The notes beneath the pieces were generated by a model. That model did no database searches. It had not been told where the DNA came from and was given only the letters and a program-made list of their open reading frames with translations. Shown here one piece after another: positions 1-58,636 of a stretch of DNA of 58,636 nucleotides. The translations under genes and the position numbers were made by a program. Numbering within the stretch: the stretch's first letter is position 1; the number at the start of each line of letters is the position of its first letter. This stretch comes from Bacillus sp. ISL-55 (lineage in GTDB: Bacteria > Bacillota > Bacilli > Bacillales > Cytobacillaceae): positions 1-58,636 of the forward strand of contig NZ_JAGGQU010000014.1 in assembly GCF_018613155.1 (NCBI RefSeq), read 5' to 3'.

Positions 1-1422
1 ATCCATCATTCCACCGACCTGTGGCATCATCGGCATCTGACCCTGCATCATTCCTCCGACCTGAGGCATTTGATGCGGCATCTGGCCCTGCATCATTCCG
101 CCCACCTGTGGCATCTGGTTATTCATCATCCCGCCAACTTGCGGCATCTGAGGCATTGGCATTTCAGAAGATTCATCATCCATCATACCTCCGACCTGAG
201 GCATTTGCTGATTATCCATCATACCTCCGACTTGTGGCATTTGGTTATCCATCATTCCGCCAACCTGCGGCTGCATTGGCATCTGATCCATCGCACCAGC
301 TACCTGAGGCATGTATGGCATCTGCTGCGGATATCCCTGCTCATACGGCGGGCAGTAGCCTGGTCCAGGCATGACCGGCGAAATCGGCATACCGTGGAAG
401 ACTGGACCTGTCATTTGCGGAGCTGCATGATGAGGCATATTTTCCATAGCCGGGCTCAACGGCATTTGCATATTCGCAAAAGATGAAGATTCCATATCTT
501 CTGCCGGCATTGCCATGTTAGGCATCATTCCTGGATATTGTGAAACTCCCTGTACTTGTGGATAAGGCATTTGCTGGGTTCCTGGATAGCCATAAGCAGG
601 GCCTGACATGGAAGGCGCCCCTGGATAACAGTTATAAGGGTAAGGGATCATTGGCTGCTGGTAACCTCCTTGAATGAACGGCATCATGGATGGCGATTCA
701 TCCATAAAATTATTCTTTTCAATTTTTATCTCGGGCTTAATTTCATGCTTCACATTTGGTTTCATCTCAGTTTTCGGCAGCTGAGGTTTTACCTCTTGCT
801 TAACTTGTGGTTTGACCTGTTGCTTGACTGGAGCCTTTGCCTCTGGCTTCACTTCAGGCTTTACCTCTGGTTTTACTTCCGGGAAGATATTGTCTGGTTT
901 AGGCGGCAACTTCGGCTGTGGTTTTGGCTGTGGTTTTGGCTGTGGTTTTGGCTGCGGTTTTGGCTGCGGCTGCGGCGGCATCTGCATATTAGCCATATTC
1001 ATCATATAGTAATTGTTGATGTCAATCTCAGGCTTGATTTGTACCGGCATCTTCGGTTTATATGGTTTAACTGGCTCTTCCTTTGGAACAGGTTTAGGCA
1101 TTTCCACCTTCGGCTGTTCCTTAACTGGAGCCTCTTTTGGAACTTCTTTCTTCACTTCTGGCATTGGCATTGGTTTCTCTTTGGCAATCGGCATTTCCTT
1201 TTTGCCACCCATATTGATTTTTGCTTGAGGCGTTCCACCTGCGATTGGAGCTTCTTTCTTTACTGTTCCTCCAGCGGTTGGAACTTTTATTTTCATACCG
1301 GGCATAATCATATCAGGGTTGCTGAGCTGCGCGTTCATCTTTTTCAGCTCTTCAAAGTTCACGCCGTACTTCTTGGCGATCTTCCAAAGAGTATCCCCTT
1401 TCTGTACGATATGGATTTTCAC
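1..1422 (-). CDS. safA: SafA-like spore coat morphogenetic protein, LysM (3' end outside window)
   Basis: The frame is open from a GTG at 1422 to the window edge (474 codons), so the C-terminus is missing. GGAGGG precedes the GTG. Residues 1-45 form a LysM domain (IHIVQKGDTLWKIAKKYGV, then a conserved N and P), which binds peptidoglycan. Then come Lys/Pro/Glu-rich low-complexity stretches (KPQPKPQPK, VKPEVKPE) and a Met/Gln/Pro/Gly-rich region with about eight copies of a PQVGGMM unit. In B. subtilis SafA organises the inner coat and works with SpoVID, also encoded in this window. The position next to nadA matches B. subtilis. Plus-strand reading frames here are by-products of the biased composition. 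Alternative: another LysM coat protein, but synteny favours SafA. Confidence 0.9.
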   Translation of the reverse strand, partial: MKIHIVQKGDTLWKIAKKYGVNFEELKKMNAQLSNPDMIMPGMKIKVPTAGGTVKKEAPIAGGTPQAKINMGGKKEMPIAKEKPMPMPEVKKEVPKEAPVKEQPKVEMPKPVPKEEPVKPYKPKMPVQIKPEIDINNYYMMNMANMQMPPQPQPKPQPKPQPKPQPKPQPKLPPKPDNIFPEVKPEVKPEVKPEAKAPVKQQVKPQVKQEVKPQLPKTEMKPNVKHEIKPEIKIEKNNFMDESPSMMPFIQGGYQQPMIPYPYNCYPGAPSMSGPAYGYPGTQQMPYPQVQGVSQYPGMMPNMAMPAEDMESSSFANMQMPLSPAMENMPHHAAPQMTGPVFHGMPISPVMPGPGYCPPYEQGYPQQMPYMPQVAGAMDQMPMQPQVGGMMDNQMPQVGGMMDNQQMPQVGGMMDDESSEMPMPQMPQVGGMMNNQMPQVGGMMQGQMPHQMPQVGGMMQGQMPMMPQVGGMMD

Positions 1423-1552
1423 TCTGATTCCCTCCTATGGCATAAGTCCATATATTCTATGTTGGTGTGGGCAAATTGCTAACAATCTTCAGAAAAACTT
1501 ATGCTTCTATGTAAATAAATATGTTTTTCAGCATAAGATTAAGCTTTTCCCA

Positions 1553-1583
1553 TAAAAAAAATCCTCCCCGGCCCGGGAAGGAT
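1553..1583 (-). terminator. Rho-independent terminator of nadBCA
   Basis: Read on the minus strand, AATCCTTCCCGG and GGGAGGATT form a GC-rich stem followed by seven T. It lies just after the nadA stop and separates the nad operon from safA. Confidence 0.85.
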
Positions 1584-1589
1584 TCCATT

Positions 1590-2696
1590 TTATGATTGTT
1601 CAAGCATGCGGTTTAGGGCCAGCTTCGCATTAAATGCTGTTTCTTCATCCACTTTTATAAGATTAATTTCCTGCCCCTGGACAACCGAATCGAGACTCCA
1701 GGCAAGATGCTGCAAATCGATTCTATTCATTGTCAGGCACGGGCACATATGCGGGTTCAAAGAAATGATCTGCTTATCAGGGTGTTGAGAAATCAGGCGG
1801 TTCACCAGATTCATTTCTGTTCCGACCGCCCATGATGAGCCTGCAGGGGAAGCTTCTATTGCTTCAATAATGTAATTCGTCGATCCTGCCATGTCAGCTA
1901 GTGCCACAACCTCGTGGCGGCATTCTGGATGGACAATGACTTTCATATCAGGATATGTTGACCTGACATCCGCGATATTCTCCACTGTAAAATTCTCATG
2001 AACAGAGCAATGTCCCTTCCAGAGGATGACCTTTACTTTTTCGAGCGGGCCATCGTACTCGAGAATATTTTCAATCGGATTATAAACGGCCATTTCGTCC
2101 AGGCCGATTCCAATGTTAAAAGCTGTATTCCTCCCTAAATGCTGATCTGGAAGGAAAAGCAGGCGTTCTTTTTTTGAAAATGCCCAGCGCACCATCTTCT
2201 CGGCGTTAGAGGAAGTCACAGTCGCACCCCCATTGGCTCCGACAAAGGATTTAATCGCTGCTGTCGAATTCACGTACGTCAACGGCAAAATGGTGTCGCC
2301 AAACAACACCTGAAGGAACTCCCACGCTCTTTCGGTCTGGTATATATCAGCCATATCCGCCATGGAGCAGCCAGCCCTCATATCCGGCAAATGGACCTTC
2401 TGGCTTTCAGTTGTTAAAATATCTGCCGTCTCAGCCATGAAATGGACGCCGCAGAACACGATATGCTCCGCTTTCCTGTTATCTGCAGAAAGCTGCGCGA
2501 GCTTCAAAGAATCACCTGTCGCATCGGCAAATTGGATGACTTCATCTTTTTGATAGTGATGCCCCGGGATAAAGAGCTTCTCGCCCATCTTCTCCTTAAT
2601 GCTTTTGATCATGTCTTCAAGTTCCTGGACAGACATGTTTTTGTACTTTTCAGGAAGCATCCTGGACTTAGCTTCGAGCGTCTCCAATATATTCAT
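1590..2696 (-). CDS. nadA: Quinolinate synthase A
   Basis: This 368-aa protein condenses iminoaspartate with dihydroxyacetone phosphate to give quinolinate, the second step of de novo NAD synthesis. It needs a [4Fe-4S] cluster. Candidate cluster cysteines are in [22 protein letters not shown] and [11 protein letters not shown]. The motif GHHYQKDEV near the N-terminus is typical of NadA. The length matches the long Bacillus type. The start lies inside the 3' end of nadC (29-bp overlap), so the two are probably translationally coupled. It is the last gene of nadB-nadC-nadA. Confidence 0.97.
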
Positions 2697-3549
2697 ATTG
2701 TAAATCCCCTTTCTTATCTGCCATCACTTTTGCGCTGATATCCAAAGATTTTACGGAATGGGTAAGAAACCCAAGCGAAATATAGTCCACACCACAATCA
2801 CTGTAGCTATGGAGGTTATCTAGTGTGATGCCTCCAGATGCCTCTGTTAAAATTCCTGCAGGCACATTATTAATCCAATCCTTGATCTGGTCAGGGTGCC
2901 TGTTGTCGAACATGATGCAGTCAACCTTTGAAGCAATTGCTTCCAGAAGCTGGTCCTTCGTTTCAATCTCAACCTCGACCTTCACCATATGCCCAAGATT
3001 TGACCTTACTGCTTCAACGGCATTGCTGATTGAGCCCGCGAATGAGATGTGGTTATCCTTGATCATCACAGCGTCATACAACCCATAACGATGGTTGAAG
3101 CCGCCGCCGCAACGGACTGCATATTTCTCAAGCATCCTGAGACCCGGGGTAGTTTTACGCGTATCACAGATTCTCGTTTTCGCGCTGTCTAATACTTTGA
3201 CAGCCTCATTCGTTTTCGTCGCAATCCCGCTCATCCGCTGAACAAGGTTAAGGACGACTCTTTCTGCTTTTAGCAAACCGGAAACCCTGCCGTGGATCAA
3301 GGCAAGTTCCTGGCCCTTCACAACTTTCTCTCCATCTTTCACTTTCAGGGTAATCTGACTGCTCTCATCAAGCAGCCGGAAGCCTGTATGGATGATTTGC
3401 TCGCCACAGAAAATCCCTTCATCCTTAGCGATCAAAACGAGGTTTCCTCTATTTTTATTTCCGAAAATCAGTTCACTGGTGACATCTCGTTCACCAATAT
3501 CTTCAATAAAAAATTGTTCAAGTAGCAAGCGCAGTTTGATTGAATTCAT
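2668..3549 (-). CDS. nadC: Nicotinate-nucleotide pyrophosphorylase (carboxylating)
   Basis: NadC converts quinolinate and PRPP to nicotinate mononucleotide. The start [14 protein letters not shown] at 3549 was chosen because AAAGGATGG lies a suitable distance upstream; an ATG three codons earlier has no spacing for a ribosome binding site. Visible family motifs are [12 protein letters not shown] at the N-terminus, [25 protein letters not shown] and KDNHI. At 293 aa it has the usual length. It overlaps nadB upstream and nadA downstream, so the three genes form one tightly packed operon. Confidence 0.96.
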
Positions 3550-5134
3550 GCTTACCATCCTTTACGTGTTTTCGTTGATGGATGATTTGTTTCTTCATCC
3601 AATTGGCGTTATCTTCATGGGGAAAATCTTTCCGATAGTGCCCTCCCCTGCTCTCTGTTCTTTCCAAAGCTGACTGGGTGATTAAAGAGGCGGTGATATA
3701 CATGAACAGCCTATTTAACTCAGATGGCTGCAAATGGTCCAGGCTAGACTTCAGCCATTGGTCCAGGTTGAACTGATCAAGCCATTCATTCTGTAAAGTC
3801 AGCAACTCCTTAGTACGGACAATTCCTGTCCGGTCCATCATTGTTTGTTTTAGTGAGTCGATGTCAGGAAGATCGCCTCCGGATACATTTTGATTCATGT
3901 TGACTTCTCTTTTGGCAGCTTGGTAATGAATTTCCGTAATTCTTCCTGCTTCTCTGCTGGCAGCTTGATGGCTGTTGATCCAATCAGCAAGATTGCCGCC
4001 AACAAACATACCTTCCAATAAGGAATTGCTGGCCAGTCTATTTGCTCCGTGGATTCCTGTACATGCCGCTTCACCAATCGCATACAGTCCGGGAATACTG
4101 GTTCGGCCCTGCAAATCGGTCTTTATCCCGCCCATGATAAAATGGCTGCCAGGCACAACAGGAATTAAGCCTTTACGAATATCTATCCCACGCTCAGAAC
4201 AAAGCTTGCTGATCGTTGGGAAGCGGCTGCTGAAATCAGGGAGGTTTGTGATATCTAAATAAATTTGAATTCCTCTTCGCGAGTAGTCATAAATAGTTTG
4301 GGAGACAATATGCCGCGGTGCCAGATCCTTCAAAGGATGAACACCCTCCATGATCCGCTTGCCTTCAACAGTCACCAATACGGCCCCTTCACCCCTAACC
4401 GCTTCAGATATTAGGCCTCTCGTCTTTCCATTTACATAAAGAAGTGTGGGGTGAAACTGGACAAATTCCATATCGGCCAGCTCAGCACCTGCCATGTAAG
4501 CCAGTGCCATTCCATCACCGGTTGCTGTTTCAGCATTGGAAGTGAAGGCAAAGACTTGCCCACAGCCCCCCGTAGCAAGGACTACATGTGGAGCAAGATA
4601 TACCTCATTCGTTCCATCAGGGAGTTTCGCTTTCACACCTATACAACGAGTTGCATCGCTTTCTATCAATAGCTCATACACAAATGCGGACTGTTCAATT
4701 GAAATATTGCCATCCAGGTTCGAGAGCAAAAAGTCGACCATATGCTTACCAGTCGCATCGCCTCCGCTATGGACAATCCTCTTTTCACTATGAGCTCCTT
4801 CCATCCCCAGCATCAATTTTCCATCTGCATCTTCATCAAAACGGCAGCCTGATTTCCATAATCCTTTAATCAACTCCGGTGCTTTTTTGGTGATTTCAAG
4901 TACAGCCTCAGAGTTATTATGGTGAGCTCCTGCTTCCATTGTGTCGAGATAATGAAAGTAAGGGTCATCGCCTGGTGCAACCGCCGCTGCAACCCCGCCT
5001 TGCGCAAGATAAGAATTTCCTGCTGTCAGTTCCTTTTTTGTGAGAATAATCACATTTAAACTCTTTGCTAATTGATTGGCCAATTGAAGTGCAGCAATCC
5101 CGCTGCCAACAATGATTACATCTGATTGTTTCAT
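3518..5134 (-). CDS. nadB: L-aspartate oxidase
   Basis: NadB oxidises L-aspartate to iminoaspartate with FAD, the first step of de novo NAD synthesis. The start MKQSDVIIVG at 5134 has AGGAGG ten bases upstream and gives 538 aa, close to the B. subtilis protein; an in-frame codon 54 bp upstream has no such site. The N-terminal VIIVGSGIAALQLA is the FAD dinucleotide-binding loop. SYLAQGGVAAA, HPLKDLAPRH and GEAACTGIHGANRLASNS are typical of the succinate dehydrogenase/fumarate reductase flavoprotein family. It is first in the nadBCA operon, probably repressed by NadR at the site at 5157-5172. Confidence 0.97.
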   Translation of the reverse strand: MKQSDVIIVGSGIAALQLANQLAKSLNVIILTKKELTAGNSYLAQGGVAAAVAPGDDPYFHYLDTMEAGAHHNNSEAVLEITKKAPELIKGLWKSGCRFDEDADGKLMLGMEGAHSEKRIVHSGGDATGKHMVDFLLSNLDGNISIEQSAFVYELLIESDATRCIGVKAKLPDGTNEVYLAPHVVLATGGCGQVFAFTSNAETATGDGMALAYMAGAELADMEFVQFHPTLLYVNGKTRGLISEAVRGEGAVLVTVEGKRIMEGVHPLKDLAPRHIVSQTIYDYSRRGIQIYLDITNLPDFSSRFPTISKLCSERGIDIRKGLIPVVPGSHFIMGGIKTDLQGRTSIPGLYAIGEAACTGIHGANRLASNSLLEGMFVGGNLADWINSHQAASREAGRITEIHYQAAKREVNMNQNVSGGDLPDIDSLKQTMMDRTGIVRTKELLTLQNEWLDQFNLDQWLKSSLDHLQPSELNRLFMYITASLITQSALERTESRGGHYRKDFPHEDNANWMKKQIIHQRKHVKDGKHEFNQTALAT

Positions 5135-5156
5135 ATAATGATAGCCTCCTGGATTA

Positions 5157-5203
5157 ACAGGTGTCTTGACATATATATTTACACACATTTACACTATTGA
5201 CAA
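5157..5203. promoter_or_regulatory. Divergent nadB / nifS promoter region with candidate NadR operator
   Basis: On the plus strand ACAGGTGTCTTGACAT (5157-5172) contains a perfect -35 TTGACA (5166-5171), with TACACT 18 bp downstream as a possible -10 for nifS. On the minus strand TTGTCA (5198-5203) could be the -35 for nadB. From memory, GTGTCTTGACA resembles the NadR/NiaR (YrxA) operator of Bacillales, and it sits where that operator is expected. A nifS transcript starting here would carry a leader of about 540 nt that includes the 52-bp array. This is inference from sequence only. Confidence 0.55.
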
Positions 5204-5251
5204 GAACTTTTATTTTGCCAGAGGAGAAAGCAAGCACTGCACAGAGTGTAT

Positions 5252-5680
5252 GCTTGTGACCGTGATAGGAGTGAGAGACAGTTTTCGGGCACAAGTTGTC
5301 TCTTCTTGTGACCGTGATTCGATAGAAAGGCAGATTTAGGGCACAAGTTGCCTCTTCTTGTGACCGTAATCCGATAGAAAGGCAGATTTGGGGCACAAGT
5401 TGCCTCTTCTTGTGACCGTAATCCGATAGAAAGACAGATTTCGGGCACAAGTTGCTTCATCTTGTGACCGTGAATTGATAGAAACGCAGATTTGGGGCAC
5501 AAGTTTTCTCTTCTTGTGACCGTGAATTGATAGAAAGGAAGATTTGGGGCACAAGTTTTCTCTTCTTGTGACCGTGAATCGATAGAAAGGCAGTTTTCGG
5601 GCACAAGTTGCCTCTTCTTGTGACCGTGAATCGATAGAAAGACAGTTTTCGGGCACAAGTTGAAACTTCTTGTGATTGTA
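5252..5680. repeat. Tandem array, 52-bp period, hairpin-forming (array 1)
   Basis: Nine copies of CTTGTGA start at exactly 5253 + 52n (n=0-8), and eight copies of GCACAAG at 5289 + 52n (n=0-7). In each unit GGGCACAAG and CTTGTGACC are inverted repeats around a 9-nt loop (TTGCCTCTT or similar). The rest of the unit is GTGAATCGATAGAAAGGCAG-like with scattered substitutions. The first unit is degenerate. The reading frames that cross this area are artefacts: 52 is not a multiple of three, so each unit shifts frame. The array fills the gap between the nadB promoter and nifS. There is no T-tract, so the hairpins are not ordinary terminators. Confidence 0.95.
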
Positions 5681-5743
5681 AGCCAAGAACAATTCAAATC
5701 TTCGAGTACAAGCAAGATATAAAAGTTGAACAGGAGCGAACCT

Positions 5744-6883
5744 ATGAAATATTTCGATTACGCGGCGACATGCCCGCTTGACCGGGAAGCGGCAGATATT
5801 TATATCCAGGCATCCACAAAGTACTTTGGGAATAGTCAAAGTCTCCATGAAGCTGGCAGTGCTTCTGCTAATCTTTTGGAGAGCTGCAGACAGGAATTTT
5901 CGCGCTTGCTTGGTGTTGATCAGGCGGGGATTTATTTTACAGGCGGAGGATCTGAAGCGAATTATCTTGGGATTATGGCGCTCCTCTCTGCCAAAAGAAA
6001 ACAAGGCAATCATATTATTACTGGGGGTGCTGAACATTCCTCCGTCTATAATTTGATGAAAAAGCTTGAAGGAGAAGGATGGGATATCACATACCTCCCA
6101 TTGAACGCAAATGGCAAAATTGAGCTTGCGAATTTCATCGAAGCTGTCCGACCTGAAACTGTGCTCGTTTCGATTCAGCATGGCAACCCAGAAGTCGGAA
6201 CAATCCAGCCAATCATCAAAATGGCTGATTATTGCCGCTCTAAAGATATACTGATTCACACGGACTGCGTGCAGACCTTCGGAAAAATTCCAGTTGCCCC
6301 GCTGGCCAGCTGTGTAGATGCCCTTTCGATTTCAGGGCATAAGTTTTACGGACCTAAAGGAACTGGAGCGGCATATGTAAATCCCAAGCTTGCCTGGAAA
6401 CCTTATATTGATGGAACTGTACATGAAAAAGGATTCAGGCCTGGCACGGTCAATGTCCCGGGAATCGCAGCGATGACCGCAGCAGCGCAAAAAGCACATT
6501 CTCTCATGGATACAGAAACGAAAAGAGTTAATAAACTGAGAGAGGCTCTTATCGATTCCCTTTCAGAAGTCAGGGAGTCAATCGGGATTTTTGGAACAGA
6601 GGGGGATGAACAGCTTCCAGGTATTTTGGGAATGGCGATAAAAGGACTCGAGGGACAATATGTCCTGCTTGAATGCAATCGCAATGGATTTGCGATTTCA
6701 ACCGGCACAGCTTGTCATACCGGCATGCTTTCACCTGCGAAGACCATGTCTGCAATGGGTATTAACGGCAAACCAGCAAAGGAATTTTTCAGAATTTCTT
6801 TCGGGAGGGAAACGCAGCAGGAAGATGCTGTCAATCTAGGGAAAATGCTTGCAGCAATCATCAAACAGGTCCCGGTCGTTTAA
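5744..6883 (+). CDS. nifS: NifS/IscS-type cysteine desulfurase linked to NAD synthesis
   Basis: This PLP enzyme takes sulfur from cysteine. Its place beside nadBCA suggests it builds or repairs the NadA Fe-S cluster, as proposed for B. subtilis nifS. The start MKYFDYAATCPLD at 5744 has AGGAG seven bases upstream; a TTG six codons earlier overlaps that site. The protein is 379 aa. SISGHKFYGPKGTG carries the PLP lysine, GAEHSSVYNLM the N-terminal PLP site, and STGTACHTGM the catalytic cysteine. It is divergent from nadB and followed by nadR 59 bp downstream, so nifS-nadR is a likely operon. Confidence 0.93.
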   Translation: MKYFDYAATCPLDREAADIYIQASTKYFGNSQSLHEAGSASANLLESCRQEFSRLLGVDQAGIYFTGGGSEANYLGIMALLSAKRKQGNHIITGGAEHSSVYNLMKKLEGEGWDITYLPLNANGKIELANFIEAVRPETVLVSIQHGNPEVGTIQPIIKMADYCRSKDILIHTDCVQTFGKIPVAPLASCVDALSISGHKFYGPKGTGAAYVNPKLAWKPYIDGTVHEKGFRPGTVNVPGIAAMTAAAQKAHSLMDTETKRVNKLREALIDSLSEVRESIGIFGTEGDEQLPGILGMAIKGLEGQYVLLECNRNGFAISTGTACHTGMLSPAKTMSAMGINGKPAKEFFRISFGRETQQEDAVNLGKMLAAIIKQVPVV

Positions 6884-6942
6884 CTTCAAGCTGATTTTAT
6901 GGTAAAATTCTCGAATGAAGAAGTCGAAGGAGAGATCGGAAT

Positions 6943-7482
6943 ATGAAGGAACCCACGAAAATTCTCGGAGATGAACGGCGGGCCTACATCCTGAAACGTC
7001 TGCAGGAAAGCAGTGAGCCTATAACCGGAGGCGAGCTTTCGGCGATAACGAATGTAAGCCGACAGGTCATTGTTGGCGATATTACCTTGCTTAAAGCCAA
7101 AAACGAACCAATCATTGCTACCAGCCAGGGATATCTATATATGCATGCATCACGTCCTTCAGCAGCGGAAAGAACCATTGCCGTCTCCCATGGCCCTGAA
7201 AGGACAGAAGAAGAACTCCTGCTTCTTGTCGATCACGGAGTAACCGTAAAAGACGTAAAGATTGAGCATCCTGTGTATGGGGATTTAACAGCTTCCATCA
7301 TGGTGTCCAATCGAAACGAAGTAAAACAATTCATGGAAAAAATCAGAGCCACCAAAGCTTCCTATTTATCAGAGTTAACGGACGGAATCCACTTGCACAC
7401 AATTTCTGCTCCGACGGAAAAAGCGCTGGATGCAGCAGAAGAAACGCTAAGAAAAGAAAAATTACTTATTGATTTAGAATAG
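6943..7482 (+). CDS. nadR: Transcriptional repressor of NAD biosynthesis (NiaR/YrxA family)
   Basis: The 179-aa protein has an N-terminal winged helix (about residues 10-65; ERRAYILKRLQESSEPITG, then SRQVIVGDI) and a C-terminal 3H domain named for three conserved histidines, here SHGPERTEEELLL, VKIEHPVYGDL and DGIHLHTI. The family senses nicotinic acid and represses nadBCA and nifS in B. subtilis. AAGGAG lies upstream of the ATG. It ends just before a bidirectional terminator shared with the convergent pheA. The symbol nadR here means the Bacillus repressor, not the unrelated enterobacterial NadR. Confidence 0.93.
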   Translation: MKEPTKILGDERRAYILKRLQESSEPITGGELSAITNVSRQVIVGDITLLKAKNEPIIATSQGYLYMHASRPSAAERTIAVSHGPERTEEELLLLVDHGVTVKDVKIEHPVYGDLTASIMVSNRNEVKQFMEKIRATKASYLSELTDGIHLHTISAPTEKALDAAEETLRKEKLLIDLE

Positions 7483-7487
7483 AAATC

Positions 7488-7520
7488 AAAAAAAATCCAT
7501 CACATATGATGGATTTTTTT
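7488..7520. terminator. Bidirectional terminator between nadR and pheA
   Basis: AAATCCATC and GATGGATTT form a stem with runs of A on the left and T on the right, so it can end transcription from both convergent units. Confidence 0.85.
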
Positions 7521-8361
7521 ATATCTTATAGCTCGAATAGCTTCCAAGCATTTTAACAGTGCAGCCTAATGCCTCCAGTTCAGCAATGGATCCTGGAATC
7601 AAAACATCATCCATTTTCAAATTAATATCGATAATGAAAAAGTATTTTCCCAACCCTGTTTTCATTGGGCGCGATTCAATTTTGGACAGATTGAGCTTCC
7701 GCCATGAGAAAGCAGATAAAACCTGGTGCAGTGCTCCTGCCCGATCCGAAGGCAGTGTAATCATCAAACTTGTCTTGGTCTCTTCGGTTGGAGCCATGTA
7801 AATGTCATGCCCTTCCTTCGCCAGCACAGCAAATACGGTATGGTTATAGCTGTAATCATGGACATTTTGCTCAGCCAGAGCTAAACCGTACTCCTCAGCT
7901 GCAAGGCTATTAGCGATTGCGGCGATGTTCCGGTCAGGATGGCTCTGTACATACCTAGCCGCTGCTGCTGTGGATGACATATGTTCAAGAGGAATTCCCT
8001 TGTATTCTTTATGTAAAAATTTATGGCACTGTGCTAGTGCATGTGGATGGCTGCAAATCAATTCAGCTTCCTTCCACTGTTCGATATGATTCCGATGAAC
8101 CAGCAGATGCTGCCTGATTGGCACCACCGCTTCCCCTACAATCTGGAGGTCTGTTTCATGGACTAAATAATCGATTGTGACATTTACTGAACCCTCGATG
8201 GAGTTTTCCAGCGGTACGATGGCTGCATCGATTTCTCCTGCTGAAGCAGCATCCATGCATTCTGGTATACTCACAAACGGAATTCTCTTAGCCTCTTTAA
8301 ACAATTGCCGGGCAGCATAGTCTGTAAATGTTGCTTCCGGTCCAAGATAACCAATATTCAA
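7519..8361 (-). CDS. pheA: Prephenate dehydratase
   Basis: PheA converts prephenate to phenylpyruvate in phenylalanine synthesis. NIGYLGPEATFTDYAA is the N-terminal family signature. Catalytic-domain motifs PLENSIEGSVN and SSTAAAARYV follow, then a C-terminal ACT domain (SLMITLPSDRAGALHQVLSA, then LSKIESRPMKTGLGKYFF, including the ESRP motif) for phenylalanine feedback. It is a stand-alone enzyme with no chorismate mutase domain. The start is uncertain: GGGGGAG directly abuts ATG at 8367 but is well spaced from TTG at 8361, which gives 280 aa. It lies downstream of pheB. Confidence 0.95.
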   Translation of the reverse strand: MNIGYLGPEATFTDYAARQLFKEAKRIPFVSIPECMDAASAGEIDAAIVPLENSIEGSVNVTIDYLVHETDLQIVGEAVVPIRQHLLVHRNHIEQWKEAELICSHPHALAQCHKFLHKEYKGIPLEHMSSTAAAARYVQSHPDRNIAAIANSLAAEEYGLALAEQNVHDYSYNHTVFAVLAKEGHDIYMAPTEETKTSLMITLPSDRAGALHQVLSAFSWRKLNLSKIESRPMKTGLGKYFFIIDINLKMDDVLIPGSIAELEALGCTVKMLGSYSSYKI

Positions 8362-8393
8362 GCTCATCTCCCCCTGCTACAAAACACTCTGTT

Positions 8394-8846
8394 TTAAGCA
8401 CCAGATCCAAGTACTTCAACTTTTTCTACGAATTCCAGTCTTTTCAGCCTTGCGAGCATCTCATCCATTTCGACTCTCATTTCGGTGACATTCAAGCTTA
8501 GCGTTACATTCGCCCTGCTTTGCAGAGGAATGGTCTGATGGATGGTCAGAACATTGCAGCCAGTAGCAGCAACCGTACTCAGCAGCTCAGAAAGCGTACC
8601 AGACCGATCTTCAAGCTGGAAAAACAGCGTAATGATCCTTTCCTTCACGATTGTATGGAAAGGAAAGACCGTATCACGGTACTTATAAAATGCACTCCGG
8701 CTCAAGTCAACCCTTTGCACTGCATCCCAGACCGACTCTGCTTTACCACGTTCGATCAATTCCTTTGCCTCGAGCGTTTTCTTCATCGCCTCAGGCAGGA
8801 CATCCTCACGAACAAGGTAAAACTTACTATCTTGATTTTGCTTCAT
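8394..8846 (-). CDS. pheB: ACT domain protein PheB
   Basis: This 150-aa protein matches B. subtilis PheB, a short protein paired with Phe[21 protein letters not shown] opens it, a helix-turn-helix-like [16 protein letters not shown] is in the middle, and a C-terminal ACT domain ([19 protein letters not shown]) runs to EVLGSGA. Its biochemical role is poorly defined. Sensing amino acids through the ACT domain is inferred. The start at ATG 8846 or GTG 8855 cannot be settled; GGTGGTGGAG lies just upstream of the ATG. Confidence 0.9.
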
Positions 8847-8981
8847 CTCCACCACCCCATCCGAATGCCAGCCTTTTTTTATTTTTACTTTTAAAAAGAA
8901 CCATTTCGTAAAACAACCATTTTTAAAGATGAAAGCCGATTAACCTGTGCTGGCTAATCGACCTTCTAAAATCATTTAAGC

Positions 8982-10274
8982 CTATTCCACGAATTCAAAT
9001 TCATATTCAAGCAGCTTGACTGTATCTCCATCCTTCGCGCCTCTTTCACGTAGAGCATCATCAATACCCATGCCGCGCATCTGGCGGGCGAACCTTTGGA
9101 CAGATTCATCCCTTGAGAAGTCAGTCATCTTGAACAGCCTTTCAATACTGTCACCCGAAATGACAAATGTTCCATCCGATTCGCGGGTAATCTGGAATTC
9201 CTGTTCTGCTTTTTCATGCTTGTACATCACGCGGTTTTCATCTTTTTCTAATTCCTCTTCTTCAATGAGAGGGAACTCCGGAGTCTTTTCAATCAGGTCA
9301 GCTACAGCGAACAATAATTCACGCAGACCTTCTCTAGTAACAGCTGAGATAGGGAAAACAGGGTGTTCGTCCCCGAGCTTTTCCTTGAACATTTTCAGAT
9401 TTTCTTCCGCCTCTGGCATGTCCATTTTATTGGCTACAATTACTTGCGGCCTCTCCGTCAGCCTCAAGTTATATTCTTTCAATTCATTGTTGATTGTTAA
9501 ATAATCCTCATAAGGATCGCGGCCTTCTGTGGCGGCCATGTCGATTACATGGATGATGACGCGTGTACGTTCGATATGGCGCAGGAATTGATGCCCAAGT
9601 CCTACACCTGAATGCGCACCTTCGATAAGACCTGGCAAGTCCGCAAGAACAAAGCTTCTGCCATCTTCTGTTTCAACCATACCGAGATTAGGAGCAATCG
9701 TCGTGAAGTGGTATTCCGCAATTTTCGGTCTGGCTGCTGAAACAACAGACAACAACGTAGATTTTCCTACGCTTGGGAAGCCTACCAGCCCTACATCCGC
9801 AAGAAGTTTCAATTCCATGATGATTTCTTTTTCTTGTCCTGGTTCACCTTTTTCAGAAAGCTCTGGTGCCGGGTTCGCCGGTGTTGCGAATCGTGAGTTG
9901 CCGCGTCCGCCGCGTCCGCCCTTCGCGATGACAGCCTTCTGGCCATGCTCTACCAGGTCAGCAATGATCGCGCCAGTCTCGGCATCGGAAACAATTGTCC
10001 CTGGTGGAACCTTTACGATCATATCCTTCGAATTTTTGCCATGCTGGTTTTTAGACATTCCGTGCTCGCCGCGCGGTGCCTTGAAGTGGCGCTGGTATCT
10101 GAAATCCATCAGCGTGCGCAGTCCCTCTTCCACCTGGAAGACTACATTTGCACCGTTACCGCCGTCGCCGCCAGCCGGACCACCCTTCGGAACATACTTT
10201 TCACGTCGGAACGCGACCATTCCATCGCCGCCGTCCCCGCCTTTTACATAAATCTTAACCTGATCGACAAACAT
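8982..10274 (-). CDS. obg: Obg family GTPase (50S assembly, sporulation and stress)
   Basis: The start [16 protein letters not shown] at 10274 has AGGTGGT upstream and gives 430 aa, as in B. subtilis; a longer frame upstream runs into spo0B and has no support. The glycine-rich Obg fold (residues 1-158) is followed by the G domain with G1 [13 protein letters not shown]3 [16 protein letters not shown] and G4 NKMD. A C-terminal OCT domain (about 350-430) follows. It acts on late 50S assembly and is needed for sporulation initiation. It follows spo0B by 47 bp in the same operon. Confidence 0.97.
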
Positions 10275-10321
10275 TATGTCATTACCACCTGTCTGAAATT
10301 TGTTATCGCTTCTATGTTTCC

Positions 10322-10861
10322 CTAGAGTGTTTCCAAGAAAACTTCTATCGTCCATTCCCCATCGACCACGCCATCCGACATTACTTTCATATTGTAACCC
10401 GGCTGCTCGTCTAGGAAACTTTTCAAGCGATTTTTATCATTTATTATTCCGCTAAAATCAAAAAAGAACCCGATTCCTTTCTCCTGCGGTTCAATTGTAA
10501 CGGAGAGATGATTTTCCTGATATGGTTCAATCGAAGAATTCAATGCATCAAAAAGCTGCTCTGTCCAGCGAGTCAACAACTGGTCATCTAATCTGTGGAA
10601 GTTTTGGGAGTCCATTACTTCATATTCCAATTGGAAATGATGATTCTCCCAATTGCAGGTTAACAATGTAGAGGCAAACTGAGGAAGATGTAAGTTAGAT
10701 AGCTTTGCATCCTGCCTGGCTTCCATGATAATTTCTTCAATGATCTCTTTAGCCCGGTCCACTTTATTCAGCGATAAATTCCCTTTAATTAGTTGAAGCT
10801 GATTCATCCAATCATGGCGTGCATGGCGCAAAACCTCGATTGTATCCCACTCTTTTTTCAT
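10322..10861 (-). CDS. spo0B: Sporulation initiation phosphotransferase Spo0B
   Basis: Spo0B passes phosphate from Spo0F-P to Spo0A. The N-terminal helical hairpin contains [19 protein letters not shown], where the His before D-W-M-N is the expected phosphorylated histidine. The C-terminal half resembles a degenerate histidine kinase ATP domain without nucleotide-binding motifs. The start [11 protein letters not shown] at 10861 has AGGAG seven bases upstream; the ATG two codons earlier is too close to it. Length 179 aa. It sits between rpmA and obg as in B. subtilis. Confidence 0.92.
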
Positions 10862-10989
10862 ACACACATACTCCTACTCATAAGACTACTTGGTGTAAGT
10901 ATAACAAAAAAGCCATTCTGCGTAAGCTAATTATGTATTTAAGTTAGTTGGATTTTTTTATCATGTCCATGAGACTAAAGCCATAAAAT

Positions 10990-11019
10990 ACAAGAAAACC
11001 CTAACCGCAGTGGTTAGGG
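10990..11019 (-). terminator. Terminator after rpmA
   Basis: On the minus strand CCCTAACC and GGTTAGGG form a stem followed by TTTTCTTG. It lies between rpmA and spo0B, so spo0B and obg probably depend on read-through or on a promoter at about 10870-10980. Confidence 0.75.
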
Positions 11020-11031
11020 CTTCTCTTTGGC

Positions 11032-11668
<637 letters not shown>

Positions 11669-11683
11669 GGTAATCCGCCTTAA

Positions 11684-11992
11684 TTAAGCGTTGATCTTTT
11701 CGATAACAACTTTAGTGTAAGGCTGACGATGACCTTGCTTCTTACGATTGTTCTTTTTCGCTTTGTACTTGAAAACGATGATTTTCTTTTGACGGCCATT
11801 CTTTTCAACTTTAGCTGTTACAGTTGCGCCTTCAACTACTGGGCTACCAACTTTAACGTTATCGCCACCTACAAAAAGAACCTTGTCAAAAGTTACAGTT
11901 TCGCCTTCAGCCGCGTTTAGCTTTTCAATGTAGATTGCTTGTCCTTCTTCTACCTTTACTTGCTTGCCGCCAGTTTCGATAATTGCGTACAT
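11684..11992 (-). CDS. rplU: 50S ribosomal protein L21
   Basis: The start [18 protein letters not shown] at 11992 follows GAGGAGG and gives 102 aa. An in-frame ATG 20 codons upstream lies within the leader and is not used by the family. The C-terminal [19 protein letters not shown] is the usual L21 tail, which binds 23S rRNA. It is first in the rplU-prp-rpmA operon. Confidence 0.98.
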
Positions 11993-12104
11993 TCCATTGC
12001 ACCTCCTCATTAGACTCAGACTCGCCAACCGCAGGCGTTTGCGTATTTGCAAAGCTTAGATACCTGAAGTGTGCGGTTGTAGCACGGGTGCTACAAACAA
12101 TAAC
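11993..12104 (-). ncRNA. L21 leader (ribosomal protein operon leader)
   Basis: This leader of about 110 nt lies between the rplU promoter and start. On the minus strand it contains the perfect hairpin TTGTAGCACCCGTGCTACAA and a second stem around CGCAAACGCCTGCGGTTGGCG near the ribosome binding site. This fits the conserved L21 leader of Bacillales, thought to mediate feedback on the operon. The match is from memory; a covariance search was not possible. Confidence 0.75.
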
Positions 12105-12110
12105 ATTAAA

Positions 12111-12140
12111 ATACTACCATATGTTTAACGAAAGTGTCAA
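12111..12140 (-). promoter_or_regulatory. Sigma-A promoter of rplU operon
   Basis: On the minus strand TTGACA (12140-12135) is followed after 18 bp by TAGTAT (12116-12111), placing the start of transcription at about 12104, just before the leader hairpins. Confidence 0.75.
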
Positions 12141-12177
12141 CATAATAATCGATGTTCTTTTAATGGCCAGCTTTGGT

Positions 12178-13632
12178 TCAACTCAATTCTGTCGAAGCAC
12201 CAACCTTAAGAATTTCATAAAAAGGTTTCCCCGCGTCTGACACTGAGAATTGTATCTTAAAGCCTAACGCTTTTTCAAGCCTCAATTTATGGATATCAGC
12301 CTCACCGGAAAAAGTGATTATGACCTCCTTCGTCGCGGTTACATGAATTTCTTCATAATCGGAGTTTTTGTACTCCCACAGAGCACGCTCGAGTCTGTAT
12401 GCGACGGATTCCGCGCTCAGCACCTCTCCTGTACCTCCGCATGTCCAGCATTTCTGAGTCAGAGTCTCGGCCAGCGACTGCTTCGTCTTCTTTCTTGTCA
12501 ACTGAAGGATGCCAAGCTCGGTAAAGCCGATGATCCGTGTCCTGCGCTCATCCTGGTGCAGTTCTTTTTGTATCGTTTCCAGCACATTGTTCCGTTCACT
12601 ATCAGTCTTCATATCAATAAAGTCGATCAGTATGATGCCGGCAAGATCCCTGAGTCTGATCTGCCTTGCCGCTTCAACTGCCGCATTCATGTTCGTTTTC
12701 ATGACAGTGTCACGCAAGTTAGTTTTACCGGAAAACTTGCCTGTGTTCACATCAATCATCGTAAGTGCCTCTCCCTGGTCAATGACCATATAAGCTCCTT
12801 TTTCCAGCCAAACGATCCTTTTAAGCAGCCGCTCGATTTCCGTTTCGATTTTATAAAAGGAAAAAATTTGATCTTTCCCATTATAAAACTCTATCTCTAT
12901 ACCTTCTGTGATATGATGCTGCATTCTTTTCTTAAAATCGAGGCAATCCGTAATCACTTCTCCCTTTGTAAAAGAAGAAAGTGCTGCCACAGCCTGCTCA
13001 AAAAAATAATCGCGGCTGTGAACAATTCCAGGCTTCTTCATTCCCGACATGGTCTTTTTCAATTGAGTGTATTGAAGGCGCTGCTGCTCAAGCTCACGCA
13101 TGATTGCTTCCTCGGTCTGGCTCAGACTTTCGGTTCTGAAAATGAGACCTTCCTCGGGCGTTTTGACCTCGCTGGCGAATTCTCTCCACTTATTTCTGAC
13201 CTCTGGTGATTCTGCCTTTTTAGAAACAGCTATGTATTTTCCCTGGGGCATATAGACAAGATTCTCACCCTGTAATTCAATGACTCCCGTCAGCCTCGCT
13301 CCTTTTGTACCAGCGGCATCCTTTTCAACCTGGACCAGCAGCTTTTCTCCTTGATGGACATACGAAGAGATCGAGCGATTTGCTTTATTTTCGTCGTCAG
13401 ACTGGACATAGGATGCCAGCTTATCTTTTTGGAGAAAACCGCTTAATTCTTCGCCGAAATTGATGAACGCTGCGTTCATCCCTGGAATCACTTTTTCAAC
13501 GGTGCCAAGATAAATATTCCCGACCAGTGATTGTTGGCCAGGCTGTTCAATATATATTTTTTCGACTTCGCCATTTTTGACCAAAGCGAAGCGTTTCTCT
13601 CTTGAATTTGCATTGATAATTAACTGGTTCAT
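12178..13632 (-). CDS. rng: Ribonuclease E/G family protein
   Basis: This 484-aa endoribonuclease begins MNQLIINANSREKRFALV. An S1-like domain lies near the N-terminus (GNIYLGTVEKVIPGMNAAFI). The metal-binding aspartates of the family are in TMIDVNTGKFSG and IILIDFIDM. A zinc-link motif is CWTCGGTGEV. B. subtilis lacks this family and uses RNase Y, but several other Bacillaceae have it at this position. It lacks the long E. coli RNase E scaffold tail. It is a separate unit between the rplU promoter and the spoIVF terminator, with a dispersed repeat in its upstream region. Confidence 0.92.
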   Translation of the reverse strand: MNQLIINANSREKRFALVKNGEVEKIYIEQPGQQSLVGNIYLGTVEKVIPGMNAAFINFGEELSGFLQKDKLASYVQSDDENKANRSISSYVHQGEKLLVQVEKDAAGTKGARLTGVIELQGENLVYMPQGKYIAVSKKAESPEVRNKWREFASEVKTPEEGLIFRTESLSQTEEAIMRELEQQRLQYTQLKKTMSGMKKPGIVHSRDYFFEQAVAALSSFTKGEVITDCLDFKKRMQHHITEGIEIEFYNGKDQIFSFYKIETEIERLLKRIVWLEKGAYMVIDQGEALTMIDVNTGKFSGKTNLRDTVMKTNMNAAVEAARQIRLRDLAGIILIDFIDMKTDSERNNVLETIQKELHQDERRTRIIGFTELGILQLTRKKTKQSLAETLTQKCWTCGGTGEVLSAESVAYRLERALWEYKNSDYEEIHVTATKEVIITFSGEADIHKLRLEKALGFKIQFSVSDAGKPFYEILKVGASTELS

Positions 13633-13656
13633 TATTTCTCCTTAACCTCTAGAAAT

Positions 13657-13773
13657 GCGCAAGCGCCTTGATCAGCCCCGACAAGCGCTGGAGGGCCGAC
13701 CAGTGAAGTCGCTCTTTGACTTCATTGGGCGGACCGAAGCGACCTCGAGGGGCTAGGCGCTGGAGCTAGACAC
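13657..13773 (+). repeat. Dispersed ~117-bp repeat, copy A
   Basis: Starts GCGCAAGCGCCTTGATCAGC and ends AGGCGCTGGAGCTAGACA. AGCGCCT...AGCCCC at the left and GGGGCTAGGCGCT at the right are imperfect terminal inverted repeats. An inner GAAGTC..GACTTC hairpin is also present. It is nearly identical to copy C (40391-40507). It lies upstream of rng, downstream of the spoIVF terminator. No coding potential. Confidence 0.9.
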
Positions 13774-13810
13774 TAATCTTAGTGCAAAAAGATTAATACT
13801 TATAAAGTAA

Positions 13811-13852
13811 TAAAAAAAAATGCAGCGCAAAGAGTGTCTGCGCTGCTTTTAT
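13811..13852 (-). terminator. Terminator of spoIVFA-spoIVFB
   Basis: On the minus strand GCAGCGC and GCGCTGC form a stem around an 11-nt loop, followed by a run of nine T. Confidence 0.85.
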
Positions 13853-13861
13853 TATCCTATT

Positions 13862-14728
13862 TTAGAAAGTGTAAAGCAAATCACCAATTTTCGCAGATAA
13901 TAACTTCTCACTGAAAAAAGCATGGAGCAATTCATTCTCATCCATGACCATTTCCTTGCCGTTCTTCTGCTTGACGATGATTGGATGCTTACAGCCACGC
14001 TGGAACTTTTCAAGGACCTGGCCAACCATTTCATTCTCTGCTGCATTGATTGGCTTGAGTTCCCGCAAATCGACCTGTTTCCCATAATGCCTTTCCATCA
14101 AAAAACGCATGAAGATAAACCGCCGCTGCCTCCATTCATAGTAAAGCGAAAACGCCAGGAAACCAATGATGACCCAGACATTCAATGTCAACGGGGCGAT
14201 GATGATAAGGACCGCCGAAAATATCATCAATGTTCCGGCTGAAACATATAGCGTCCTCAGGTGAGCTTCCTGAAAGGACTTTTTCATTGATAACAAAATG
14301 AACACCAGCTTGCCTCCATCCAAAGGCCAGATCGGGATAAGGTTGAACAGAAGAATCATTGTATTATATTGAATGAACAGCAGATGCCATTTTTCCGGAA
14401 AAATCCCTGTAACAAACAGGATATAGGACAGTGCCATCAACCAAACATGCTGCAGGGGGCCTGCCAGAACAACAATCAGCTCTTCTTTTAACGGCCTGTT
14501 CCCGTGCTCATCCATTTCAGCTACCCCGCCAAAAGGGAGCAGGGCGATTTTCTTGATTCTCCACGAAAAAAAAGAAGCTGCAGCACCATGTCCCATTTCA
14601 TGAACAAAAATAATCAGCAGCACCATCATCAGCTCTATAAAATGCGCGGTCGCAACAGCAAGGGCGATGATCACCCACAACAAAGGATGGATGTGTATTT
14701 TTCGCAATAACGCAATGGCTTTATTCAA
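13862..14728 (-). CDS. spoIVFB: Stage IV sporulation intramembrane metalloprotease (pro-sigma-K processing)
   Basis: A site-2 protease of 288 aa that cleaves pro-sigma-K in the mother cell. The zinc motif is IFVHEMGHGAA at about residues 40-50. The third ligand is the Asp in LIPIWPLDGGK. Several membrane segments fill residues 1-190, and a C-terminal CBS-type domain (about 205-288) senses the forespore signal in B. subtilis. Its start overlaps the end of spoIVFA by 8 bp, so the enzyme and its inhibitor/anchor are coupled. Confidence 0.95.
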   Translation of the reverse strand: MNKAIALLRKIHIHPLLWVIIALAVATAHFIELMMVLLIIFVHEMGHGAAASFFSWRIKKIALLPFGGVAEMDEHGNRPLKEELIVVLAGPLQHVWLMALSYILFVTGIFPEKWHLLFIQYNTMILLFNLIPIWPLDGGKLVFILLSMKKSFQEAHLRTLYVSAGTLMIFSAVLIIIAPLTLNVWVIIGFLAFSLYYEWRQRRFIFMRFLMERHYGKQVDLRELKPINAAENEMVGQVLEKFQRGCKHPIIVKQKNGKEMVMDENELLHAFFSEKLLSAKIGDLLYTF

Positions 14729-15500
14729 ACTTGATCACCTGGACGGGATCTACGAAGTCATCCCCTTTTTTAATGGCGAAATAAAATGAACCTTTGATTC
14801 CATCCGTACTATCCATTGCCGTACCTACCTTCGCTCCTTTAGAGATATACTCATAGAGGCTCACATCGATATTATCGAGATTTCCGTACCATGTTTCACT
14901 CTTGTCCGCATGCTGGACAATGACCGTTTTACCGAACCCCTCTTTCATGCCGACAAAGTGGACAAGCCCTTCATCCATGGCTTCCACGCCAGCACCTTTG
15001 CCAGTTTCAATCTGAATTCTCTGGCCATTGTCGCCAAAATCTTCAAGGATCTTTCCGGAAGCAGGGAGTGCATACTGGTTGTCTGGAGTTAAATCCTGTT
15101 TGTTTTCTTCATCACCACTTTTTTTGGCAGGAAGCAAGGCCAGCGGTTTGCCAAATTGGTCTTCATACCAGTCTGAAACGGCAGCAAACTGGAATTCCTG
15201 ATCCATCGTGTGCTTCACATATTGCTGGATTGTTTCTGCTTTTTCAGATGGACTCCGAAAAATAATGGCAACAATCAAAACAAGGCAAGCGGAAGCAAGT
15301 ACCTTGAAGAGAAACACTTCCTTTTTGAATAGAGGGTGTCCGCCTTCACCTGGACCCGTGTCATAAGATGGAATCCTGTCAAAACCATGCCGTTCTTCCT
15401 CCGTCGAGAAAAAGCGGTTATGGCTCATCTTCTCCATTCTTTCCCGCTCTCTTTTCCTTTTCATCATCCTTCTGCGTATATCGTCAGCTCTCGAGTTCAT
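14721..15500 (-). CDS. spoIVFA: Stage IV sporulation protein FA (M23-like, regulator of SpoIVFB)
   Basis: The start MNSRADDIRRRMMKRKRER at 15500 has GGTGGGG upstream; an ATG seven codons earlier lacks a site. The 259-aa protein has a charged N-terminus, one membrane segment (about residues 68-88, VFLFKVLASACLVLIVAIIF) and a C-terminal LytM/M23 peptidase-like domain (GKILEDFGDNGQRI to DPVQVIKFE). The metal ligands of active M23 enzymes are not evident, which fits a structural role. It holds SpoIVFB inactive in the outer forespore membrane until SpoIVB cleaves it. Confidence 0.93.
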   Translation of the reverse strand: MNSRADDIRRRMMKRKRERERMEKMSHNRFFSTEEERHGFDRIPSYDTGPGEGGHPLFKKEVFLFKVLASACLVLIVAIIFRSPSEKAETIQQYVKHTMDQEFQFAAVSDWYEDQFGKPLALLPAKKSGDEENKQDLTPDNQYALPASGKILEDFGDNGQRIQIETGKGAGVEAMDEGLVHFVGMKEGFGKTVIVQHADKSETWYGNLDNIDVSLYEYISKGAKVGTAMDSTDGIKGSFYFAIKKGDDFVDPVQVIKFE

Positions 15501-15600
15501 CCAATCCCCACCATTCCCCATGTACTCTAAGTTAGTACAAGTCTATGACCTGTCCAACAATAGTATGACAATTTCACTTATAAGAAACTGAGGATTAAAT

Positions 15601-15643
15601 AGAAAAGGCATCTGTCCTCGTATAAACGAGAAGCAGATGCCTT
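15601..15643 (-). terminator. Terminator of mreBCD-minCD
   Basis: AGGCATCTG and CAGATGCCT form a long stem, with an inner CTCGT/ACGAG stem, followed on the minus strand by TTTTCTATTT. Located directly after the minD stop. Confidence 0.85.
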
Positions 15644-15647
15644 GTAA

Positions 15648-16451
15648 TTAGCGGACTCCGAAGAACTTCTTAATCTTTGAAAATACGCCTTGATGATCGT
15701 TGTCTAATTGCTGCAATGGAACCGACTCGCCGAGAATCCTCCTTGCGATGTTCCTGTATGCGATTGATGCTTTGCTATTTGGATTCAGTGCGATTGGCTC
15801 ACCGTGGTTTGATGCTTTGATGACTTCATCATCATCGGCGACAATCCCGATTAAATCTATCGAAAGATGTGTCGTGATTTCATCCACATCAAGCATGTCG
15901 CCATTTTTCATCATATGGGTACGGATCCGGTTGATGACAAGTTTTGGTGATTCAACATTTTCTTCCTTTTCTAGCAGGCCGATAATCCTGTCAGCATCCC
16001 TGACCGCGGATACTTCTGGTGTCGTCACGACAATCGCCTTGTCAGCACCGGCAACGGCATTTTTATAGCCTTGCTCAATCCCAGCCGGGCAATCGATGAC
16101 GATATAATCATAATCCTGCTTCAGTTCGTTCACCAATTTTCTCATTTGTTCAGGCTGAACCGCAGTTTTATCGCTCGTCTGGGCAGCTGGGAGCAAATAA
16201 AGGTGGTCATCGAAGCGCTTATCTTTTACTAGTGCCTGATGAATCTTGCATCTTCCTTCGATTACATCAACAAGATCATATATAATGCGGTTTTCAAGCC
16301 CCATGACAACGTCTAAATTGCGCAAGCCGATATCTGTATCGACAAGGCAGACTCTTTTGCCTTGAAGTGCCAAAGCTGTACCAATATTAGCAGAAGTTGT
16401 CGTTTTGCCAACCCCGCCTTTTCCGGATGTAACTACTATCGCTTCTCCCAC
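15648..16451 (-). CDS. minD: Septum site-determining ATPase MinD
   Basis: The start at GTG 16451 has AGGAGG eight bases upstream and gives 267 aa, as in B. subtilis. The deviant Walker A motif GKGGVGKTTT is at the N-terminus, switch regions DTDIGLRNLD and DCPAGIEQGYKNA follow. The C-terminal amphipathic membrane-targeting helix is visible as VFSKIKKFFGVR. MinD recruits MinC to the membrane and prevents polar septation. The start is one base from the minC stop. Confidence 0.97.
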   Translation of the reverse strand: MGEAIVVTSGKGGVGKTTTSANIGTALALQGKRVCLVDTDIGLRNLDVVMGLENRIIYDLVDVIEGRCKIHQALVKDKRFDDHLYLLPAAQTSDKTAVQPEQMRKLVNELKQDYDYIVIDCPAGIEQGYKNAVAGADKAIVVTTPEVSAVRDADRIIGLLEKEENVESPKLVINRIRTHMMKNGDMLDVDEITTHLSIDLIGIVADDDEVIKASNHGEPIALNPNSKASIAYRNIARRILGESVPLQQLDNDHQGVFSKIKKFFGVR

Positions 16452-16452
16452 T

Positions 16453-17133
16453 TTAGAGGCCTCCTTCAAATCTAGTTAAACTAGGTCTTTTCTTCATTAA
16501 AACTTGCAATCTATCAACAACAATCTGTTGACTTTCAGATATGTAAGCACACTCCATCACTCGGCCTTCGTCCTCAGGGACATGGTCTGGAGCCCGGTTG
16601 ATGCAATCACTGATCCTGAGCTGCGAGGGCTTCATGACAGAGGCAGCAATGACCGCTTCGTTATACCCTTCCGTACCAGCATGTGCAACCCCTTTCAAGG
16701 AACCCATGATAAAAATATTCCCTGTTGCCTTTACCGTTCCTCCAGGGTTGACATCTCCAATAAGCAGCAAATCCCCTGTTATCTCAAGAACCTGGCCTGA
16801 ACGGATGACTTTGGCAACAGGTACGATTTCTGTTTCCTGACGAAGCCTCTCAGCTTCCTGCCTGGTGATTACATTCGTCTCAAGATCCTCAACGATTAAG
16901 TTTCTCTTCTGACGGATCAGGTCTTTCAGCTCTTCCTCTTGAGCCTTCGTAAGGTACCTATTTCCTACCTTCACCTTAACCGAAAGCAGCTGCTGCTCCT
17001 CCTGAACACGAGTTGAATTCGAAAGCTTCCGATCGAGTTCCTTCTTCAATTCATCATAGGAGCAAGTATCGTCCAAATGGAGCGTAAGTCCATCTTTTGT
17101 TCCTTTTATTGTCACATTTTGTGTTTTCTTCAT
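16453..17133 (-). CDS. minC: Septum site-determining protein MinC
   Basis: MinC inhibits FtsZ assembly. The N-terminal domain (1-100) is followed by the C-terminal beta-helix with [20 protein letters not shown] and [25 protein letters not shown] split across two motifs typical of the family. The length is 226 aa as in B. subtilis. AGGTG lies upstream of the ATG. It is separated from mreD by about 400 bp with a dispersed repeat, unlike the compact B. subtilis arrangement. Confidence 0.96.
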
Positions 17134-17156
17134 ACTGGATGTTCACCTCATACGAA

Positions 17157-17333
17157 AAGCACAAGCGCCTTGGTCAGCCCCGACCAGCTTTGGATGGCCA
17201 ACCTGTGAAGTCGTTCTTTGACTTCCTTGGCTGGACCGAAACGTCTCGAGCTGCTCAAAGCTAACGCTTATCACAAGATACTCGAGGAAGCATTATCGGG
17301 GATGAAAACTGGCTAGGCGCTGGAGCTAGACAC
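17157..17333 (+). repeat. Dispersed repeat, expanded copy B (~177 bp)
   Basis: Shares both ends with copy A (GCACAAGCGCCTTGGTCAGC at the left, CTAGGCGCTGGAGCTAGACA at the right) and the inner GAAGTC..GACTTC hairpin. About 60 bp of extra sequence lies between the CTCGAG and the right end (about 17258-17315). It sits upstream of minC, inside or at the boundary of the mre-min unit. Confidence 0.85.
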
Positions 17334-17536
17334 TAATCTAAGTGTAAAAGTTTAAACTTTCTATATCAGAACAAAAAGCGCAAGACAATTGTCTGTTTTA
17401 AGTAATTTCTCATACTCTGAAAGAAATTCGACAAGTGTCCGCAGAATTCCTTTATTTGAGTAGCCTTCATCAATATTTTCTCTTCATTGCTCTTCGATAG
17501 ATTTTTCGAGATGCCTCCCAAAATACAACCGGATCA
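17334..17536. other. Intergenic remainder between minC repeat and mreD
   Basis: Two hundred bases with no convincing gene on either strand. A short palindrome AGACAATTGTCT occurs at about 17393. No terminator was seen after mreD, so mreBCD transcripts probably continue into minCD. Confidence 0.4.
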
Positions 17537-18052
17537 TCAGTCTTTGATTCTGTCTGCAGCATTCTCGAACTGTTTCTTAAATGGATAGGCAGCCAAGATG
17601 ATAAAAGCAAGATTTAATATCAAAGTCGGGACTAGTCTTATTTTAACATAGGTCGAAAAGTCCAGATCAGTAATTTTTATCAACAGCATCAACTCGTAGA
17701 CTCCTGCCTCCAGAAGCGCGATGCCAAGAAGCGATAGGATTGAAACGATCAATATATTGGTCTGTAGGATCCTCATCATGTTTGCGATCAAATAGGCGAT
17801 GAACGGGAACATAAATAGATAGATCCCGATGATTTCTGTGTAGATAACATCAAAAAGCAGTCCAAAGATAACGCCATAAAGAATTCCATGTTTCGGGCTC
17901 AGGTATGCCGTCAAAAATAAAATTCCTGCCATGAGGAAATGCGGAACAAGAATCCGGTCACTGTTGAATAATTCTGCAGGCAGAAGTTCGACAAACAAAC
18001 TTTCCAGGATGAATAACAAAGCGAAGAGTGCCGGGAGCAGGAAACGGATCAA
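17537..18052 (-). CDS. mreD: Rod shape-determining protein MreD
   Basis: A 171-aa membrane protein with about five hydrophobic segments, beginning MIRFLLPALFALLFILES. It is part of the elongasome with MreB, MreC and RodA. The start is TTG at 18052, preceded by AGGAGG and overlapping the mreC stop (TTGA). MreD is recognised mostly from its length, topology and position after mreC. Confidence 0.93.
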   Translation of the reverse strand: MIRFLLPALFALLFILESLFVELLPAELFNSDRILVPHFLMAGILFLTAYLSPKHGILYGVIFGLLFDVIYTEIIGIYLFMFPFIAYLIANMMRILQTNILIVSILSLLGIALLEAGVYELMLLIKITDLDFSTYVKIRLVPTLILNLAFIILAAYPFKKQFENAADRIKD

Positions 18053-18939
18053 TTGCCTTCCTCCTCACCTTCACTATCTTCCAAGCTTTCTTCAAGGTCT
18101 ACTGAGACCATTGATTTCTTGACAACCATGACATGTTCCAAATCATAAAGATTTGCTTCCGGCTTAATATATGCCGTTTGATTCAGGCCAAATTGATCCG
18201 GGACAACCTTGACAACTTTCCCGATTGGAAGGTCTTTCGGAAAGATTCCACCCATGCCAGTGGTAACGACATTCTGCCCTTTTTCAATTTCCGCATCATA
18301 CGGAAGCCCTTTTAACAAAAGAAGTTCTTTCTTCTTGTCATACCCTTCAATTGTGCCGTAAAGCGGCTTTTCTGCCTGGAGAATCGCAGAAATCCTGTTG
18401 GTCGGGTCAATGGAACTGATCAGCTGCACGGTTGCCGAAAATGGTGTGGTGCTCTTTACCTTGCCAATCAATCCTTTTGCAGTGATAACAGCCATGTTTT
18501 TTTCAACACCGTTAGAAGCACCTTTATTGATGATGATCAGTTCATTCCAGCGTTCAGGACTTCTTGCAATCCTGACTGCCTGAATTGGTTCATAGTCTGC
18601 AAGTGATTCTTTCTTATCTAAAATTTCCTGAAGCTCCTCGTTTTCTTTTTCAAGGGAGTATACTTTCGCTTCAAGGCGGGCCATATCATCAACGCGTTTC
18701 TTCAACTCTTTGTTTTCCTGATATGTATTTTGCAAGTCTTGAAGGTTTTCGATTAAACCGGCAATATAATTCGCAGGTCTTGAGACAACGGATTGAACCC
18801 AGCTTGTAGAGTCTTTGACAAACTGCTCGGGCCATGTCAATTCTTCTCTTTCCCTTAAAGAAAATCCAATCAATGCCACGAGGACTATAATGCTCACAAG
18901 CAGCATTATCAGGCGTTTATTAAAGAAGAACTGTGGCAT
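18049..18939 (-). CDS. mreC: Rod shape-determining protein MreC
   Basis: A 296-aa protein with a short cytoplasmic N-terminus, one membrane helix (about residues 10-27), a coiled coil (about 70-112, KELKKRVDDMARLEAKVYSL) and a beta-rich extracellular domain with NKGASNGVEKNMAVIT and GMGGIFPKDLPIGKV, typical of MreC. The C-terminus is unusually acidic (LEESLEDSEGEEEGN). It links MreB to cell-wall synthases. It lies 74 bp after mreB. Confidence 0.96.
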   Translation of the reverse strand: MPQFFFNKRLIMLLVSIIVLVALIGFSLREREELTWPEQFVKDSTSWVQSVVSRPANYIAGLIENLQDLQNTYQENKELKKRVDDMARLEAKVYSLEKENEELQEILDKKESLADYEPIQAVRIARSPERWNELIIINKGASNGVEKNMAVITAKGLIGKVKSTTPFSATVQLISSIDPTNRISAILQAEKPLYGTIEGYDKKKELLLLKGLPYDAEIEKGQNVVTTGMGGIFPKDLPIGKVVKVVPDQFGLNQTAYIKPEANLYDLEHVMVVKKSMVSVDLEESLEDSEGEEEGN

Positions 18940-19013
18940 GATTTACACCTCTAATCTAAAAAAATGGATTACAGAAGAGGAGGGAAGTGGATTTCCCGCT
19001 TCCCTTCTTCTTA

Positions 19014-20036
19014 TTACCTTGATTCTTTTGCTTTACTTTTAAATAAATCGATATGATCCAATGCCTTACCTGTACCAATTGCAACGCAGTCAAGCGGGTC
19101 TTCGGCAATCAAGACCGGCATCTTTGTTTCTTCACTGATGACCTTGTCCAAATTACGCAGCAATGCGCCTCCGCCAGTAAGGACAATTCCACGGTCCATG
19201 ATATCTGAAGCAAGTTCTGGCGGTGTTTTTTCAAGCGTAAGTTTAACAGCATCAACAATGGCGTATACTGTGTCACGCAGTGCTTTAGCAATTTCTTCTG
19301 CCGTAATTTCAATCGTCTTAGGCAATCCTGTCAGCAAGTCACGGCCGCGGATTTCCATATTTTCAATCCCATCGGCGTCTCCTGCTGAACCAACTTCCAT
19401 TTTAATCGCTTCAGCTGTTCTCTCACCGATCATCAGGTTGTAAGTTTTACGGATATAATTGATAATTGCAGCATCCATCTCATCACCAGCAATTCGGACA
19501 GATTGAGATGTCACGATTCCGCCAAGCGAAATGATCGCGACTTCTGTCGTACCGCCACCAATGTCGACAACCATGCTGCCAGTTGGCTCCCACACAGGAA
19601 GGTTTGCTCCGATTGCTGCTGCAAACGGTTCCTCAATCGTAAAGGCATCTCTTGCGCCTGCCTGGCGAGTTGCGTCAATAACCGCACGTTCCTCTACAGC
19701 TGTTATTCCAGAAGGAACACATACCATTACATACGGCTTGCCGGCAAACCAGCCTTTGTTCTTCGTTGCCTGTTTAATATAGTATTTCATCATTGACGCT
19801 GTTGTCTCGTAATCAGCAATGACTCCATCCTTCATCGGCCTTAATGCGACGACATTACCTGGTGTACGGCCGATCATATTTTTCGCATCATTACCGACAG
19901 CAACGATATTTTTTGTATCCGTCTGAAGCGCCACAACGGACGGCTCTCTTAAAACAATTCCTTTTCCTTTTACATAAACAAGTGTATTAGCAGTACCAAG
20001 GTCGATTCCGAGGTCTCTTGTTCCAATCCCAAACAT
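19014..20036 (-). CDS. mreB: Rod shape-determining actin homologue MreB
   Basis: The start [18 protein letters not shown] at 20036 has AAAGGGAG upstream and gives 340 aa; a frame 16 codons longer has no support. ATPase motifs [13 protein letters not shown] (phosphate 1), [12 protein letters not shown] (phosphate 2) and [13 protein letters not shown] (adenosine) are intact. MreB forms membrane filaments that direct lateral wall synthesis. It is first in mreBCD-minCD. Confidence 0.98.
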
Positions 20037-20196
20037 GTTTGTATCTCCCTTTCTTAACAAAAAATGCAATAAAAGAACAGGCAATCTATAACAAAATTAG
20101 TTGATTGTTCATAGGCAGATTTCCCGACAAAATTTTAACTTTGTCCGCAAAAATCATAAATTATATTATATCGCAACGTCAATCAAAATCCTAGTA

Positions 20197-20886
20197 TCAT
20201 ACATACCCTTTTTCCTTCAAACTAACATATTTATTTTCCCCAATGATCAAATGATCTAACAATTCGATTCCGACAATTTTCCCGGACTCGGCAAGTCTTT
20301 TTGTCACTTCAATATCTTCCTTGCTTGGAGTCGGATCACCAGAAGGATGATTGTGGACGCAAATGACGGAGGCTGCCGATCTGCGGACCGCTTCTTTGAA
20401 CACCTCTCGCGGGTGAACAATCGAAGCGTTAAGGCTGCCGATAAATATCGTCTGCCTGTGCATCACCTGGTTTTTCGTATTCAAGTACAGGCATACAAAA
20501 TGCTCCTGTGTCAAAAAGCGCATATCATTCATTAAATATTTCGCACCGTCTTCCGGTGAGCGAATCACATAGCGTTCATCAAGGGTATGGTTGGCGATGC
20601 GCCTGCCGATTTCAACTGCCGCGAGGACATGGATCGCTTTTGCCTTTCCGATCCCTTTAATTTGAGTGAGCTCTTCCAGTGTAGCATCTTTCAGAAGACG
20701 CAGGCCCTCAAACTGGGCAAGCATTCGGTTTGCAAGCTGGAGGACTGATTCCTCCCGCGATCCAGTACCTAACAGCAGGGCAAGCAATTCATGATTGGAG
20801 AGGCTTTGGGGGCCATTCTGGACAAATCGCTCCCGCGGCCGCTCATTTTGCGGATAATCTCTGATCATTAATGAATTTGTAGACAA
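20197..20886 (-). CDS. radC: RadC family JAB/MPN domain protein
   Basis: The 229-aa protein has an N-terminal helix-hairpin-helix region (LTQIKGIGKAKAIHVLAA) and a C-terminal JAMM metal motif HNHPSGDPTPSKED. The old DNA repair assignment is doubtful and no enzymatic activity is established. The start at TTG 20886 follows GGGAGG by eight bases; an ATG six codons later is possible. Located between mreB and maf as in B. subtilis (ysxA). Confidence 0.93.
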   Translation of the reverse strand: MSTNSLMIRDYPQNERPRERFVQNGPQSLSNHELLALLLGTGSREESVLQLANRMLAQFEGLRLLKDATLEELTQIKGIGKAKAIHVLAAVEIGRRIANHTLDERYVIRSPEDGAKYLMNDMRFLTQEHFVCLYLNTKNQVMHRQTIFIGSLNASIVHPREVFKEAVRRSAASVICVHNHPSGDPTPSKEDIEVTKRLAESGKIVGIELLDHLIIGENKYVSLKEKGYV

Positions 20887-20951
20887 TAGATTTTCCTCCC
20901 GGTCATTGATTATGACGAGGGAAGTGTAGAAGAAGTTTCTGTGGCATTCTT

Positions 20952-21524
20952 TTAATAAGGAAGGTTGTAACCGATTTTTCTTAACTCCCTGATCAACTTG
21001 GATACAGGCAGTCCTACAACTGTGTAATAATCCCCACTGATCTCTTTAACAAGCATGCTGCCGAATCCCTGGATTCCATAGCCGCCCGCCTTATCGAATG
21101 GTTCACCGCTCTTTATATAGATGTCGATTTCTTCATCTGACAAATCCCAGAACGTCACATCTGTTTTTTCATAGAATCGCGTTTCCTTCTCAGGGGAGAT
21201 GATCGATACTCCTGTGTAGACTGAATGGGTGTTCCCAGACAGCTTTTTGAGCATCTGTAAGGCTTCTTGTCCGCTTTCAGGCTTTCCAAGGATTGTTCCA
21301 TCGTGGACCACGACAGTATCTGAGCCAATCACGAAACAACCTGGATAATCTTGAGCCACAGTTCCCGACTTTCTGGAAGCAAGCTCCATAACCACTTCAG
21401 CAGGGCTGAGGGACTCACTGAAACTTTCGTCTGCATCACTGCTCGAGATTTCGAATTCCAAGCGGAGGTTTTCAAGAAGTTCTTTTCGCCGTGGAGAAGA
21501 AGAGGCTAAAATGAGGCGTTGCAT
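20952..21524 (-). CDS. maf: Maf family nucleotide pyrophosphatase
   Basis: The start MQRLILASSSPRRKELL at 21524 has AAAGGTG upstream and gives 190 aa. ASSSPRRKELL is the Maf signature loop, with DADESFSE and VIGSDTVVV as further active-site motifs and FDKAGGYGIQGFG near the C-terminus. Maf proteins hydrolyse dTTP/UTP or modified nucleotides and act on septum formation in B. subtilis. Confidence 0.95.
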   Translation of the reverse strand: MQRLILASSSPRRKELLENLRLEFEISSSDADESFSESLSPAEVVMELASRKSGTVAQDYPGCFVIGSDTVVVHDGTILGKPESGQEALQMLKKLSGNTHSVYTGVSIISPEKETRFYEKTDVTFWDLSDEEIDIYIKSGEPFDKAGGYGIQGFGSMLVKEISGDYYTVVGLPVSKLIRELRKIGYNLPY

Positions 21525-21619
21525 AAAATCACCTTTCTTTTCTTTTTGCATCAAAGGGAGATACAAGCTAATACTATCAAAGTTCACCAATTCAAACAAT
21601 CTAAAGTCCTTATTCTGGC

Positions 21620-21662
21620 AAAAAAAATCAGAGCTTGGCGCATTTTGCCGAAGGCTCTGTTA
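21620..21662 (-). terminator. Terminator after spoIIB
   Basis: On the minus strand ACAGAGC and GCTCTGA form a stem with an inner GGC/GCC pair, followed by eight T. It separates spoIIB from maf. Confidence 0.8.
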
Positions 21663-21712
21663 TTTTGTACAATTTTCCGAGAAATATTCTATCTGTCATG
21701 TCTGTTGCTTTG

Positions 21713-22873
21713 TTACTTTCCAATCATTTGATATGCAGAAAGGAATGCCAGGAGGCTTTTCTCCATTTCCGCCAGCTGATTGGCATCCTTACTTTTCTGG
21801 TAGCTGATAAAAGCAACACCCGCCCTCTCCATGCTCGCCTTAGCCTTCAGGACGGTTGGGTCTTTTATACTCTTGTCTTCAATCTTGCTTATCATGTTCT
21901 GGGACTTTTCTACTTTCTGGACTTCCTCCGGCGCAGCTGCTGATCCGCTCATCAAGATAGGATAGATTTCCGGTGCCTGCTTGAGGAATTCCGATTCAGC
22001 TGCTGTTAAGCCGTCTGCCGTTCCACCTGAAATTTCAAATGGTTTAGCGAACACCTCAACCCCTTTGGCTTTTAGTGCCTCCGCCTGTTGCTTGGCAGCC
22101 TCAATGCTCCCGGCAGTTCCTAAATAGACGGCGAACTGGCCATTCACAGGAAATACTTCAGCTGGGACTCCCTGGCCTGCCAGAAGATTCACCCTTTCCT
22201 TGGCAGCAGCCTCTGTAGTGAAAATGCCATTCTGGACGACAAAGGTCGGGATTGAGGTTAACTCAATCGACTCCTTCCCGGCTGCCGGTTTCTCTGCTGG
22301 TTGGCCGGCTTTCGGCGTAGTGACGGCTGGTGCAGCTGTATCTGGTTCTGATGGCAGGAATTTAAGGAATGTTACTCCAAACGCCGTTCCGAGCAAAACG
22401 GCAAAAAGTACATTCATAATAATAGTCGTATAAAGGCGATTGTTTTTTTTAGACTTCGTATTCCAAACCGAAATGCCAATCCCTTTCTTTTTTGGTTTTT
22501 TTTCTTGCTTCGGAGCGATTTTGTATTCTTTGATGATTTCCTCTTCGACAGGATCAGGCAAGATCCAGTCAAAGCTTTCCTCGGTCTGTTCCTGGGCAGC
22601 CGCTGTTTCATTCAACGCAGCATCATTGTCCAGCGGATACACCCTGCTTCGGCTTTCTTGGCTCTCATTGATCTGGTAACTGCTGCTTTTTTCTTTATTA
22701 TACCTTGGCTTTTCAAAGGAATCTTCTTGTACAGGTTTCTTGATGGTTCCATTATCCTTAACTTTTTTGTCTGCCTGAACCGGACGGTCCTTGCCATTAA
22801 TCTTGATCGTGATCGTCTTTCCATGCTTGTCCAATGCTTGTACCTCCCCCTGCCCGTTCCTATTTTGCTCCAT
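21713..22873 (-). CDS. spoIIB: Stage II sporulation protein B-like, SPOR domain
   Basis: The 386-aa protein has a long charged cytoplasmic region (1-150), a single membrane helix (about 151-170, IIMNVLFAVLLGTAFGVTFL), a Thr/Pro/Ala linker and a C-terminal SPOR-like domain (IPTFVVQNGIFTTEAAAKER, FPVNGQFAVYLGTAGSIEAA) expected to bind denuded septal peptidoglycan. Position between maf and the prepilin peptidase locus matches spoIIB, which helps septal dissolution during engulfment. Sequence is weakly conserved in the family, so the name relies on architecture and synteny. Confidence 0.85.
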   Translation of the reverse strand: MEQNRNGQGEVQALDKHGKTITIKINGKDRPVQADKKVKDNGTIKKPVQEDSFEKPRYNKEKSSSYQINESQESRSRVYPLDNDAALNETAAAQEQTEESFDWILPDPVEEEIIKEYKIAPKQEKKPKKKGIGISVWNTKSKKNNRLYTTIIMNVLFAVLLGTAFGVTFLKFLPSEPDTAAPAVTTPKAGQPAEKPAAGKESIELTSIPTFVVQNGIFTTEAAAKERVNLLAGQGVPAEVFPVNGQFAVYLGTAGSIEAAKQQAEALKAKGVEVFAKPFEISGGTADGLTAAESEFLKQAPEIYPILMSGSAAAPEEVQKVEKSQNMISKIEDKSIKDPTVLKAKASMERAGVAFISYQKSKDANQLAEMEKSLLAFLSAYQMIGK

Positions 22874-22887
22874 CCTATCATAATGGC

Positions 22888-22922
22888 AAAAAAAAATAAC
22901 AAGACTTTTGTCGTCTTGTTAT
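22888..22922 (-). terminator. Terminator of the type IV pilus operon
   Basis: On the minus strand ATAACAAGAC and GTCTTGTTAT form a strong stem followed by nine T. It ends the pilus operon before spoIIB. Confidence 0.9.
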
Positions 22923-22952
22923 AGAATGCTTTCGTCAATTTTTTTACTAGAT

Positions 22953-23744
22953 TTAGTTTTCGTCCGCACTCTCGGTATCATCCGCTTCCGACTGCTGTGA
23001 TTCTACTAGATTATCCTCTGAATAATCGCCGAAAGTCGGGAACGGGTTGCGTTTGTTGGCTGGGGCTGGGGTTTCGATCTGCATTTTGTCACCTTTGTCA
23101 TTCTCCAGTGGGAAATAAAAAGCAGAAAGATTAAGAGTGAACGATATGATTTCCTTTTGTTCTACATCATAATCAATACGATCAGGTCCTTCAAAGTCAA
23201 TGGACTCAATGATGACTTCTCTTTTCGATTCTTCGAGTGATTGGATGAATTTCTCCAAACCTTCATATCCCTTAGTTTTGACAGAAAGTGTTACTGAGGT
23301 TTTTTGCAGGCCCTCCGGCATACTGTCTGACATTTCAACATTTTTGTCATTTGTTTTAGAATCATTTGATTCCTGATCAGAATCTGCTGCAGTTTCCTTC
23401 TGATCCGCAGAATCTTTTTCTCCAAACTCCATTAACGTAATGGTACTGTCAGAAACTATTTCTGCTTTTTCGAAATTCAGGATCAACTGCTCCGTGAATG
23501 GTTCTTTCGGAATGATTTTATATAATTCTGAAGCACTCTTTATTTCCCCAGAAGGAACTGAAGTCATCCTTTTTTCGTAGGCAGCCTGTAGTTGTTTTTC
23601 CGTTTTAAGCTGCTGTTCTTTCTGTATAACATTTTCCTTCAGCGGACTTAAGTATGCGATTGAAATAATGAAGTACAAAATCAGCATGATGAGCAGGCTG
23701 GATATAAGAATAAAGATATCTTTTTTTGAGAATTGGAGGTTCAT
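22953..23744 (-). CDS. pilO: PilO-like type IV pilus assembly protein
   Basis: A 263-aa protein with a short N-terminus, one membrane helix (about 10-30, IFILISSLLIMLILYFIISI), a coiled coil (about 35-60) and a C-terminal ferredoxin-like fold with TLSVKTKGYEGLEKFIQSLEE, typical of PilO/GspM proteins. Acidic, low-complexity stretches lie in the middle and at the end. It would join PilN in the inner-membrane alignment complex. Its ATG overlaps the pilN stop (ATGA). It is the last gene of the operon. No PilP or PilQ follows, as expected without an outer membrane. Confidence 0.8.
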   Translation of the reverse strand: MNLQFSKKDIFILISSLLIMLILYFIISIAYLSPLKENVIQKEQQLKTEKQLQAAYEKRMTSVPSGEIKSASELYKIIPKEPFTEQLILNFEKAEIVSDSTITLMEFGEKDSADQKETAADSDQESNDSKTNDKNVEMSDSMPEGLQKTSVTLSVKTKGYEGLEKFIQSLEESKREVIIESIDFEGPDRIDYDVEQKEIISFTLNLSAFYFPLENDKGDKMQIETPAPANKRNPFPTFGDYSEDNLVESQQSEADDTESADEN

Positions 23745-24361
23745 GATTCTTTCCCTCCAGTATTTTGATATTCCTTTGTGAAGAATTCCCTATTAAAATG
23801 AATTTCAAATTCTGAATAATAAGTTGGCATAAGAACCTCTGTGGCTTCCGTATTCGAACTACTGCCAGATTCCTTTCCCTCTTCTTTCACAGCTTCAAGA
23901 GTCAAAATGGAGGCATTATTAACCCATTTAGAGTGTTTAAGTGAACTTAAGAAATAGGCAGCATCTCTTGAGGATTCGAATTGAACTTTAACACCGACGA
24001 TCCCTTCACCATTATAGCTTAATGATTGTATGAACCCTTGTTCAGGGAGCAACGCAATAAGGATTCTGAGCAATTTTACCGTTTCTGGAGTATAACTTTC
24101 AGCCCATGTAACAGCTCTCTGCAGATTTCCCGTGGAATCACTGCTTTCTTGGTCTGAAATTTTGGTTTGTAAGGCGGTATTTAATTTTTGCATCGATTCA
24201 ATCTCTTGATCCACTTTTTTCAATGAAGTTTCATTCATTCTTGCCTGAACAAAAACCCCAATGGAAACCAGAACGAAGATGAACAGTAAAATAAGTGCGA
24301 TGGAAAGTGAAGAAGATGTTTTATGTTCTTTTTTGGGAAGTAAATTAATTTCTACAAGCAT
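23741..24361 (-). CDS. pilN: PilN-like type IV pilus assembly protein
   Basis: The protein (206 aa from ATG 24361; an ATG two codons earlier would overlap the pilM stop) begins MLVEINLLPKKE, the classic PilN N-terminus (INLLP) that binds PilM. A membrane helix (about 19-38) and a coiled coil follow, then a C-terminal domain with GIVGVKVQFESSRDAAYFLSSL. It belongs to the PilMNO platform. Confidence 0.85.
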   Translation of the reverse strand: MLVEINLLPKKEHKTSSSLSIALILLFIFVLVSIGVFVQARMNETSLKKVDQEIESMQKLNTALQTKISDQESSDSTGNLQRAVTWAESYTPETVKLLRILIALLPEQGFIQSLSYNGEGIVGVKVQFESSRDAAYFLSSLKHSKWVNNASILTLEAVKEEGKESGSSSNTEATEVLMPTYYSEFEIHFNREFFTKEYQNTGGKES

Positions 24362-24363
24362 CT

Positions 24364-25347
24364 TCATACCTCTTTCAACCCAAGTCCTAAAGCCAAATAA
24401 TGGGCTCGTGAAATTCCGCTTGCTGCTTCAGGCAGTTTTTTTTCCAGAGTAACTACCTGGATTTCAAAGCGTTCACTCATTTCGTTAATGATTTTTGTCA
24501 TCATAGGATGATCGCCATTTAATAAGATTTTCGTGATGGAGTTTTTGCCGTGGGTAAGAGAATATCGATAAAAGTCGAGCAATTTGTTGATTTCCTTATA
24601 AATATCTTCGAATTGAAACACAAATTCATTTGCATCCCCTTCAAAGGACAACTCCTGGGTACCAGATATCCCTAACTTCACTTGCCAATCAGATTGCATT
24701 TCAACCGGAATATGTCTCATAAATATCGGTATTGTCCCCTCGAAGATACACATACTGACCACCCCTAAATCAAATTGAATGGTCATTAGATTTTCATTTT
24801 CTTCTGAAAGACCAAGAAAGTGATAGAGTCTATAGGCAGCAAGTGGAGAAATATCGGCAGCCACTGGTTTAAGTCTTGCTTCTTTTAAGAGGTTAGCATA
24901 TTCCAAAACATACTCTTCTGGAGCAGCAAACAAAAGGATTTCCCTTTTATTATTTTCTACACTTACTGGAAAGGTATCAAAAACGGGTTCATCAAAAGGC
25001 AAATGAATGCTTGAACCCAACTCGAGATAAAGGTATCCTTGAATCTCATCATCTTTAACATCAACAGGGATCGCGACTTTACGAATGATCACCAGCGAAT
25101 CAGGCACAAGGAATCTAACTTCTCTATTCTTGATTCCCCAATCTGCTATACACTCATCAAGGATGAAAGATAGCGTTTCGACATCCTGAATCTTACCATC
25201 AGAAATAATTCCAGCAGGAAGAAAACGTTCTCCCGTGGCTGATACAACAATCGGGTTTCTTTGTTTTAGTTCAACATACCGAATGGAGTGGTCATTCAAT
25301 ACAAGATTAATCATCTTTTTTCGTCCGGTAAAGATGGATATAGCCAT
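24364..25347 (-). CDS. pilM: PilM-like actin-fold type IV pilus protein
   Basis: The start MAISIFTGRKKMINLVLND at 25347 has AAGGAG eight bases upstream. The 327-aa protein has a FtsA/PilM-like fold with VRFLVPDSLVIIRKVAIP, FDTFPVSVENNKREILLFAA, FDLGVVSMCIF and GISRAHYLALGLGLKE. It is cytoplasmic and would bind the PilN N-terminus. The phosphate loops are weak compared with Gram-negative PilM, so ATP binding is uncertain. Confidence 0.83.
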   Translation of the reverse strand: MAISIFTGRKKMINLVLNDHSIRYVELKQRNPIVVSATGERFLPAGIISDGKIQDVETLSFILDECIADWGIKNREVRFLVPDSLVIIRKVAIPVDVKDDEIQGYLYLELGSSIHLPFDEPVFDTFPVSVENNKREILLFAAPEEYVLEYANLLKEARLKPVAADISPLAAYRLYHFLGLSEENENLMTIQFDLGVVSMCIFEGTIPIFMRHIPVEMQSDWQVKLGISGTQELSFEGDANEFVFQFEDIYKEINKLLDFYRYSLTHGKNSITKILLNGDHPMMTKIINEMSERFEIQVVTLEKKLPEAASGISRAHYLALGLGLKEV

Positions 25348-25364
25348 GATCAAAACTCCTTCAA

Positions 25365-26114
25365 TCAAAATCCTGATGTTAATAGACTCATATATTCTGC
25401 GATCAAATAATCCCCGAAAAAGTATGCAACAAGTGTACCCAACGCAATAAATGGACCGAATGGAATAGTTTGTCTGCGTTTTATGGCTCCAAGAAGAAGG
25501 CCAATGACACCAAAGAACGCTCCAAACAATGTGGATAAGAAGAAGGAAAGCAGCAGCATTTTCACTCCAAGCACGAAGCCCACCACTGCAAAAAGCTTGA
25601 TGTCTCCCCCGCCCATGCCGCCCTTACTGACAACAGCAATCAATAACAGGAGAAAAAAGCCTACTGCAGCACCAGCGAGGGAATCCCACCATGGAATAAG
25701 AGGAATAAAAACTCGTTCAATAAGGAACAGACCTGCAAAGAACATCAACACTTTGTCAGGAATGATCATATACGCTAAATCTGAGACCGTAATGATAACC
25801 AACATAGAAATGAGAGTTAACGCAATCACTAACTCTCCACTCCAGCCAACAATCAATGGTGCGATCGCAAAAAGCGCACCAGTCAATAACTCAAAAAAAG
25901 GATAAACGGGCGAAATGCGCGCCTTGCATTGGCGGCATTTCCCCCTCTGTATAAAATATGATAGTATCGGTATTAATTCCCAGGCAGTCAATTGATGGCC
26001 ACACTTCGTACAAGAAGAACGCGGTGCCACGATTGATTTCCCTTCTGGCACACGCAGAGCTACTACGTTGTAGAAGGAGCCTAGAACTATACCAAATATA
26101 ATAAGAAAAGCCAT
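25365..26114 (-). CDS. pilD: Type IV prepilin peptidase (PilD/ComC)
   Basis: A 249-aa aspartic protease in the membrane that cleaves prepilins after Gly and methylates the new N-terminus. The catalytic aspartates are in ITVSDLAYMIIPD and GMGGGDIKLF. The cytoplasmic zinc-binding pairs CTKCGHQLTAWELIP and CRQCKARISPVYP are present, so methylation is likely. It sits where comC is found in B. subtilis (spoIIB-comC-folC) and presumably serves both this pilus and any competence pseudopilus. Confidence 0.95.
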   Translation of the reverse strand: MAFLIIFGIVLGSFYNVVALRVPEGKSIVAPRSSCTKCGHQLTAWELIPILSYFIQRGKCRQCKARISPVYPFFELLTGALFAIAPLIVGWSGELVIALTLISMLVIITVSDLAYMIIPDKVLMFFAGLFLIERVFIPLIPWWDSLAGAAVGFFLLLLIAVVSKGGMGGGDIKLFAVVGFVLGVKMLLLSFFLSTLFGAFFGVIGLLLGAIKRRQTIPFGPFIALGTLVAYFFGDYLIAEYMSLLTSGF

Positions 26115-26549
26115 TTATTCAGTGAATTCAGCTAGTTGGTCTTCTGTAACACTAGCATTAGCTGAAGTATTAGGAAGTACCTCCGAGGCATCATGATTCG
26201 AGATGGAATATACATTTGTAACTGGATTAAAAGTCACAGTATAATCATCATCCTTCACTTTCGATACATATTTTCCTAAACCCGCATATCCTGCTGCACC
26301 TTCTGCCCCTTCTTCAGCATCATGTTTCCACTGATTAAAGCTATCATCCTCTGCATGAGCTAATTTTGCGGCATTGATTATAGATAATGCTTCAACCACC
26401 TTTGCATTATCTTTGGATTTTTGTATAACATTACCAATACTTGGAACCGCAATAGCAGCAATAATCCCTATAATCACAATTACAGCCAAAAGTTCTACCA
26501 AAGTAAAACCTCTCTGGCTTTTCAATTTCTTTTTCATGTTTTTCAACAT
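26115..26549 (-). CDS. pilA: Major type IV pilin (type IVa-like)
   Basis: The 144-aa prepilin has a positively charged leader (MLKNMKKKLKSQRG) with cleavage expected between G and F, then FTLVELLAVIVIIGIIAAIA with Glu at mature position 5. The mature protein is about 130 aa, with no cysteine pair near the C-terminus. A good AAAGGAG site and a 123-bp gap before it make it probably the most highly translated pilin here. Called major pilin by size, classical leader and position after pilC; ComGC homologues look similar. Confidence 0.85.
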   Translation of the reverse strand: MLKNMKKKLKSQRGFTLVELLAVIVIIGIIAAIAVPSIGNVIQKSKDNAKVVEALSIINAAKLAHAEDDSFNQWKHDAEEGAEGAAGYAGLGKYVSKVKDDDYTVTFNPVTNVYSISNHDASEVLPNTSANASVTEDQLAEFTE

Positions 26550-26672
26550 AATATCCCTCTCCTTTTAGGTATTTTCACCTATGACATATGCTATATGTAT
26601 CTATCAAACAGTATAACGGATTGATAGAAAAAATAGAATGATAAATATTGTTTTTTGTAAGTTTTTGTCGTG

Positions 26673-27878
26673 TCAGCCTACGTGGTTGAAAATCTCGAAC
26701 ATTGGGACCATGATAGCGATGACAATCGTGCCCACCAATCCTGCCAGCAGGACGATCATGAGGGGCTCAATCAGTGACTTTAATTGGTCTGTGCTGTGTT
26801 CGACTTCTTTTTCGTAGAAGTCTGCTACTTTACTGAGCATGGCATCCAATGACCCGGTTTCTTCTCCAATTGCAATCATCTGAGTTACAAGGGGTGGAAA
26901 TGCCCAGTGATTTCTCATCGGCCCTGTTAATGACTGGCCTTTTTCCAATGAGTCTCTTGACTCTCTTACCACTTTGGCTAGTACTTCATTTTCTACTACT
27001 CTTTCGACAATGGAAAGTGCTTGCAGAATGGGAACAGAGCTTGCAAACAATGAGCTTAATGTCCTCGAAAATCTGGCAATCGCTCCTTTTTGGAGCAACT
27101 TTCCGAAAACCGGAATTCTTAACAGTGCGTAATCAAGATAGTATTTTGTCTGTCTATTATTCTTCAATACCATGATGAGCAGTGTGATTGCCAAAGCCAA
27201 TAATATGATGAGCCACCAAAACGATTGCATGAATTCACTCGCATTTAGCACGAATTTTGTGATTCCTGGAAGCTCTCCTCCAAAGTCTGAGAACATGTCA
27301 ACGAATGTAGGGACTACTGCCACCAGCAGAAAAATGACGACAATGATTGCCAATGCACCTATGACAGCCGGGTAACTTAAGGCTGCGACGATTTTCTTTC
27401 TTGTATTATGTTGTTTTTCGTAATGCTCCGCTAATCTTTCCAATGTTTCATCCATATTCCCGCCAGCTTCTCCTGCTTTGATCATATTGATAAACATCGG
27501 CGAGAAGATTTTACTATGCTTTGCCGCAGCATGGGATAGCGGATTTCCTTCACGCAGCTCTTGTTCAATATCAAAGAGTGCCTTCTTTAGCGCTTTACTT
27601 TCTGTTTGGGCAGCAAGAATCTTTGTCGAATCAACAACAGATACACCTGCTTTGAGAAGAGTAGCAAATTGTCTTAGGTAAATGACAAGATGTTGCAGTT
27701 TAACTGGATTACCAATGGTTATTTCTTTTGTCAACAGTGATTCCTGGATCTCTAAGATCTCAGTCGTCCTGATTCCCTCTGTGCGAAGCTTTTCAAGGGC
27801 TTCCCTTTTGGTAGAAGCGGTAATCGTCCCCGAGCGCTTTCCTGAACGGTCTCTTCCGGTATATTTAAATCTAGCCAT
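26673..27878 (-). CDS. pilC: Type IV pilus platform protein PilC
   Basis: A 401-aa polytopic protein of the GspF/PilC family with two repeated GspF domains: LRQFATLLKAGVSVVDSTK...MIKAGEAGGNMDETLERLA and FSRTLSSLFASSVPILQAL...MIAIGEETGSLDAMLSKVA. Three membrane segments lie at about 170-195, 215-238 and 370-395. It couples the ATPases PilB and PilT to pilin insertion. It follows pilT by 3 bp. Confidence 0.95.
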   Translation of the reverse strand: MARFKYTGRDRSGKRSGTITASTKREALEKLRTEGIRTTEILEIQESLLTKEITIGNPVKLQHLVIYLRQFATLLKAGVSVVDSTKILAAQTESKALKKALFDIEQELREGNPLSHAAAKHSKIFSPMFINMIKAGEAGGNMDETLERLAEHYEKQHNTRKKIVAALSYPAVIGALAIIVVIFLLVAVVPTFVDMFSDFGGELPGITKFVLNASEFMQSFWWLIILLALAITLLIMVLKNNRQTKYYLDYALLRIPVFGKLLQKGAIARFSRTLSSLFASSVPILQALSIVERVVENEVLAKVVRESRDSLEKGQSLTGPMRNHWAFPPLVTQMIAIGEETGSLDAMLSKVADFYEKEVEHSTDQLKSLIEPLMIVLLAGLVGTIVIAIMVPMFEIFNHVG

Positions 27879-27881
27879 GAA

Positions 27882-28922
27882 TTACACCATTGTTTCCTGA
27901 AGATAAGGTTCTGCAGAATCCCTGGAAATCATCCCTTTTTGGACAAGCTCCTTCACATCCATTTCAAGGGTGTGCATGCCATAGGAACGGGAAGTTTGCA
28001 TGATGCTGATGATTTGATGGATTTTTTCATTCCGGATCAAGTTTGCTACTGCCGAGTTATTAATAAGGATTTCTGTTGCTCCGATCCTTCCTTGCTTTTC
28101 TATCGTTGGGAATAATCGTTGCGAAATCACAGAAACGAGCACTGAAGCAAGCTGAATACGTATTTGTGCCTGCTGCGATGGCGGAAAGACATCGATAATC
28201 CGATTGATTGTTGCTGGAGCACTTGAAGTATGCAATGTACCGAAAACAAGATGTCCAGTTTCAGCCGCCGTAATTGCTGTCTGAATGGTTTCCAAGTCTC
28301 GCATTTCACCGACCAGAATCACATCCGGGTCCTGTCGCAGGGCGGCTCTCAATCCGTTGGCAAAGTTATTCGTGTCAAACCCCACTTCACGCTGATCAAT
28401 AATCGAGCTTCCATGCTTGTGTAAATATTCAATTGGATCTTCTAGTGTGATGACGTGCTTCCTCATTGTTTCATTCATATACTGTATCATCGCTGCTAGA
28501 GTAGTAGATTTTCCGCTCCCTGTAGGACCCGTTACAAGTACCAATCCTTGTGGCTTCTCCGATATTTTTTTCAGTATTTCCGGAAGTTTAAGATCTTCAA
28601 TGGTCGGAATACTTGTAGGAACAATACGAATGGCCATGGATACACAGCCTCTTTGATGATAAGTATTAATCCGAAAACGTGACACACCAGGGATTCCATA
28701 AGAAAAGTCCAGCTCGCCTTGTTCCTTAAATCGTGCCCACATTTTTTCAGGGATAATCGCCTTTGCCATTCCCTCTGTTTCTTCAGGAAGAAGCGACTCT
28801 TTGCCATACTTTCTAAGATCCCCATTAATCCTCATTACAGGAGGCACACCTACTGTTATATGGATATCTGACGCTTTTAGCTCAAAACCTGCTTGAAGCA
28901 GTCGTTCAATTTTATCTTTCAT
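27882..28922 (-). CDS. pilT: Twitching motility retraction ATPase PilT
   Basis: A 346-aa hexameric ATPase. Walker A is GPTGSGKSTTLAA, the Asp box ITLEDPIEYLH, Walker B VILVGEMRDLET and the His box GHLVFGTLHTSSA. The C-terminal NSAVANLIRNEKIHQI corresponds to the AIRNLIRE motif needed for retraction. Presence of PilT indicates a retractable pilus rather than a competence pseudopilus, which lacks it. Start ATG at 28922 follows GGGGGAG. Confidence 0.97.
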   Translation of the reverse strand: MKDKIERLLQAGFELKASDIHITVGVPPVMRINGDLRKYGKESLLPEETEGMAKAIIPEKMWARFKEQGELDFSYGIPGVSRFRINTYHQRGCVSMAIRIVPTSIPTIEDLKLPEILKKISEKPQGLVLVTGPTGSGKSTTLAAMIQYMNETMRKHVITLEDPIEYLHKHGSSIIDQREVGFDTNNFANGLRAALRQDPDVILVGEMRDLETIQTAITAAETGHLVFGTLHTSSAPATINRIIDVFPPSQQAQIRIQLASVLVSVISQRLFPTIEKQGRIGATEILINNSAVANLIRNEKIHQIISIMQTSRSYGMHTLEMDVKELVQKGMISRDSAEPYLQETMV

Positions 28923-28935
28923 CTACTCTCCCCCG

Positions 28936-30597
28936 CTATTCTGCAATGGCTACTCGGAGGACTTCCTCTGTGGTAGTCAATCCTTGTTTTACTTTCAATA
29001 GTCCATCATCAATCAGGAAAATCGTTTTATTTTTCACGGCAATTTCACGAAGTTTATTTACGTTTTCTTCATTCATAATCGCTCGCCGGAGTTCCTCATT
29101 TACCGAAAGAACCTCATGGACTGCCAACCTGCCGCGGTATCCTGTCATATTGCAGGAAGCACATCCTCTTCCTCTCCATACGGTGGAAATTTCAATTCCT
29201 CTTTTAGAGAAAATATCAAGTTCTCGTTTGGTTGGAGAATGGGATTCAGCACAATCTCGGCAAACTTTCCGAACGAGGCGCTGAGATACAACTCCGCTTA
29301 ATGAAGATGCAACCAGGAATGGTTCAACCCCCATATCAATCAACCTTGATACTGATGTCAAAGCATCGTTTGTGTGCAAGGTACTCAGCACCAAATGACC
29401 GGTTAACGAAGCTCTTACTGCTACCTCTGCTGTTTCCTTATCTCTAATTTCACCAACCATGATTATATTTGGGTCCTGGCGAAGAATCGACCTCAAACCG
29501 GCTGCAAACGTCATCCCAACATTCGGATTAACCTGAATTTGATTGATTCCTTCAATTTGATATTCTACTGGGTCCTCTACCGTGATGATATTGACTTCTT
29601 CACTGTTCAATTTATTTAAAGCAGCATATAGAGTCGAAGATTTACCTGATCCTGTAGGGCCTGTAATCAAAACGATCCCATTTGGTCTGGATATCATACT
29701 GTTGAATCTCTTTAAATTTAAAGCATTAAACCCTAATTTGTTAATATCATTCAAAGTGCTGCCCATATCAAGCAGGCGGAGCACAATTTTTTCTCCATAA
29801 ACTGTTGGTATTGTTGATACCCTCAAATCAACTGGGTGGAAGTCAAGATTGACTTTAAACCGGCCATCCTGTGGCACCCGGTTTTCTGTTATATCCAGAT
29901 TCGCCATTATTTTAATTCTCGCTGTCAGCACATTCTGCATATGTTTAGGAAGGACTCTTTCAACCCGCAGCATGCCATCGATCCTATATCGAACAACTAC
30001 TTTGGTTTCCTGGGGATCGATATGGATATCGCTCGCTTTACTTGCGCCTGCATTTGATAACAATTGATTGACGAGCCTGACAATGGGGGAATCTGCATCT
30101 GTTACCTTCTCTTCTATCACCGGTTCAATCGCATATTCCTGCCCGATTAATTCTTCAAAATCATCTTCGATATCATAGTATTTATTTATGGCCCGTATGA
30201 TATCATCCTTAGTCGCAATAGCAGTCTCAATATGAAACCCCGTGGATAGGCGCAAATCATCAATGGTAAAAAAGTCCATCGGATCTGACATCGCTACATA
30301 AAGTTTGTCTCCCTCTTTTTTTAGAGGGATTACTAAATTACGTTTAGCTGTCTCCTTTGTGATCAGGTTAAATAAACTTGTATCAAAAGGATATCGATAT
30401 AAGCTAATATGCGGAATCCCCAGCTGGAACTCCAGCACTTCAATTAACTGCTGCTCTGTTATATAACCTCTATGCAGCAGGGCATCACCGAGCTTTTGTT
30501 CAGCTGGTTTATCGTTTAGAGTGGTTTGGAGTTGATCTTCAGTCAGCAGTCCAGATTCAATCAATAAGTCTCCAAGTCTTCTGCGAGTCTGTTTCAT
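28936..30597 (-). CDS. pilB: Type IV pilus extension ATPase PilB with MshEN domain
   Basis: The 553-aa ATPase has Walker A GPTGSGKSSTLYAA, Asp box ITVEDPVEYQIEG, Walker B IIMVGEIRDKETA and a tetracysteine zinc site (CRDC...CASC). Residues 6-53 hold two tandem 24-residue motifs, RLGDLLIESG..TEDQL and KLGDALLHRG..TEQQL, which fit the MshEN c-di-GMP-binding consensus (RLGxxL..G....L..L..Q). The last Gln is Lys in motif 1 and the first Arg is Lys in motif 2. It drives pilus extension. The neighbouring GGDEF gene makes c-di-GMP control plausible. AGGAGG precedes the ATG. Confidence 0.95.
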   Translation of the reverse strand: MKQTRRRLGDLLIESGLLTEDQLQTTLNDKPAEQKLGDALLHRGYITEQQLIEVLEFQLGIPHISLYRYPFDTSLFNLITKETAKRNLVIPLKKEGDKLYVAMSDPMDFFTIDDLRLSTGFHIETAIATKDDIIRAINKYYDIEDDFEELIGQEYAIEPVIEEKVTDADSPIVRLVNQLLSNAGASKASDIHIDPQETKVVVRYRIDGMLRVERVLPKHMQNVLTARIKIMANLDITENRVPQDGRFKVNLDFHPVDLRVSTIPTVYGEKIVLRLLDMGSTLNDINKLGFNALNLKRFNSMISRPNGIVLITGPTGSGKSSTLYAALNKLNSEEVNIITVEDPVEYQIEGINQIQVNPNVGMTFAAGLRSILRQDPNIIMVGEIRDKETAEVAVRASLTGHLVLSTLHTNDALTSVSRLIDMGVEPFLVASSLSGVVSQRLVRKVCRDCAESHSPTKRELDIFSKRGIEISTVWRGRGCASCNMTGYRGRLAVHEVLSVNEELRRAIMNEENVNKLREIAVKNKTIFLIDDGLLKVKQGLTTTEEVLRVAIAE

Positions 30598-30612
30598 CTG
30601 TACGCCTCCTGA

Positions 30613-31983
30613 TTATTTGGGTTCTTCATTCGGTTTACCCCACAATCTGTCTTCCCCACTGTCATCTGTTTCTGCATTAGAATTATTTTCCTGATTTTGC
30701 TCAGTTGTTGCAGGTAACTGATTCTCTGTGTTAACCGCCGGCGTTTCATTCATGGGATTACCATTACTGCCATCACTTTCCGAATTAGCCAATGATTCCG
30801 TCCCCTGTTCTGCCTGCTGTTCTGATATTTGATTACTATTCGGATCGATTCCATGGACTTCTACTCGATGGATTGGCTGATAAAAATCTTCAGAGATCAA
30901 TTCGGATTCAATTAATTCACCCGTAGATGCTATAGTCTCTCGATAGACTATCCTCATTAATCCCGGTTTCCCTTCGGTTTCAACCGATTTTTGACCAGGC
31001 TCCAAAAGAGGTGTATAACGCTTGATTGTCCTTGGCTTAAATTCTAGTGTTTCTGTAAGATTCATCTGATATTTTGAAGAAAAGGGGATGCCTATAACAG
31101 TGATCTCTAATTTCCCCTTATCAATTGATAATCTAATGTCGTACCGATTCTCATTAGGATTGTAGAATGAAAAATCAATGTTCTTGCTAAAATCAATTTT
31201 CGCTTCAAGGCCAAGTTGAATGTTTTCAGGCAGTTCTCTTCCAATGTTTCTTTCAGTTATTGTGAAGTTTGTTGACATCAATGCCTCAAATAGGGCTGAT
31301 GAAACTATGCTCATTTGGTGAGATGATAACTGATTCAACTTTTTTCCTTCTACTAATTTCATCAATGAAACATTAGTATGCGGCTCGATCGGTATCTGAG
31401 AAAATTCTTGTACGAATGTTTCAATGTCAGCAGAATCTTTACCTAACTCTCTGGATGAAGTAGCAACAACTAAGGGCTCTTCTTTTGGCAAGTAATCCTC
31501 TACTCTTAGAGCAAGTGACGGAACAAGTTCGGAGGCTGCTGATGATAAGTCGTTGAGCAATTCAGCCATATCCATTGCTTGAAAGTTTATTTTAGGAGTT
31601 AGCAGTTGCAAAGTATTTTCAATGTTTTGTTGTTTGACTTCTATAACCAAGTCATTTGCTTGTCCATCTATTCCTGATTCAATTGATTCGTTCACTAAAA
31701 ACTTGAAACTGTTAGTATCCACCTTCTGGCTAGTTCCTTTATATTTCAGCTCAAAAGATGCATTCTCTTGCCAATTTTTTATTTGCTCTTTTAACAACGA
31801 TGTTGCCTGGTCTCTCGATTTTCCTGAAACGCTGATTGGTCCAATTGTTGTTTGTTCTTGAAATGTATCCCTTTCTACAAATGAGCTAAAAACAACAGTA
31901 GAAAACTGGGAGAAACCTAATATAAATAGAGAGGCAATGGTCAAAACCATTGTGACTTTAAAACGCTTAAAATTGCTACCCAT
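30613..31983 (-). CDS. VanW-like / G5-like extracellular protein of the pilus operon
   Basis: The 456-aa protein begins with one membrane helix (about 10-32, MVLTIASLFILGF) and is otherwise predicted extracytoplasmic. ISVSGKSRDQATSLLKEQ resembles the peptidoglycan-binding repeat before VanW domains. QLSSHQMSIVSSALFEALM to SFYNPNENRYDIRLSI looks like a degenerate VanW domain, in which the usual Gly-Gly-Gly-x-Cys motif is absent. A G5-like segment with RIVYRETIASTGELIESELI follows, then a Gln/Asn/Glu-rich tail. A role anchoring or guiding the pilus through the cell wall is inferred from its position. AGGG/GGGAGG sites support the start at 31983. Confidence 0.7.
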   Translation of the reverse strand: MGSNFKRFKVTMVLTIASLFILGFSQFSTVVFSSFVERDTFQEQTTIGPISVSGKSRDQATSLLKEQIKNWQENASFELKYKGTSQKVDTNSFKFLVNESIESGIDGQANDLVIEVKQQNIENTLQLLTPKINFQAMDMAELLNDLSSAASELVPSLALRVEDYLPKEEPLVVATSSRELGKDSADIETFVQEFSQIPIEPHTNVSLMKLVEGKKLNQLSSHQMSIVSSALFEALMSTNFTITERNIGRELPENIQLGLEAKIDFSKNIDFSFYNPNENRYDIRLSIDKGKLEITVIGIPFSSKYQMNLTETLEFKPRTIKRYTPLLEPGQKSVETEGKPGLMRIVYRETIASTGELIESELISEDFYQPIHRVEVHGIDPNSNQISEQQAEQGTESLANSESDGSNGNPMNETPAVNTENQLPATTEQNQENNSNAETDDSGEDRLWGKPNEEPK

Positions 31984-31998
31984 TGTCATACCTCCCGT

Positions 31999-32550
31999 TT
32001 ATTTGGCTTCTATGTAATCCCACGATTCCTCTTCTGCATCATTGGATTTCTGTTGAAAGTCCAACATCTTTTCAATATCACTAAGATATCCTTGTTTAGA
32101 GTCAGATGATTCTCCCATTGCATCTTCTTGCTGATGAGCTAGTAAGTCACTTTCTTCATTTTCCAATTTCAGTTTAATTCCACTTATTGGTTCCTCATCT
32201 TTCATATCGTCAGAAGCTGTAAAACTATTAACTAATTTAGGTCTTGTTTCAACTGGAGCAGGATTCACGGTAATCATTTCTTGGTTGTTTAGGATTTTTA
32301 TAGCTTCAGGACTTTTATAAATTCCTTTTTTTCTTTCGGTAATCAATCCAACTATGATAGAAAAAAGGATGATAAGCAGAATGGCTTGCCATTGCACAAG
32401 CAATGCAGTTAATCCAGTGCCAATCAAACCTATTAGTAATGTACCAACAGCGACATACCATTTCCCCCGTTTGGTTAATCCAAGCGGAATGTATACTATG
32501 AGTGGGATGACAATTGCTGCTGCTAAAATCGAGAAGAAAAATTCTATCAT
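31999..32550 (-). CDS. Unknown membrane protein of the pilus operon
   Basis: Not recognised. The 183-aa protein has three hydrophobic segments in residues 3-75 (FFFSILAAAIVIPLIVYIPL, VAVGTLLIGLIGTGLTALLV, AILLIILFSIIVGLI) and then a hydrophilic acidic tail of about 105 aa ending MLDFQQKSNDAEEESWDYIEAK. GAGGTG precedes ATG 32550. It lies between the PilX-like gene and the VanW-like gene with 15-20 bp gaps, so it is co-expressed with the pilus genes. The tail could contact an ATPase or platform protein, but nothing in the sequence proves this. Confidence 0.75.
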   Translation of the reverse strand: MIEFFFSILAAAIVIPLIVYIPLGLTKRGKWYVAVGTLLIGLIGTGLTALLVQWQAILLIILFSIIVGLITERKKGIYKSPEAIKILNNQEMITVNPAPVETRPKLVNSFTASDDMKDEEPISGIKLKLENEESDLLAHQQEDAMGESSDSKQGYLSDIEKMLDFQQKSNDAEEESWDYIEAK

Positions 32551-32569
32551 TTCCACACCTCATTTATGA

Positions 32570-33538
32570 TTATTGATACGATGCCTCAAGGTCTATGGTA
32601 TTAACATTCCATTCAGACATTTGGGATTCCTTGGGTGAATAAATGACTTTCTTCGCGTATATTCCACTATAATGATTCGCCGATGTGATTGTTCCGCAAC
32701 TTTGGGAGGTAGTAGTAACCTGCCCTTCGACACTTCCATAAATTCTCAAAGTACCTTCTATACAAAGAAGCCCCTGGTTTCCGTTTCCCGGGTTATTCTG
32801 TTTTACATCAATGTTTTCTATATATGCATCTCCGTAGACGACAACATCGCTATTACTTTCAATAAACGAATCACCTTTTAGATAAAGGTTACTCTTAAAT
32901 TCCAATTCTGTGTTTGAGCTCGCTGTTAATCCCTGCTTGAAATAAGTTTTCTCTTTAAATACAGGATCATTGTTGGACGGTATCGTCACATGAAAAGTAA
33001 ACAACATAGGAGTAACAAAAGGACCATTGGTAGTAATCTTGTCTTCATGCTTTACCTCCATTCCCTTGAGAGGATCAGGGAATTTGTCATTAAGTTCTCC
33101 TCGTGCAATATTCAACTCCGCGTTAATCCTGCTTTCTTGCTTGTCTTCCGCCACTCCTATTGAAGTAAAAATAATCTTTATTTCCTCTTGGTCCTCTATG
33201 TGAGAAGAGGTAATTTTAACATCTTCGATTTTGTATAATGGGTAGGATTTATCTTTTTTTATTTGGAAAGCCGTCTCAAACGGCAGTTTAGTTTGAAGCA
33301 ACTTTTCAGTATCCAATAAGGATGCTTGTTTATTTTCACCTATTATAGAAGCGGCCTCCCGTTTCATATGCGTAACACCCATCTCCGCAAGATTAGTCGC
33401 TTTAATCTTACTTCCGGTATGAGCTATCTGCTTGGAGTTATTAGCTGCCATTCCAACAATCGTAATTCCGATTATGGAAAAGATGGTCATCATCAACAAC
33501 ACGACTAGCAACACGGATCCCTGTTCGTTTTTACTCAT
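32570..33538 (-). CDS. PilX-like protein of the pilus tip or assembly
   Basis: A 322-aa protein with N-terminus MSKNEQGSVLLVVLLMMTIFSIIGI: a short charged leader, QG, then a long hydrophobic helix and a helical stretch (NSKQIAHTGSKIKATNLAEMG), as in PilX/GspK-like pseudopilins. The usual Glu at mature position 5 is absent (SVLLV), as in PilX/GspK, which is compatible with a tip location. The C-terminal half is beta-rich, with repeated short strands (SSNTELEFKSNLYLKGDSFI) reminiscent of a beta-helix or adhesin fold. It overlaps the upstream prepilin gene by 8 bp. Confidence 0.7.
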   Translation of the reverse strand: MSKNEQGSVLLVVLLMMTIFSIIGITIVGMAANNSKQIAHTGSKIKATNLAEMGVTHMKREAASIIGENKQASLLDTEKLLQTKLPFETAFQIKKDKSYPLYKIEDVKITSSHIEDQEEIKIIFTSIGVAEDKQESRINAELNIARGELNDKFPDPLKGMEVKHEDKITTNGPFVTPMLFTFHVTIPSNNDPVFKEKTYFKQGLTASSNTELEFKSNLYLKGDSFIESNSDVVVYGDAYIENIDVKQNNPGNGNQGLLCIEGTLRIYGSVEGQVTTTSQSCGTITSANHYSGIYAKKVIYSPKESQMSEWNVNTIDLEASYQ

Positions 33539-33947
33539 CCGAAATTCCCCTTGCGAATAAAGTTCTTAATGTATAGGAGTGGTCTCCCTTTTTTATCTTC
33601 AATGTCATTTCAAGAGGCAGTTTTGTATCAATTTGTAATGGCTCATCTGAATAAGTATGATTTTCATAGACTACTTTAGCCATATAGCTATAATTACTTG
33701 ATATGGACTTTCCATCAAGTAATACTTCATCGGATTTTATTTCTAATTTATAAGCAGGATCTTTCAAATGTTTATTCCGAATCGTTTCGGCTATTAGCTG
33801 TGCTTCCTGCTGAAGAAATGCTTCCTCTTTGCTGGATTCTCCCTGTTTGATCCCGGTATGAAAAACAGAGAATGCAAGAACGATAATGATGCCCGTTATT
33901 GTAAGTGCGGCTAATAACTCTACAAGGGTAAAACCGTTTCTTTTCAT
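33531..33947 (-). CDS. Minor type IV prepilin (PulG/ComGD-like)
   Basis: The start at 33947, with GGAG ten bases upstream, gives MKRNGFTLVELLAALTITGI: a five-residue leader cut after G, Phe+1, Glu+5. The protein is 138 aa. The mature body (LQQEAQLIAETIRNKHLKD, then a beta-rich C-terminus) resembles small pseudopilins such as GspH/ComGD. A minor subunit or initiation complex role with the neighbouring prepilin and PilX-like protein is inferred. Confidence 0.8.
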   Translation of the reverse strand: MKRNGFTLVELLAALTITGIIIVLAFSVFHTGIKQGESSKEEAFLQQEAQLIAETIRNKHLKDPAYKLEIKSDEVLLDGKSISSNYSYMAKVVYENHTYSDEPLQIDTKLPLEMTLKIKKGDHSYTLRTLFARGISDE

Positions 33948-33954
33948 CCAGGGT

Positions 33955-34386
33955 TCACTCCTTGTAACCAAAAGTTTCATAAACATTCTTATATGTGTCG
34001 TTACTTTTCTCTTGAATCGAAACTACTATTAAATTCAGGTCCATTGGTAAATTAGTATTAAATGAGTCAGCGTGCATAATTTGGACAACTGGATAATACT
34101 TTTTTTCTCCAACTTCAAGGAAGAAACGTTCGTTAGAAGCGAAATCTGTACCATATAATTGATTCCATTCTTCAACTGTTAAATCGGCAGTATAAGGGGA
34201 TTTTTTAATAATATGTAAAATTTCCTGGCTTAGCTGAACAGCAGAACTTCTGCTTTCATTATCCGAATTAAAAATCTTCGCCTGTAAAAAAAAGCCTGCA
34301 AAAGAAAGGAGTACGATCGAAAGCAACGCAACTCCAAGGGTAACTTCAAATAAATGATAACCTTGTTGGTTTAATCTTTTAGACAT
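33955..34386 (-). CDS. Minor type IV prepilin (PilV/PilW-like)
   Basis: First gene of the pilus operon. The start at 34386 follows AAGGAG by six bases and gives MSKRLNQQGYHLFEVTLGVA; the frame upstream of it lacks a site. Cleavage is expected between G and Y, with Glu at +5 (YHLFE). Tyr/His at +1/+2 is unusual for a pilin. 143 aa, one hydrophobic helix, then a soluble domain with MDLNLIVVSIQEKSN, typical of PilV-type minor pilins. Confidence 0.78.
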   Translation of the reverse strand: MSKRLNQQGYHLFEVTLGVALLSIVLLSFAGFFLQAKIFNSDNESRSSAVQLSQEILHIIKKSPYTADLTVEEWNQLYGTDFASNERFFLEVGEKKYYPVVQIMHADSFNTNLPMDLNLIVVSIQEKSNDTYKNVYETFGYKE

Positions 34387-34427
34387 TGGCCGCTCCTTCT
34401 TTCGCAGGATCCTCATACTTTCTTCCT

Positions 34428-34457
34428 ATTATACTAGCAAACGACACTATTTGACAC
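34428..34457 (-). promoter_or_regulatory. Sigma-A promoter of the pilus operon
   Basis: On the minus strand GTGTCA (34457-34452) is followed after 18 bp by a perfect TATAAT (34433-34428), 42 bp from the first prepilin start. A terminator lies upstream, so the pilus operon is transcribed separately from the GGDEF gene. No sigma-D or sigma-H motif was recognised. Confidence 0.7.
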
Positions 34458-34501
34458 CATGAATCTGCAGCAATAACTGACAATTAAACTTAAATTTAAT
34501 A

Positions 34502-34530
34502 GAAAAAATACCACCTGAAAAAGTGGTATT
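34502..34530 (-). terminator. Terminator of the diguanylate cyclase gene
   Basis: AATACCAC and GTGGTATT pair around CTTTTTCA on the minus strand, followed by TTTTTT. Confidence 0.85.
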
Positions 34531-34534
34531 CCAA

Positions 34535-36250
34535 TCATTTCACATATTCCGCAACCCGGTTCCTACCGGATCGCTTCGCACCAACATATAAAGCCCGGTC
34601 TGCATGTCTAATCAATGCGAGTGAATCTTCGGCATCTTGCGGGGCAGTGGCTACGCCAATTGACGCGGTGATATTTACCTCAAGCTGCTTTCCTTCGGCA
34701 TCCATTGATTGCAGTAGTGTGAAAGGATTATCTGCAATCAATAGCCTTATTTGTTCTGCCAGTTTCAGGGCATCGCCTTTCATCATGTCTGGGAGCAGGA
34801 TGACGAACTCTTCCCCGCCATAGCGGGCAACAGTGCCGATATCTCCGATTTTTTTCCTAAGCCGTTCACCAAGCTCGATTAAAATCTCATTACCACTTTG
34901 GTGTCCGTAAGTATCATTGACGGATTTGAAGTGGTCGATGTCGAGCAGAATGAGGGATAAACGATTTCTATGTCCGAATTGCATTTTTTCATATTCCAGG
35001 GTCAGCATGTTTTCAAAATAGCGATAATTGTATAGTCCCGTCAGTGCGCAGCGTTCGCTATTTTCCTTTGTTTTCTCATGGTGCCTTGCATTTTCGACCG
35101 CCACCGCAAAATGGGAACATAGGATGTCGATAATCATCAGCTGTGATTTTTCGAATGCCCTTTTTTTATTTGCGGCCAGGACGAGGACACCGATCACCTG
35201 GTTGTTCCTGACGATTGGTACACCGAGGATACTTTCTGCACCTGCCGGAATATAGCCTGAATTAATATGCTTCCATTGTTTTTTCGAATGGAAAAGAACA
35301 GGTTTTTTCTCTGCCCATACAAGCCCGCTTATTCCTTTCCCTTTTCCAAGAGGCTCAGCAACCGGATCCAGGACTTCCCCGAATTCCACTTTATGAATGA
35401 GTTTTAATTCTTTATCTTTTTCTACATCCAAAATGTAGGCATAGTCAACTGGCAGCATCTCAATCAGCTTTTGAACAAAGAGATCAAGTACATCCTCTGA
35501 TTTAAGCCTTTCTGCCAGCTGATGGCCTATTTCAGCCGCACTCTGCAAAAATTGATTTACCTTATCACTTGAATAATAGAGACTGAGGATAATAGACAAA
35601 CTTGCAAAAGGAATCCCGACGAATAACAGCGCGACTGCGCCCATGTCCTTGCTTAGTTCGTAAAGAACAAAGCCAATTGGAAAAGTGATTAGGGTTGTTA
35701 CGGTTTCCCAAATAAAGTCTTTTCCAAAGTATGGACCTTCCAGCTTAAAAAGCAGTGCCTGGATTGAAACCAGAATGATCGTATTGATGCCAAAGTTGCT
35801 GATCCCGTACACAACTCCAAGAAATAAATAGTACGGATCAGATGACAGATGCTCACCATGTGTTCCCCCAAGGGCATAAAACAACAGACCGCTGCATAAC
35901 GAAACAATGAAAAACATCAACGAATTTAAAGGGAACTTGTAGATATCAGACTTTGGAACTCTGAGCCTGATTAAAAGCGTCAGTACAGAAACTTGCATTA
36001 ACATCATTTCTATGAAAATACCATATTTAAGGAAAACTGCGAGTGATACCCACTGGATTAAGAAAATAGGGGTATTGTTGACAACGAGCGGCATTGCAGC
36101 CACAACGCTCATCAGGATGAGAAATGGGATAACTTCCCATATACTCACTTGTACAGGTGGATAGACTTGATAGGTAATCCAAATCCCGACTGGAACCATC
36201 AACAGCCAGGCAAACCAAATAGATTTTTTGATCACAGGGCTAATCTTCAT
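34535..36250 (-). CDS. Membrane diguanylate cyclase, MASE-like + GAF + GGDEF
   Basis: The 571-aa protein has about eight membrane segments in residues 10-225, a GAF domain (about 240-390; VDYAYILDVEKDKELKLI to QLMIIDILCSHFAVAVENAR) and a C-terminal GGDEF domain with RYGGEEFVILLP, which keeps the catalytic signature, so it should make c-di-GMP from two GTP. The inhibitory I-site (RxxD five residues before the motif) is absent (IGDIGTVAR). There is no EAL domain. It lies directly upstream of the pilus operon on the same strand, though each has its own terminator and promoter. Confidence 0.88.
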   Translation of the reverse strand: MKISPVIKKSIWFAWLLMVPVGIWITYQVYPPVQVSIWEVIPFLILMSVVAAMPLVVNNTPIFLIQWVSLAVFLKYGIFIEMMLMQVSVLTLLIRLRVPKSDIYKFPLNSLMFFIVSLCSGLLFYALGGTHGEHLSSDPYYLFLGVVYGISNFGINTIILVSIQALLFKLEGPYFGKDFIWETVTTLITFPIGFVLYELSKDMGAVALLFVGIPFASLSIILSLYYSSDKVNQFLQSAAEIGHQLAERLKSEDVLDLFVQKLIEMLPVDYAYILDVEKDKELKLIHKVEFGEVLDPVAEPLGKGKGISGLVWAEKKPVLFHSKKQWKHINSGYIPAGAESILGVPIVRNNQVIGVLVLAANKKRAFEKSQLMIIDILCSHFAVAVENARHHEKTKENSERCALTGLYNYRYFENMLTLEYEKMQFGHRNRLSLILLDIDHFKSVNDTYGHQSGNEILIELGERLRKKIGDIGTVARYGGEEFVILLPDMMKGDALKLAEQIRLLIADNPFTLLQSMDAEGKQLEVNITASIGVATAPQDAEDSLALIRHADRALYVGAKRSGRNRVAEYVK

Positions 36251-36331
36251 CTATCCACCTCCTCTTCATCTAGGTAAAAAGTCTTACTCATTTAAATATT
36301 AGCAAATCTTTTGTCGAATGTCATAATTTTC

Positions 36332-37645
36332 TTATTTATTTTTCAAAACGTTCACGATAATAGGTTTTGCTTCTGATAAAAAGTAAAGAGAGCCTGTAAC
36401 AATTAAAATTTCATCTTTGTTCAATTCACTTATTTTCTTATCGAGAAAATCCATATAATTAATCGCAATATTTTTATTCCCGCTGTTGCTTCCAACTTCC
36501 ATTAGTTCTTCTGCAGAAGCTGCCCGCGGAAAGTCGAATGTTGTGAACGTCAGTTGGTCGGCAACACCTTCAAGAGTCGCGATCATCTTGTCCAATTTCT
36601 TGTCTTTTAGTGCTGCAAAAAGAATGCTAATCTTTTTATCGGCATATCGAGAATTAATTTCACTTGCGAGCGCATTTATTCCTTCTTCATTATGCGCTCC
36701 ATCAATCAGGACTAAAGGATTTTCACTTAAAATCTCAAGCCTGCCGGGCCAGTATGCTTGAGATAGACCTTCTCTAATATGCTCTTCCTCGATCATAAAC
36801 GAATAGTAGTTTGCAAGCACCTGACTAGCCATTACTGCACAGGCAGCATTTTCTACCTGATGAGAACCGATCATCGATGTTTCCAGCTTCTGAATCTCAC
36901 CGAACATGCTGGAAAATGAAAATTGTTCTCCCCGTTCTAAAGACTCTCTTGAACTTGTTGAGAACTCATCCCCAAGTTGGTACAGAGGAGACTTGCTTTC
37001 AAATGCTTTTTTTCTAATGACATCCAGTGCTTCAGGCTGTTTCACTCCGGTAATGATGCCTACGCCGTTCTTGATGATACCTGCCTTTTCAAAAGCTATT
37101 TGTTCATATGTATCACCGAGTATCGCTGTGTGATCCAGACCAATGCTGGTGATGATGGAAAGCAGCGGATGAATGACATTAGTTGAATCGAATCGGCCGC
37201 CGAGACCTACCTCGTAAATGGCTACATCCACAGGGGACATCTTCGCAAAGTAGTATAGAGACATTGCCGTGATAACTTCAAATTCGGTCGGTCCACCCAG
37301 TTCAGTTTGGTCCAATTCATCTGCCAGGGGCTTGATCACATTTGTCAGCTCAATTAGTTCCTGATCATTAATAGGCTGGCCATTGATGCTGATTCTTTCA
37401 TTGAATTGCTCAAAGTATGGTGAGGTAAAAGTTCCAACTCTATACCCTGCACCTTGCAAAATCGAGCGAAGAAAGGTGACGGTGGAGCCTTTTCCATTCG
37501 TACCGCCGATATGGATCGTTTTAATCCTTCTTTCAGGATGGTCCAGTCTTTCTAGCATCCATTCCATTCTTGTAAGTCCTGGTTTGATCCCAAGTCTCAA
37601 TCTTGCATGGATCCAATCAATTGCCTGCTCATATGTATCAAACAT
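36332..37645 (-). CDS. folC: Folylpolyglutamate synthase / dihydrofolate synthase
   Basis: FolC adds glutamate to dihydropteroate and folates. The start MFDTYEQAIDWIHARL at 37645 follows GAGGTG; a GTG three codons earlier is too close. At 437 aa the length is normal. The ATP loop is IGGTNGKGSTVTFL, with FTSPYFEQFNERI and GLDHTAILGDTYEQIAFEKAGI as further Mur ligase family motifs. It follows valS as in B. subtilis. Confidence 0.96.
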   Translation of the reverse strand: MFDTYEQAIDWIHARLRLGIKPGLTRMEWMLERLDHPERRIKTIHIGGTNGKGSTVTFLRSILQGAGYRVGTFTSPYFEQFNERISINGQPINDQELIELTNVIKPLADELDQTELGGPTEFEVITAMSLYYFAKMSPVDVAIYEVGLGGRFDSTNVIHPLLSIITSIGLDHTAILGDTYEQIAFEKAGIIKNGVGIITGVKQPEALDVIRKKAFESKSPLYQLGDEFSTSSRESLERGEQFSFSSMFGEIQKLETSMIGSHQVENAACAVMASQVLANYYSFMIEEEHIREGLSQAYWPGRLEILSENPLVLIDGAHNEEGINALASEINSRYADKKISILFAALKDKKLDKMIATLEGVADQLTFTTFDFPRAASAEELMEVGSNSGNKNIAINYMDFLDKKISELNKDEILIVTGSLYFLSEAKPIIVNVLKNK

Positions 37646-37667
37646 GTAACACACCTCAATTCAAGAT

Positions 37668-37695
37668 GAAGACGAACCAATATTGGTTCGCCTTC
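37668..37695. other. Hairpin between valS and folC
   Basis: GAAGACGAACCA and TGGTTCGCCTTC form a near-perfect stem with a 4-nt loop. On the minus strand no T run follows, so it may be a processing or attenuation element rather than a terminator. Confidence 0.45.
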
Positions 37696-37712
37696 AAATT
37701 TTTGATATTTAA

Positions 37713-40352
37713 TTAGTTCCTCAGTTCGTTTATGCGTGCTTCGACTGCTGCACGTTTTTCAACATAGTCTTTTTCCTTCGCGCGCTCTTCTTCAATGACT
37801 TTCTCAGGTGCTTTCTTGACAAAGCCTTCGTTGGAAAGCTTCTTCTGGACACGTTCGACTTCTTTATCCAGCTTTTCTTTTTCCTTCTGAAGACGGGCGA
37901 TCTCCTCGTCGATGTTGATCAGGCCTTCAAGCGGCATGATGATTTCGAGACCTGTAGCGACAGCTGTCATTGCTTTTTCAGGAGCGTTGACTTCAAGTCC
38001 GATTTCCAGGTTCTCTGGATTACAGAAGCGGACGATGTAACCACGGTTGTTTTCCAGCATGCTTAACGTCTTTTCGTCCTTCGCCTTCAGGAACATATCA
38101 ACCTTTTTGCTGAGCGGCGTGTTCACTTCAGAACGGATATTCCTTACCGAACGGATGACTTCAACGAGCAGCTTCATATCTTCTGCAGCCTCTTTATCAG
38201 TCAGAGCCGGGTCAACCTTCGGCCAGCTTGCAACCGTAATGGACTCCCCTTGATGAGGAAGGTTCTGCCAGATCTCTTCCGTAATGAATGGCATGAATGG
38301 GTGAAGCAGGCGCATCGTGTTGTCAAGAACGTATGCAAGGATGGACCTTGTCGTCTTCTTGGCAGCTTCATCTTCGCCATAGAGCGGAAGCTTCGCCATT
38401 TCGATATACCAGTCACAGAAATCATCCCAGATGAAGTTGTAAAGCGCTCGGCCAACCTCACCAAACTCATAACGGTCTGAAAGTCTTGTAACAGTCTCAA
38501 TCGTTTCATTCAGCCTTGTCAAAATCCATTTATCTGCAACTGATTTCTCGCCGCTCAAATCGATTTCTTCATATTTCAGGCCGTTCATGTTCATCAGCGC
38601 AAAACGTGATGCGTTCCAGATTTTATTGGCGAAGTTCCAGGTTGCCTCAACCTTTTCGGTGCTATAACGAAGGTCCTGGCCCGGCGAGCTTCCAGTTGTC
38701 AGGAAGTAGCGAAGTGAGTCGGCTCCGTACTGGTCGATGACATCCATTGGATCAACACCGTTTCCAAGTGACTTACTCATCTTCCGGCCATCTTCTGCAC
38801 GAACGAGCCCGTGAATCAATACATCTTTGAATGGACTCTGTTCCGTAAACTCTAGTCCTTGGAAAATCATTCTTGAAACCCAGAAGAAGATAATATCATA
38901 GCCGGTTACTAGTGCTGCTGTCGGGTAATAGCGCTTGTAATCAGCTGCTTCTTCATTCGGCCAGCCCATTGTTGAGAATGGCCATAGTGCTGAGCTAAAC
39001 CATGTATCAAGAACGTCGTTATCCTGTTCCCAGTTCTCAGGATCTGCCGGCGGTTCATGGTCTACGTATACCTCGCCTGTTTCTTTATGGTACCAGGCAG
39101 GAATTCGGTGGCCCCACCATAGCTGACGGGAAATACACCAGTCACGGATGTTCTCCATCCAGCGCATATAGGTATTTTCAAAGCGCTCAGGTACAAAATT
39201 AACTTTTTCTTCTTTGCTCTGAAGGGCGATTGCTTCATCAGCAAGCGGCTGCATTTTAACGAACCATTGAGTGGATAGATATGGCTCAACTACAGCGCCG
39301 CTGCGCTCAGAGTGTCCTACTGAGTGCATGTGCTCTTCAATTTTGAACAATACGCCAGCATCCTGAAGGTCCTTGACGATTTGCTTGCGGCAATCGAAAC
39401 GATCCATACCTTGGTACTTGCCAGCTTTGGCGTTCATAGAGCCATCTTCGTTCATCACAAGTACTCTTTCAAGATTATGGCGGTTTCCGATTTCAAAATC
39501 GTTAGGGTCATGTGCAGGAGTAATTTTAACTGCTCCAGATCCGAATTCCATATCAACATAATCGTCGCCGACAATCGGAATCTCACGGCCGACGATTGGC
39601 AGGGTTACCGTTTTGCCGATTAAATGCTTGTAGCGGTCATCTTCTGGATGAACAGCAACCGCAGTATCGCCAAGCATTGTTTCCGGTCTTGTTGTTGCGA
39701 TTTCGATATGGCCACTGCCGTCTGCGAGAGGATATCTCATGTGGTAGAAAGCACCCTGGACATCTTTGTGAATAACTTCAATATCAGATAATGCTGTTTT
39801 CGCTGCCGGGTCCCAGTTGATGATATATTCGCCGCGGTAGATCAAGCCTTTGCGGTATAAAGAAACGAAAACTTCTTTTACAGCTTTTGATAATCCTTCA
39901 TCCAATGTGAAGCGCTCGCGGCTGTAATCAAGGCCAAGCCCTAGCTTTGACCATTGCTTGCGGATATGCTGGGCGTATTCCTCTTTCCATTTCCATGATT
40001 CCTCAAGGAACTTTTCGCGGCCCAATTCATAGCGGTTGATGCCCTGGCTGCGAAGTTTTTCGTCAACCTTTGCCTGTGTCGCGATGCCAGCATGGTCCAT
40101 TCCCGGAAGCCATAAAACATCGTAGCCCTGCATCCGCTTCATGCGGGTAAGGATATCCTGAAGCGCTGTATCCCACGCATGGCCCAAGTGCAGCTTCCCA
40201 GTTACGTTCGGCGGCGGAATCACGATTGTGTAAGGCTCTTTCGTTTCATCATCCTTCGCTTCGAAAAACTTCCCTTTGATCCACCATTCGTAGCGTCCTT
40301 GCTCAATCGAAGACGGATCGTATTTAGTCGGCATTGACAAATTCTCTTCCAT
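37713..40352 (-). CDS. valS: Valyl-tRNA synthetase
   Basis: The 879-aa class I synthetase has the HIGH motif in [15 protein letters not shown] and KMSKS in [16 protein letters not shown], an editing domain in the middle ([17 protein letters not shown] follows it) and the C-terminal coiled coil ([20 protein letters not shown]) specific to ValRS. GGAGG lies eight bases before ATG 40352, five codons into the longer frame. Expression is controlled by the T-box leader upstream. A dispersed repeat lies between the T-box and the start. Confidence 0.98.
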
Positions 40353-40390
40353 CAGTTTTTCCTCCATTCAAATGCATTTCCTTGTCAGAA

Positions 40391-40507
40391 AAGCGTAAGC
40401 GCCTTGTTCAGCCCCGACAAGCGCTGGAGGGCCGACCAGTGAAGTCGTTCTTTGACTTCATTGGGCGGACCGAAGCGACTCGAGGGGCTAGGCGCTGAAG
40501 CTAGACA
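40391..40507 (+). repeat. Dispersed ~117-bp repeat, copy C, in the valS leader
   Basis: Almost identical to copy A: left end AAGCGTAAGCGCCTTGTTCA, inner GAAGTC..GACTTC hairpin, right end GGGGCTAGGCGCTGAAGCTA. It lies between the T-box terminator (40546-40583) and the valS start (40352), so it is part of the transcribed leader when the T-box is read through. Confidence 0.9.
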
Positions 40508-40545
40508 ATTCTCGAAGTGAAAATTGTACTTTCTTACCTTAAATT

Positions 40546-40800
40546 AAAAAACTCCATTCGCCATAAAAGGACGAATGGAGTTTGTTCGCGGTACCACCTT
40601 TTTTCCCAGCAACGGTAAAAACTGAGTTCTGCTGCTGGCTCAAATACGGATAACGGCTCTTCACCGTCGCCTGTTACTGGGAGTATTCCGTTCCCAGGCG
40701 ATGCTCAAGGGCGACCTTCCATGGTTCCTGCTTAGAAGTCCTCTCAGCTACTGGACTTCCTCTCTTCAAGCTGGCTGCTCATGTACTCTTCCCTGTCTAA
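40546..40800 (-). promoter_or_regulatory. T-box riboswitch leader of valS
   Basis: On the minus strand AAGGTGGTACCGCG (40600-40587) is the conserved T-box sequence that pairs with the tRNA acceptor end. It is followed by a strong terminator, AAACTCCATTCG/CGAATGGAGTTT with a T run (40583-40546). Stem I occupies about 40795-40700, and begins near AGAGTACATGAG (AGTA box-like). A GTC at 40715-40713, in GGAAGGTCGCCC, is a candidate valine specifier. Uncharged tRNA-Val would favour the antiterminator. The right boundary is approximate. Confidence 0.92.
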
Positions 40801-40986
40801 GCTTTGCTTTATAGTGTTTTTGTATATTAGTTATACTACCCAAAAAAGGGGATTGACGTCAATCATCATTTCCTACTTTTTATTATTTTATACTTCTTCC
40901 GCCTTCTTGTGCGAACATTTAGCACATTTTGGGCCAATTAGTCATAGAATGAAAACAGGGATACCTGATTGTTTGGAGGGATGGCG

Positions 40987-41181
40987 ATGAAGAGACGAAG
41001 GTATAATCCTTATACACTCCCGCGGTGGGCGAGGACGGCGCGTGCAGTATGTGCTCAGCTCATTATTCCTTTTTGCGTGTTCCAGGGAATCCGCACACTT
41101 TTCTTTCCGACGACATTTGATGTCTTCCTGTTATCAATATTCATCTTGGTTGCATTGGCAATCAAATTCGAAATTATTTAA
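40987..41181 (+). CDS. Small membrane protein of unknown function
   Basis: A 64-aa protein beginning MKRRRYNPYTLPRWARTA, with GGAGG seven bases upstream of ATG 40987. A basic N-terminus is followed by two hydrophobic stretches (QLIIPFCVFQGIRTLFF and FDVFLLSIFILVALAI). Not recognised. It is divergent from valS and convergent with ysxE, and shares a terminator hairpin with the latter. Its clear ribosome binding site supports a real gene. Confidence 0.75.
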   Translation: MKRRRYNPYTLPRWARTARAVCAQLIIPFCVFQGIRTLFFPTTFDVFLLSIFILVALAIKFEII

Positions 41182-41224
41182 GGAGCCAAAGAGCATGATT
41201 CAGCTCTGGGCTCCTTCTTGTTTT
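41182..41224 (+). terminator. Terminator after the small membrane protein gene
   Basis: GGAGCC and GGCTCC enclose an inner AGAGC/GCTCT stem and are followed by TTCTTGTTTT on the plus strand. It overlaps the 3' end of ysxE. Confidence 0.7.
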
Positions 41225-42237
41225 GCCTGTTCTTTTTGCTTCTCCAGTTCGTCAATCTTGGTTACCACATAACCGGTATTGCTCAAGAGCCAGTACTGGC
41301 GCTGCAGCTTTTGGACAAACTTCCTCTCATCCACTTCAGCCTTACGCTGATGGTACAATTCCGCGACACGGATAATCCCCGATGGAAAAGCAAGATAGCT
41401 CATGAATAACTGCATTTCATCCTCACGGAACGGAAAATACTTCAGATAGACATAAATCCAGTCGATGATTTCGTCTCCATATTTCGGCTGTGTCTTCAGC
41501 GACCTTGCTAAAAACGGCAGCAAGTCCTGAATCGGCGACCCCTGTCGTGCCTTTTCAAAATTGATAAAATAACCATATCCTCTTTCGTCGAACAGGAAGT
41601 GCTCAGGAGAAACTTTACCGTGAAGAGTAACAGTCCGCGTTTTCTTTTGCTCCTTCGTTTTTTCATTCCAAGTCTCAAGTTTTTGCTTCGCAAACTGGAT
41701 TGCCTGACTGATTTGAATGTAATACAGGCAGAATGTCAGTTCAAACGGGGACATATATACTCTGTTCTCACAGCTCTCAAGGAATCCATTTATGAATTCT
41801 TCTTCCTTTTCCCATTCTTTTATCGTCTTACCGTAATGCTCTTGCTTAACTTCCGTGCTGATTTCCATTTCCTTTACTGACAAAGTATGCATCCTCGCCA
41901 GTTCCCTGAACAACTGCTGGTGTCTTTGTGATTGGTCCTCCCTTGTCTCATTCGGCATCCAAGGCATTAAATAATACAGTGACTTATTATGCAACACTGC
42001 ATATCTTCCGTCATTTGCCGGATAGACTGGAACAATCCTGTTATATCCTTTTTGATAGAGGTTTTGGATGTATTTGATAAAATCCGTCCCCTCATAAGGG
42101 TGGATCTTTTTTAAGGCGAATGTCCCTGTTTTTGTATAGACCTTTTTCACTTTGCCAAAATCCTCTGCAAAGTATGGATCGATAGGGTATTGCCTTAACA
42201 CTGCAGATTCTTCTTTTAAAAAATTGCGATCATCCAT
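41200..42237 (-). CDS. ysxE: Spore coat-associated kinase-like protein YsxE (CotS family)
   Basis: A 345-aa protein with an aminoglycoside phosphotransferase/CotS-like fold: KTGTFALKKIHPYEGTDFI at the N-terminal lobe, RTVTLHGKVSPEHFLFDERG corresponding to the catalytic loop (with H-G-K in place of H-x-D) and FINFEKARQGSPIQDL for the Asp-Phe-Gly-like segment, where Asp is Asn/Phe-Glu. Loss of catalytic residues suggests a pseudokinase. It follows spoVID as in B. subtilis and is probably a coat component made in the mother cell. Confidence 0.88.
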   Translation of the reverse strand: MDDRNFLKEESAVLRQYPIDPYFAEDFGKVKKVYTKTGTFALKKIHPYEGTDFIKYIQNLYQKGYNRIVPVYPANDGRYAVLHNKSLYYLMPWMPNETREDQSQRHQQLFRELARMHTLSVKEMEISTEVKQEHYGKTIKEWEKEEEFINGFLESCENRVYMSPFELTFCLYYIQISQAIQFAKQKLETWNEKTKEQKKTRTVTLHGKVSPEHFLFDERGYGYFINFEKARQGSPIQDLLPFLARSLKTQPKYGDEIIDWIYVYLKYFPFREDEMQLFMSYLAFPSGIIRVAELYHQRKAEVDERKFVQKLQRQYWLLSNTGYVVTKIDELEKQKEQAKQEGAQS

Positions 42238-42279
42238 CGGATCTCGCCTACCTTCTGGACATCATATGGTTAAACAGAG

Positions 42280-42306
42280 ATGGGCAGGTGTTAGACACCT
42301 GCCCAT
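42280..42306. other. Perfect hairpin between spoVID and ysxE
   Basis: ATGGGCAGGTG and CACCTGCCCAT are an 11-bp perfect inverted repeat with a 5-nt loop. On the minus strand it is followed by CTCTGTTTAAC, a weak T tract. It may attenuate ysxE relative to spoVID or be a weak terminator. Confidence 0.55.
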
Positions 42307-42391
42307 TCTAAAAGCTATAGCAATCCCAGCCAGCAGCCAAGCCAGCCCTGACAACCAGCCTCTTTCTGGACAAGGCGCTACATGTAAAATG

Positions 42392-43576
42392 TTAAGAATT
42401 ATGAACCGCTACTCCAGGAACATATAGCACCTGGCCTTCATGGACTTCATGGTCGATGCTCAGATGGTTCACCCGCAGAAGCTGCTGCACTGGCACATCA
42501 TAGCGTTCAGAGATTGACTGAAGTGAGTCACCTTGCTGAACGATGCACACTCTGATTTTGGCCACTTCTGTTTCTTCTTCCTTCCTCGCCAAAAATTCGG
42601 CGATGGAAATACCTTGCTTCATATTTGGCTTTTTCTTTTTCAATAAAGGAGAAGACGAACTTTCCGGAGATTCCTCCATTTCAGCAGGCTTGTTTTCTGC
42701 CTCTGGCTGGCTTTCCATTTCCAGTTCAACTTCAACTTCTTCTTCCTGCTCAACTTCGACCTCTTCAGCAGGCTCCGGCTCGCCTCTGAAGTCACTTAAA
42801 GCATATTCCGGAACTGGTTGATGCTCTCTTTGCTCTTGCAGTTCAGGTTCGAATTTTTCTTCGGCGGCTACCTCTTTCTTTGCTTCTGCCCTGAATGGAG
42901 CATACACTTCTTCCTCATAGGAATCTTGCTCTTCCTCTTGATTTAATGTTTCATTTTGCTGGACAAAAGAATAGGCCGGAGCTTCCGGGAAGTCTTGTTC
43001 CTCTCTGTCTTGCTGGCTCTCACTCTCTGCATCGGCTTCAGTTTCCGCTGCAAATTCAACCTCAACTGCTGAAATCGCATTTTCACGGTAACTTACTTCC
43101 AGTTCCTCCACTTCTTCGCTGTCAGTTTCCTGATCAGCTTCATGCTGTTGTTCGCCGTATAAGCCAGTGATGGCCAGATCAGCGTTCAGCTTCAGGCGGT
43201 CTTTTTCCGGAAAAACATAATCGAATCCTTCTACCTGAATATCAATGTCATAAATACTTTCAATCCGGTTTTTTGGGATTGTGATATCCACTGGGAAACG
43301 ATGCAGGAACTCATAGACTCCTTCTTCCCTCTCCATCACAGAATGGACGTACTTAAGAGCTGCGATCTGATCATCAACCTCTTGTTGCTGTTCACGGCAT
43401 GTATATTCCCCAGTCAACTCCAGCGATCCGCGAATGGATACGTATTGTTCATTTTCCTGGATGGTGATATTCGGATCGAGTGAAATCGAGACAAGCTCCG
43501 CGACTTCCTGTCCTCTTTGAAACCACACTGACTCTTCTAATGAAAATCGCAGGCACGATTGATTCCCCTGAGACAA
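42392..43576 (-). CDS. spoVID: Stage VI sporulation protein D, LysM
   Basis: The start at TTG 43576 has AAGGAGGAG upstream and gives SpoVID-like RFSLEESVWFQRGQEV and SISLDPNITIQENEQYVSI, SLELTGEY and HRFPVDITIPKNRI. The 394-aa protein has a conserved N-terminal domain (1-150), a long Glu-rich middle region (about 150-330) and a C-terminal LysM (VCIVQQGDSLQSISERYDVP to VLYVPG). SpoVID drives coat encasement and binds SafA, whose gene is at the other end of this window. An ATG six codons earlier is possible. Confidence 0.93.
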   Translation of the reverse strand: MSQGNQSCLRFSLEESVWFQRGQEVAELVSISLDPNITIQENEQYVSIRGSLELTGEYTCREQQQEVDDQIAALKYVHSVMEREEGVYEFLHRFPVDITIPKNRIESIYDIDIQVEGFDYVFPEKDRLKLNADLAITGLYGEQQHEADQETDSEEVEELEVSYRENAISAVEVEFAAETEADAESESQQDREEQDFPEAPAYSFVQQNETLNQEEEQDSYEEEVYAPFRAEAKKEVAAEEKFEPELQEQREHQPVPEYALSDFRGEPEPAEEVEVEQEEEVEVELEMESQPEAENKPAEMEESPESSSSPLLKKKKPNMKQGISIAEFLARKEEETEVAKIRVCIVQQGDSLQSISERYDVPVQQLLRVNHLSIDHEVHEGQVLYVPGVAVHNS

Positions 43577-43716
43577 AGCGACTCCTCCTTTCATTCCTTA
43601 AACGTAAAATCACTATGTCATTAACACTTTATGAGTCTGTATTTACTTTTATGATAATTTAGAACATAAAAAGGAGCTGGGAAGGATTATTCAAAGTGAA
43701 TTTGTCTGTACATATA

Positions 43717-44380
43717 ATTAGTTCGGACAAAGTTTAGAGATTTGATTGCCTTTTTGTCCGAACCTAGGGCTACTTCGAACAAAGTTCAGAGATTTCGACG
43801 GCCTTTTGTCCGAACCCGGGGCTACTTCGGACAAAGTTCAAGGATTACGGCGGCCTTTTGTCCGAACCTGGGGCTACTTCAGACAAAGTTTAGAGATTTT
43901 GATCGCCTTTTGTCCGAACCCAAGGCTACTTTGGACAAAGTTTAGAGATTACAGATGCTTTTTGTCCGAACTTTGGGCTACTTCAGACAAAGTTCAGGGA
44001 TTTCGACGGTCTTTTGTCCGAACCAAAGGCTACTTCAAACAAAGTTTAGAGATTTCGATCGCCTTTTGTCCGAACCCAGGGCTACTTCAGACAAAGTTCA
44101 GGGATTTCGACGGCCTTTTCTCCGAACCGAACCCGGGGGTACTTCAGACATAGTTCAAGGTTTTCGAAGGCCTTTTGTCTTAACCAAGGGCTACTTCAGA
44201 CAAAGTTTCAGAATTTCGACGGCCTTTTGTCCAAACCCGGGGCTACTTCGGACAAAGTTCAGGGATTTCGACGGCCTTTTGTCCGAACCTGGGGCTACTT
44301 CAGACAAAGTTTAGAGATTTCCATCGCCTTTTGTCCGAACCCGGGCTGTTTCAGACAAAGTTAAAAAAAATGACCTTGTT
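43717..44380. repeat. Tandem array, 52-bp period, hairpin-forming (array 2)
   Basis: Thirteen copies of a GGACAAAG-like core begin at 43725, 43777, 43829, 43881, 43933, 43985, 44037, 44089, 44146, 44198, 44250, 44302 and 44353. Spacing is 52 bp except one of 57 (a 5-bp duplication near 44128) and one of 51. In each unit TTCGGACAAAG and CTTTTGTCCGAA are inverted repeats with a loop of about 18 nt. The linker is CCCGGGGCTAC-like. Frames crossing it are artefacts because 52 is not divisible by three. The array fills the gap between spoVID and the hemL terminator. Confidence 0.95.
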
Positions 44381-44407
44381 TTGTCTAAATCATAAGCAGC
44401 CTATGAC

Positions 44408-44437
44408 AAAAAAACACTCCCCAAATGGAGAGTGTTC
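44408..44437 (-). terminator. Terminator of the hem operon
   Basis: On the minus strand AACACTC and GAGTGTT form a stem followed by seven T, just after the hemL stop. Confidence 0.85.
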
Positions 44438-44448
44438 ATATAACTTAT

Positions 44449-45738
44449 TTATTCAGCAAGCTTTGCAAATGCTTTCTCAGCTGCTTCGATTGTTTTTTGC
44501 AGGTCTTCGTCTGTGTGTGCTGTCGATAGGAATAATCCTTCGAACTGTGATGGCGGGAGGAATACTCCTTCGTTCGCCATTTCACGGTAGTAGGCTGCAA
44601 AGAATTCAAGATTCGATTGTTTGGCGACTTCATAGTTGATGACATTTTCATTTGTAAAGAAGATGCCAATCATTGATCCTGCGCGGTTGATTGTGTGCGG
44701 TATTCCGTATTTCTCAGCCGCTGCTTTCAGACCTTTTTCAAGAATGTCAGCTTTGCGCTCAAACTCTTTGTAGGAATCTGGCGTCAACTGCTTCAATGTT
44801 TCCAGGCCAGCTGTCATCGCCAGAGGGTTTCCGGATAGCGTTCCTGCCTGGTAAATTGGACCGCTTGGAGCGATTTGCTCCATGATCTCTCTTTTACCGC
44901 CGTAAGCTCCTACTGGAAGTCCTCCGCCAATTACCTTGCCAAGGCAAGTAATGTCAGGAGTTACATTGTAATATCCCTGGGCACAGTTATATCCTACGCG
45001 GAAGCCTGTCATGACCTCATCAAAAATCAAGACGGTGCCATACTGACTTGTGATTTCACGAAGACCCTCAAGGAATCCTTCAACAGGTGGCACTACACCC
45101 ATATTCCCGGCTACTGGTTCAACGATCACGCCAGCGATATCATCACCATATTGCTCGAATGCGTAACGGACGCTCTCAAGATCGTTATAAGGTACTGTAA
45201 TCGTGTTCTTGGCAACTCCCTCAGGAACACCAGGGCTATCAGGCAAACCAAGCGTAGCGACGCCTGAGCCGGCCTTGATAAGCAATGAATCTCCGTGGCC
45301 GTGATAACAGCCTTCGAATTTCAGAATCATATTCCGGCCTGTATACCCACGAGCAAGGCGCAATGCACTCATCGTCGCCTCAGTACCCGAAGATACCATT
45401 CTTACCATCTCAATCGATGGAACACGGTCAATGACCAACTGTGCAAGCTCGTTCTCAACAGTTGTCGGTGCACCGAAGCTTGTACCAAGCTCAGCCACTT
45501 TCTTGATTCCCTCAACGACCTTCTCGTTCGTGTGGCCAAGAATCAGCGGTCCCCATGATAAGACATAGTCAATATATTCATTGCCATCGATGTCATAAAT
45601 CTTTGAACCCTTCCCTTTTTCCATGAAGATAGGATCCATATTGACAGACTTGAATGCGCGGACGGGGCTGTTTACTCCTCCAGGCAAAAGTTCTTTTGCT
45701 TCTTTAAAAGCTGCAATCGATTTATCATATGAGCGCAT
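44449..45738 (-). CDS. hemL: Glutamate-1-semialdehyde 2,1-aminomutase
   Basis: HemL makes 5-aminolevulinate from glutamate-1-semialdehyde. The start [20 protein letters not shown] at 45738 follows GAGGG and gives 429 aa. [12 protein letters not shown] is the N-terminal signature, [12 protein letters not shown] holds the PLP aspartate, [17 protein letters not shown] the PLP lysine, and [13 protein letters not shown] follows. It is last in hemAXCDBL. Confidence 0.98.
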
Positions 45739-45795
45739 AATATCCCTCATTTCTATTTAATTGGCTCTGTAGAAAAGCAGAGCCTTTTTCAATCC

Positions 45796-46776
45796 TTACT
45801 GTTCCTTCAGCCAGCGTGCTGCATCCTTCGCATGATAAGTGATGATCAGGTCTGATCCTGCGCGCTTCATTCCTGTCAGCATTTCCATGACGATGCTCTT
45901 TTCGTCAACCCAGCCGTTTTGTGCTGCTGCTTTGACCATTGAGTACTCACCGCTGACATTATAGATCACAACAGGCAGGTTGAAGTTATTTTTAACGTCA
46001 CGGACGATATCCAGGTAAGGCATGCCCGGCTTTACGATCAGGAAGTCCGCTCCTTCCACGACATCTGATTCTGCTTCGCGCATCGCTTCGATTCGGTTTG
46101 CCGGATCCATCTGGTAGGATTTGCGGTCGCCGAACTGCGGCGTGCTTTCGGCTGCTTCACGGAATGGACCGTAAAACGCAGAAGAATATTTCACAGCGTA
46201 AGACATGATCGGCACATCATGGAAACCTGCTTCATCCAAAGCAAAACGAATCGCTGTAACAAATCCGTCCATCATGTTTGATGGAGCAATGATATCAGCG
46301 CCGGCTTGTGCCTGACTGACAGCTGTCTTTCCTAACAGCTCAAGAGAAGGATCGTTAAGCACCTTGCCATCCTCAATTACGCCGCAGTGACCATGGCTTG
46401 TGTATTCACAAAGGCAAGTATCGGCGATGACAACCATATCAGGAAAATCCTTTTTAATGACTCGGATTGCTTCCTGCAAAATTCCGTGGTCATGATACGC
46501 CTGACATCCAACTTCATCTTTTTCGTTCGGAACGCCGAAAAGCAGCACTGACTTAATGCCTAATGAATCCACTTCAGTGATTTCTTCTTTCAGATTATCA
46601 AGGGATAATTGATAGACTCCCGGCATTGAAGAAACTTCGTTTTTTACATTTTCTCCTTCAACGACAAAAAGCGGGTAGATTAAGTCTTCAGTGCGAAGAT
46701 AGTTTTCACGGACAAGCGCACGCATATTCGCTGTCTGACGAAGACGGCGGTGGCGGCTGAATTCAAGGTGTTTCAT
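45796..46776 (-). CDS. hemB: Delta-aminolevulinic acid dehydratase (porphobilinogen synthase)
   Basis: HemB joins two 5-aminolevulinates. The 326-aa protein has the zinc-type cysteine cluster [15 protein letters not shown] and the Schiff-base lysines in [15 protein letters not shown] and [15 protein letters not shown] precedes the ATG. It follows hemD by 3 bp. Confidence 0.98.
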
Positions 46777-46779
46777 AGA

Positions 46780-47556
46780 TTACCCTCCAATATTTATATA
46801 CTTGGCAATGCTGTTCAGCATCTCTTCAACGGTGTATTTTTCCGGCATGGCATGGACCTTCAATCCCCGCTGCTCTGCCTTCCTCTTGGATACAGGACCA
46901 ATACAGGCAACGATGCAGTGCTCCAGCTTACCATCTAAATTATGATCTTCTACGATTTTCATAAAATGATCGATCGTAGAAGGGCTTGTAAATGTAAGTA
47001 TATCAAGACTTTCTTCCTTTAACATCTTAACGAGCTTGTCTCTGCTTTCTTCTGGCAGGTAAGTTTCATAGATGATGACTTCATTAACGATTGCGCCTTT
47101 TTCCTTCAAAGCGGCCGAAATATAATCACGGGCCAGATTCCCTTTTGGAATCAGGATCCGCTCGCCTTGCTTGACATGTGGTAAAAACTCATCGACAAAT
47201 CCTTCGGCAACATATTCTTCTGGTACAAAATCGACCGTTTCACCCATGTCCACGAGGACTTCTTTTGTTTTTTCGCCGATCACGGCTATTTTAGGCAAAA
47301 GAGCCTGCCCCTTTTTCAAGAAAGAATAAAAGGTTTCCACAGTCACATTACTAGTAAAAATGATCCAATCGTAGGTATGTAAATTCGCAAGTGTTTTAAG
47401 TAGTTTTTCAGATGCTTTAACGGGCTTAAAGGCAATAAGAGGGATTTCCACGGGAATCCCTCCATTTCTTTTAACCAAATCGGAGAAAGACTTCGCGTGA
47501 GCCTTCCCCCTAGGAATCATGACTGTTTTATTTTGCAGCGGGGACGCTGGAATCAT
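46780..47556 (-). CDS. hemD: Uroporphyrinogen-III synthase
   Basis: HemD closes hydroxymethylbilane with D-ring inversion. The 258-aa protein is diverged, as is normal for the family. [37 protein letters not shown] and [19 protein letters not shown] are the recognisable two-domain motifs, and [19 protein letters not shown] the C-terminal one. The ATG overlaps the hemC stop. Confidence 0.92.
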
Positions 47557-48488
47557 TCACGATCAAGCTCCTGTTTTACCTTGTCAATCAAGTCTTTCGC
47601 TCCCTGGCTGATCAACTTGTCAGCAGCTAGCTCTCCCAGCTCCTCAGGATTTGTGCCTGTAACCTGTTCCTTGAAGATTGTCTTTCCATCTGGAGAACCG
47701 ACTAGAGCTGTCAGGACGATTTCTTCGTTGTCATTGAGATAGGCATAGCCTGCAATCGGCACCTGGCAGCCGCCTTCCATCTTGTGAAGGAATGCTCTTT
47801 CGGCTCTTACTGTCGCACTTGTTTCAGCACAAGTGAATTTTTCAAGCAATTGAAGAAGCTCTTCGTCATCGCCGCGGCACTCGATTGAAAGCGCTCCCTG
47901 GCCGACTGCAGGTACACAAATATCCTCATCGATGAACTCAGTTACTGTATCACTGGCCCATCCCATGCGCTTCAAACCAGCTGCAGCAAGGATAATACCA
48001 TCATAGTCTTCCGTTTCAAGTTTAGAGATCCGTGTATCAATGTTTCCGCGAATCCACTTCATTTCAAGGTCAGGGCGCTGAGCCAATAGCTGCGCGCTCC
48101 TGCGCAGGCTGCTTGTTCCGATGACGGAACCTGGTTTCAAATCTTTAAAAGCAACATGATCGTTGGAAATAAGCACATCACGGTGATCTTCCCTCTCTGG
48201 GATCGCCCCGATGACAAGCCCCTCTGGAAGTACTGCAGGCATGTCCTTCATGCTGTGGACAGCCATATCAATTTCTTTGTCGAGCATAGCCTGTTCGATT
48301 TCTTTTACGAAAAGGCCTTTTCCTCCGACCTTTGATAAAGTCACATCAAGAATTTTGTCCCCTTTTGTGACGATTTCTTTCACTTCGAACTCAAAGGGAG
48401 CACCTAGTTTTTTCAGCTGCTCGATTACCCAATTTGTTTGTGTCAATGCTAGCTTACTCCGTCTGGAGCCAACGATAATTTTTCTCAT
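47553..48488 (-). CDS. hemC: Porphobilinogen deaminase (hydroxymethylbilane synthase)
   Basis: A 311-aa protein starting [32 protein letters not shown] and [18 protein letters not shown] are substrate-binding motifs; the dipyrromethane cofactor cysteine is in [19 protein letters not shown] precedes the ATG. It lies between hemX and hemD. Confidence 0.97.
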
Positions 48489-48500
48489 GACAGCCTCCTA

Positions 48501-49334
48501 TTATTGGTACCAAAAATGGAAAGATGATAATTTTCCGAAAAGGAAAAAGTTGATTAATACAATCAGGAACGATGCGACATTCCAAAGGGCGAGCGATTTC
48601 CCATACATTTCTTTTCCAACCCTTAAGTAAAGGTACATGCTATATACCGCGAGTACGATGAATGAACCGATCAGCTTGGCATCATACCAGGCAAGGTCAG
48701 GTACTTTAATCCATGCCCATTGAAGACCGAGGATAAGGCTCAGGATCAGCATCGGCACTCCGATGACATTCAATATGTATGACCAATAATCAAGTTTCGT
48801 TAAATCGGTGATCCTCCATAACAGCTTACCCCACTTTTTCCGCTTTAAAAGGTCATATTGAATGAGATATAGAAGCGAAAAGACGACTGAGATAGAGAAT
48901 GCCCCATATGACAGGATCGCCATCGTGATATGGATGAGCAAAAGCTCTGATACAAGCTGTTCGGACATCACATTTGAATCATATTGCACGGGTGCGAATG
49001 TATGGATCGCCATAATGATGAATCCAAGGATATTGGTAAAAAAAACAATAAAATCTACTTTTAATAGTTTGTTAATCGCCAGCGACAGCGTTACCAGTAC
49101 CCACGCATAAAAATATAGCCCTTCAAAGAGGGTCAGGACTGGGAAACGGCCTTTGTCGACCATGTAATATAACAGGAAAATTGTCTGGAATCCCCAAACA
49201 AATGCAAGTAACCAGAAAGCAACTTTGTTTGCCCTCCGGTTACTGTTAAGAAAATCGATAAAGTATAAGAGCACGCTTGCCGCATAAATCACAATGGTTA
49301 TTTCATGGAGACGTGTAATATAAAGATCACCCAT
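48501..49334 (-). CDS. hemX: HemX, CcsA-like membrane protein
   Basis: A 277-aa protein with eight predicted membrane segments, starting MGDLYITRLHEITIVIYAA at ATG 49334, seven bases after AGAGGT. It belongs to the cytochrome c assembly CcsA/CcmC family (FTNILGFIIMAIHTF, WRITDLTKLDYWSYIL, LGLQWAW). In B. subtilis HemX lowers the amount of HemA. The WWDG-like heme handling motif of true CcsA is not evident. Confidence 0.92.
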   Translation of the reverse strand: MGDLYITRLHEITIVIYAASVLLYFIDFLNSNRRANKVAFWLLAFVWGFQTIFLLYYMVDKGRFPVLTLFEGLYFYAWVLVTLSLAINKLLKVDFIVFFTNILGFIIMAIHTFAPVQYDSNVMSEQLVSELLLIHITMAILSYGAFSISVVFSLLYLIQYDLLKRKKWGKLLWRITDLTKLDYWSYILNVIGVPMLILSLILGLQWAWIKVPDLAWYDAKLIGSFIVLAVYSMYLYLRVGKEMYGKSLALWNVASFLIVLINFFLFGKLSSFHFWYQ

Positions 49335-49348
49335 GGACACTACCTCTC

Positions 49349-50695
49349 TTACGGCTGAAAAGAAGCCTGAGGCGAAGGAACTTTTACCTGCTTGGTTTCA
49401 GCCATTTTCATTCCTTCTTCTTCAGCGACGAGCTGTTCAATATTGAAAATCTTCACGAATAGATTCAATGCTTCATCTGCATCAGGGCCAGCCGCAAGCT
49501 CCTTCGCCTGCAAAATTGGATCTTTCAGGAGCTGGTTGATGATGCTCTTTGTATGTTTGTTAAGAACTTTAATATCACGATCAGATAGATGAGGCAGTTT
49601 CCGTTCAATACTGTTCATCGTTTCCTGCTGGATAGAAAGGGCCTTGACCCTCAAAGCAGAAATGACCGGAACAACGCCAAGCGTATTCAGCCACTGTTTG
49701 AATTGGACAATTTCACTTTCAATCATGATAAGAATCTTCTCAGCTGCCTTCTGTCGTTCCTGCAGATTTGCTTCAACAATGCCCTCTAGATCATCGATAT
49801 CATATAGGAATACATTTTCAAGCGTCGCAATCTCCGGATCAAGATCACGGGGAACAGCGATATCCACCATGAATAATGGTTTTCCTTTTCGCTTTTGCTC
49901 GACCTTTGCCATCATATCCTTTGTGACGACAAAGTCCTTCGCACCGGTTGAACTGATCAGGATATCTGCATCCACAAGCGCAGTCTGGAGCTCATCCAAA
50001 GTTTTGGCCATGCCGGAAAAACGATTAGCTAAATCTTCAGCTTTCTGGTAAGTACGGTTGATGACTGTTACTTTCTTTGCTCCATTAGCATGAAGGTTCT
50101 GGATGGCCAGCTCGCCCATCTTGCCTGCACCGAGAATCAGCACATGCTTTTGATCAAGAGAGCCGAAAATCTTCTTGGCAAGTTCAACAGCTGCGTAGCT
50201 GACAGAGACAGCGTTCGCTCCGATATCTGTTTCGGAATGGCCGCGTTTGGCAATAGTGACTGCCTGCTTGAACAGCTGGTTGAAGACCGTTCCGGTAGTG
50301 TTCTTTTCAAGGCCAAGCATGAAGCTTGAACGCACTTGACCAAGGATTTGAGTTTCACCCAGCACCATGGAGTTCAAGCCGCAAGATACCTTGAATAAAT
50401 GTTCAATTGCCCCATCTTGTTCATAGATGAACAGGAACGGCGTAAATTCTGCCTGAGGGATCCCGAACCATTCAGATAAAAATTCTTTGATATAATATCT
50501 GCCTGTGTGAAGCTGGTCCACAACAGCATATATTTCTGTACGGTTGCAAGTTGATACGATGACATTCTCAAGGATGCTCTTCTTTTCCTGAAGGGCACTC
50601 ATCGCTTCACCAAGGTTTCCCTCGTTGAATGTCAATCTTTCGCGGATTTCGACAGGGGCAGTTTTATAGTTTAGACCGACAACGATAATATGCAT
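49349..50695 (-). CDS. hemA: Glutamyl-tRNA reductase
   Basis: HemA reduces glutamyl-tRNA to glutamate-1-semialdehyde, the committed step. The start [19 protein letters not shown] at 50695 has GGGGGTG upstream and gives 448 aa. The catalytic cysteine is in [14 protein letters not shown], the NADPH-binding loop in [14 protein letters not shown]. First gene of hemAXCDBL, divergent from ysxD. Confidence 0.97.
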
Positions 50696-50741
50696 TATGA
50701 ATTGACACCCCCACATAGAAATTGCATAATTGGCTAAGGCA

Positions 50742-50788
50742 ATTATACACGACGTTTTTTACCTTTTGATGTTGTAAATGTGAACAAC
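50742..50788 (-). promoter_or_regulatory. hemA promoter with upstream inverted repeat
   Basis: On the minus strand a perfect TATAAT (50747-50742) precedes hemA by about 45 bp, with ATCAAA 17 bp upstream as a weak -35. Directly upstream is GTTGTAAATGTGAACAAC (50771-50788, inverted repeat of 5 bp arms), which could bind a regulator. It is not a good match to PerR or Rex boxes known to me. Confidence 0.5.
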
Positions 50789-50953
50789 TGTTGAAAAAAC
50801 ATATATATAATAGCATTGATTAAATTGAACTATTTCGTCTGTCTGTTTGTTATACTTTTATACTATATCAAAAGCAAATAAACATACTCCCTAATGTACC
50901 TTATCAAAGTTTGTCCCTTAATTCAAGTGAGCCTTTCTGGAAGTGGTGAAAGA

Positions 50954-51439
50954 ATGAAAAATCAGAGAATTATACCAGGAATGATCTTAATCGGATTTGG
51001 AATTTATTTTTATCTTCAGCAGGAAAATGTTTCGTTGTTCAATGAATTTTATACGTGGCCGACACTCTTGATCATTGTCGGGGCTGCCTTTTTATTTCAA
51101 GGATACTGGGGCAAGGATTATGAAGCCATCTTTCCAGGTGTGATCCTCGTTGGCTTCGGTTTCCACTTTCATGTGGTCAATAAATTCGACCTCTGGCCCG
51201 ACCACCTTGGTGCTTTCATCTTAATCATCGCTCTCGGCTTCTTACTGCGATACCAGAAAACAGGCAATGGCTTGTTTCACGGAGTCCTCTTTCTCATTTT
51301 AGCAGGGTTGCTTCTGTTTTATGACAGAATCACTGGATGGCTTGGTTTATTGGAAAACGGAGTTTCGGCAGCATGGAGATTTTGGCCGGCAGCATTGATA
51401 CTCATTGGTGTTTACCTTTTGTTTATTAAAAGGAAGTAG
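50954..51439 (+). CDS. ysxD: Putative membrane protein YsxD-like
   Basis: A 161-aa protein starting MKNQRIIPGMILIGFGIYF at 50954, with AGTGGTGA upstream; 20 extra codons upstream have no site. Six short hydrophobic stretches appear as paired repeats (PGMILIGFGIYFYL, PGVILVGFGFHFHV, WPAALILIGVYLLF), like the LiaF N-terminal transmembrane domain. It ends IKRK. The name comes mainly from its position between engB and hemA, where B. subtilis has ysxD. The function is unknown. Confidence 0.72.
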   Translation: MKNQRIIPGMILIGFGIYFYLQQENVSLFNEFYTWPTLLIIVGAAFLFQGYWGKDYEAIFPGVILVGFGFHFHVVNKFDLWPDHLGAFILIIALGFLLRYQKTGNGLFHGVLFLILAGLLLFYDRITGWLGLLENGVSAAWRFWPAALILIGVYLLFIKRK

Positions 51440-51505
51440 AAAATTGGCCAGGCTCAGGAGCGTGAAATCAATCTTAGACTTTCAAAAGTGAACACACAAT
51501 AAAGT

Positions 51506-51548
51506 AAAAAACCCGCACCGTGATCGATCTCGGTGCGGGTTTCTTATT
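51506..51548. terminator. Bidirectional terminator between ysxD and engB
   Basis: CCCGCACCG and CGGTGCGGG form a stem with A run on the left and TTTCTTATT on the right, serving the convergent genes. Confidence 0.85.
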
Positions 51549-51556
51549 ATACACGA

Positions 51557-52141
51557 TTATTTCATGAAACTTCCTAAAACTGACCAGGCTTTGTCTTTCC
51601 CTTCTCCTGTTTCTGATGAGAAAAGAATGATCGTATCGTCCGGATCCAAATCAAGGGTTTCTTTTGTAATCTTCAAGTGTTTTTGCCACTTTGACTTTGG
51701 AATTTTATCCGCTTTAGTCGCGATAATGATGACTGGAATCTCGTAATGCTTGAGGAAATCATACATCATCACATCGTCTTTTGAAGGCGGGTGCCTCAGG
51801 TCAACAATCAGCAGCATTGCTTTCAATTGTTCTCGCGAAGTTATATAGGTTTCAATCATCTTGCCCCAGGCTTCACGTTCGGATTTTGATACTTTAGCGT
51901 AGCCGTAACCCGGTACATCTACAAAATGAAGCATTTCATTGATCAGGTAAAAATTCAATGTCTGAGTCTTTCCTGGCTTCGAGGATGTCCTGGCAAGGCT
52001 TTTCCGGTTAAGCATTTTATTGATAAAAGAAGATTTACCAACATTCGACCGGCCTGCAAGGGCGAATTCCGGAAGATTAGTTTCCGGATATTGATTCGGC
52101 CTTACAGCACTGATCACGATTTCTGCACTATTTACTTTCAT
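51557..52141 (-). CDS. engB: Ribosome biogenesis GTPase EngB (YsxC)
   Basis: A 194-aa GTPase acting in 50S assembly. G1 is [14 protein letters not shown]2 [10 protein letters not shown]3 [12 protein letters not shown]4 ATKADK and G5 FSSETGEG. Its start ATG overlaps the lonA stop (ATGA), so the two are coupled. Confidence 0.97.
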
Positions 52142-54465
52142 TGAGAATCACCGCTGGCGAGAGCGTGCTTCAATACTTCATCTAAATGAGAAACTAACAC
52201 AAATTCAAGCTCCTTACGTACACTTTCTGGAATATCATCAATATCTTTTTCATTATCCTTTGGACAAATAACCTTTGTTAGACCTGCTCTGTGAGCGCTC
52301 AACGATTTTTCCTTGAGACCGCCAATTGGCAGAACCCTTCCTCTTAATGTTATTTCTCCTGTCATTCCTACTTCCCTGCGGATCGGCCTTCCTGATAAAG
52401 CCGATACAAGTGCAGTAGCAATCGTAATACCCGCTGAAGGACCATCTTTCGGCACGGCACCTTCTGGAACGTGGATGTGAATATCATTCTTTTCATGGAA
52501 GTCCGGATCAATGTCCAGTTCCTTCGCCTTTGAACGCACATAGCTGAAGGCAGCCTGGGCAGATTCCTTCATGACATCCCCAAGCTTACCAGTCAGGACA
52601 AGCTTGCCTTTTCCTGGTGACAGGGAAACTTCAATTTGGAGGGTATCGCCACCGACGGTTGTATAAGCGAGTCCAGTGGCAACGCCTATCTGGTCTTCCA
52701 ACTCAGCCTGCCCATATCTGAACTTAGTCTTTCCAAGGAAGTCCTCAACGTTCTTCTCACTGACGATCACACGCTTTTTGTCACCGGAAACAACGATTTT
52801 CGCTGTTTTCCTGCAGATGGATGCAAGCTGCCTCTCAAGGGATCTCACACCAGATTCCCGAGTATAATAACGAATTACCTTCGTTATCGCTTCATCCTTC
52901 ATTTGAAGCTGTGATTTTGACAGACCATGGTCCTTGATTTGTCTTGGAAGGAGATGGTCCTTGGCAATGTGCAGCTTTTCCTGTTCTGTATAGCCTGCAA
53001 TATTGATGATCTCCATCCTGTCGAGCAATGGGCCAGGTACAGTTGAAAGATTATTGGCAGTAGCAATGAACATTACTTTTGAAAGGTCATACGGCTCTTC
53101 AATGTAATGGTCGCTGAAATTATGGTTTTGTTCGGGATCAAGTACCTCCAGCATCGCTGAAGAAGGATCTCCGCGGAAATCATTGGACATTTTATCGATT
53201 TCATCAAGAAGGAAAACAGGGTTAATCGTTCCTGCCTTTTTCATCCCCTGGATGACCCTTCCTGGCATAGCACCGACATAAGTCCTTCTGTGGCCGCGAA
53301 TTTCTGACTCATCACGGACACCGCCTAAAGACACCCTTACAAAATTACGGTTGAGGGATTTAGCGATCGACCTGGCCAAGCTCGTTTTACCGACTCCCGG
53401 AGGTCCAGCCAGACAAAGGATTGGGCCTTTTAATGAGTTCGTCAGCTTCTGGACAGCAAGATACTCTAGAACCCTTTCCTTTACTTTTTCCAGCCCGTAA
53501 TGGTCCTTATCAAGAATCTTTTCAGCTTTGCTGATATCAAGATCATCCTCTGTCGACTTTGACCAAGGCAAAGCAACAAGCCATTCAATATAATTGCGGA
53601 TTACTGCGCTTTCTGCAGAAGTCGTCGGCACCTTCTCGTAGCGGTCAAGTTCCTTCATTGCAGTTTCCTTCACATGTTCAGGCATTCCGGCAAGCTCGAT
53701 TTTTTCGGTAAGCTCAGCAATTTCTCCTGTCTTCCCTTCCTTTTCACCTAGCTCCTTCTGGATAGCCTTCATCTGTTCACGTAAATAATATTCCTTCTGA
53801 GTCCGCTCCATGGAACGCTTTACACGCTGTCCAATCTTTTTCTCAAGACCCAGAACTTCTTTTTCATTATGGATGATTTCTATAACACGATTCATCCGGT
53901 CCTTGATATCAATCGTCTCGAGAATCTCCTGCTTCTCTTTGAGTTTTAGCGGAAGATGGGAAGCGATGATATCAGCCATCCTGCCCGGCTCTTCAATATC
54001 AGAAACAGATGCATACGTTTCCGCAGAAATTTTCTTGGACATTTTTATGTATTGTTCGAAATACTCAAGCATTGTCCTCATTAAAGCTTCATCTTCGACA
54101 TCCTTTAATTCCTCATCTTCGAAGGTTCTTACTTTACAGGAATAATGGTCATTTTCATCAAAAAGTTCAATGATTTCAGCTCTGGACAATCCTTCAACCA
54201 ACACGCGGATCGTTCCGTTAGGGAGCTTCAGCATTTGTTTGACGCGAGTCAATGTACCCATCTGGTACAAATCCTCCTCGCCTGGTTCATCTATGGATAT
54301 ATCCTTTTGGGTTGTAAGATAGATTAAATGGTCATCCACCATTGCCTTCTCCAATGCCTGTACCGATTTTTCCCGTCCTACATCCAAATGCAGAACCATT
54401 GTCGGGTACACAAGCAAACCGCGCAGCGGCAGAAGTGGGACAGTGTGCTCATTCTTATTCGCCAT
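52138..54465 (-). CDS. lonA: ATP-dependent protease La (LonA)
   Basis: The 775-aa protease has an N-terminal LAN domain ([16 protein letters not shown]), a coiled-coil helical region, the AAA+ module (Walker [17 protein letters not shown], Walker [11 protein letters not shown]) and the protease domain with catalytic Ser in [14 protein letters not shown] and Lys in [21 protein letters not shown] lies seven bases before the ATG. It degrades misfolded and regulatory proteins. Paired with lonB upstream, as in B. subtilis. Confidence 0.98.
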
Positions 54466-54501
54466 GACATTGCACCTCCAACATGCATTGTATCAAACCA
54501 T

Positions 54502-54517
54502 AAGTATAATTATACTT
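54502..54517. promoter_or_regulatory. Perfect palindrome upstream of lonA
   Basis: AAGTATAATTATACTT is a perfect 16-bp palindrome about 37 bp before the lonA start. It contains a TATAAT on each strand. Closer to the gene TTTGATACAATGC (54492-54487 holds TACAAT) is another possible -10, but it would start transcription within the ribosome binding site. It does not match the CtsR heptad repeat or CIRCE. The rest of 54466-54823 holds only the lonB terminator. Confidence 0.5.
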
Positions 54518-54786
54518 TGTTGTTCAATTCTATCGTATTTATTTTCAAGTGTCTAATAACAAGAGCAGTTAGCACCGTTTTGCCTCATTGATTAGTATCC
54601 TGATATTCATGTAAAAATATGTCCATATCTGAAGTTACTTTGAAAACCAAACATAAGCTTATTTTTTTTAGAAAACAGCAATTTCAGTCCGGGTATCTTC
54701 ATTACACCCTATTTCCTTTTTTATGGAAAAATAAACCCGTTTTTACTGTTTGGTTAACCTCTAGGCGAAACAGCAGCAAAACAGCG

Positions 54787-54816
54787 TAAAAAAAGAACGC
54801 CGGAAAGCGTTCTTTT
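54787..54816 (-). terminator. Terminator of lonB
   Basis: On the minus strand AAAGAACGC and GCGTTCTTT form a stem around TTTCCG, followed by a run of T. Confidence 0.85.
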
Positions 54817-54823
54817 TATCATT

Positions 54824-56491
54824 CTAGCTCGTCTCTTTTGCCGTTAAGTCACTGGCAGCCTTGATGATTTGCTCCCTCGGATGGTCTTTTTCAAGAGCTA
54901 TTTCAAACACTTCATTCAGGTGTGTGACTGGAATGATTTCTATATCTGTGATTTCATTAAGGATGGTCTGCACATTTTCCTGCGGAATGATTACCTTTTT
55001 GGCACCTGCTTTTTTCGCTGCCTTTACTTTTGGATAAACACCGCCAATCGGCTTTACATTTCCATGGATGCTGATTTCTCCAGTCATTGCGACAGTATGG
55101 TCCATCGGGATTTTATAGATTGCTGAATAAATCCCCGTCGCCATTGCGATTCCGGCAGATGGCCCATCGATTGGAGTACCGCCAGGGAAATTGACATGGA
55201 TGTCGAATTCATCAGCTGGAACACCCATCGATCTTAGAACAGTGATGACATTTTCAATTGAACCTCTTGCCATACTCTTTCTCCGTATGGATTTTCCCTG
55301 TCCGCCGATGCTTTCTTCATCGACGATGCCAGTGATATTGATCGAGCCTTTATCCTTCGCTTTAATTACAGTCACTTCGATTTCAAGAAGCGCACCCGTA
55401 TTTGGACCATACACAGCCAGTCCATTGACAAGACCGACCGTTGACTTTTCATTGATCCTTCTTTCCATCCTTGGTGTCAGCTGGCTCGAATGGACGACCC
55501 ATTCAATTTCCTCTTCTTTAATGTAGGTTCGTTCGTCAGTAATCGCCAGTCCAGCTGCAATCTGGACCATATTAACGGCTTCGCGGCCATTTCGTGCATA
55601 ATTTGACAGGATTCTAATTGCCTTTTCACTCATAGTCAGTTCTACTTTTTCAGCTGCATTCCTTGCTACTTCTGAAATTTCCTCCTGAGTTAACTCGCGG
55701 AAAAATACTTCCATGCACCTCGACCTGATTGCTGGAGGGATTTCGCTTGGAGTTCTTGTCGTCGCGCCAACAAGGCGGAAGTCTGCCGGGAGCCCATTTT
55801 TGAAGATGTCGTGGATATGGCTCGGGATTTGCGTGTTTTCCTCGTTATAATACGCACTCTCTAAAAATACTTTCCTGTCTTCCAGTACTTTTAAAAGCTT
55901 GTTCATTTGGATTGGGTGAAGCTCACCAATTTCATCAATGAATAAAACCCCACCATGGGCATTGGTAACGGCACCTTGTTTCGGCTGAGGAATGCCAGCC
56001 TGGCCCATAGCACCAGCCCCTTGATAAATCGGATCATGAACAGAACCGATCAACGGATCAGCAATTCCTCTCTCATCAAACCTGGCAGTTGTAGCATCCA
56101 GCTCAACAAATACTGAAGACTTTTTGAAGGGGGATTTTTGGTTTTGCTTCGCTTCTTCCAACACAAGTCTGGCCGCAGCAGTTTTTCCTACTCCCGGTGG
56201 CCCATAAATGATGACATGCTGTGGATTGGGTCCACATAACGCTGCTTTAAGAGCCTTGATTCCATCTTCCTGTCCGACGATGTCCTTGAAGCTCGATGGC
56301 CTGACTTTTTCGGCAAGCGGTTCACTAAGGGAGACTGATCTCATCTTTCTTAACTGTTCCATTTCCTTTCGGGATTCCCGATCAATTGATACTTTTTGCG
56401 TGCGCTGATTCCTGAGTAAATTCCAGAAATACAGCCCGATGATGATTCCGAAAAACAGCTGTATAAACAAGGCGATTCCGGTCCAACTCAA
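54824..56491 (-). CDS. lonB: Membrane-anchored Lon-type protease LonB
   Basis: The 555-aa protein has an N-terminal membrane helix (about 5-24, IALFIQLFFGIIIGLYFW), the AAA+ domain (Walker [16 protein letters not shown], Walker B GVLFIDEIGELHPIQ) and a Lon protease domain with catalytic Ser in GTPIDGPSAGIAMATG and Lys in YPKVKAAKKAG. The N-terminal LAN domain of LonA is missing, as in B. subtilis LonB, which is made in the forespore under sigma-F/sigma-G. The start at TTG 56491 follows GGGAGGG. Its own terminator indicates a separate unit from lonA. Confidence 0.94.
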   Translation of the reverse strand: MSWTGIALFIQLFFGIIIGLYFWNLLRNQRTQKVSIDRESRKEMEQLRKMRSVSLSEPLAEKVRPSSFKDIVGQEDGIKALKAALCGPNPQHVIIYGPPGVGKTAAARLVLEEAKQNQKSPFKKSSVFVELDATTARFDERGIADPLIGSVHDPIYQGAGAMGQAGIPQPKQGAVTNAHGGVLFIDEIGELHPIQMNKLLKVLEDRKVFLESAYYNEENTQIPSHIHDIFKNGLPADFRLVGATTRTPSEIPPAIRSRCMEVFFRELTQEEISEVARNAAEKVELTMSEKAIRILSNYARNGREAVNMVQIAAGLAITDERTYIKEEEIEWVVHSSQLTPRMERRINEKSTVGLVNGLAVYGPNTGALLEIEVTVIKAKDKGSINITGIVDEESIGGQGKSIRRKSMARGSIENVITVLRSMGVPADEFDIHVNFPGGTPIDGPSAGIAMATGIYSAIYKIPMDHTVAMTGEISIHGNVKPIGGVYPKVKAAKKAGAKKVIIPQENVQTILNEITDIEIIPVTHLNEVFEIALEKDHPREQIIKAASDLTAKETS

Positions 56492-56654
56492 TTTACATTC
56501 CCTCCCGTAAGTTGATACTATTTGGCTTTAACCTAGTATCCCCCTGAGACTGTTGGAATAAACAATATTTTCAAGTGAATTTTTCCACCCGGAGAGACCT
56601 TAGTATGGCAGGATATTACGAGTTTTTCGTCAAGAATGAATAAAGGATTTTCTG

Positions 56655-56925
56655 GTTCCGACAGCTTTTCCTCTTTTACCGCTGAACCCTGTCTGAAGTT
56701 TGATCTTGTTCTGACAGCTTTTCCTCTTCCACCACCAAACCTGTCTGAAGTTGACCCTAGTTCGGACAGCTTTTTCTCTTCCAATACCAAACCTGTCTGA
56801 AGTTGCCCTTACTTCTGACAGCTTTCCTCCTACAACACCAAACCTGTCCGAAGTTGGACCTAGTTCGGACAGCTTTTCCTTTTCCAACATCAAACCTGTC
56901 CGAAGTTTGCTCTGCTTCTACATAA
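56655..56925. repeat. Tandem array, ~52-bp period, hairpin-forming (array 3)
   Basis: Five copies of GACAGC occur at 56660, 56713, 56765, 56817 and 56868 (spacing 53, 52, 52, 51). Each unit has TTCGGACAG and CTGTCCGAA (or CTGTCTGAA) as inverted repeats. Two foldings are possible: across CTTTTCCTCTTCCAACACC or across the shorter GTTGGACCTA. The array lies between the clpX terminator and lonB, so it forms most of the lonB upstream region. Reading frames here are artefacts. Confidence 0.93.
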
Positions 56926-56957
56926 ATTCCTAATTTCAGAGAGGGAGCCTTAAAACG

Positions 56958-56990
56958 AAAAAAATCCCGGTGAATAACCACCGGGATTTT
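56958..56990 (-). terminator. Terminator of clpX
   Basis: On the minus strand AAATCCCGGTG and CACCGGGATTT pair around GTTATT, followed by a run of T. Confidence 0.9.
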
Positions 56991-56995
56991 GTGTA

Positions 56996-58258
56996 TTATG
57001 CTGAATTTCTTTCGTCTTTAAGGACTGTTCCATCCTCTAATACTAGCTTAGGCGGCATGTTGTTTTCGACTGTTTCCTTTGTGATGATACATTTTACGAT
57101 ATCTTCACGGGATGGAAGGTCGAACATGACGTCCAGCATGATGCCTTCGATGATTGAACGAAGTCCGCGGGCACCTGTCTTGCGTTCAATTGCCTTTTTG
57201 GCAATTTCAATGAGTGCATCGTCTTCGAATTCAAGTTCGACATCATCTAGGTTTAGCATTTTTTGATACTGTTTTACAAGAGCGTTCTTCGGTTTTGTCA
57301 GGATCTCGACTAGCGCTTCTTCATCAAGCGGAGTCAGGCTGGCAATTACCGGAAGACGGCCGATGAATTCAGGGATTAACCCGAATTTAAGTAAATCTTC
57401 AGGCAGGACTTTTGACAACAATTCCTTCTTGTCTAAGTCTTCCTCTTTCTTTTCAGAGCCAAAGCCGATTACTTTCTGGCCGAGGCGACGCTTAATGATT
57501 TGCTCGATACCGTCGAATGCTCCTCCGCAAATGAACAGGATATTCGTTGTATCGATCTGGATGAATTCTTGGTGCGGATGCTTTCGTCCACCTTGTGGCG
57601 GTACACTTGCAACTGTTCCTTCAAGAATTTTCAGGAGCGCCTGCTGCACACCTTCACCGGAAACATCTCTAGTAATAGAAGGGTTTTCGGATTTTCTAGC
57701 GATCTTATCGATTTCATCGATATAAATGATGCCTTTTTCAGCTTTTTCTACATCATAATCAGCTGATTGGATCAATTTCAGAAGGATGTTTTCAACATCT
57801 TCACCAACATAACCTGCTTCAGTCAGTGATGTTGCATCCGCGATTGCAAAAGGAACATTGAGAATTCGGGCTAATGTTTGAGCAAGCAAAGTTTTACCGC
57901 TCCCTGTAGGCCCGATCATCGCAATATTACTTTTCGATAGTTCAACATCATCAATCTTGCTGTTTGAGTTGATACGCTTATAGTGATTGTAAACGGCTAC
58001 AGATAAGTTCTTCTTAGCCTGGTCCTGACCAATTACATACTCATTAAGAATATCGCGGATTTCCAGTGGTTTCGGAACATCCTTAAACTCAACTTCTTCT
58101 TCAGTGCCAAGTTCTTCTTCAACGATTTCTGTGCATAATTCAATACACTCGTCACAGATATAAACGCCTGGCCCTGCTACCAATTTGCGGACTTGATCCT
58201 GCGTCTTGCCGCAGAAAGAACATTTAAGCTGCCCTTTTTCATCATTAAATTTGAACAA
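56996..58258 (-). CDS. clpX: ATP-dependent Clp protease ATP-binding subunit ClpX
   Basis: The 420-aa AAA+ unfoldase starts at TTG 58258 (GGGGTGAAGGCA before it), giving [18 protein letters not shown] as in B. subtilis ClpX; an ATG ten codons earlier has no site. The N-terminal C4 zinc domain is CSFCGKTQ...CDECIELC. Walker A is [14 protein letters not shown], Walker [16 protein letters not shown], and the ClpP-binding loop IGFGSEKK. Upstream should be tig, outside the window. Confidence 0.98.
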
Positions 58259-58366
58259 TGCCTTCACCCCTTGAGAACTTCTAAACATATATAAAGCTGC
58301 GATTCATAAGCAAACGATAAGTTAAGTAACAGTTTTTTCTGCTGCTTTCGAGCAGGTATGTATTGC

Positions 58367-58372
58367 ATTGTA
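58367..58372 (-). promoter_or_regulatory. Possible clpX -10 element
   Basis: TACAAT preceded by TGTGA on the minus strand (extended -10 like), about 110 bp before clpX. No good -35 is seen. The 11-mer GATACAATGCA is shared with the region before lonA. Confidence 0.35.
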
Positions 58373-58539
58373 TCACATTTTGCCAGGGGACAGGAAATGA
58401 TAACCCTCGGCCATTTCGGTTTCGCGCTTATGAATCGAAAAAAATATGTACTAATTCATCTTTTCCATAAATCAGGCTGTTAAATCGACTTATATGAAAT
58501 TGCTAAAAAAATTATGTATGTATATTGGTGTTAATTGTA

Positions 58540-58571
58540 GAAAACAAGGCACGATTTACTCGCGCCTTGTC
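58540..58571 (-). terminator. Terminator of the gene upstream of clpX (probably tig)
   Basis: CAAGGC and GCCTTG stem with inner ACG/CGC pairing, followed on the minus strand by TTTTCTAC. The gene it ends lies outside the window; tig is expected there from synteny. Confidence 0.7.
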
Positions 58572-58609
58572 TCTATCTTATATACTAAGTATAAAATTCA
58601 CTTTGAGAA

Positions 58610-58636
58610 ATGTCTAGCTGCGGCTCCTAACTCCTC
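58610..58636 (-). repeat. Partial dispersed repeat at the window edge (copy D, inverted)
   Basis: TGTCTAGCTGCGGCTCCTAA matches the reverse complement of the right end of copies A-C (TGTCTAGCTCCAGCGCCTAG) with a few differences. The rest lies outside the window. Confidence 0.55.

Follow-up and report, generated by a model that had tools for sequence, protein, structure and literature searches.

Tandem 52-bp intergenic arrays in a Bacillus genome share half-site spacing and helical phase and may be DNA-level architectural elements

Arrays of 52-bp units in intergenic regions of Bacillus sp. ISL-55 differ in sequence and share both spacing and bending pattern, which points to what may be an undescribed DNA-wrapping or chromosome-organising element. 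The units occur almost exclusively in arrays, their half-sites are conserved and stand at fixed distances, their loops have one helical phase, and their copy number changes in place. We infer a protein, wrapping and a purpose: the arrays would be DNA-level architectural elements, that is, phased binding or wrapping sites for a candidate dimeric protein, a reading to which we give an even chance.

Three arrays in the window

The window, the whole 58,636-nt stretch of contig NZ_JAGGQU010000014.1 that was analysed, contains three arrays. As the initial annotation had proposed, they are real: TRF reported period 52 at 5253-5675, 43722-44362 and 56655-56907. The arrays and the signals beside them are as follows.

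5166..5195 (+): promoter-like site upstream of array 1
5253..5675 (no strand): array 1, 8.1 units x 52 bp (TRF; consensus and frame analysis); half-sites CTTGTGACC - loop - GGGCACAAG, core GACC-N25-GGGC; neighbours nadB (-) on one side, IscS/NifS-type cysteine desulfurase gene (+) on the other
43722..44362 (no strand): array 2, 12.2 units x 52 bp plus a 156-bp higher-order repeat (TRF); half-sites in most units TTC[AG]GACA - N25 - TGTCCGAA; neighbours hemL and spoVID, both (-)
44412..44437 (-): terminator-like hairpin of hemL, directly upstream of array 2 with respect to hemL transcription
56655..56919 (no strand): array 3, 4.9 units x 52 bp (56655-56907), with a 103-bp form reaching 56919 (TRF); half-sites TTCNGACAG - loop - CTGTCNGAA; neighbours clpX and lonB, both (-)
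56961..56990 (-): terminator-like hairpin of clpX, directly upstream of array 3 with respect to clpX transcription

CRISPR arrays alternate identical repeats with unique spacers and go with cas genes; here, within one array, the units are contiguous and the loops alike, and the six genes beside the three arrays are nadB, the desulfurase gene, hemL, spoVID, clpX and lonB. The three had been described as unrelated in sequence, which proved wrong for arrays 2 and 3: these have the half-sites TTCNGACA/TGTCNGAA in common and differ in their loops. The greater distance of array 1 was borne out. Its inverted half-sites (GTGACC and GGGCAC inside the units) are not those of arrays 2 and 3, yet they occupy the same positions, namely core, 25 bp, core. 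Other members of the genus also have arrays at the array 1 site, and the array 2 and array 3 sites recur in relatives.

Pattern scans found one hairpin at hemL against 1.1 in shuffles, which is weak on its own, and two at clpX (both strands of one hairpin) against 0.5; by eye, a hairpin and a T run lie 3' of each gene in ten relatives. Near array 1, the promoter-like pattern was found three times against 1.2 in shuffles, and bases neighbouring the listed site are conserved at the compared sites in other genomes of the genus. Array 1 may lie in the leader of the desulfurase gene, if that gene uses this promoter-like site; such a transcribed leader would be a point against the architectural reading. 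At gathering score, Rfam gave no match on the arrays, and its only matches in the whole window were a T-box (40564-40808) and an L21 leader (12008-12088). A literature search, mainly of open-access papers, found no description of such arrays, in agreement with the initial statement that no described family fits.

Distribution of the arrays

A sample of 849 kb from this genome yielded 34 arrays with periods of 51-53 bp, each of 2 to 14 units. Twenty stretches totalling 392 kb held 18 arrays, or roughly 200 per genome by extrapolation, and arrays occupied 5,817 of the 391,800 bases (about 1.5%). Exact 12-mer recurrences in 450 kb peaked at lags 52 (1410), 104 (1021) and 156 (706), with 282 at lag 53 and 21 at the best lag away from multiples of 52-53. 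In the whole genome, the half-site pattern had 297 matches per strand against 0 in the reversed control. Repeats of this class are thus found genome-wide and obey a strict rule of length, as first suspected from the three arrays.

In the 849 kb, TTCNGACA-N25-TGTCNGAA occurred 76 times inside arrays and once outside; with up to two mismatches, there were 9 occurrences outside arrays against 6 in the reversed control. Units are hardly ever single. Copy number varied in place, from about 18 units at locus L198 to two to four at L201 and gaps of only 91-141 bp at L200 and L209-L212. The class had been supposed to spread or to be amplified in place; the changes in copy number support the latter, whereas the near absence of units outside arrays speaks against spreading of single units. 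Higher-order repeats of 104, 156 and 261 bp were present, adjacent arrays differed in loops or half-sites (L129, L147, L149), and several half-site families occurred in one genome. The same array sites recur across species, and loops vary from locus to locus.

The TTCNGACA pattern is common to 13 of 25 genera, and genomes G085 and G089 had 202 and 238 forward half-site matches, respectively. No array of period 51-53 turned up in 12 stretches, 217 kb in total, from 12 other family members, so the class is far sparser in those genomes, which counts against the architectural reading.

Between codirectional genes, 12 of 16 arrays lie 61-124 bp past the upstream stop codon and the other four do not. 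Convergent gaps held 9 of 28 arrays (expected share 0.16, one-sided p 0.026) and divergent gaps 3 of 28 (expected share 0.28, p 0.030). Given the four codirectional exceptions and the three divergent arrays, a boundary role is not general.

Unit architecture

Each unit carries two inverted half-sites, alternately 33 and 19 bp apart; the 33-bp spacing held in 77 of 81 arm pairs and the 19-bp spacing in 77 of 80. One frame, half-site - N25 - half-site, fits 50 of 66 array consensuses (27 from this genome, 19 from 14 relatives' loci and 4 from two further members of the genus). The 16 consensuses outside the frame count against the architectural reading, as does a 52-bp array of genome G542 with a core distance of 27 (hand count). 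The pattern GACM-N25-KGKC was present in 25 of the 34 consensuses from this genome and 15 of the 28 from relatives; the next-commonest core distance, 37, was present in 5 and 7, respectively.

In the 44 arrays at least 200 bp long, mismatch within arrays was 1.5 and 1.7% in the two cores, about 5% in the half-site flanks, 12.7% in the loop middle and 13.7% in the spacer. The half-site tips vary between arrays, and the 23 arrays in which they are distinct keep them complementary. Over the five positions on the outer side of the core, complementarity was 70-91%, compared with 24-44% when arrays were mixed; inward of the core it was high only at the first position (70% versus 30%). Tips that are complementary though different between arrays are as expected for a symmetric dimer.

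Helical phasing

AT/GC power at 10.4 bp gave z values of 6.2 (23 arrays) and 7.1 (16 further arrays); elsewhere among harmonics 1-11, z reached 2 only at k=8 in the 16 arrays (2.0). When the cores were masked, k=7 rose too (z 3.1), which counts against the architectural reading. With both half-sites masked in 37 arrays less than 60% identical to each other, z at 10.4 bp was 7.6, and the coherent phase sum was 1.37 versus 0.15 +- 0.08. Loops of unrelated sequence thus oscillate between AT and GC at 10.4 bp in a common phase, even with half-sites masked. Power at this harmonic was 2.61 in array consensuses (n=66), 1.23 in non-array intergenic windows (n=2086) and 1.03 in coding windows (n=13181). 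Intergenic arrays of 38-42 bp had strong 10-bp phasing in 10 of 11 cases, with a mean power of 5.8 at k=4 calculated without a shuffle null. For the 52-bp length rule, a whole number of duplex turns is a better reading than an RNA fold.

Discussion

If the arrays are architectural elements, each unit would offer five helical turns with two inverted, sequence-specific half-sites alternating at 33 and 19 bp, and AT-rich and GC-rich stretches alternating in helix phase would allow the whole array to bend smoothly or wrap. A candidate dimeric DNA-binding protein would most likely recognise the half-sites cooperatively across neighbouring units and would wrap or stiffen DNA between transcription units, with topological insulation, a supercoil sink (with gyrase) or chromosome organisation as likely uses. 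The initial annotation had suggested a replication factor, for which we saw no evidence, or a binding factor, which is likely, and had advised looking for a co-occurring protein family, which did not emerge: ORF lists of nine ~12-kb stretches around array sites in sparse genomes, inspected by eye, held no obvious shared gene, and this counts against the architectural reading. Several half-site families in one genome would also require several paralogous proteins or proteins of relaxed specificity, a further point against it. As a tentative extension, the arrays might be a bacterial counterpart of phased satellite chromatin, in which a family of sequence-specific wrapping proteins would coat about two hundred intergenic arrays per genome, with units of whole turns (20-21, 40-42, 52 and 63 bp) and a half-site for each protein lineage, the half-sites turning over while the geometry stays.

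If the architectural reading is right, about 1.5% of the genome would consist of helically phased arrays calling for a binding partner, a habit common to relatives, and the half-sites would be ready bait for a new nucleoid or topology system of Gram-positive species. Tandem repeats between bacterial genes, often taken as neutral markers, could then carry measurable physical constraint.

A possible but doubtful alternative is that the arrays attract gyrase as a counterpart of BIME-2, their phased AT/GC pattern wrapping around the GyrA C-terminal domain and supercoils being absorbed near gene ends, with the half-sites having another role or being relics of array origin. The E. coli gyrase motif is described as having flanks with GC content periodic at 10.75 bp, the GyrA C-terminal domain as thought to wrap fragments of 35-52 bp, and BIME-2 as enriched in gyrase sites (PMC6379681). 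The phasing of the arrays is of the kind described for those flanks, and gyrase would suit both the codirectional arrays shortly past the upstream stop codon and the excess in convergent and deficit in divergent gaps. However, gyrase sites are degenerate whereas the half-site cores are near-invariant within arrays, the TTCNGACA pattern extends over about half of the genera, and the array period is 10.4 bp against the 10.75 bp given for the motif. It is unlikely that the arrays are simply a neutral bacterial satellite, in which slippage and unequal crossing-over would change length, gene conversion would homogenise units, 52 bp would be inherited and a protein would be unnecessary. This would account for copy-number change in place, higher-order repeats and adjacent arrays with other loops or half-sites, but homogenisation should affect all columns equally, and variation in the cores is about one-eighth of that in the loops; the single core distance despite unrelated loops and the common AT/GC phase in loops less than 60% identical would be left unexplained.

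Tandem RNA hairpins or terminators acting in transcripts of the flanking genes are very unlikely, even though the units contain inverted repeats, terminator-like hairpins within array 1 numbered 3 against 0.5 in shuffles, and a 53-bp family has stems followed by short T runs (by eye). Among eight TTCNGACA-arm arrays between codirectional genes, three had sense-strand G-U mispairs, three A-C mispairs, one was fully paired and one (array 3) was mixed with a single A-C, and the variable arm base was complementary in 36 of 81 units against about 40 by chance (hand calculation). Arrays 2 and 3 also lie beyond a terminator-like hairpin of the upstream gene, and 10.4-bp phasing is a property of the duplex. 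A transcribed hairpin is thus not favoured, as the strand-specific G-U bias is absent and the variable arm base uncompensated; of the constraint on length and fold first proposed, the length part stands and the RNA-level fold is not supported. It is likewise very unlikely that the units are distributed around the genome as mobile palindromes of the REP/RAYT or MITE type. Hundreds of palindromic units per genome would fit this, as would the Y1 transposase domain that 18 of 21 congeneric genomes encode, but G085 and G089, rich in half-site matches, have no match to PF01797, a scan that covers Y1 transposases as a whole, RAYT and others together. Units outside arrays are almost absent, loops vary by locus, and sites recur across species. 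A blastn search with array 2 matched none of 72,556 plasmids and none of 50,697 phage records, and in a viral collection the loose pattern occurred in 8 stretches with spans of 61-80 bases, one being 61 and none 60, the span of the 52-bp unit. REP/RAYT spread is not favoured, and a phage or plasmid origin was set aside, with no array-like match in plasmid, phage or viral records.

We know of no Bacillus regulator whose half-sites (Spo0A, SpoIIID, PurR and others were compared) fit those of the arrays. Plasmid iterons and partition-site arrays are tandem binding sites, often whole helical turns apart, and the arrays resemble them in this spacing; unlike them, the arrays number roughly 200 per chromosome by extrapolation, and no replication or partition genes were noticed among the six flanking genes in the window or in the nine sparse-genome stretches. 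Nucleosome-favouring DNA in eukaryotes is helically phased as well. Eukaryotic satellite DNA (compare PMC8122249) likewise has tandem units and higher-order repeats, whereas the present arrays are short, lie in many bacterial intergenic gaps and have strictly conserved half-sites. For a named motif matching TTCNGACA, the matches listed in the literature looked unrelated, and the RepRanger paper lists B. subtilis, with neither 'tandem' nor 'spacing' in its main text (PMC12306157). BOX and RUP of pneumococcus are also small Gram-positive repeats but, unlike the array units, are described as interspersed (PMC3049150). The closest functional analogue is probably the gyrase-binding BIME-2. Like BIME-2/REP clusters of E. 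coli, the arrays are clustered palindromic intergenic units, and they resemble BIME-2 in helically phased GC content, which in E. coli is tied to gyrase wrapping, the likeness being one of sequence phasing only. In contrast to BIME-2/REP, their units are strictly tandem, measure 52 bp or five turns and hardly ever stand single, and their loops vary between loci without dependence on a Y1 transposase.

Results

Tandem repeats of the window

Three arrays of period 52 bp had been claimed for the window in the initial annotation, and the tandem-repeat caller TRF recovered all three. Their neighboring genes were assigned by NCBIfam, and further features of the window are listed with them.

5253-5675: array 1, between nadB and an IscS/NifS-type desulfurase gene
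43722-44362: array 2, between hemL and spoVID
56655-56919: array 3, between clpX and lonB
12008-12088, minus strand: L21 leader (Rfam)
40564-40808, minus strand: T-box leader (Rfam)
4-271 and 782-980: ORF-overlapping tandem repeats with periods of 45, 36, 33, 24, 21 and 12 bp, each divisible by three

Arrays 2 and 3 have the half-sites TTCNGACA/TGTCNGAA in common; those of array 1 are CTTGTGACC/GGGCACAAG. As a DNA query against its own genome, array 1 gave eight matches other than itself, the best with an E value of only 0.49, and thus has no near copy there. It sits in a divergent gap, possibly within a leader. For the window's HemA-region protein, the closest named relatives are records of Mesobacillus and Bacillus sp. 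Two records titled Chryseobacterium sp. ISL-80 (locus L043) and Pseudomonas sp. ISL-84 (locus L076) look wrongly titled, because they encode proteins 95% and 80% identical, respectively, to the query protein of the window.

Abundance and genomic position

In the whole genome of ISL-55, the pattern TTCNGACA-gap-TGTCNGAA-gap-TTCNGACA matched 297 times per strand and its reversed control 0 times. The proposed check for genome-wide 52-bp periodicity turned out positive: in 450 kb of this genome, exact 12-mers recurred most often at 52, 104, 156 and 53 bp. From 849 kb (40 stretches and the window), 34 arrays were retained (period 52 in 28, 53 in five, 51 in one), with adjoining arrays kept separate and TRF calls of 103-105, 156 or 261 bp included; units within arrays outnumbered those outside by 76 to 1. 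The first 20 stretches hold 18 of the 34 arrays, covering 5,817 of 391,800 bases, and extrapolation from these 18 gives about 200 arrays per genome. Choice of stretches did not inflate this estimate, since they contain 18 pattern matches versus the 25.7 expected from the genome average.

The intergenic status of the arrays is partly by construction, because our crude ORF caller skipped ORFs more than half covered by an array; an ORF crosses the array middle in two of the 34, and one more array shares about 40 bp with the end of an ORF. The 52-bp unit length is no multiple of three. Among 28 merged loci flanked by genes on both sides, 16 were codirectional, nine convergent and three divergent; relative to gap length, convergent gaps were enriched (p 0.026) and divergent gaps depleted (p 0.030; both one-sided and uncorrected). 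Of the 16 codirectional arrays, 12 start 61-124 bp beyond the stop codon of the upstream gene; for the remaining four this distance is 18, 46, 589 and 683 bp.

Distribution and evolution

Within the family, 89 of 193 genomes had the TTCNGACA pattern, which was present in 13 of 25 genera and in 19 of 21 genomes of the genus, with one control match overall. A draw of 398 genomes across the class contained 8 with the pattern, three of the eight in the same genus (one control match). The two genus members lacking it (G081 and G088) carry four period-52 arrays with different half-sites in 360 kb. TRF was also applied to 80 loci of relatives (1.58 Mb) and called 68 arrays with a length of 90 bp or more, of which 47 had no ORF over the middle; 26 of these, from 22 genomes, had a period of 51-53 bp, as did 7 of the 21 arrays set aside for such an ORF, and at least two of those 7 belong to the TTCNGACA type. 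Twelve other genomes of the family, sampled in 12 stretches (217 kb), yielded no array of period 51-53, and four genomes (G328, G339, G360 and G533; 160 kb together) yielded one array, in G533. Among 20 genomes from other families, sampled in 343 kb of sequence (four of the contigs being shorter than 20 kb), one clear 52-bp array (G542) and one poor 53-bp row (G230) were found. These surveys indicate that the class is dense in and near the genus and sparse elsewhere.

Among the ten closest relatives, a 52-bp array occupies the hemL gap in five and the clpX gap in six; the half-sites are identical or similar, and the loops differ. In the others, the gap contains a 20-bp array, some different element, about 1.3 units belonging to a 53-bp family, or nothing. 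Repeated units were detected in 12 of 19 loci at the nadB site, by a regular expression with which most units are counted double, and five loci (L200, L209-L212) have gaps of just 91-141 bp. Copy number thus shifts in place while the sites persist, as the suggestion of amplification in place had anticipated. In the hemL gap of loci L041 and L046, the place of the 52-bp array is taken by an intergenic element that is a few hundred bases long and has the ends CTGTTGATT/AATCAACAG. Neighboring arrays with overlapping ends change loop or half-site family, as if recombined, at L129:10755-11315, L147:6321-7256 and L149:8257-9073.

Unit geometry and half-sites

Consensus units were obtained with TRF and a simple aligner. 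The distance from left to right arm is 33 bp in 77 of 81 pairs, and from right to left 19 bp in 77 of 80. Of the 34 own consensuses, 25 contain GACM-N25-KGKC, as do 15 of the 28 from relatives; a core distance of 37 ranks next (five own, seven relatives'). With four extra core variants, picked post hoc after inspection, one common frame fits 50 of 66 consensuses (27 own, 19 from 14 relatives' loci, four from G081 and G088). The 16 outside it include the 53-bp family, the 51-bp arrays and array 3, for which the unit caller set the cores one base out. Arms of the 53-bp family (GTACCCTTATG/CATAAGGGTAC) are separated by roughly half a unit; this family, with short T runs, occurs at the L047 hemL gap, L126, L127, L133, L134 and L146, and in L047 its roughly 1.3 units lie next to the hemL terminator, whose tail they resemble.

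Within 44 arrays of at least 200 bp, mismatch to the array's own consensus was 1.5 and 1.7% of cells in the two cores, about 5% at six flanking positions, 6.9% at loop edges, 12.7% in the loop middle and 13.7% in the spacer. Half-site tips vary from array to array yet stay complementary. One position within the half-site is free (11-14% mismatch) and complementary between arms in 36 of 81 units, where independence would give about 40 (hand calculation), and a strand test revealed no RNA preference of the sense strand. The fold constraint proposed initially was not supported at the RNA level. Judged from these patterns, the arms look like symmetric protein half-sites and not like a stem.

Helical phase

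Harmonics (k) of the unit length were analyzed; k=5 of 52 bp is 10.4 bp, about one helical turn. The AT/GC content of unit consensuses had more power at 10.4 bp than shuffle nulls, which preserve composition only (z 6.2 for 23 arrays with distinct tips, 7.1 for the other 16). Masking the cores left z 4.2, with z 3.1 at k=7. Masking whole half-sites gave z 7.6 at 10.4 bp in 37 arrays less than 60% identical, a filter that lessens but does not remove the dependence among same-site arrays of related species. Phases in these 37 agreed (coherent sum 1.37 versus 0.15 ± 0.08 for the null); the null was also exceeded at k=7 (z 3.2) and by the coherent sums for k=2, 6, 7 and 8, as expected of a non-sinusoidal profile common to the arrays. 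AT content was 0.78 at the loop center, 0.32 at 5 bp from it, 0.88 at 10, 0.81 at 20 and 0.22 at 26. Mean 10.4-bp power was 2.61 in array consensuses, 1.23 in non-array intergenic windows and 1.03 in coding windows.

Other unit lengths were compared by raw power rather than z. Intergenic 38-42-bp arrays of relatives had k=4 power of 4.2 to 8.1 in 10 of 11 cases and 0.96 in one; such units are often paired 20-21-bp units, which favors even harmonics, yet k=2 (1.27) and k=6 (1.97) were low. Genome G444 has arms TTCGGACA/TGTCCGAA in a single period-63 array (L194:5841-6229) with gaps of 35 and 12 bp. A length of 63 bp is six helical turns, about one more than 52 bp. The power of this array reached 2.74 at k=6 and 2.78 at k=9, and this one case may be coincidental.

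A second intergenic class has 20-21-bp units, often as 40-42-bp pairs (e.g., TTTATTGGCGAAAAT, TTTTAAGGAATATA), many strongly 10-bp AT/GC phased. It also occurs in the hemL gap of L044 and L046 and in L075, L083 and L106; its sites in the ISL-55 genome are as follows.

L130: 10256-10370
L133: 16339-16452
L144: 6200-6291
L152: 13101-13193
L156: 15115-15206

Discussion

Searches of an open-access library yielded no published account of such arrays. Unit length, phase and half-sites are properties of the duplex, and we therefore conclude that the arrays act as DNA. Neutral amplification accounts for the changes in copy number, but it leaves the constancy of half-sites, distances and phase unexplained. 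The simplest partner would be a putative dimer that recognizes a specific sequence and bends the array or wraps it. Gyrase, in place of such a dimer or second to it, is a serious alternative by analogy: the E. coli gyrase motif has a phased GC pattern, and gyrase sites lie within BIME-2, according to excerpts of two reports (PMC6379681, PMC12393610).
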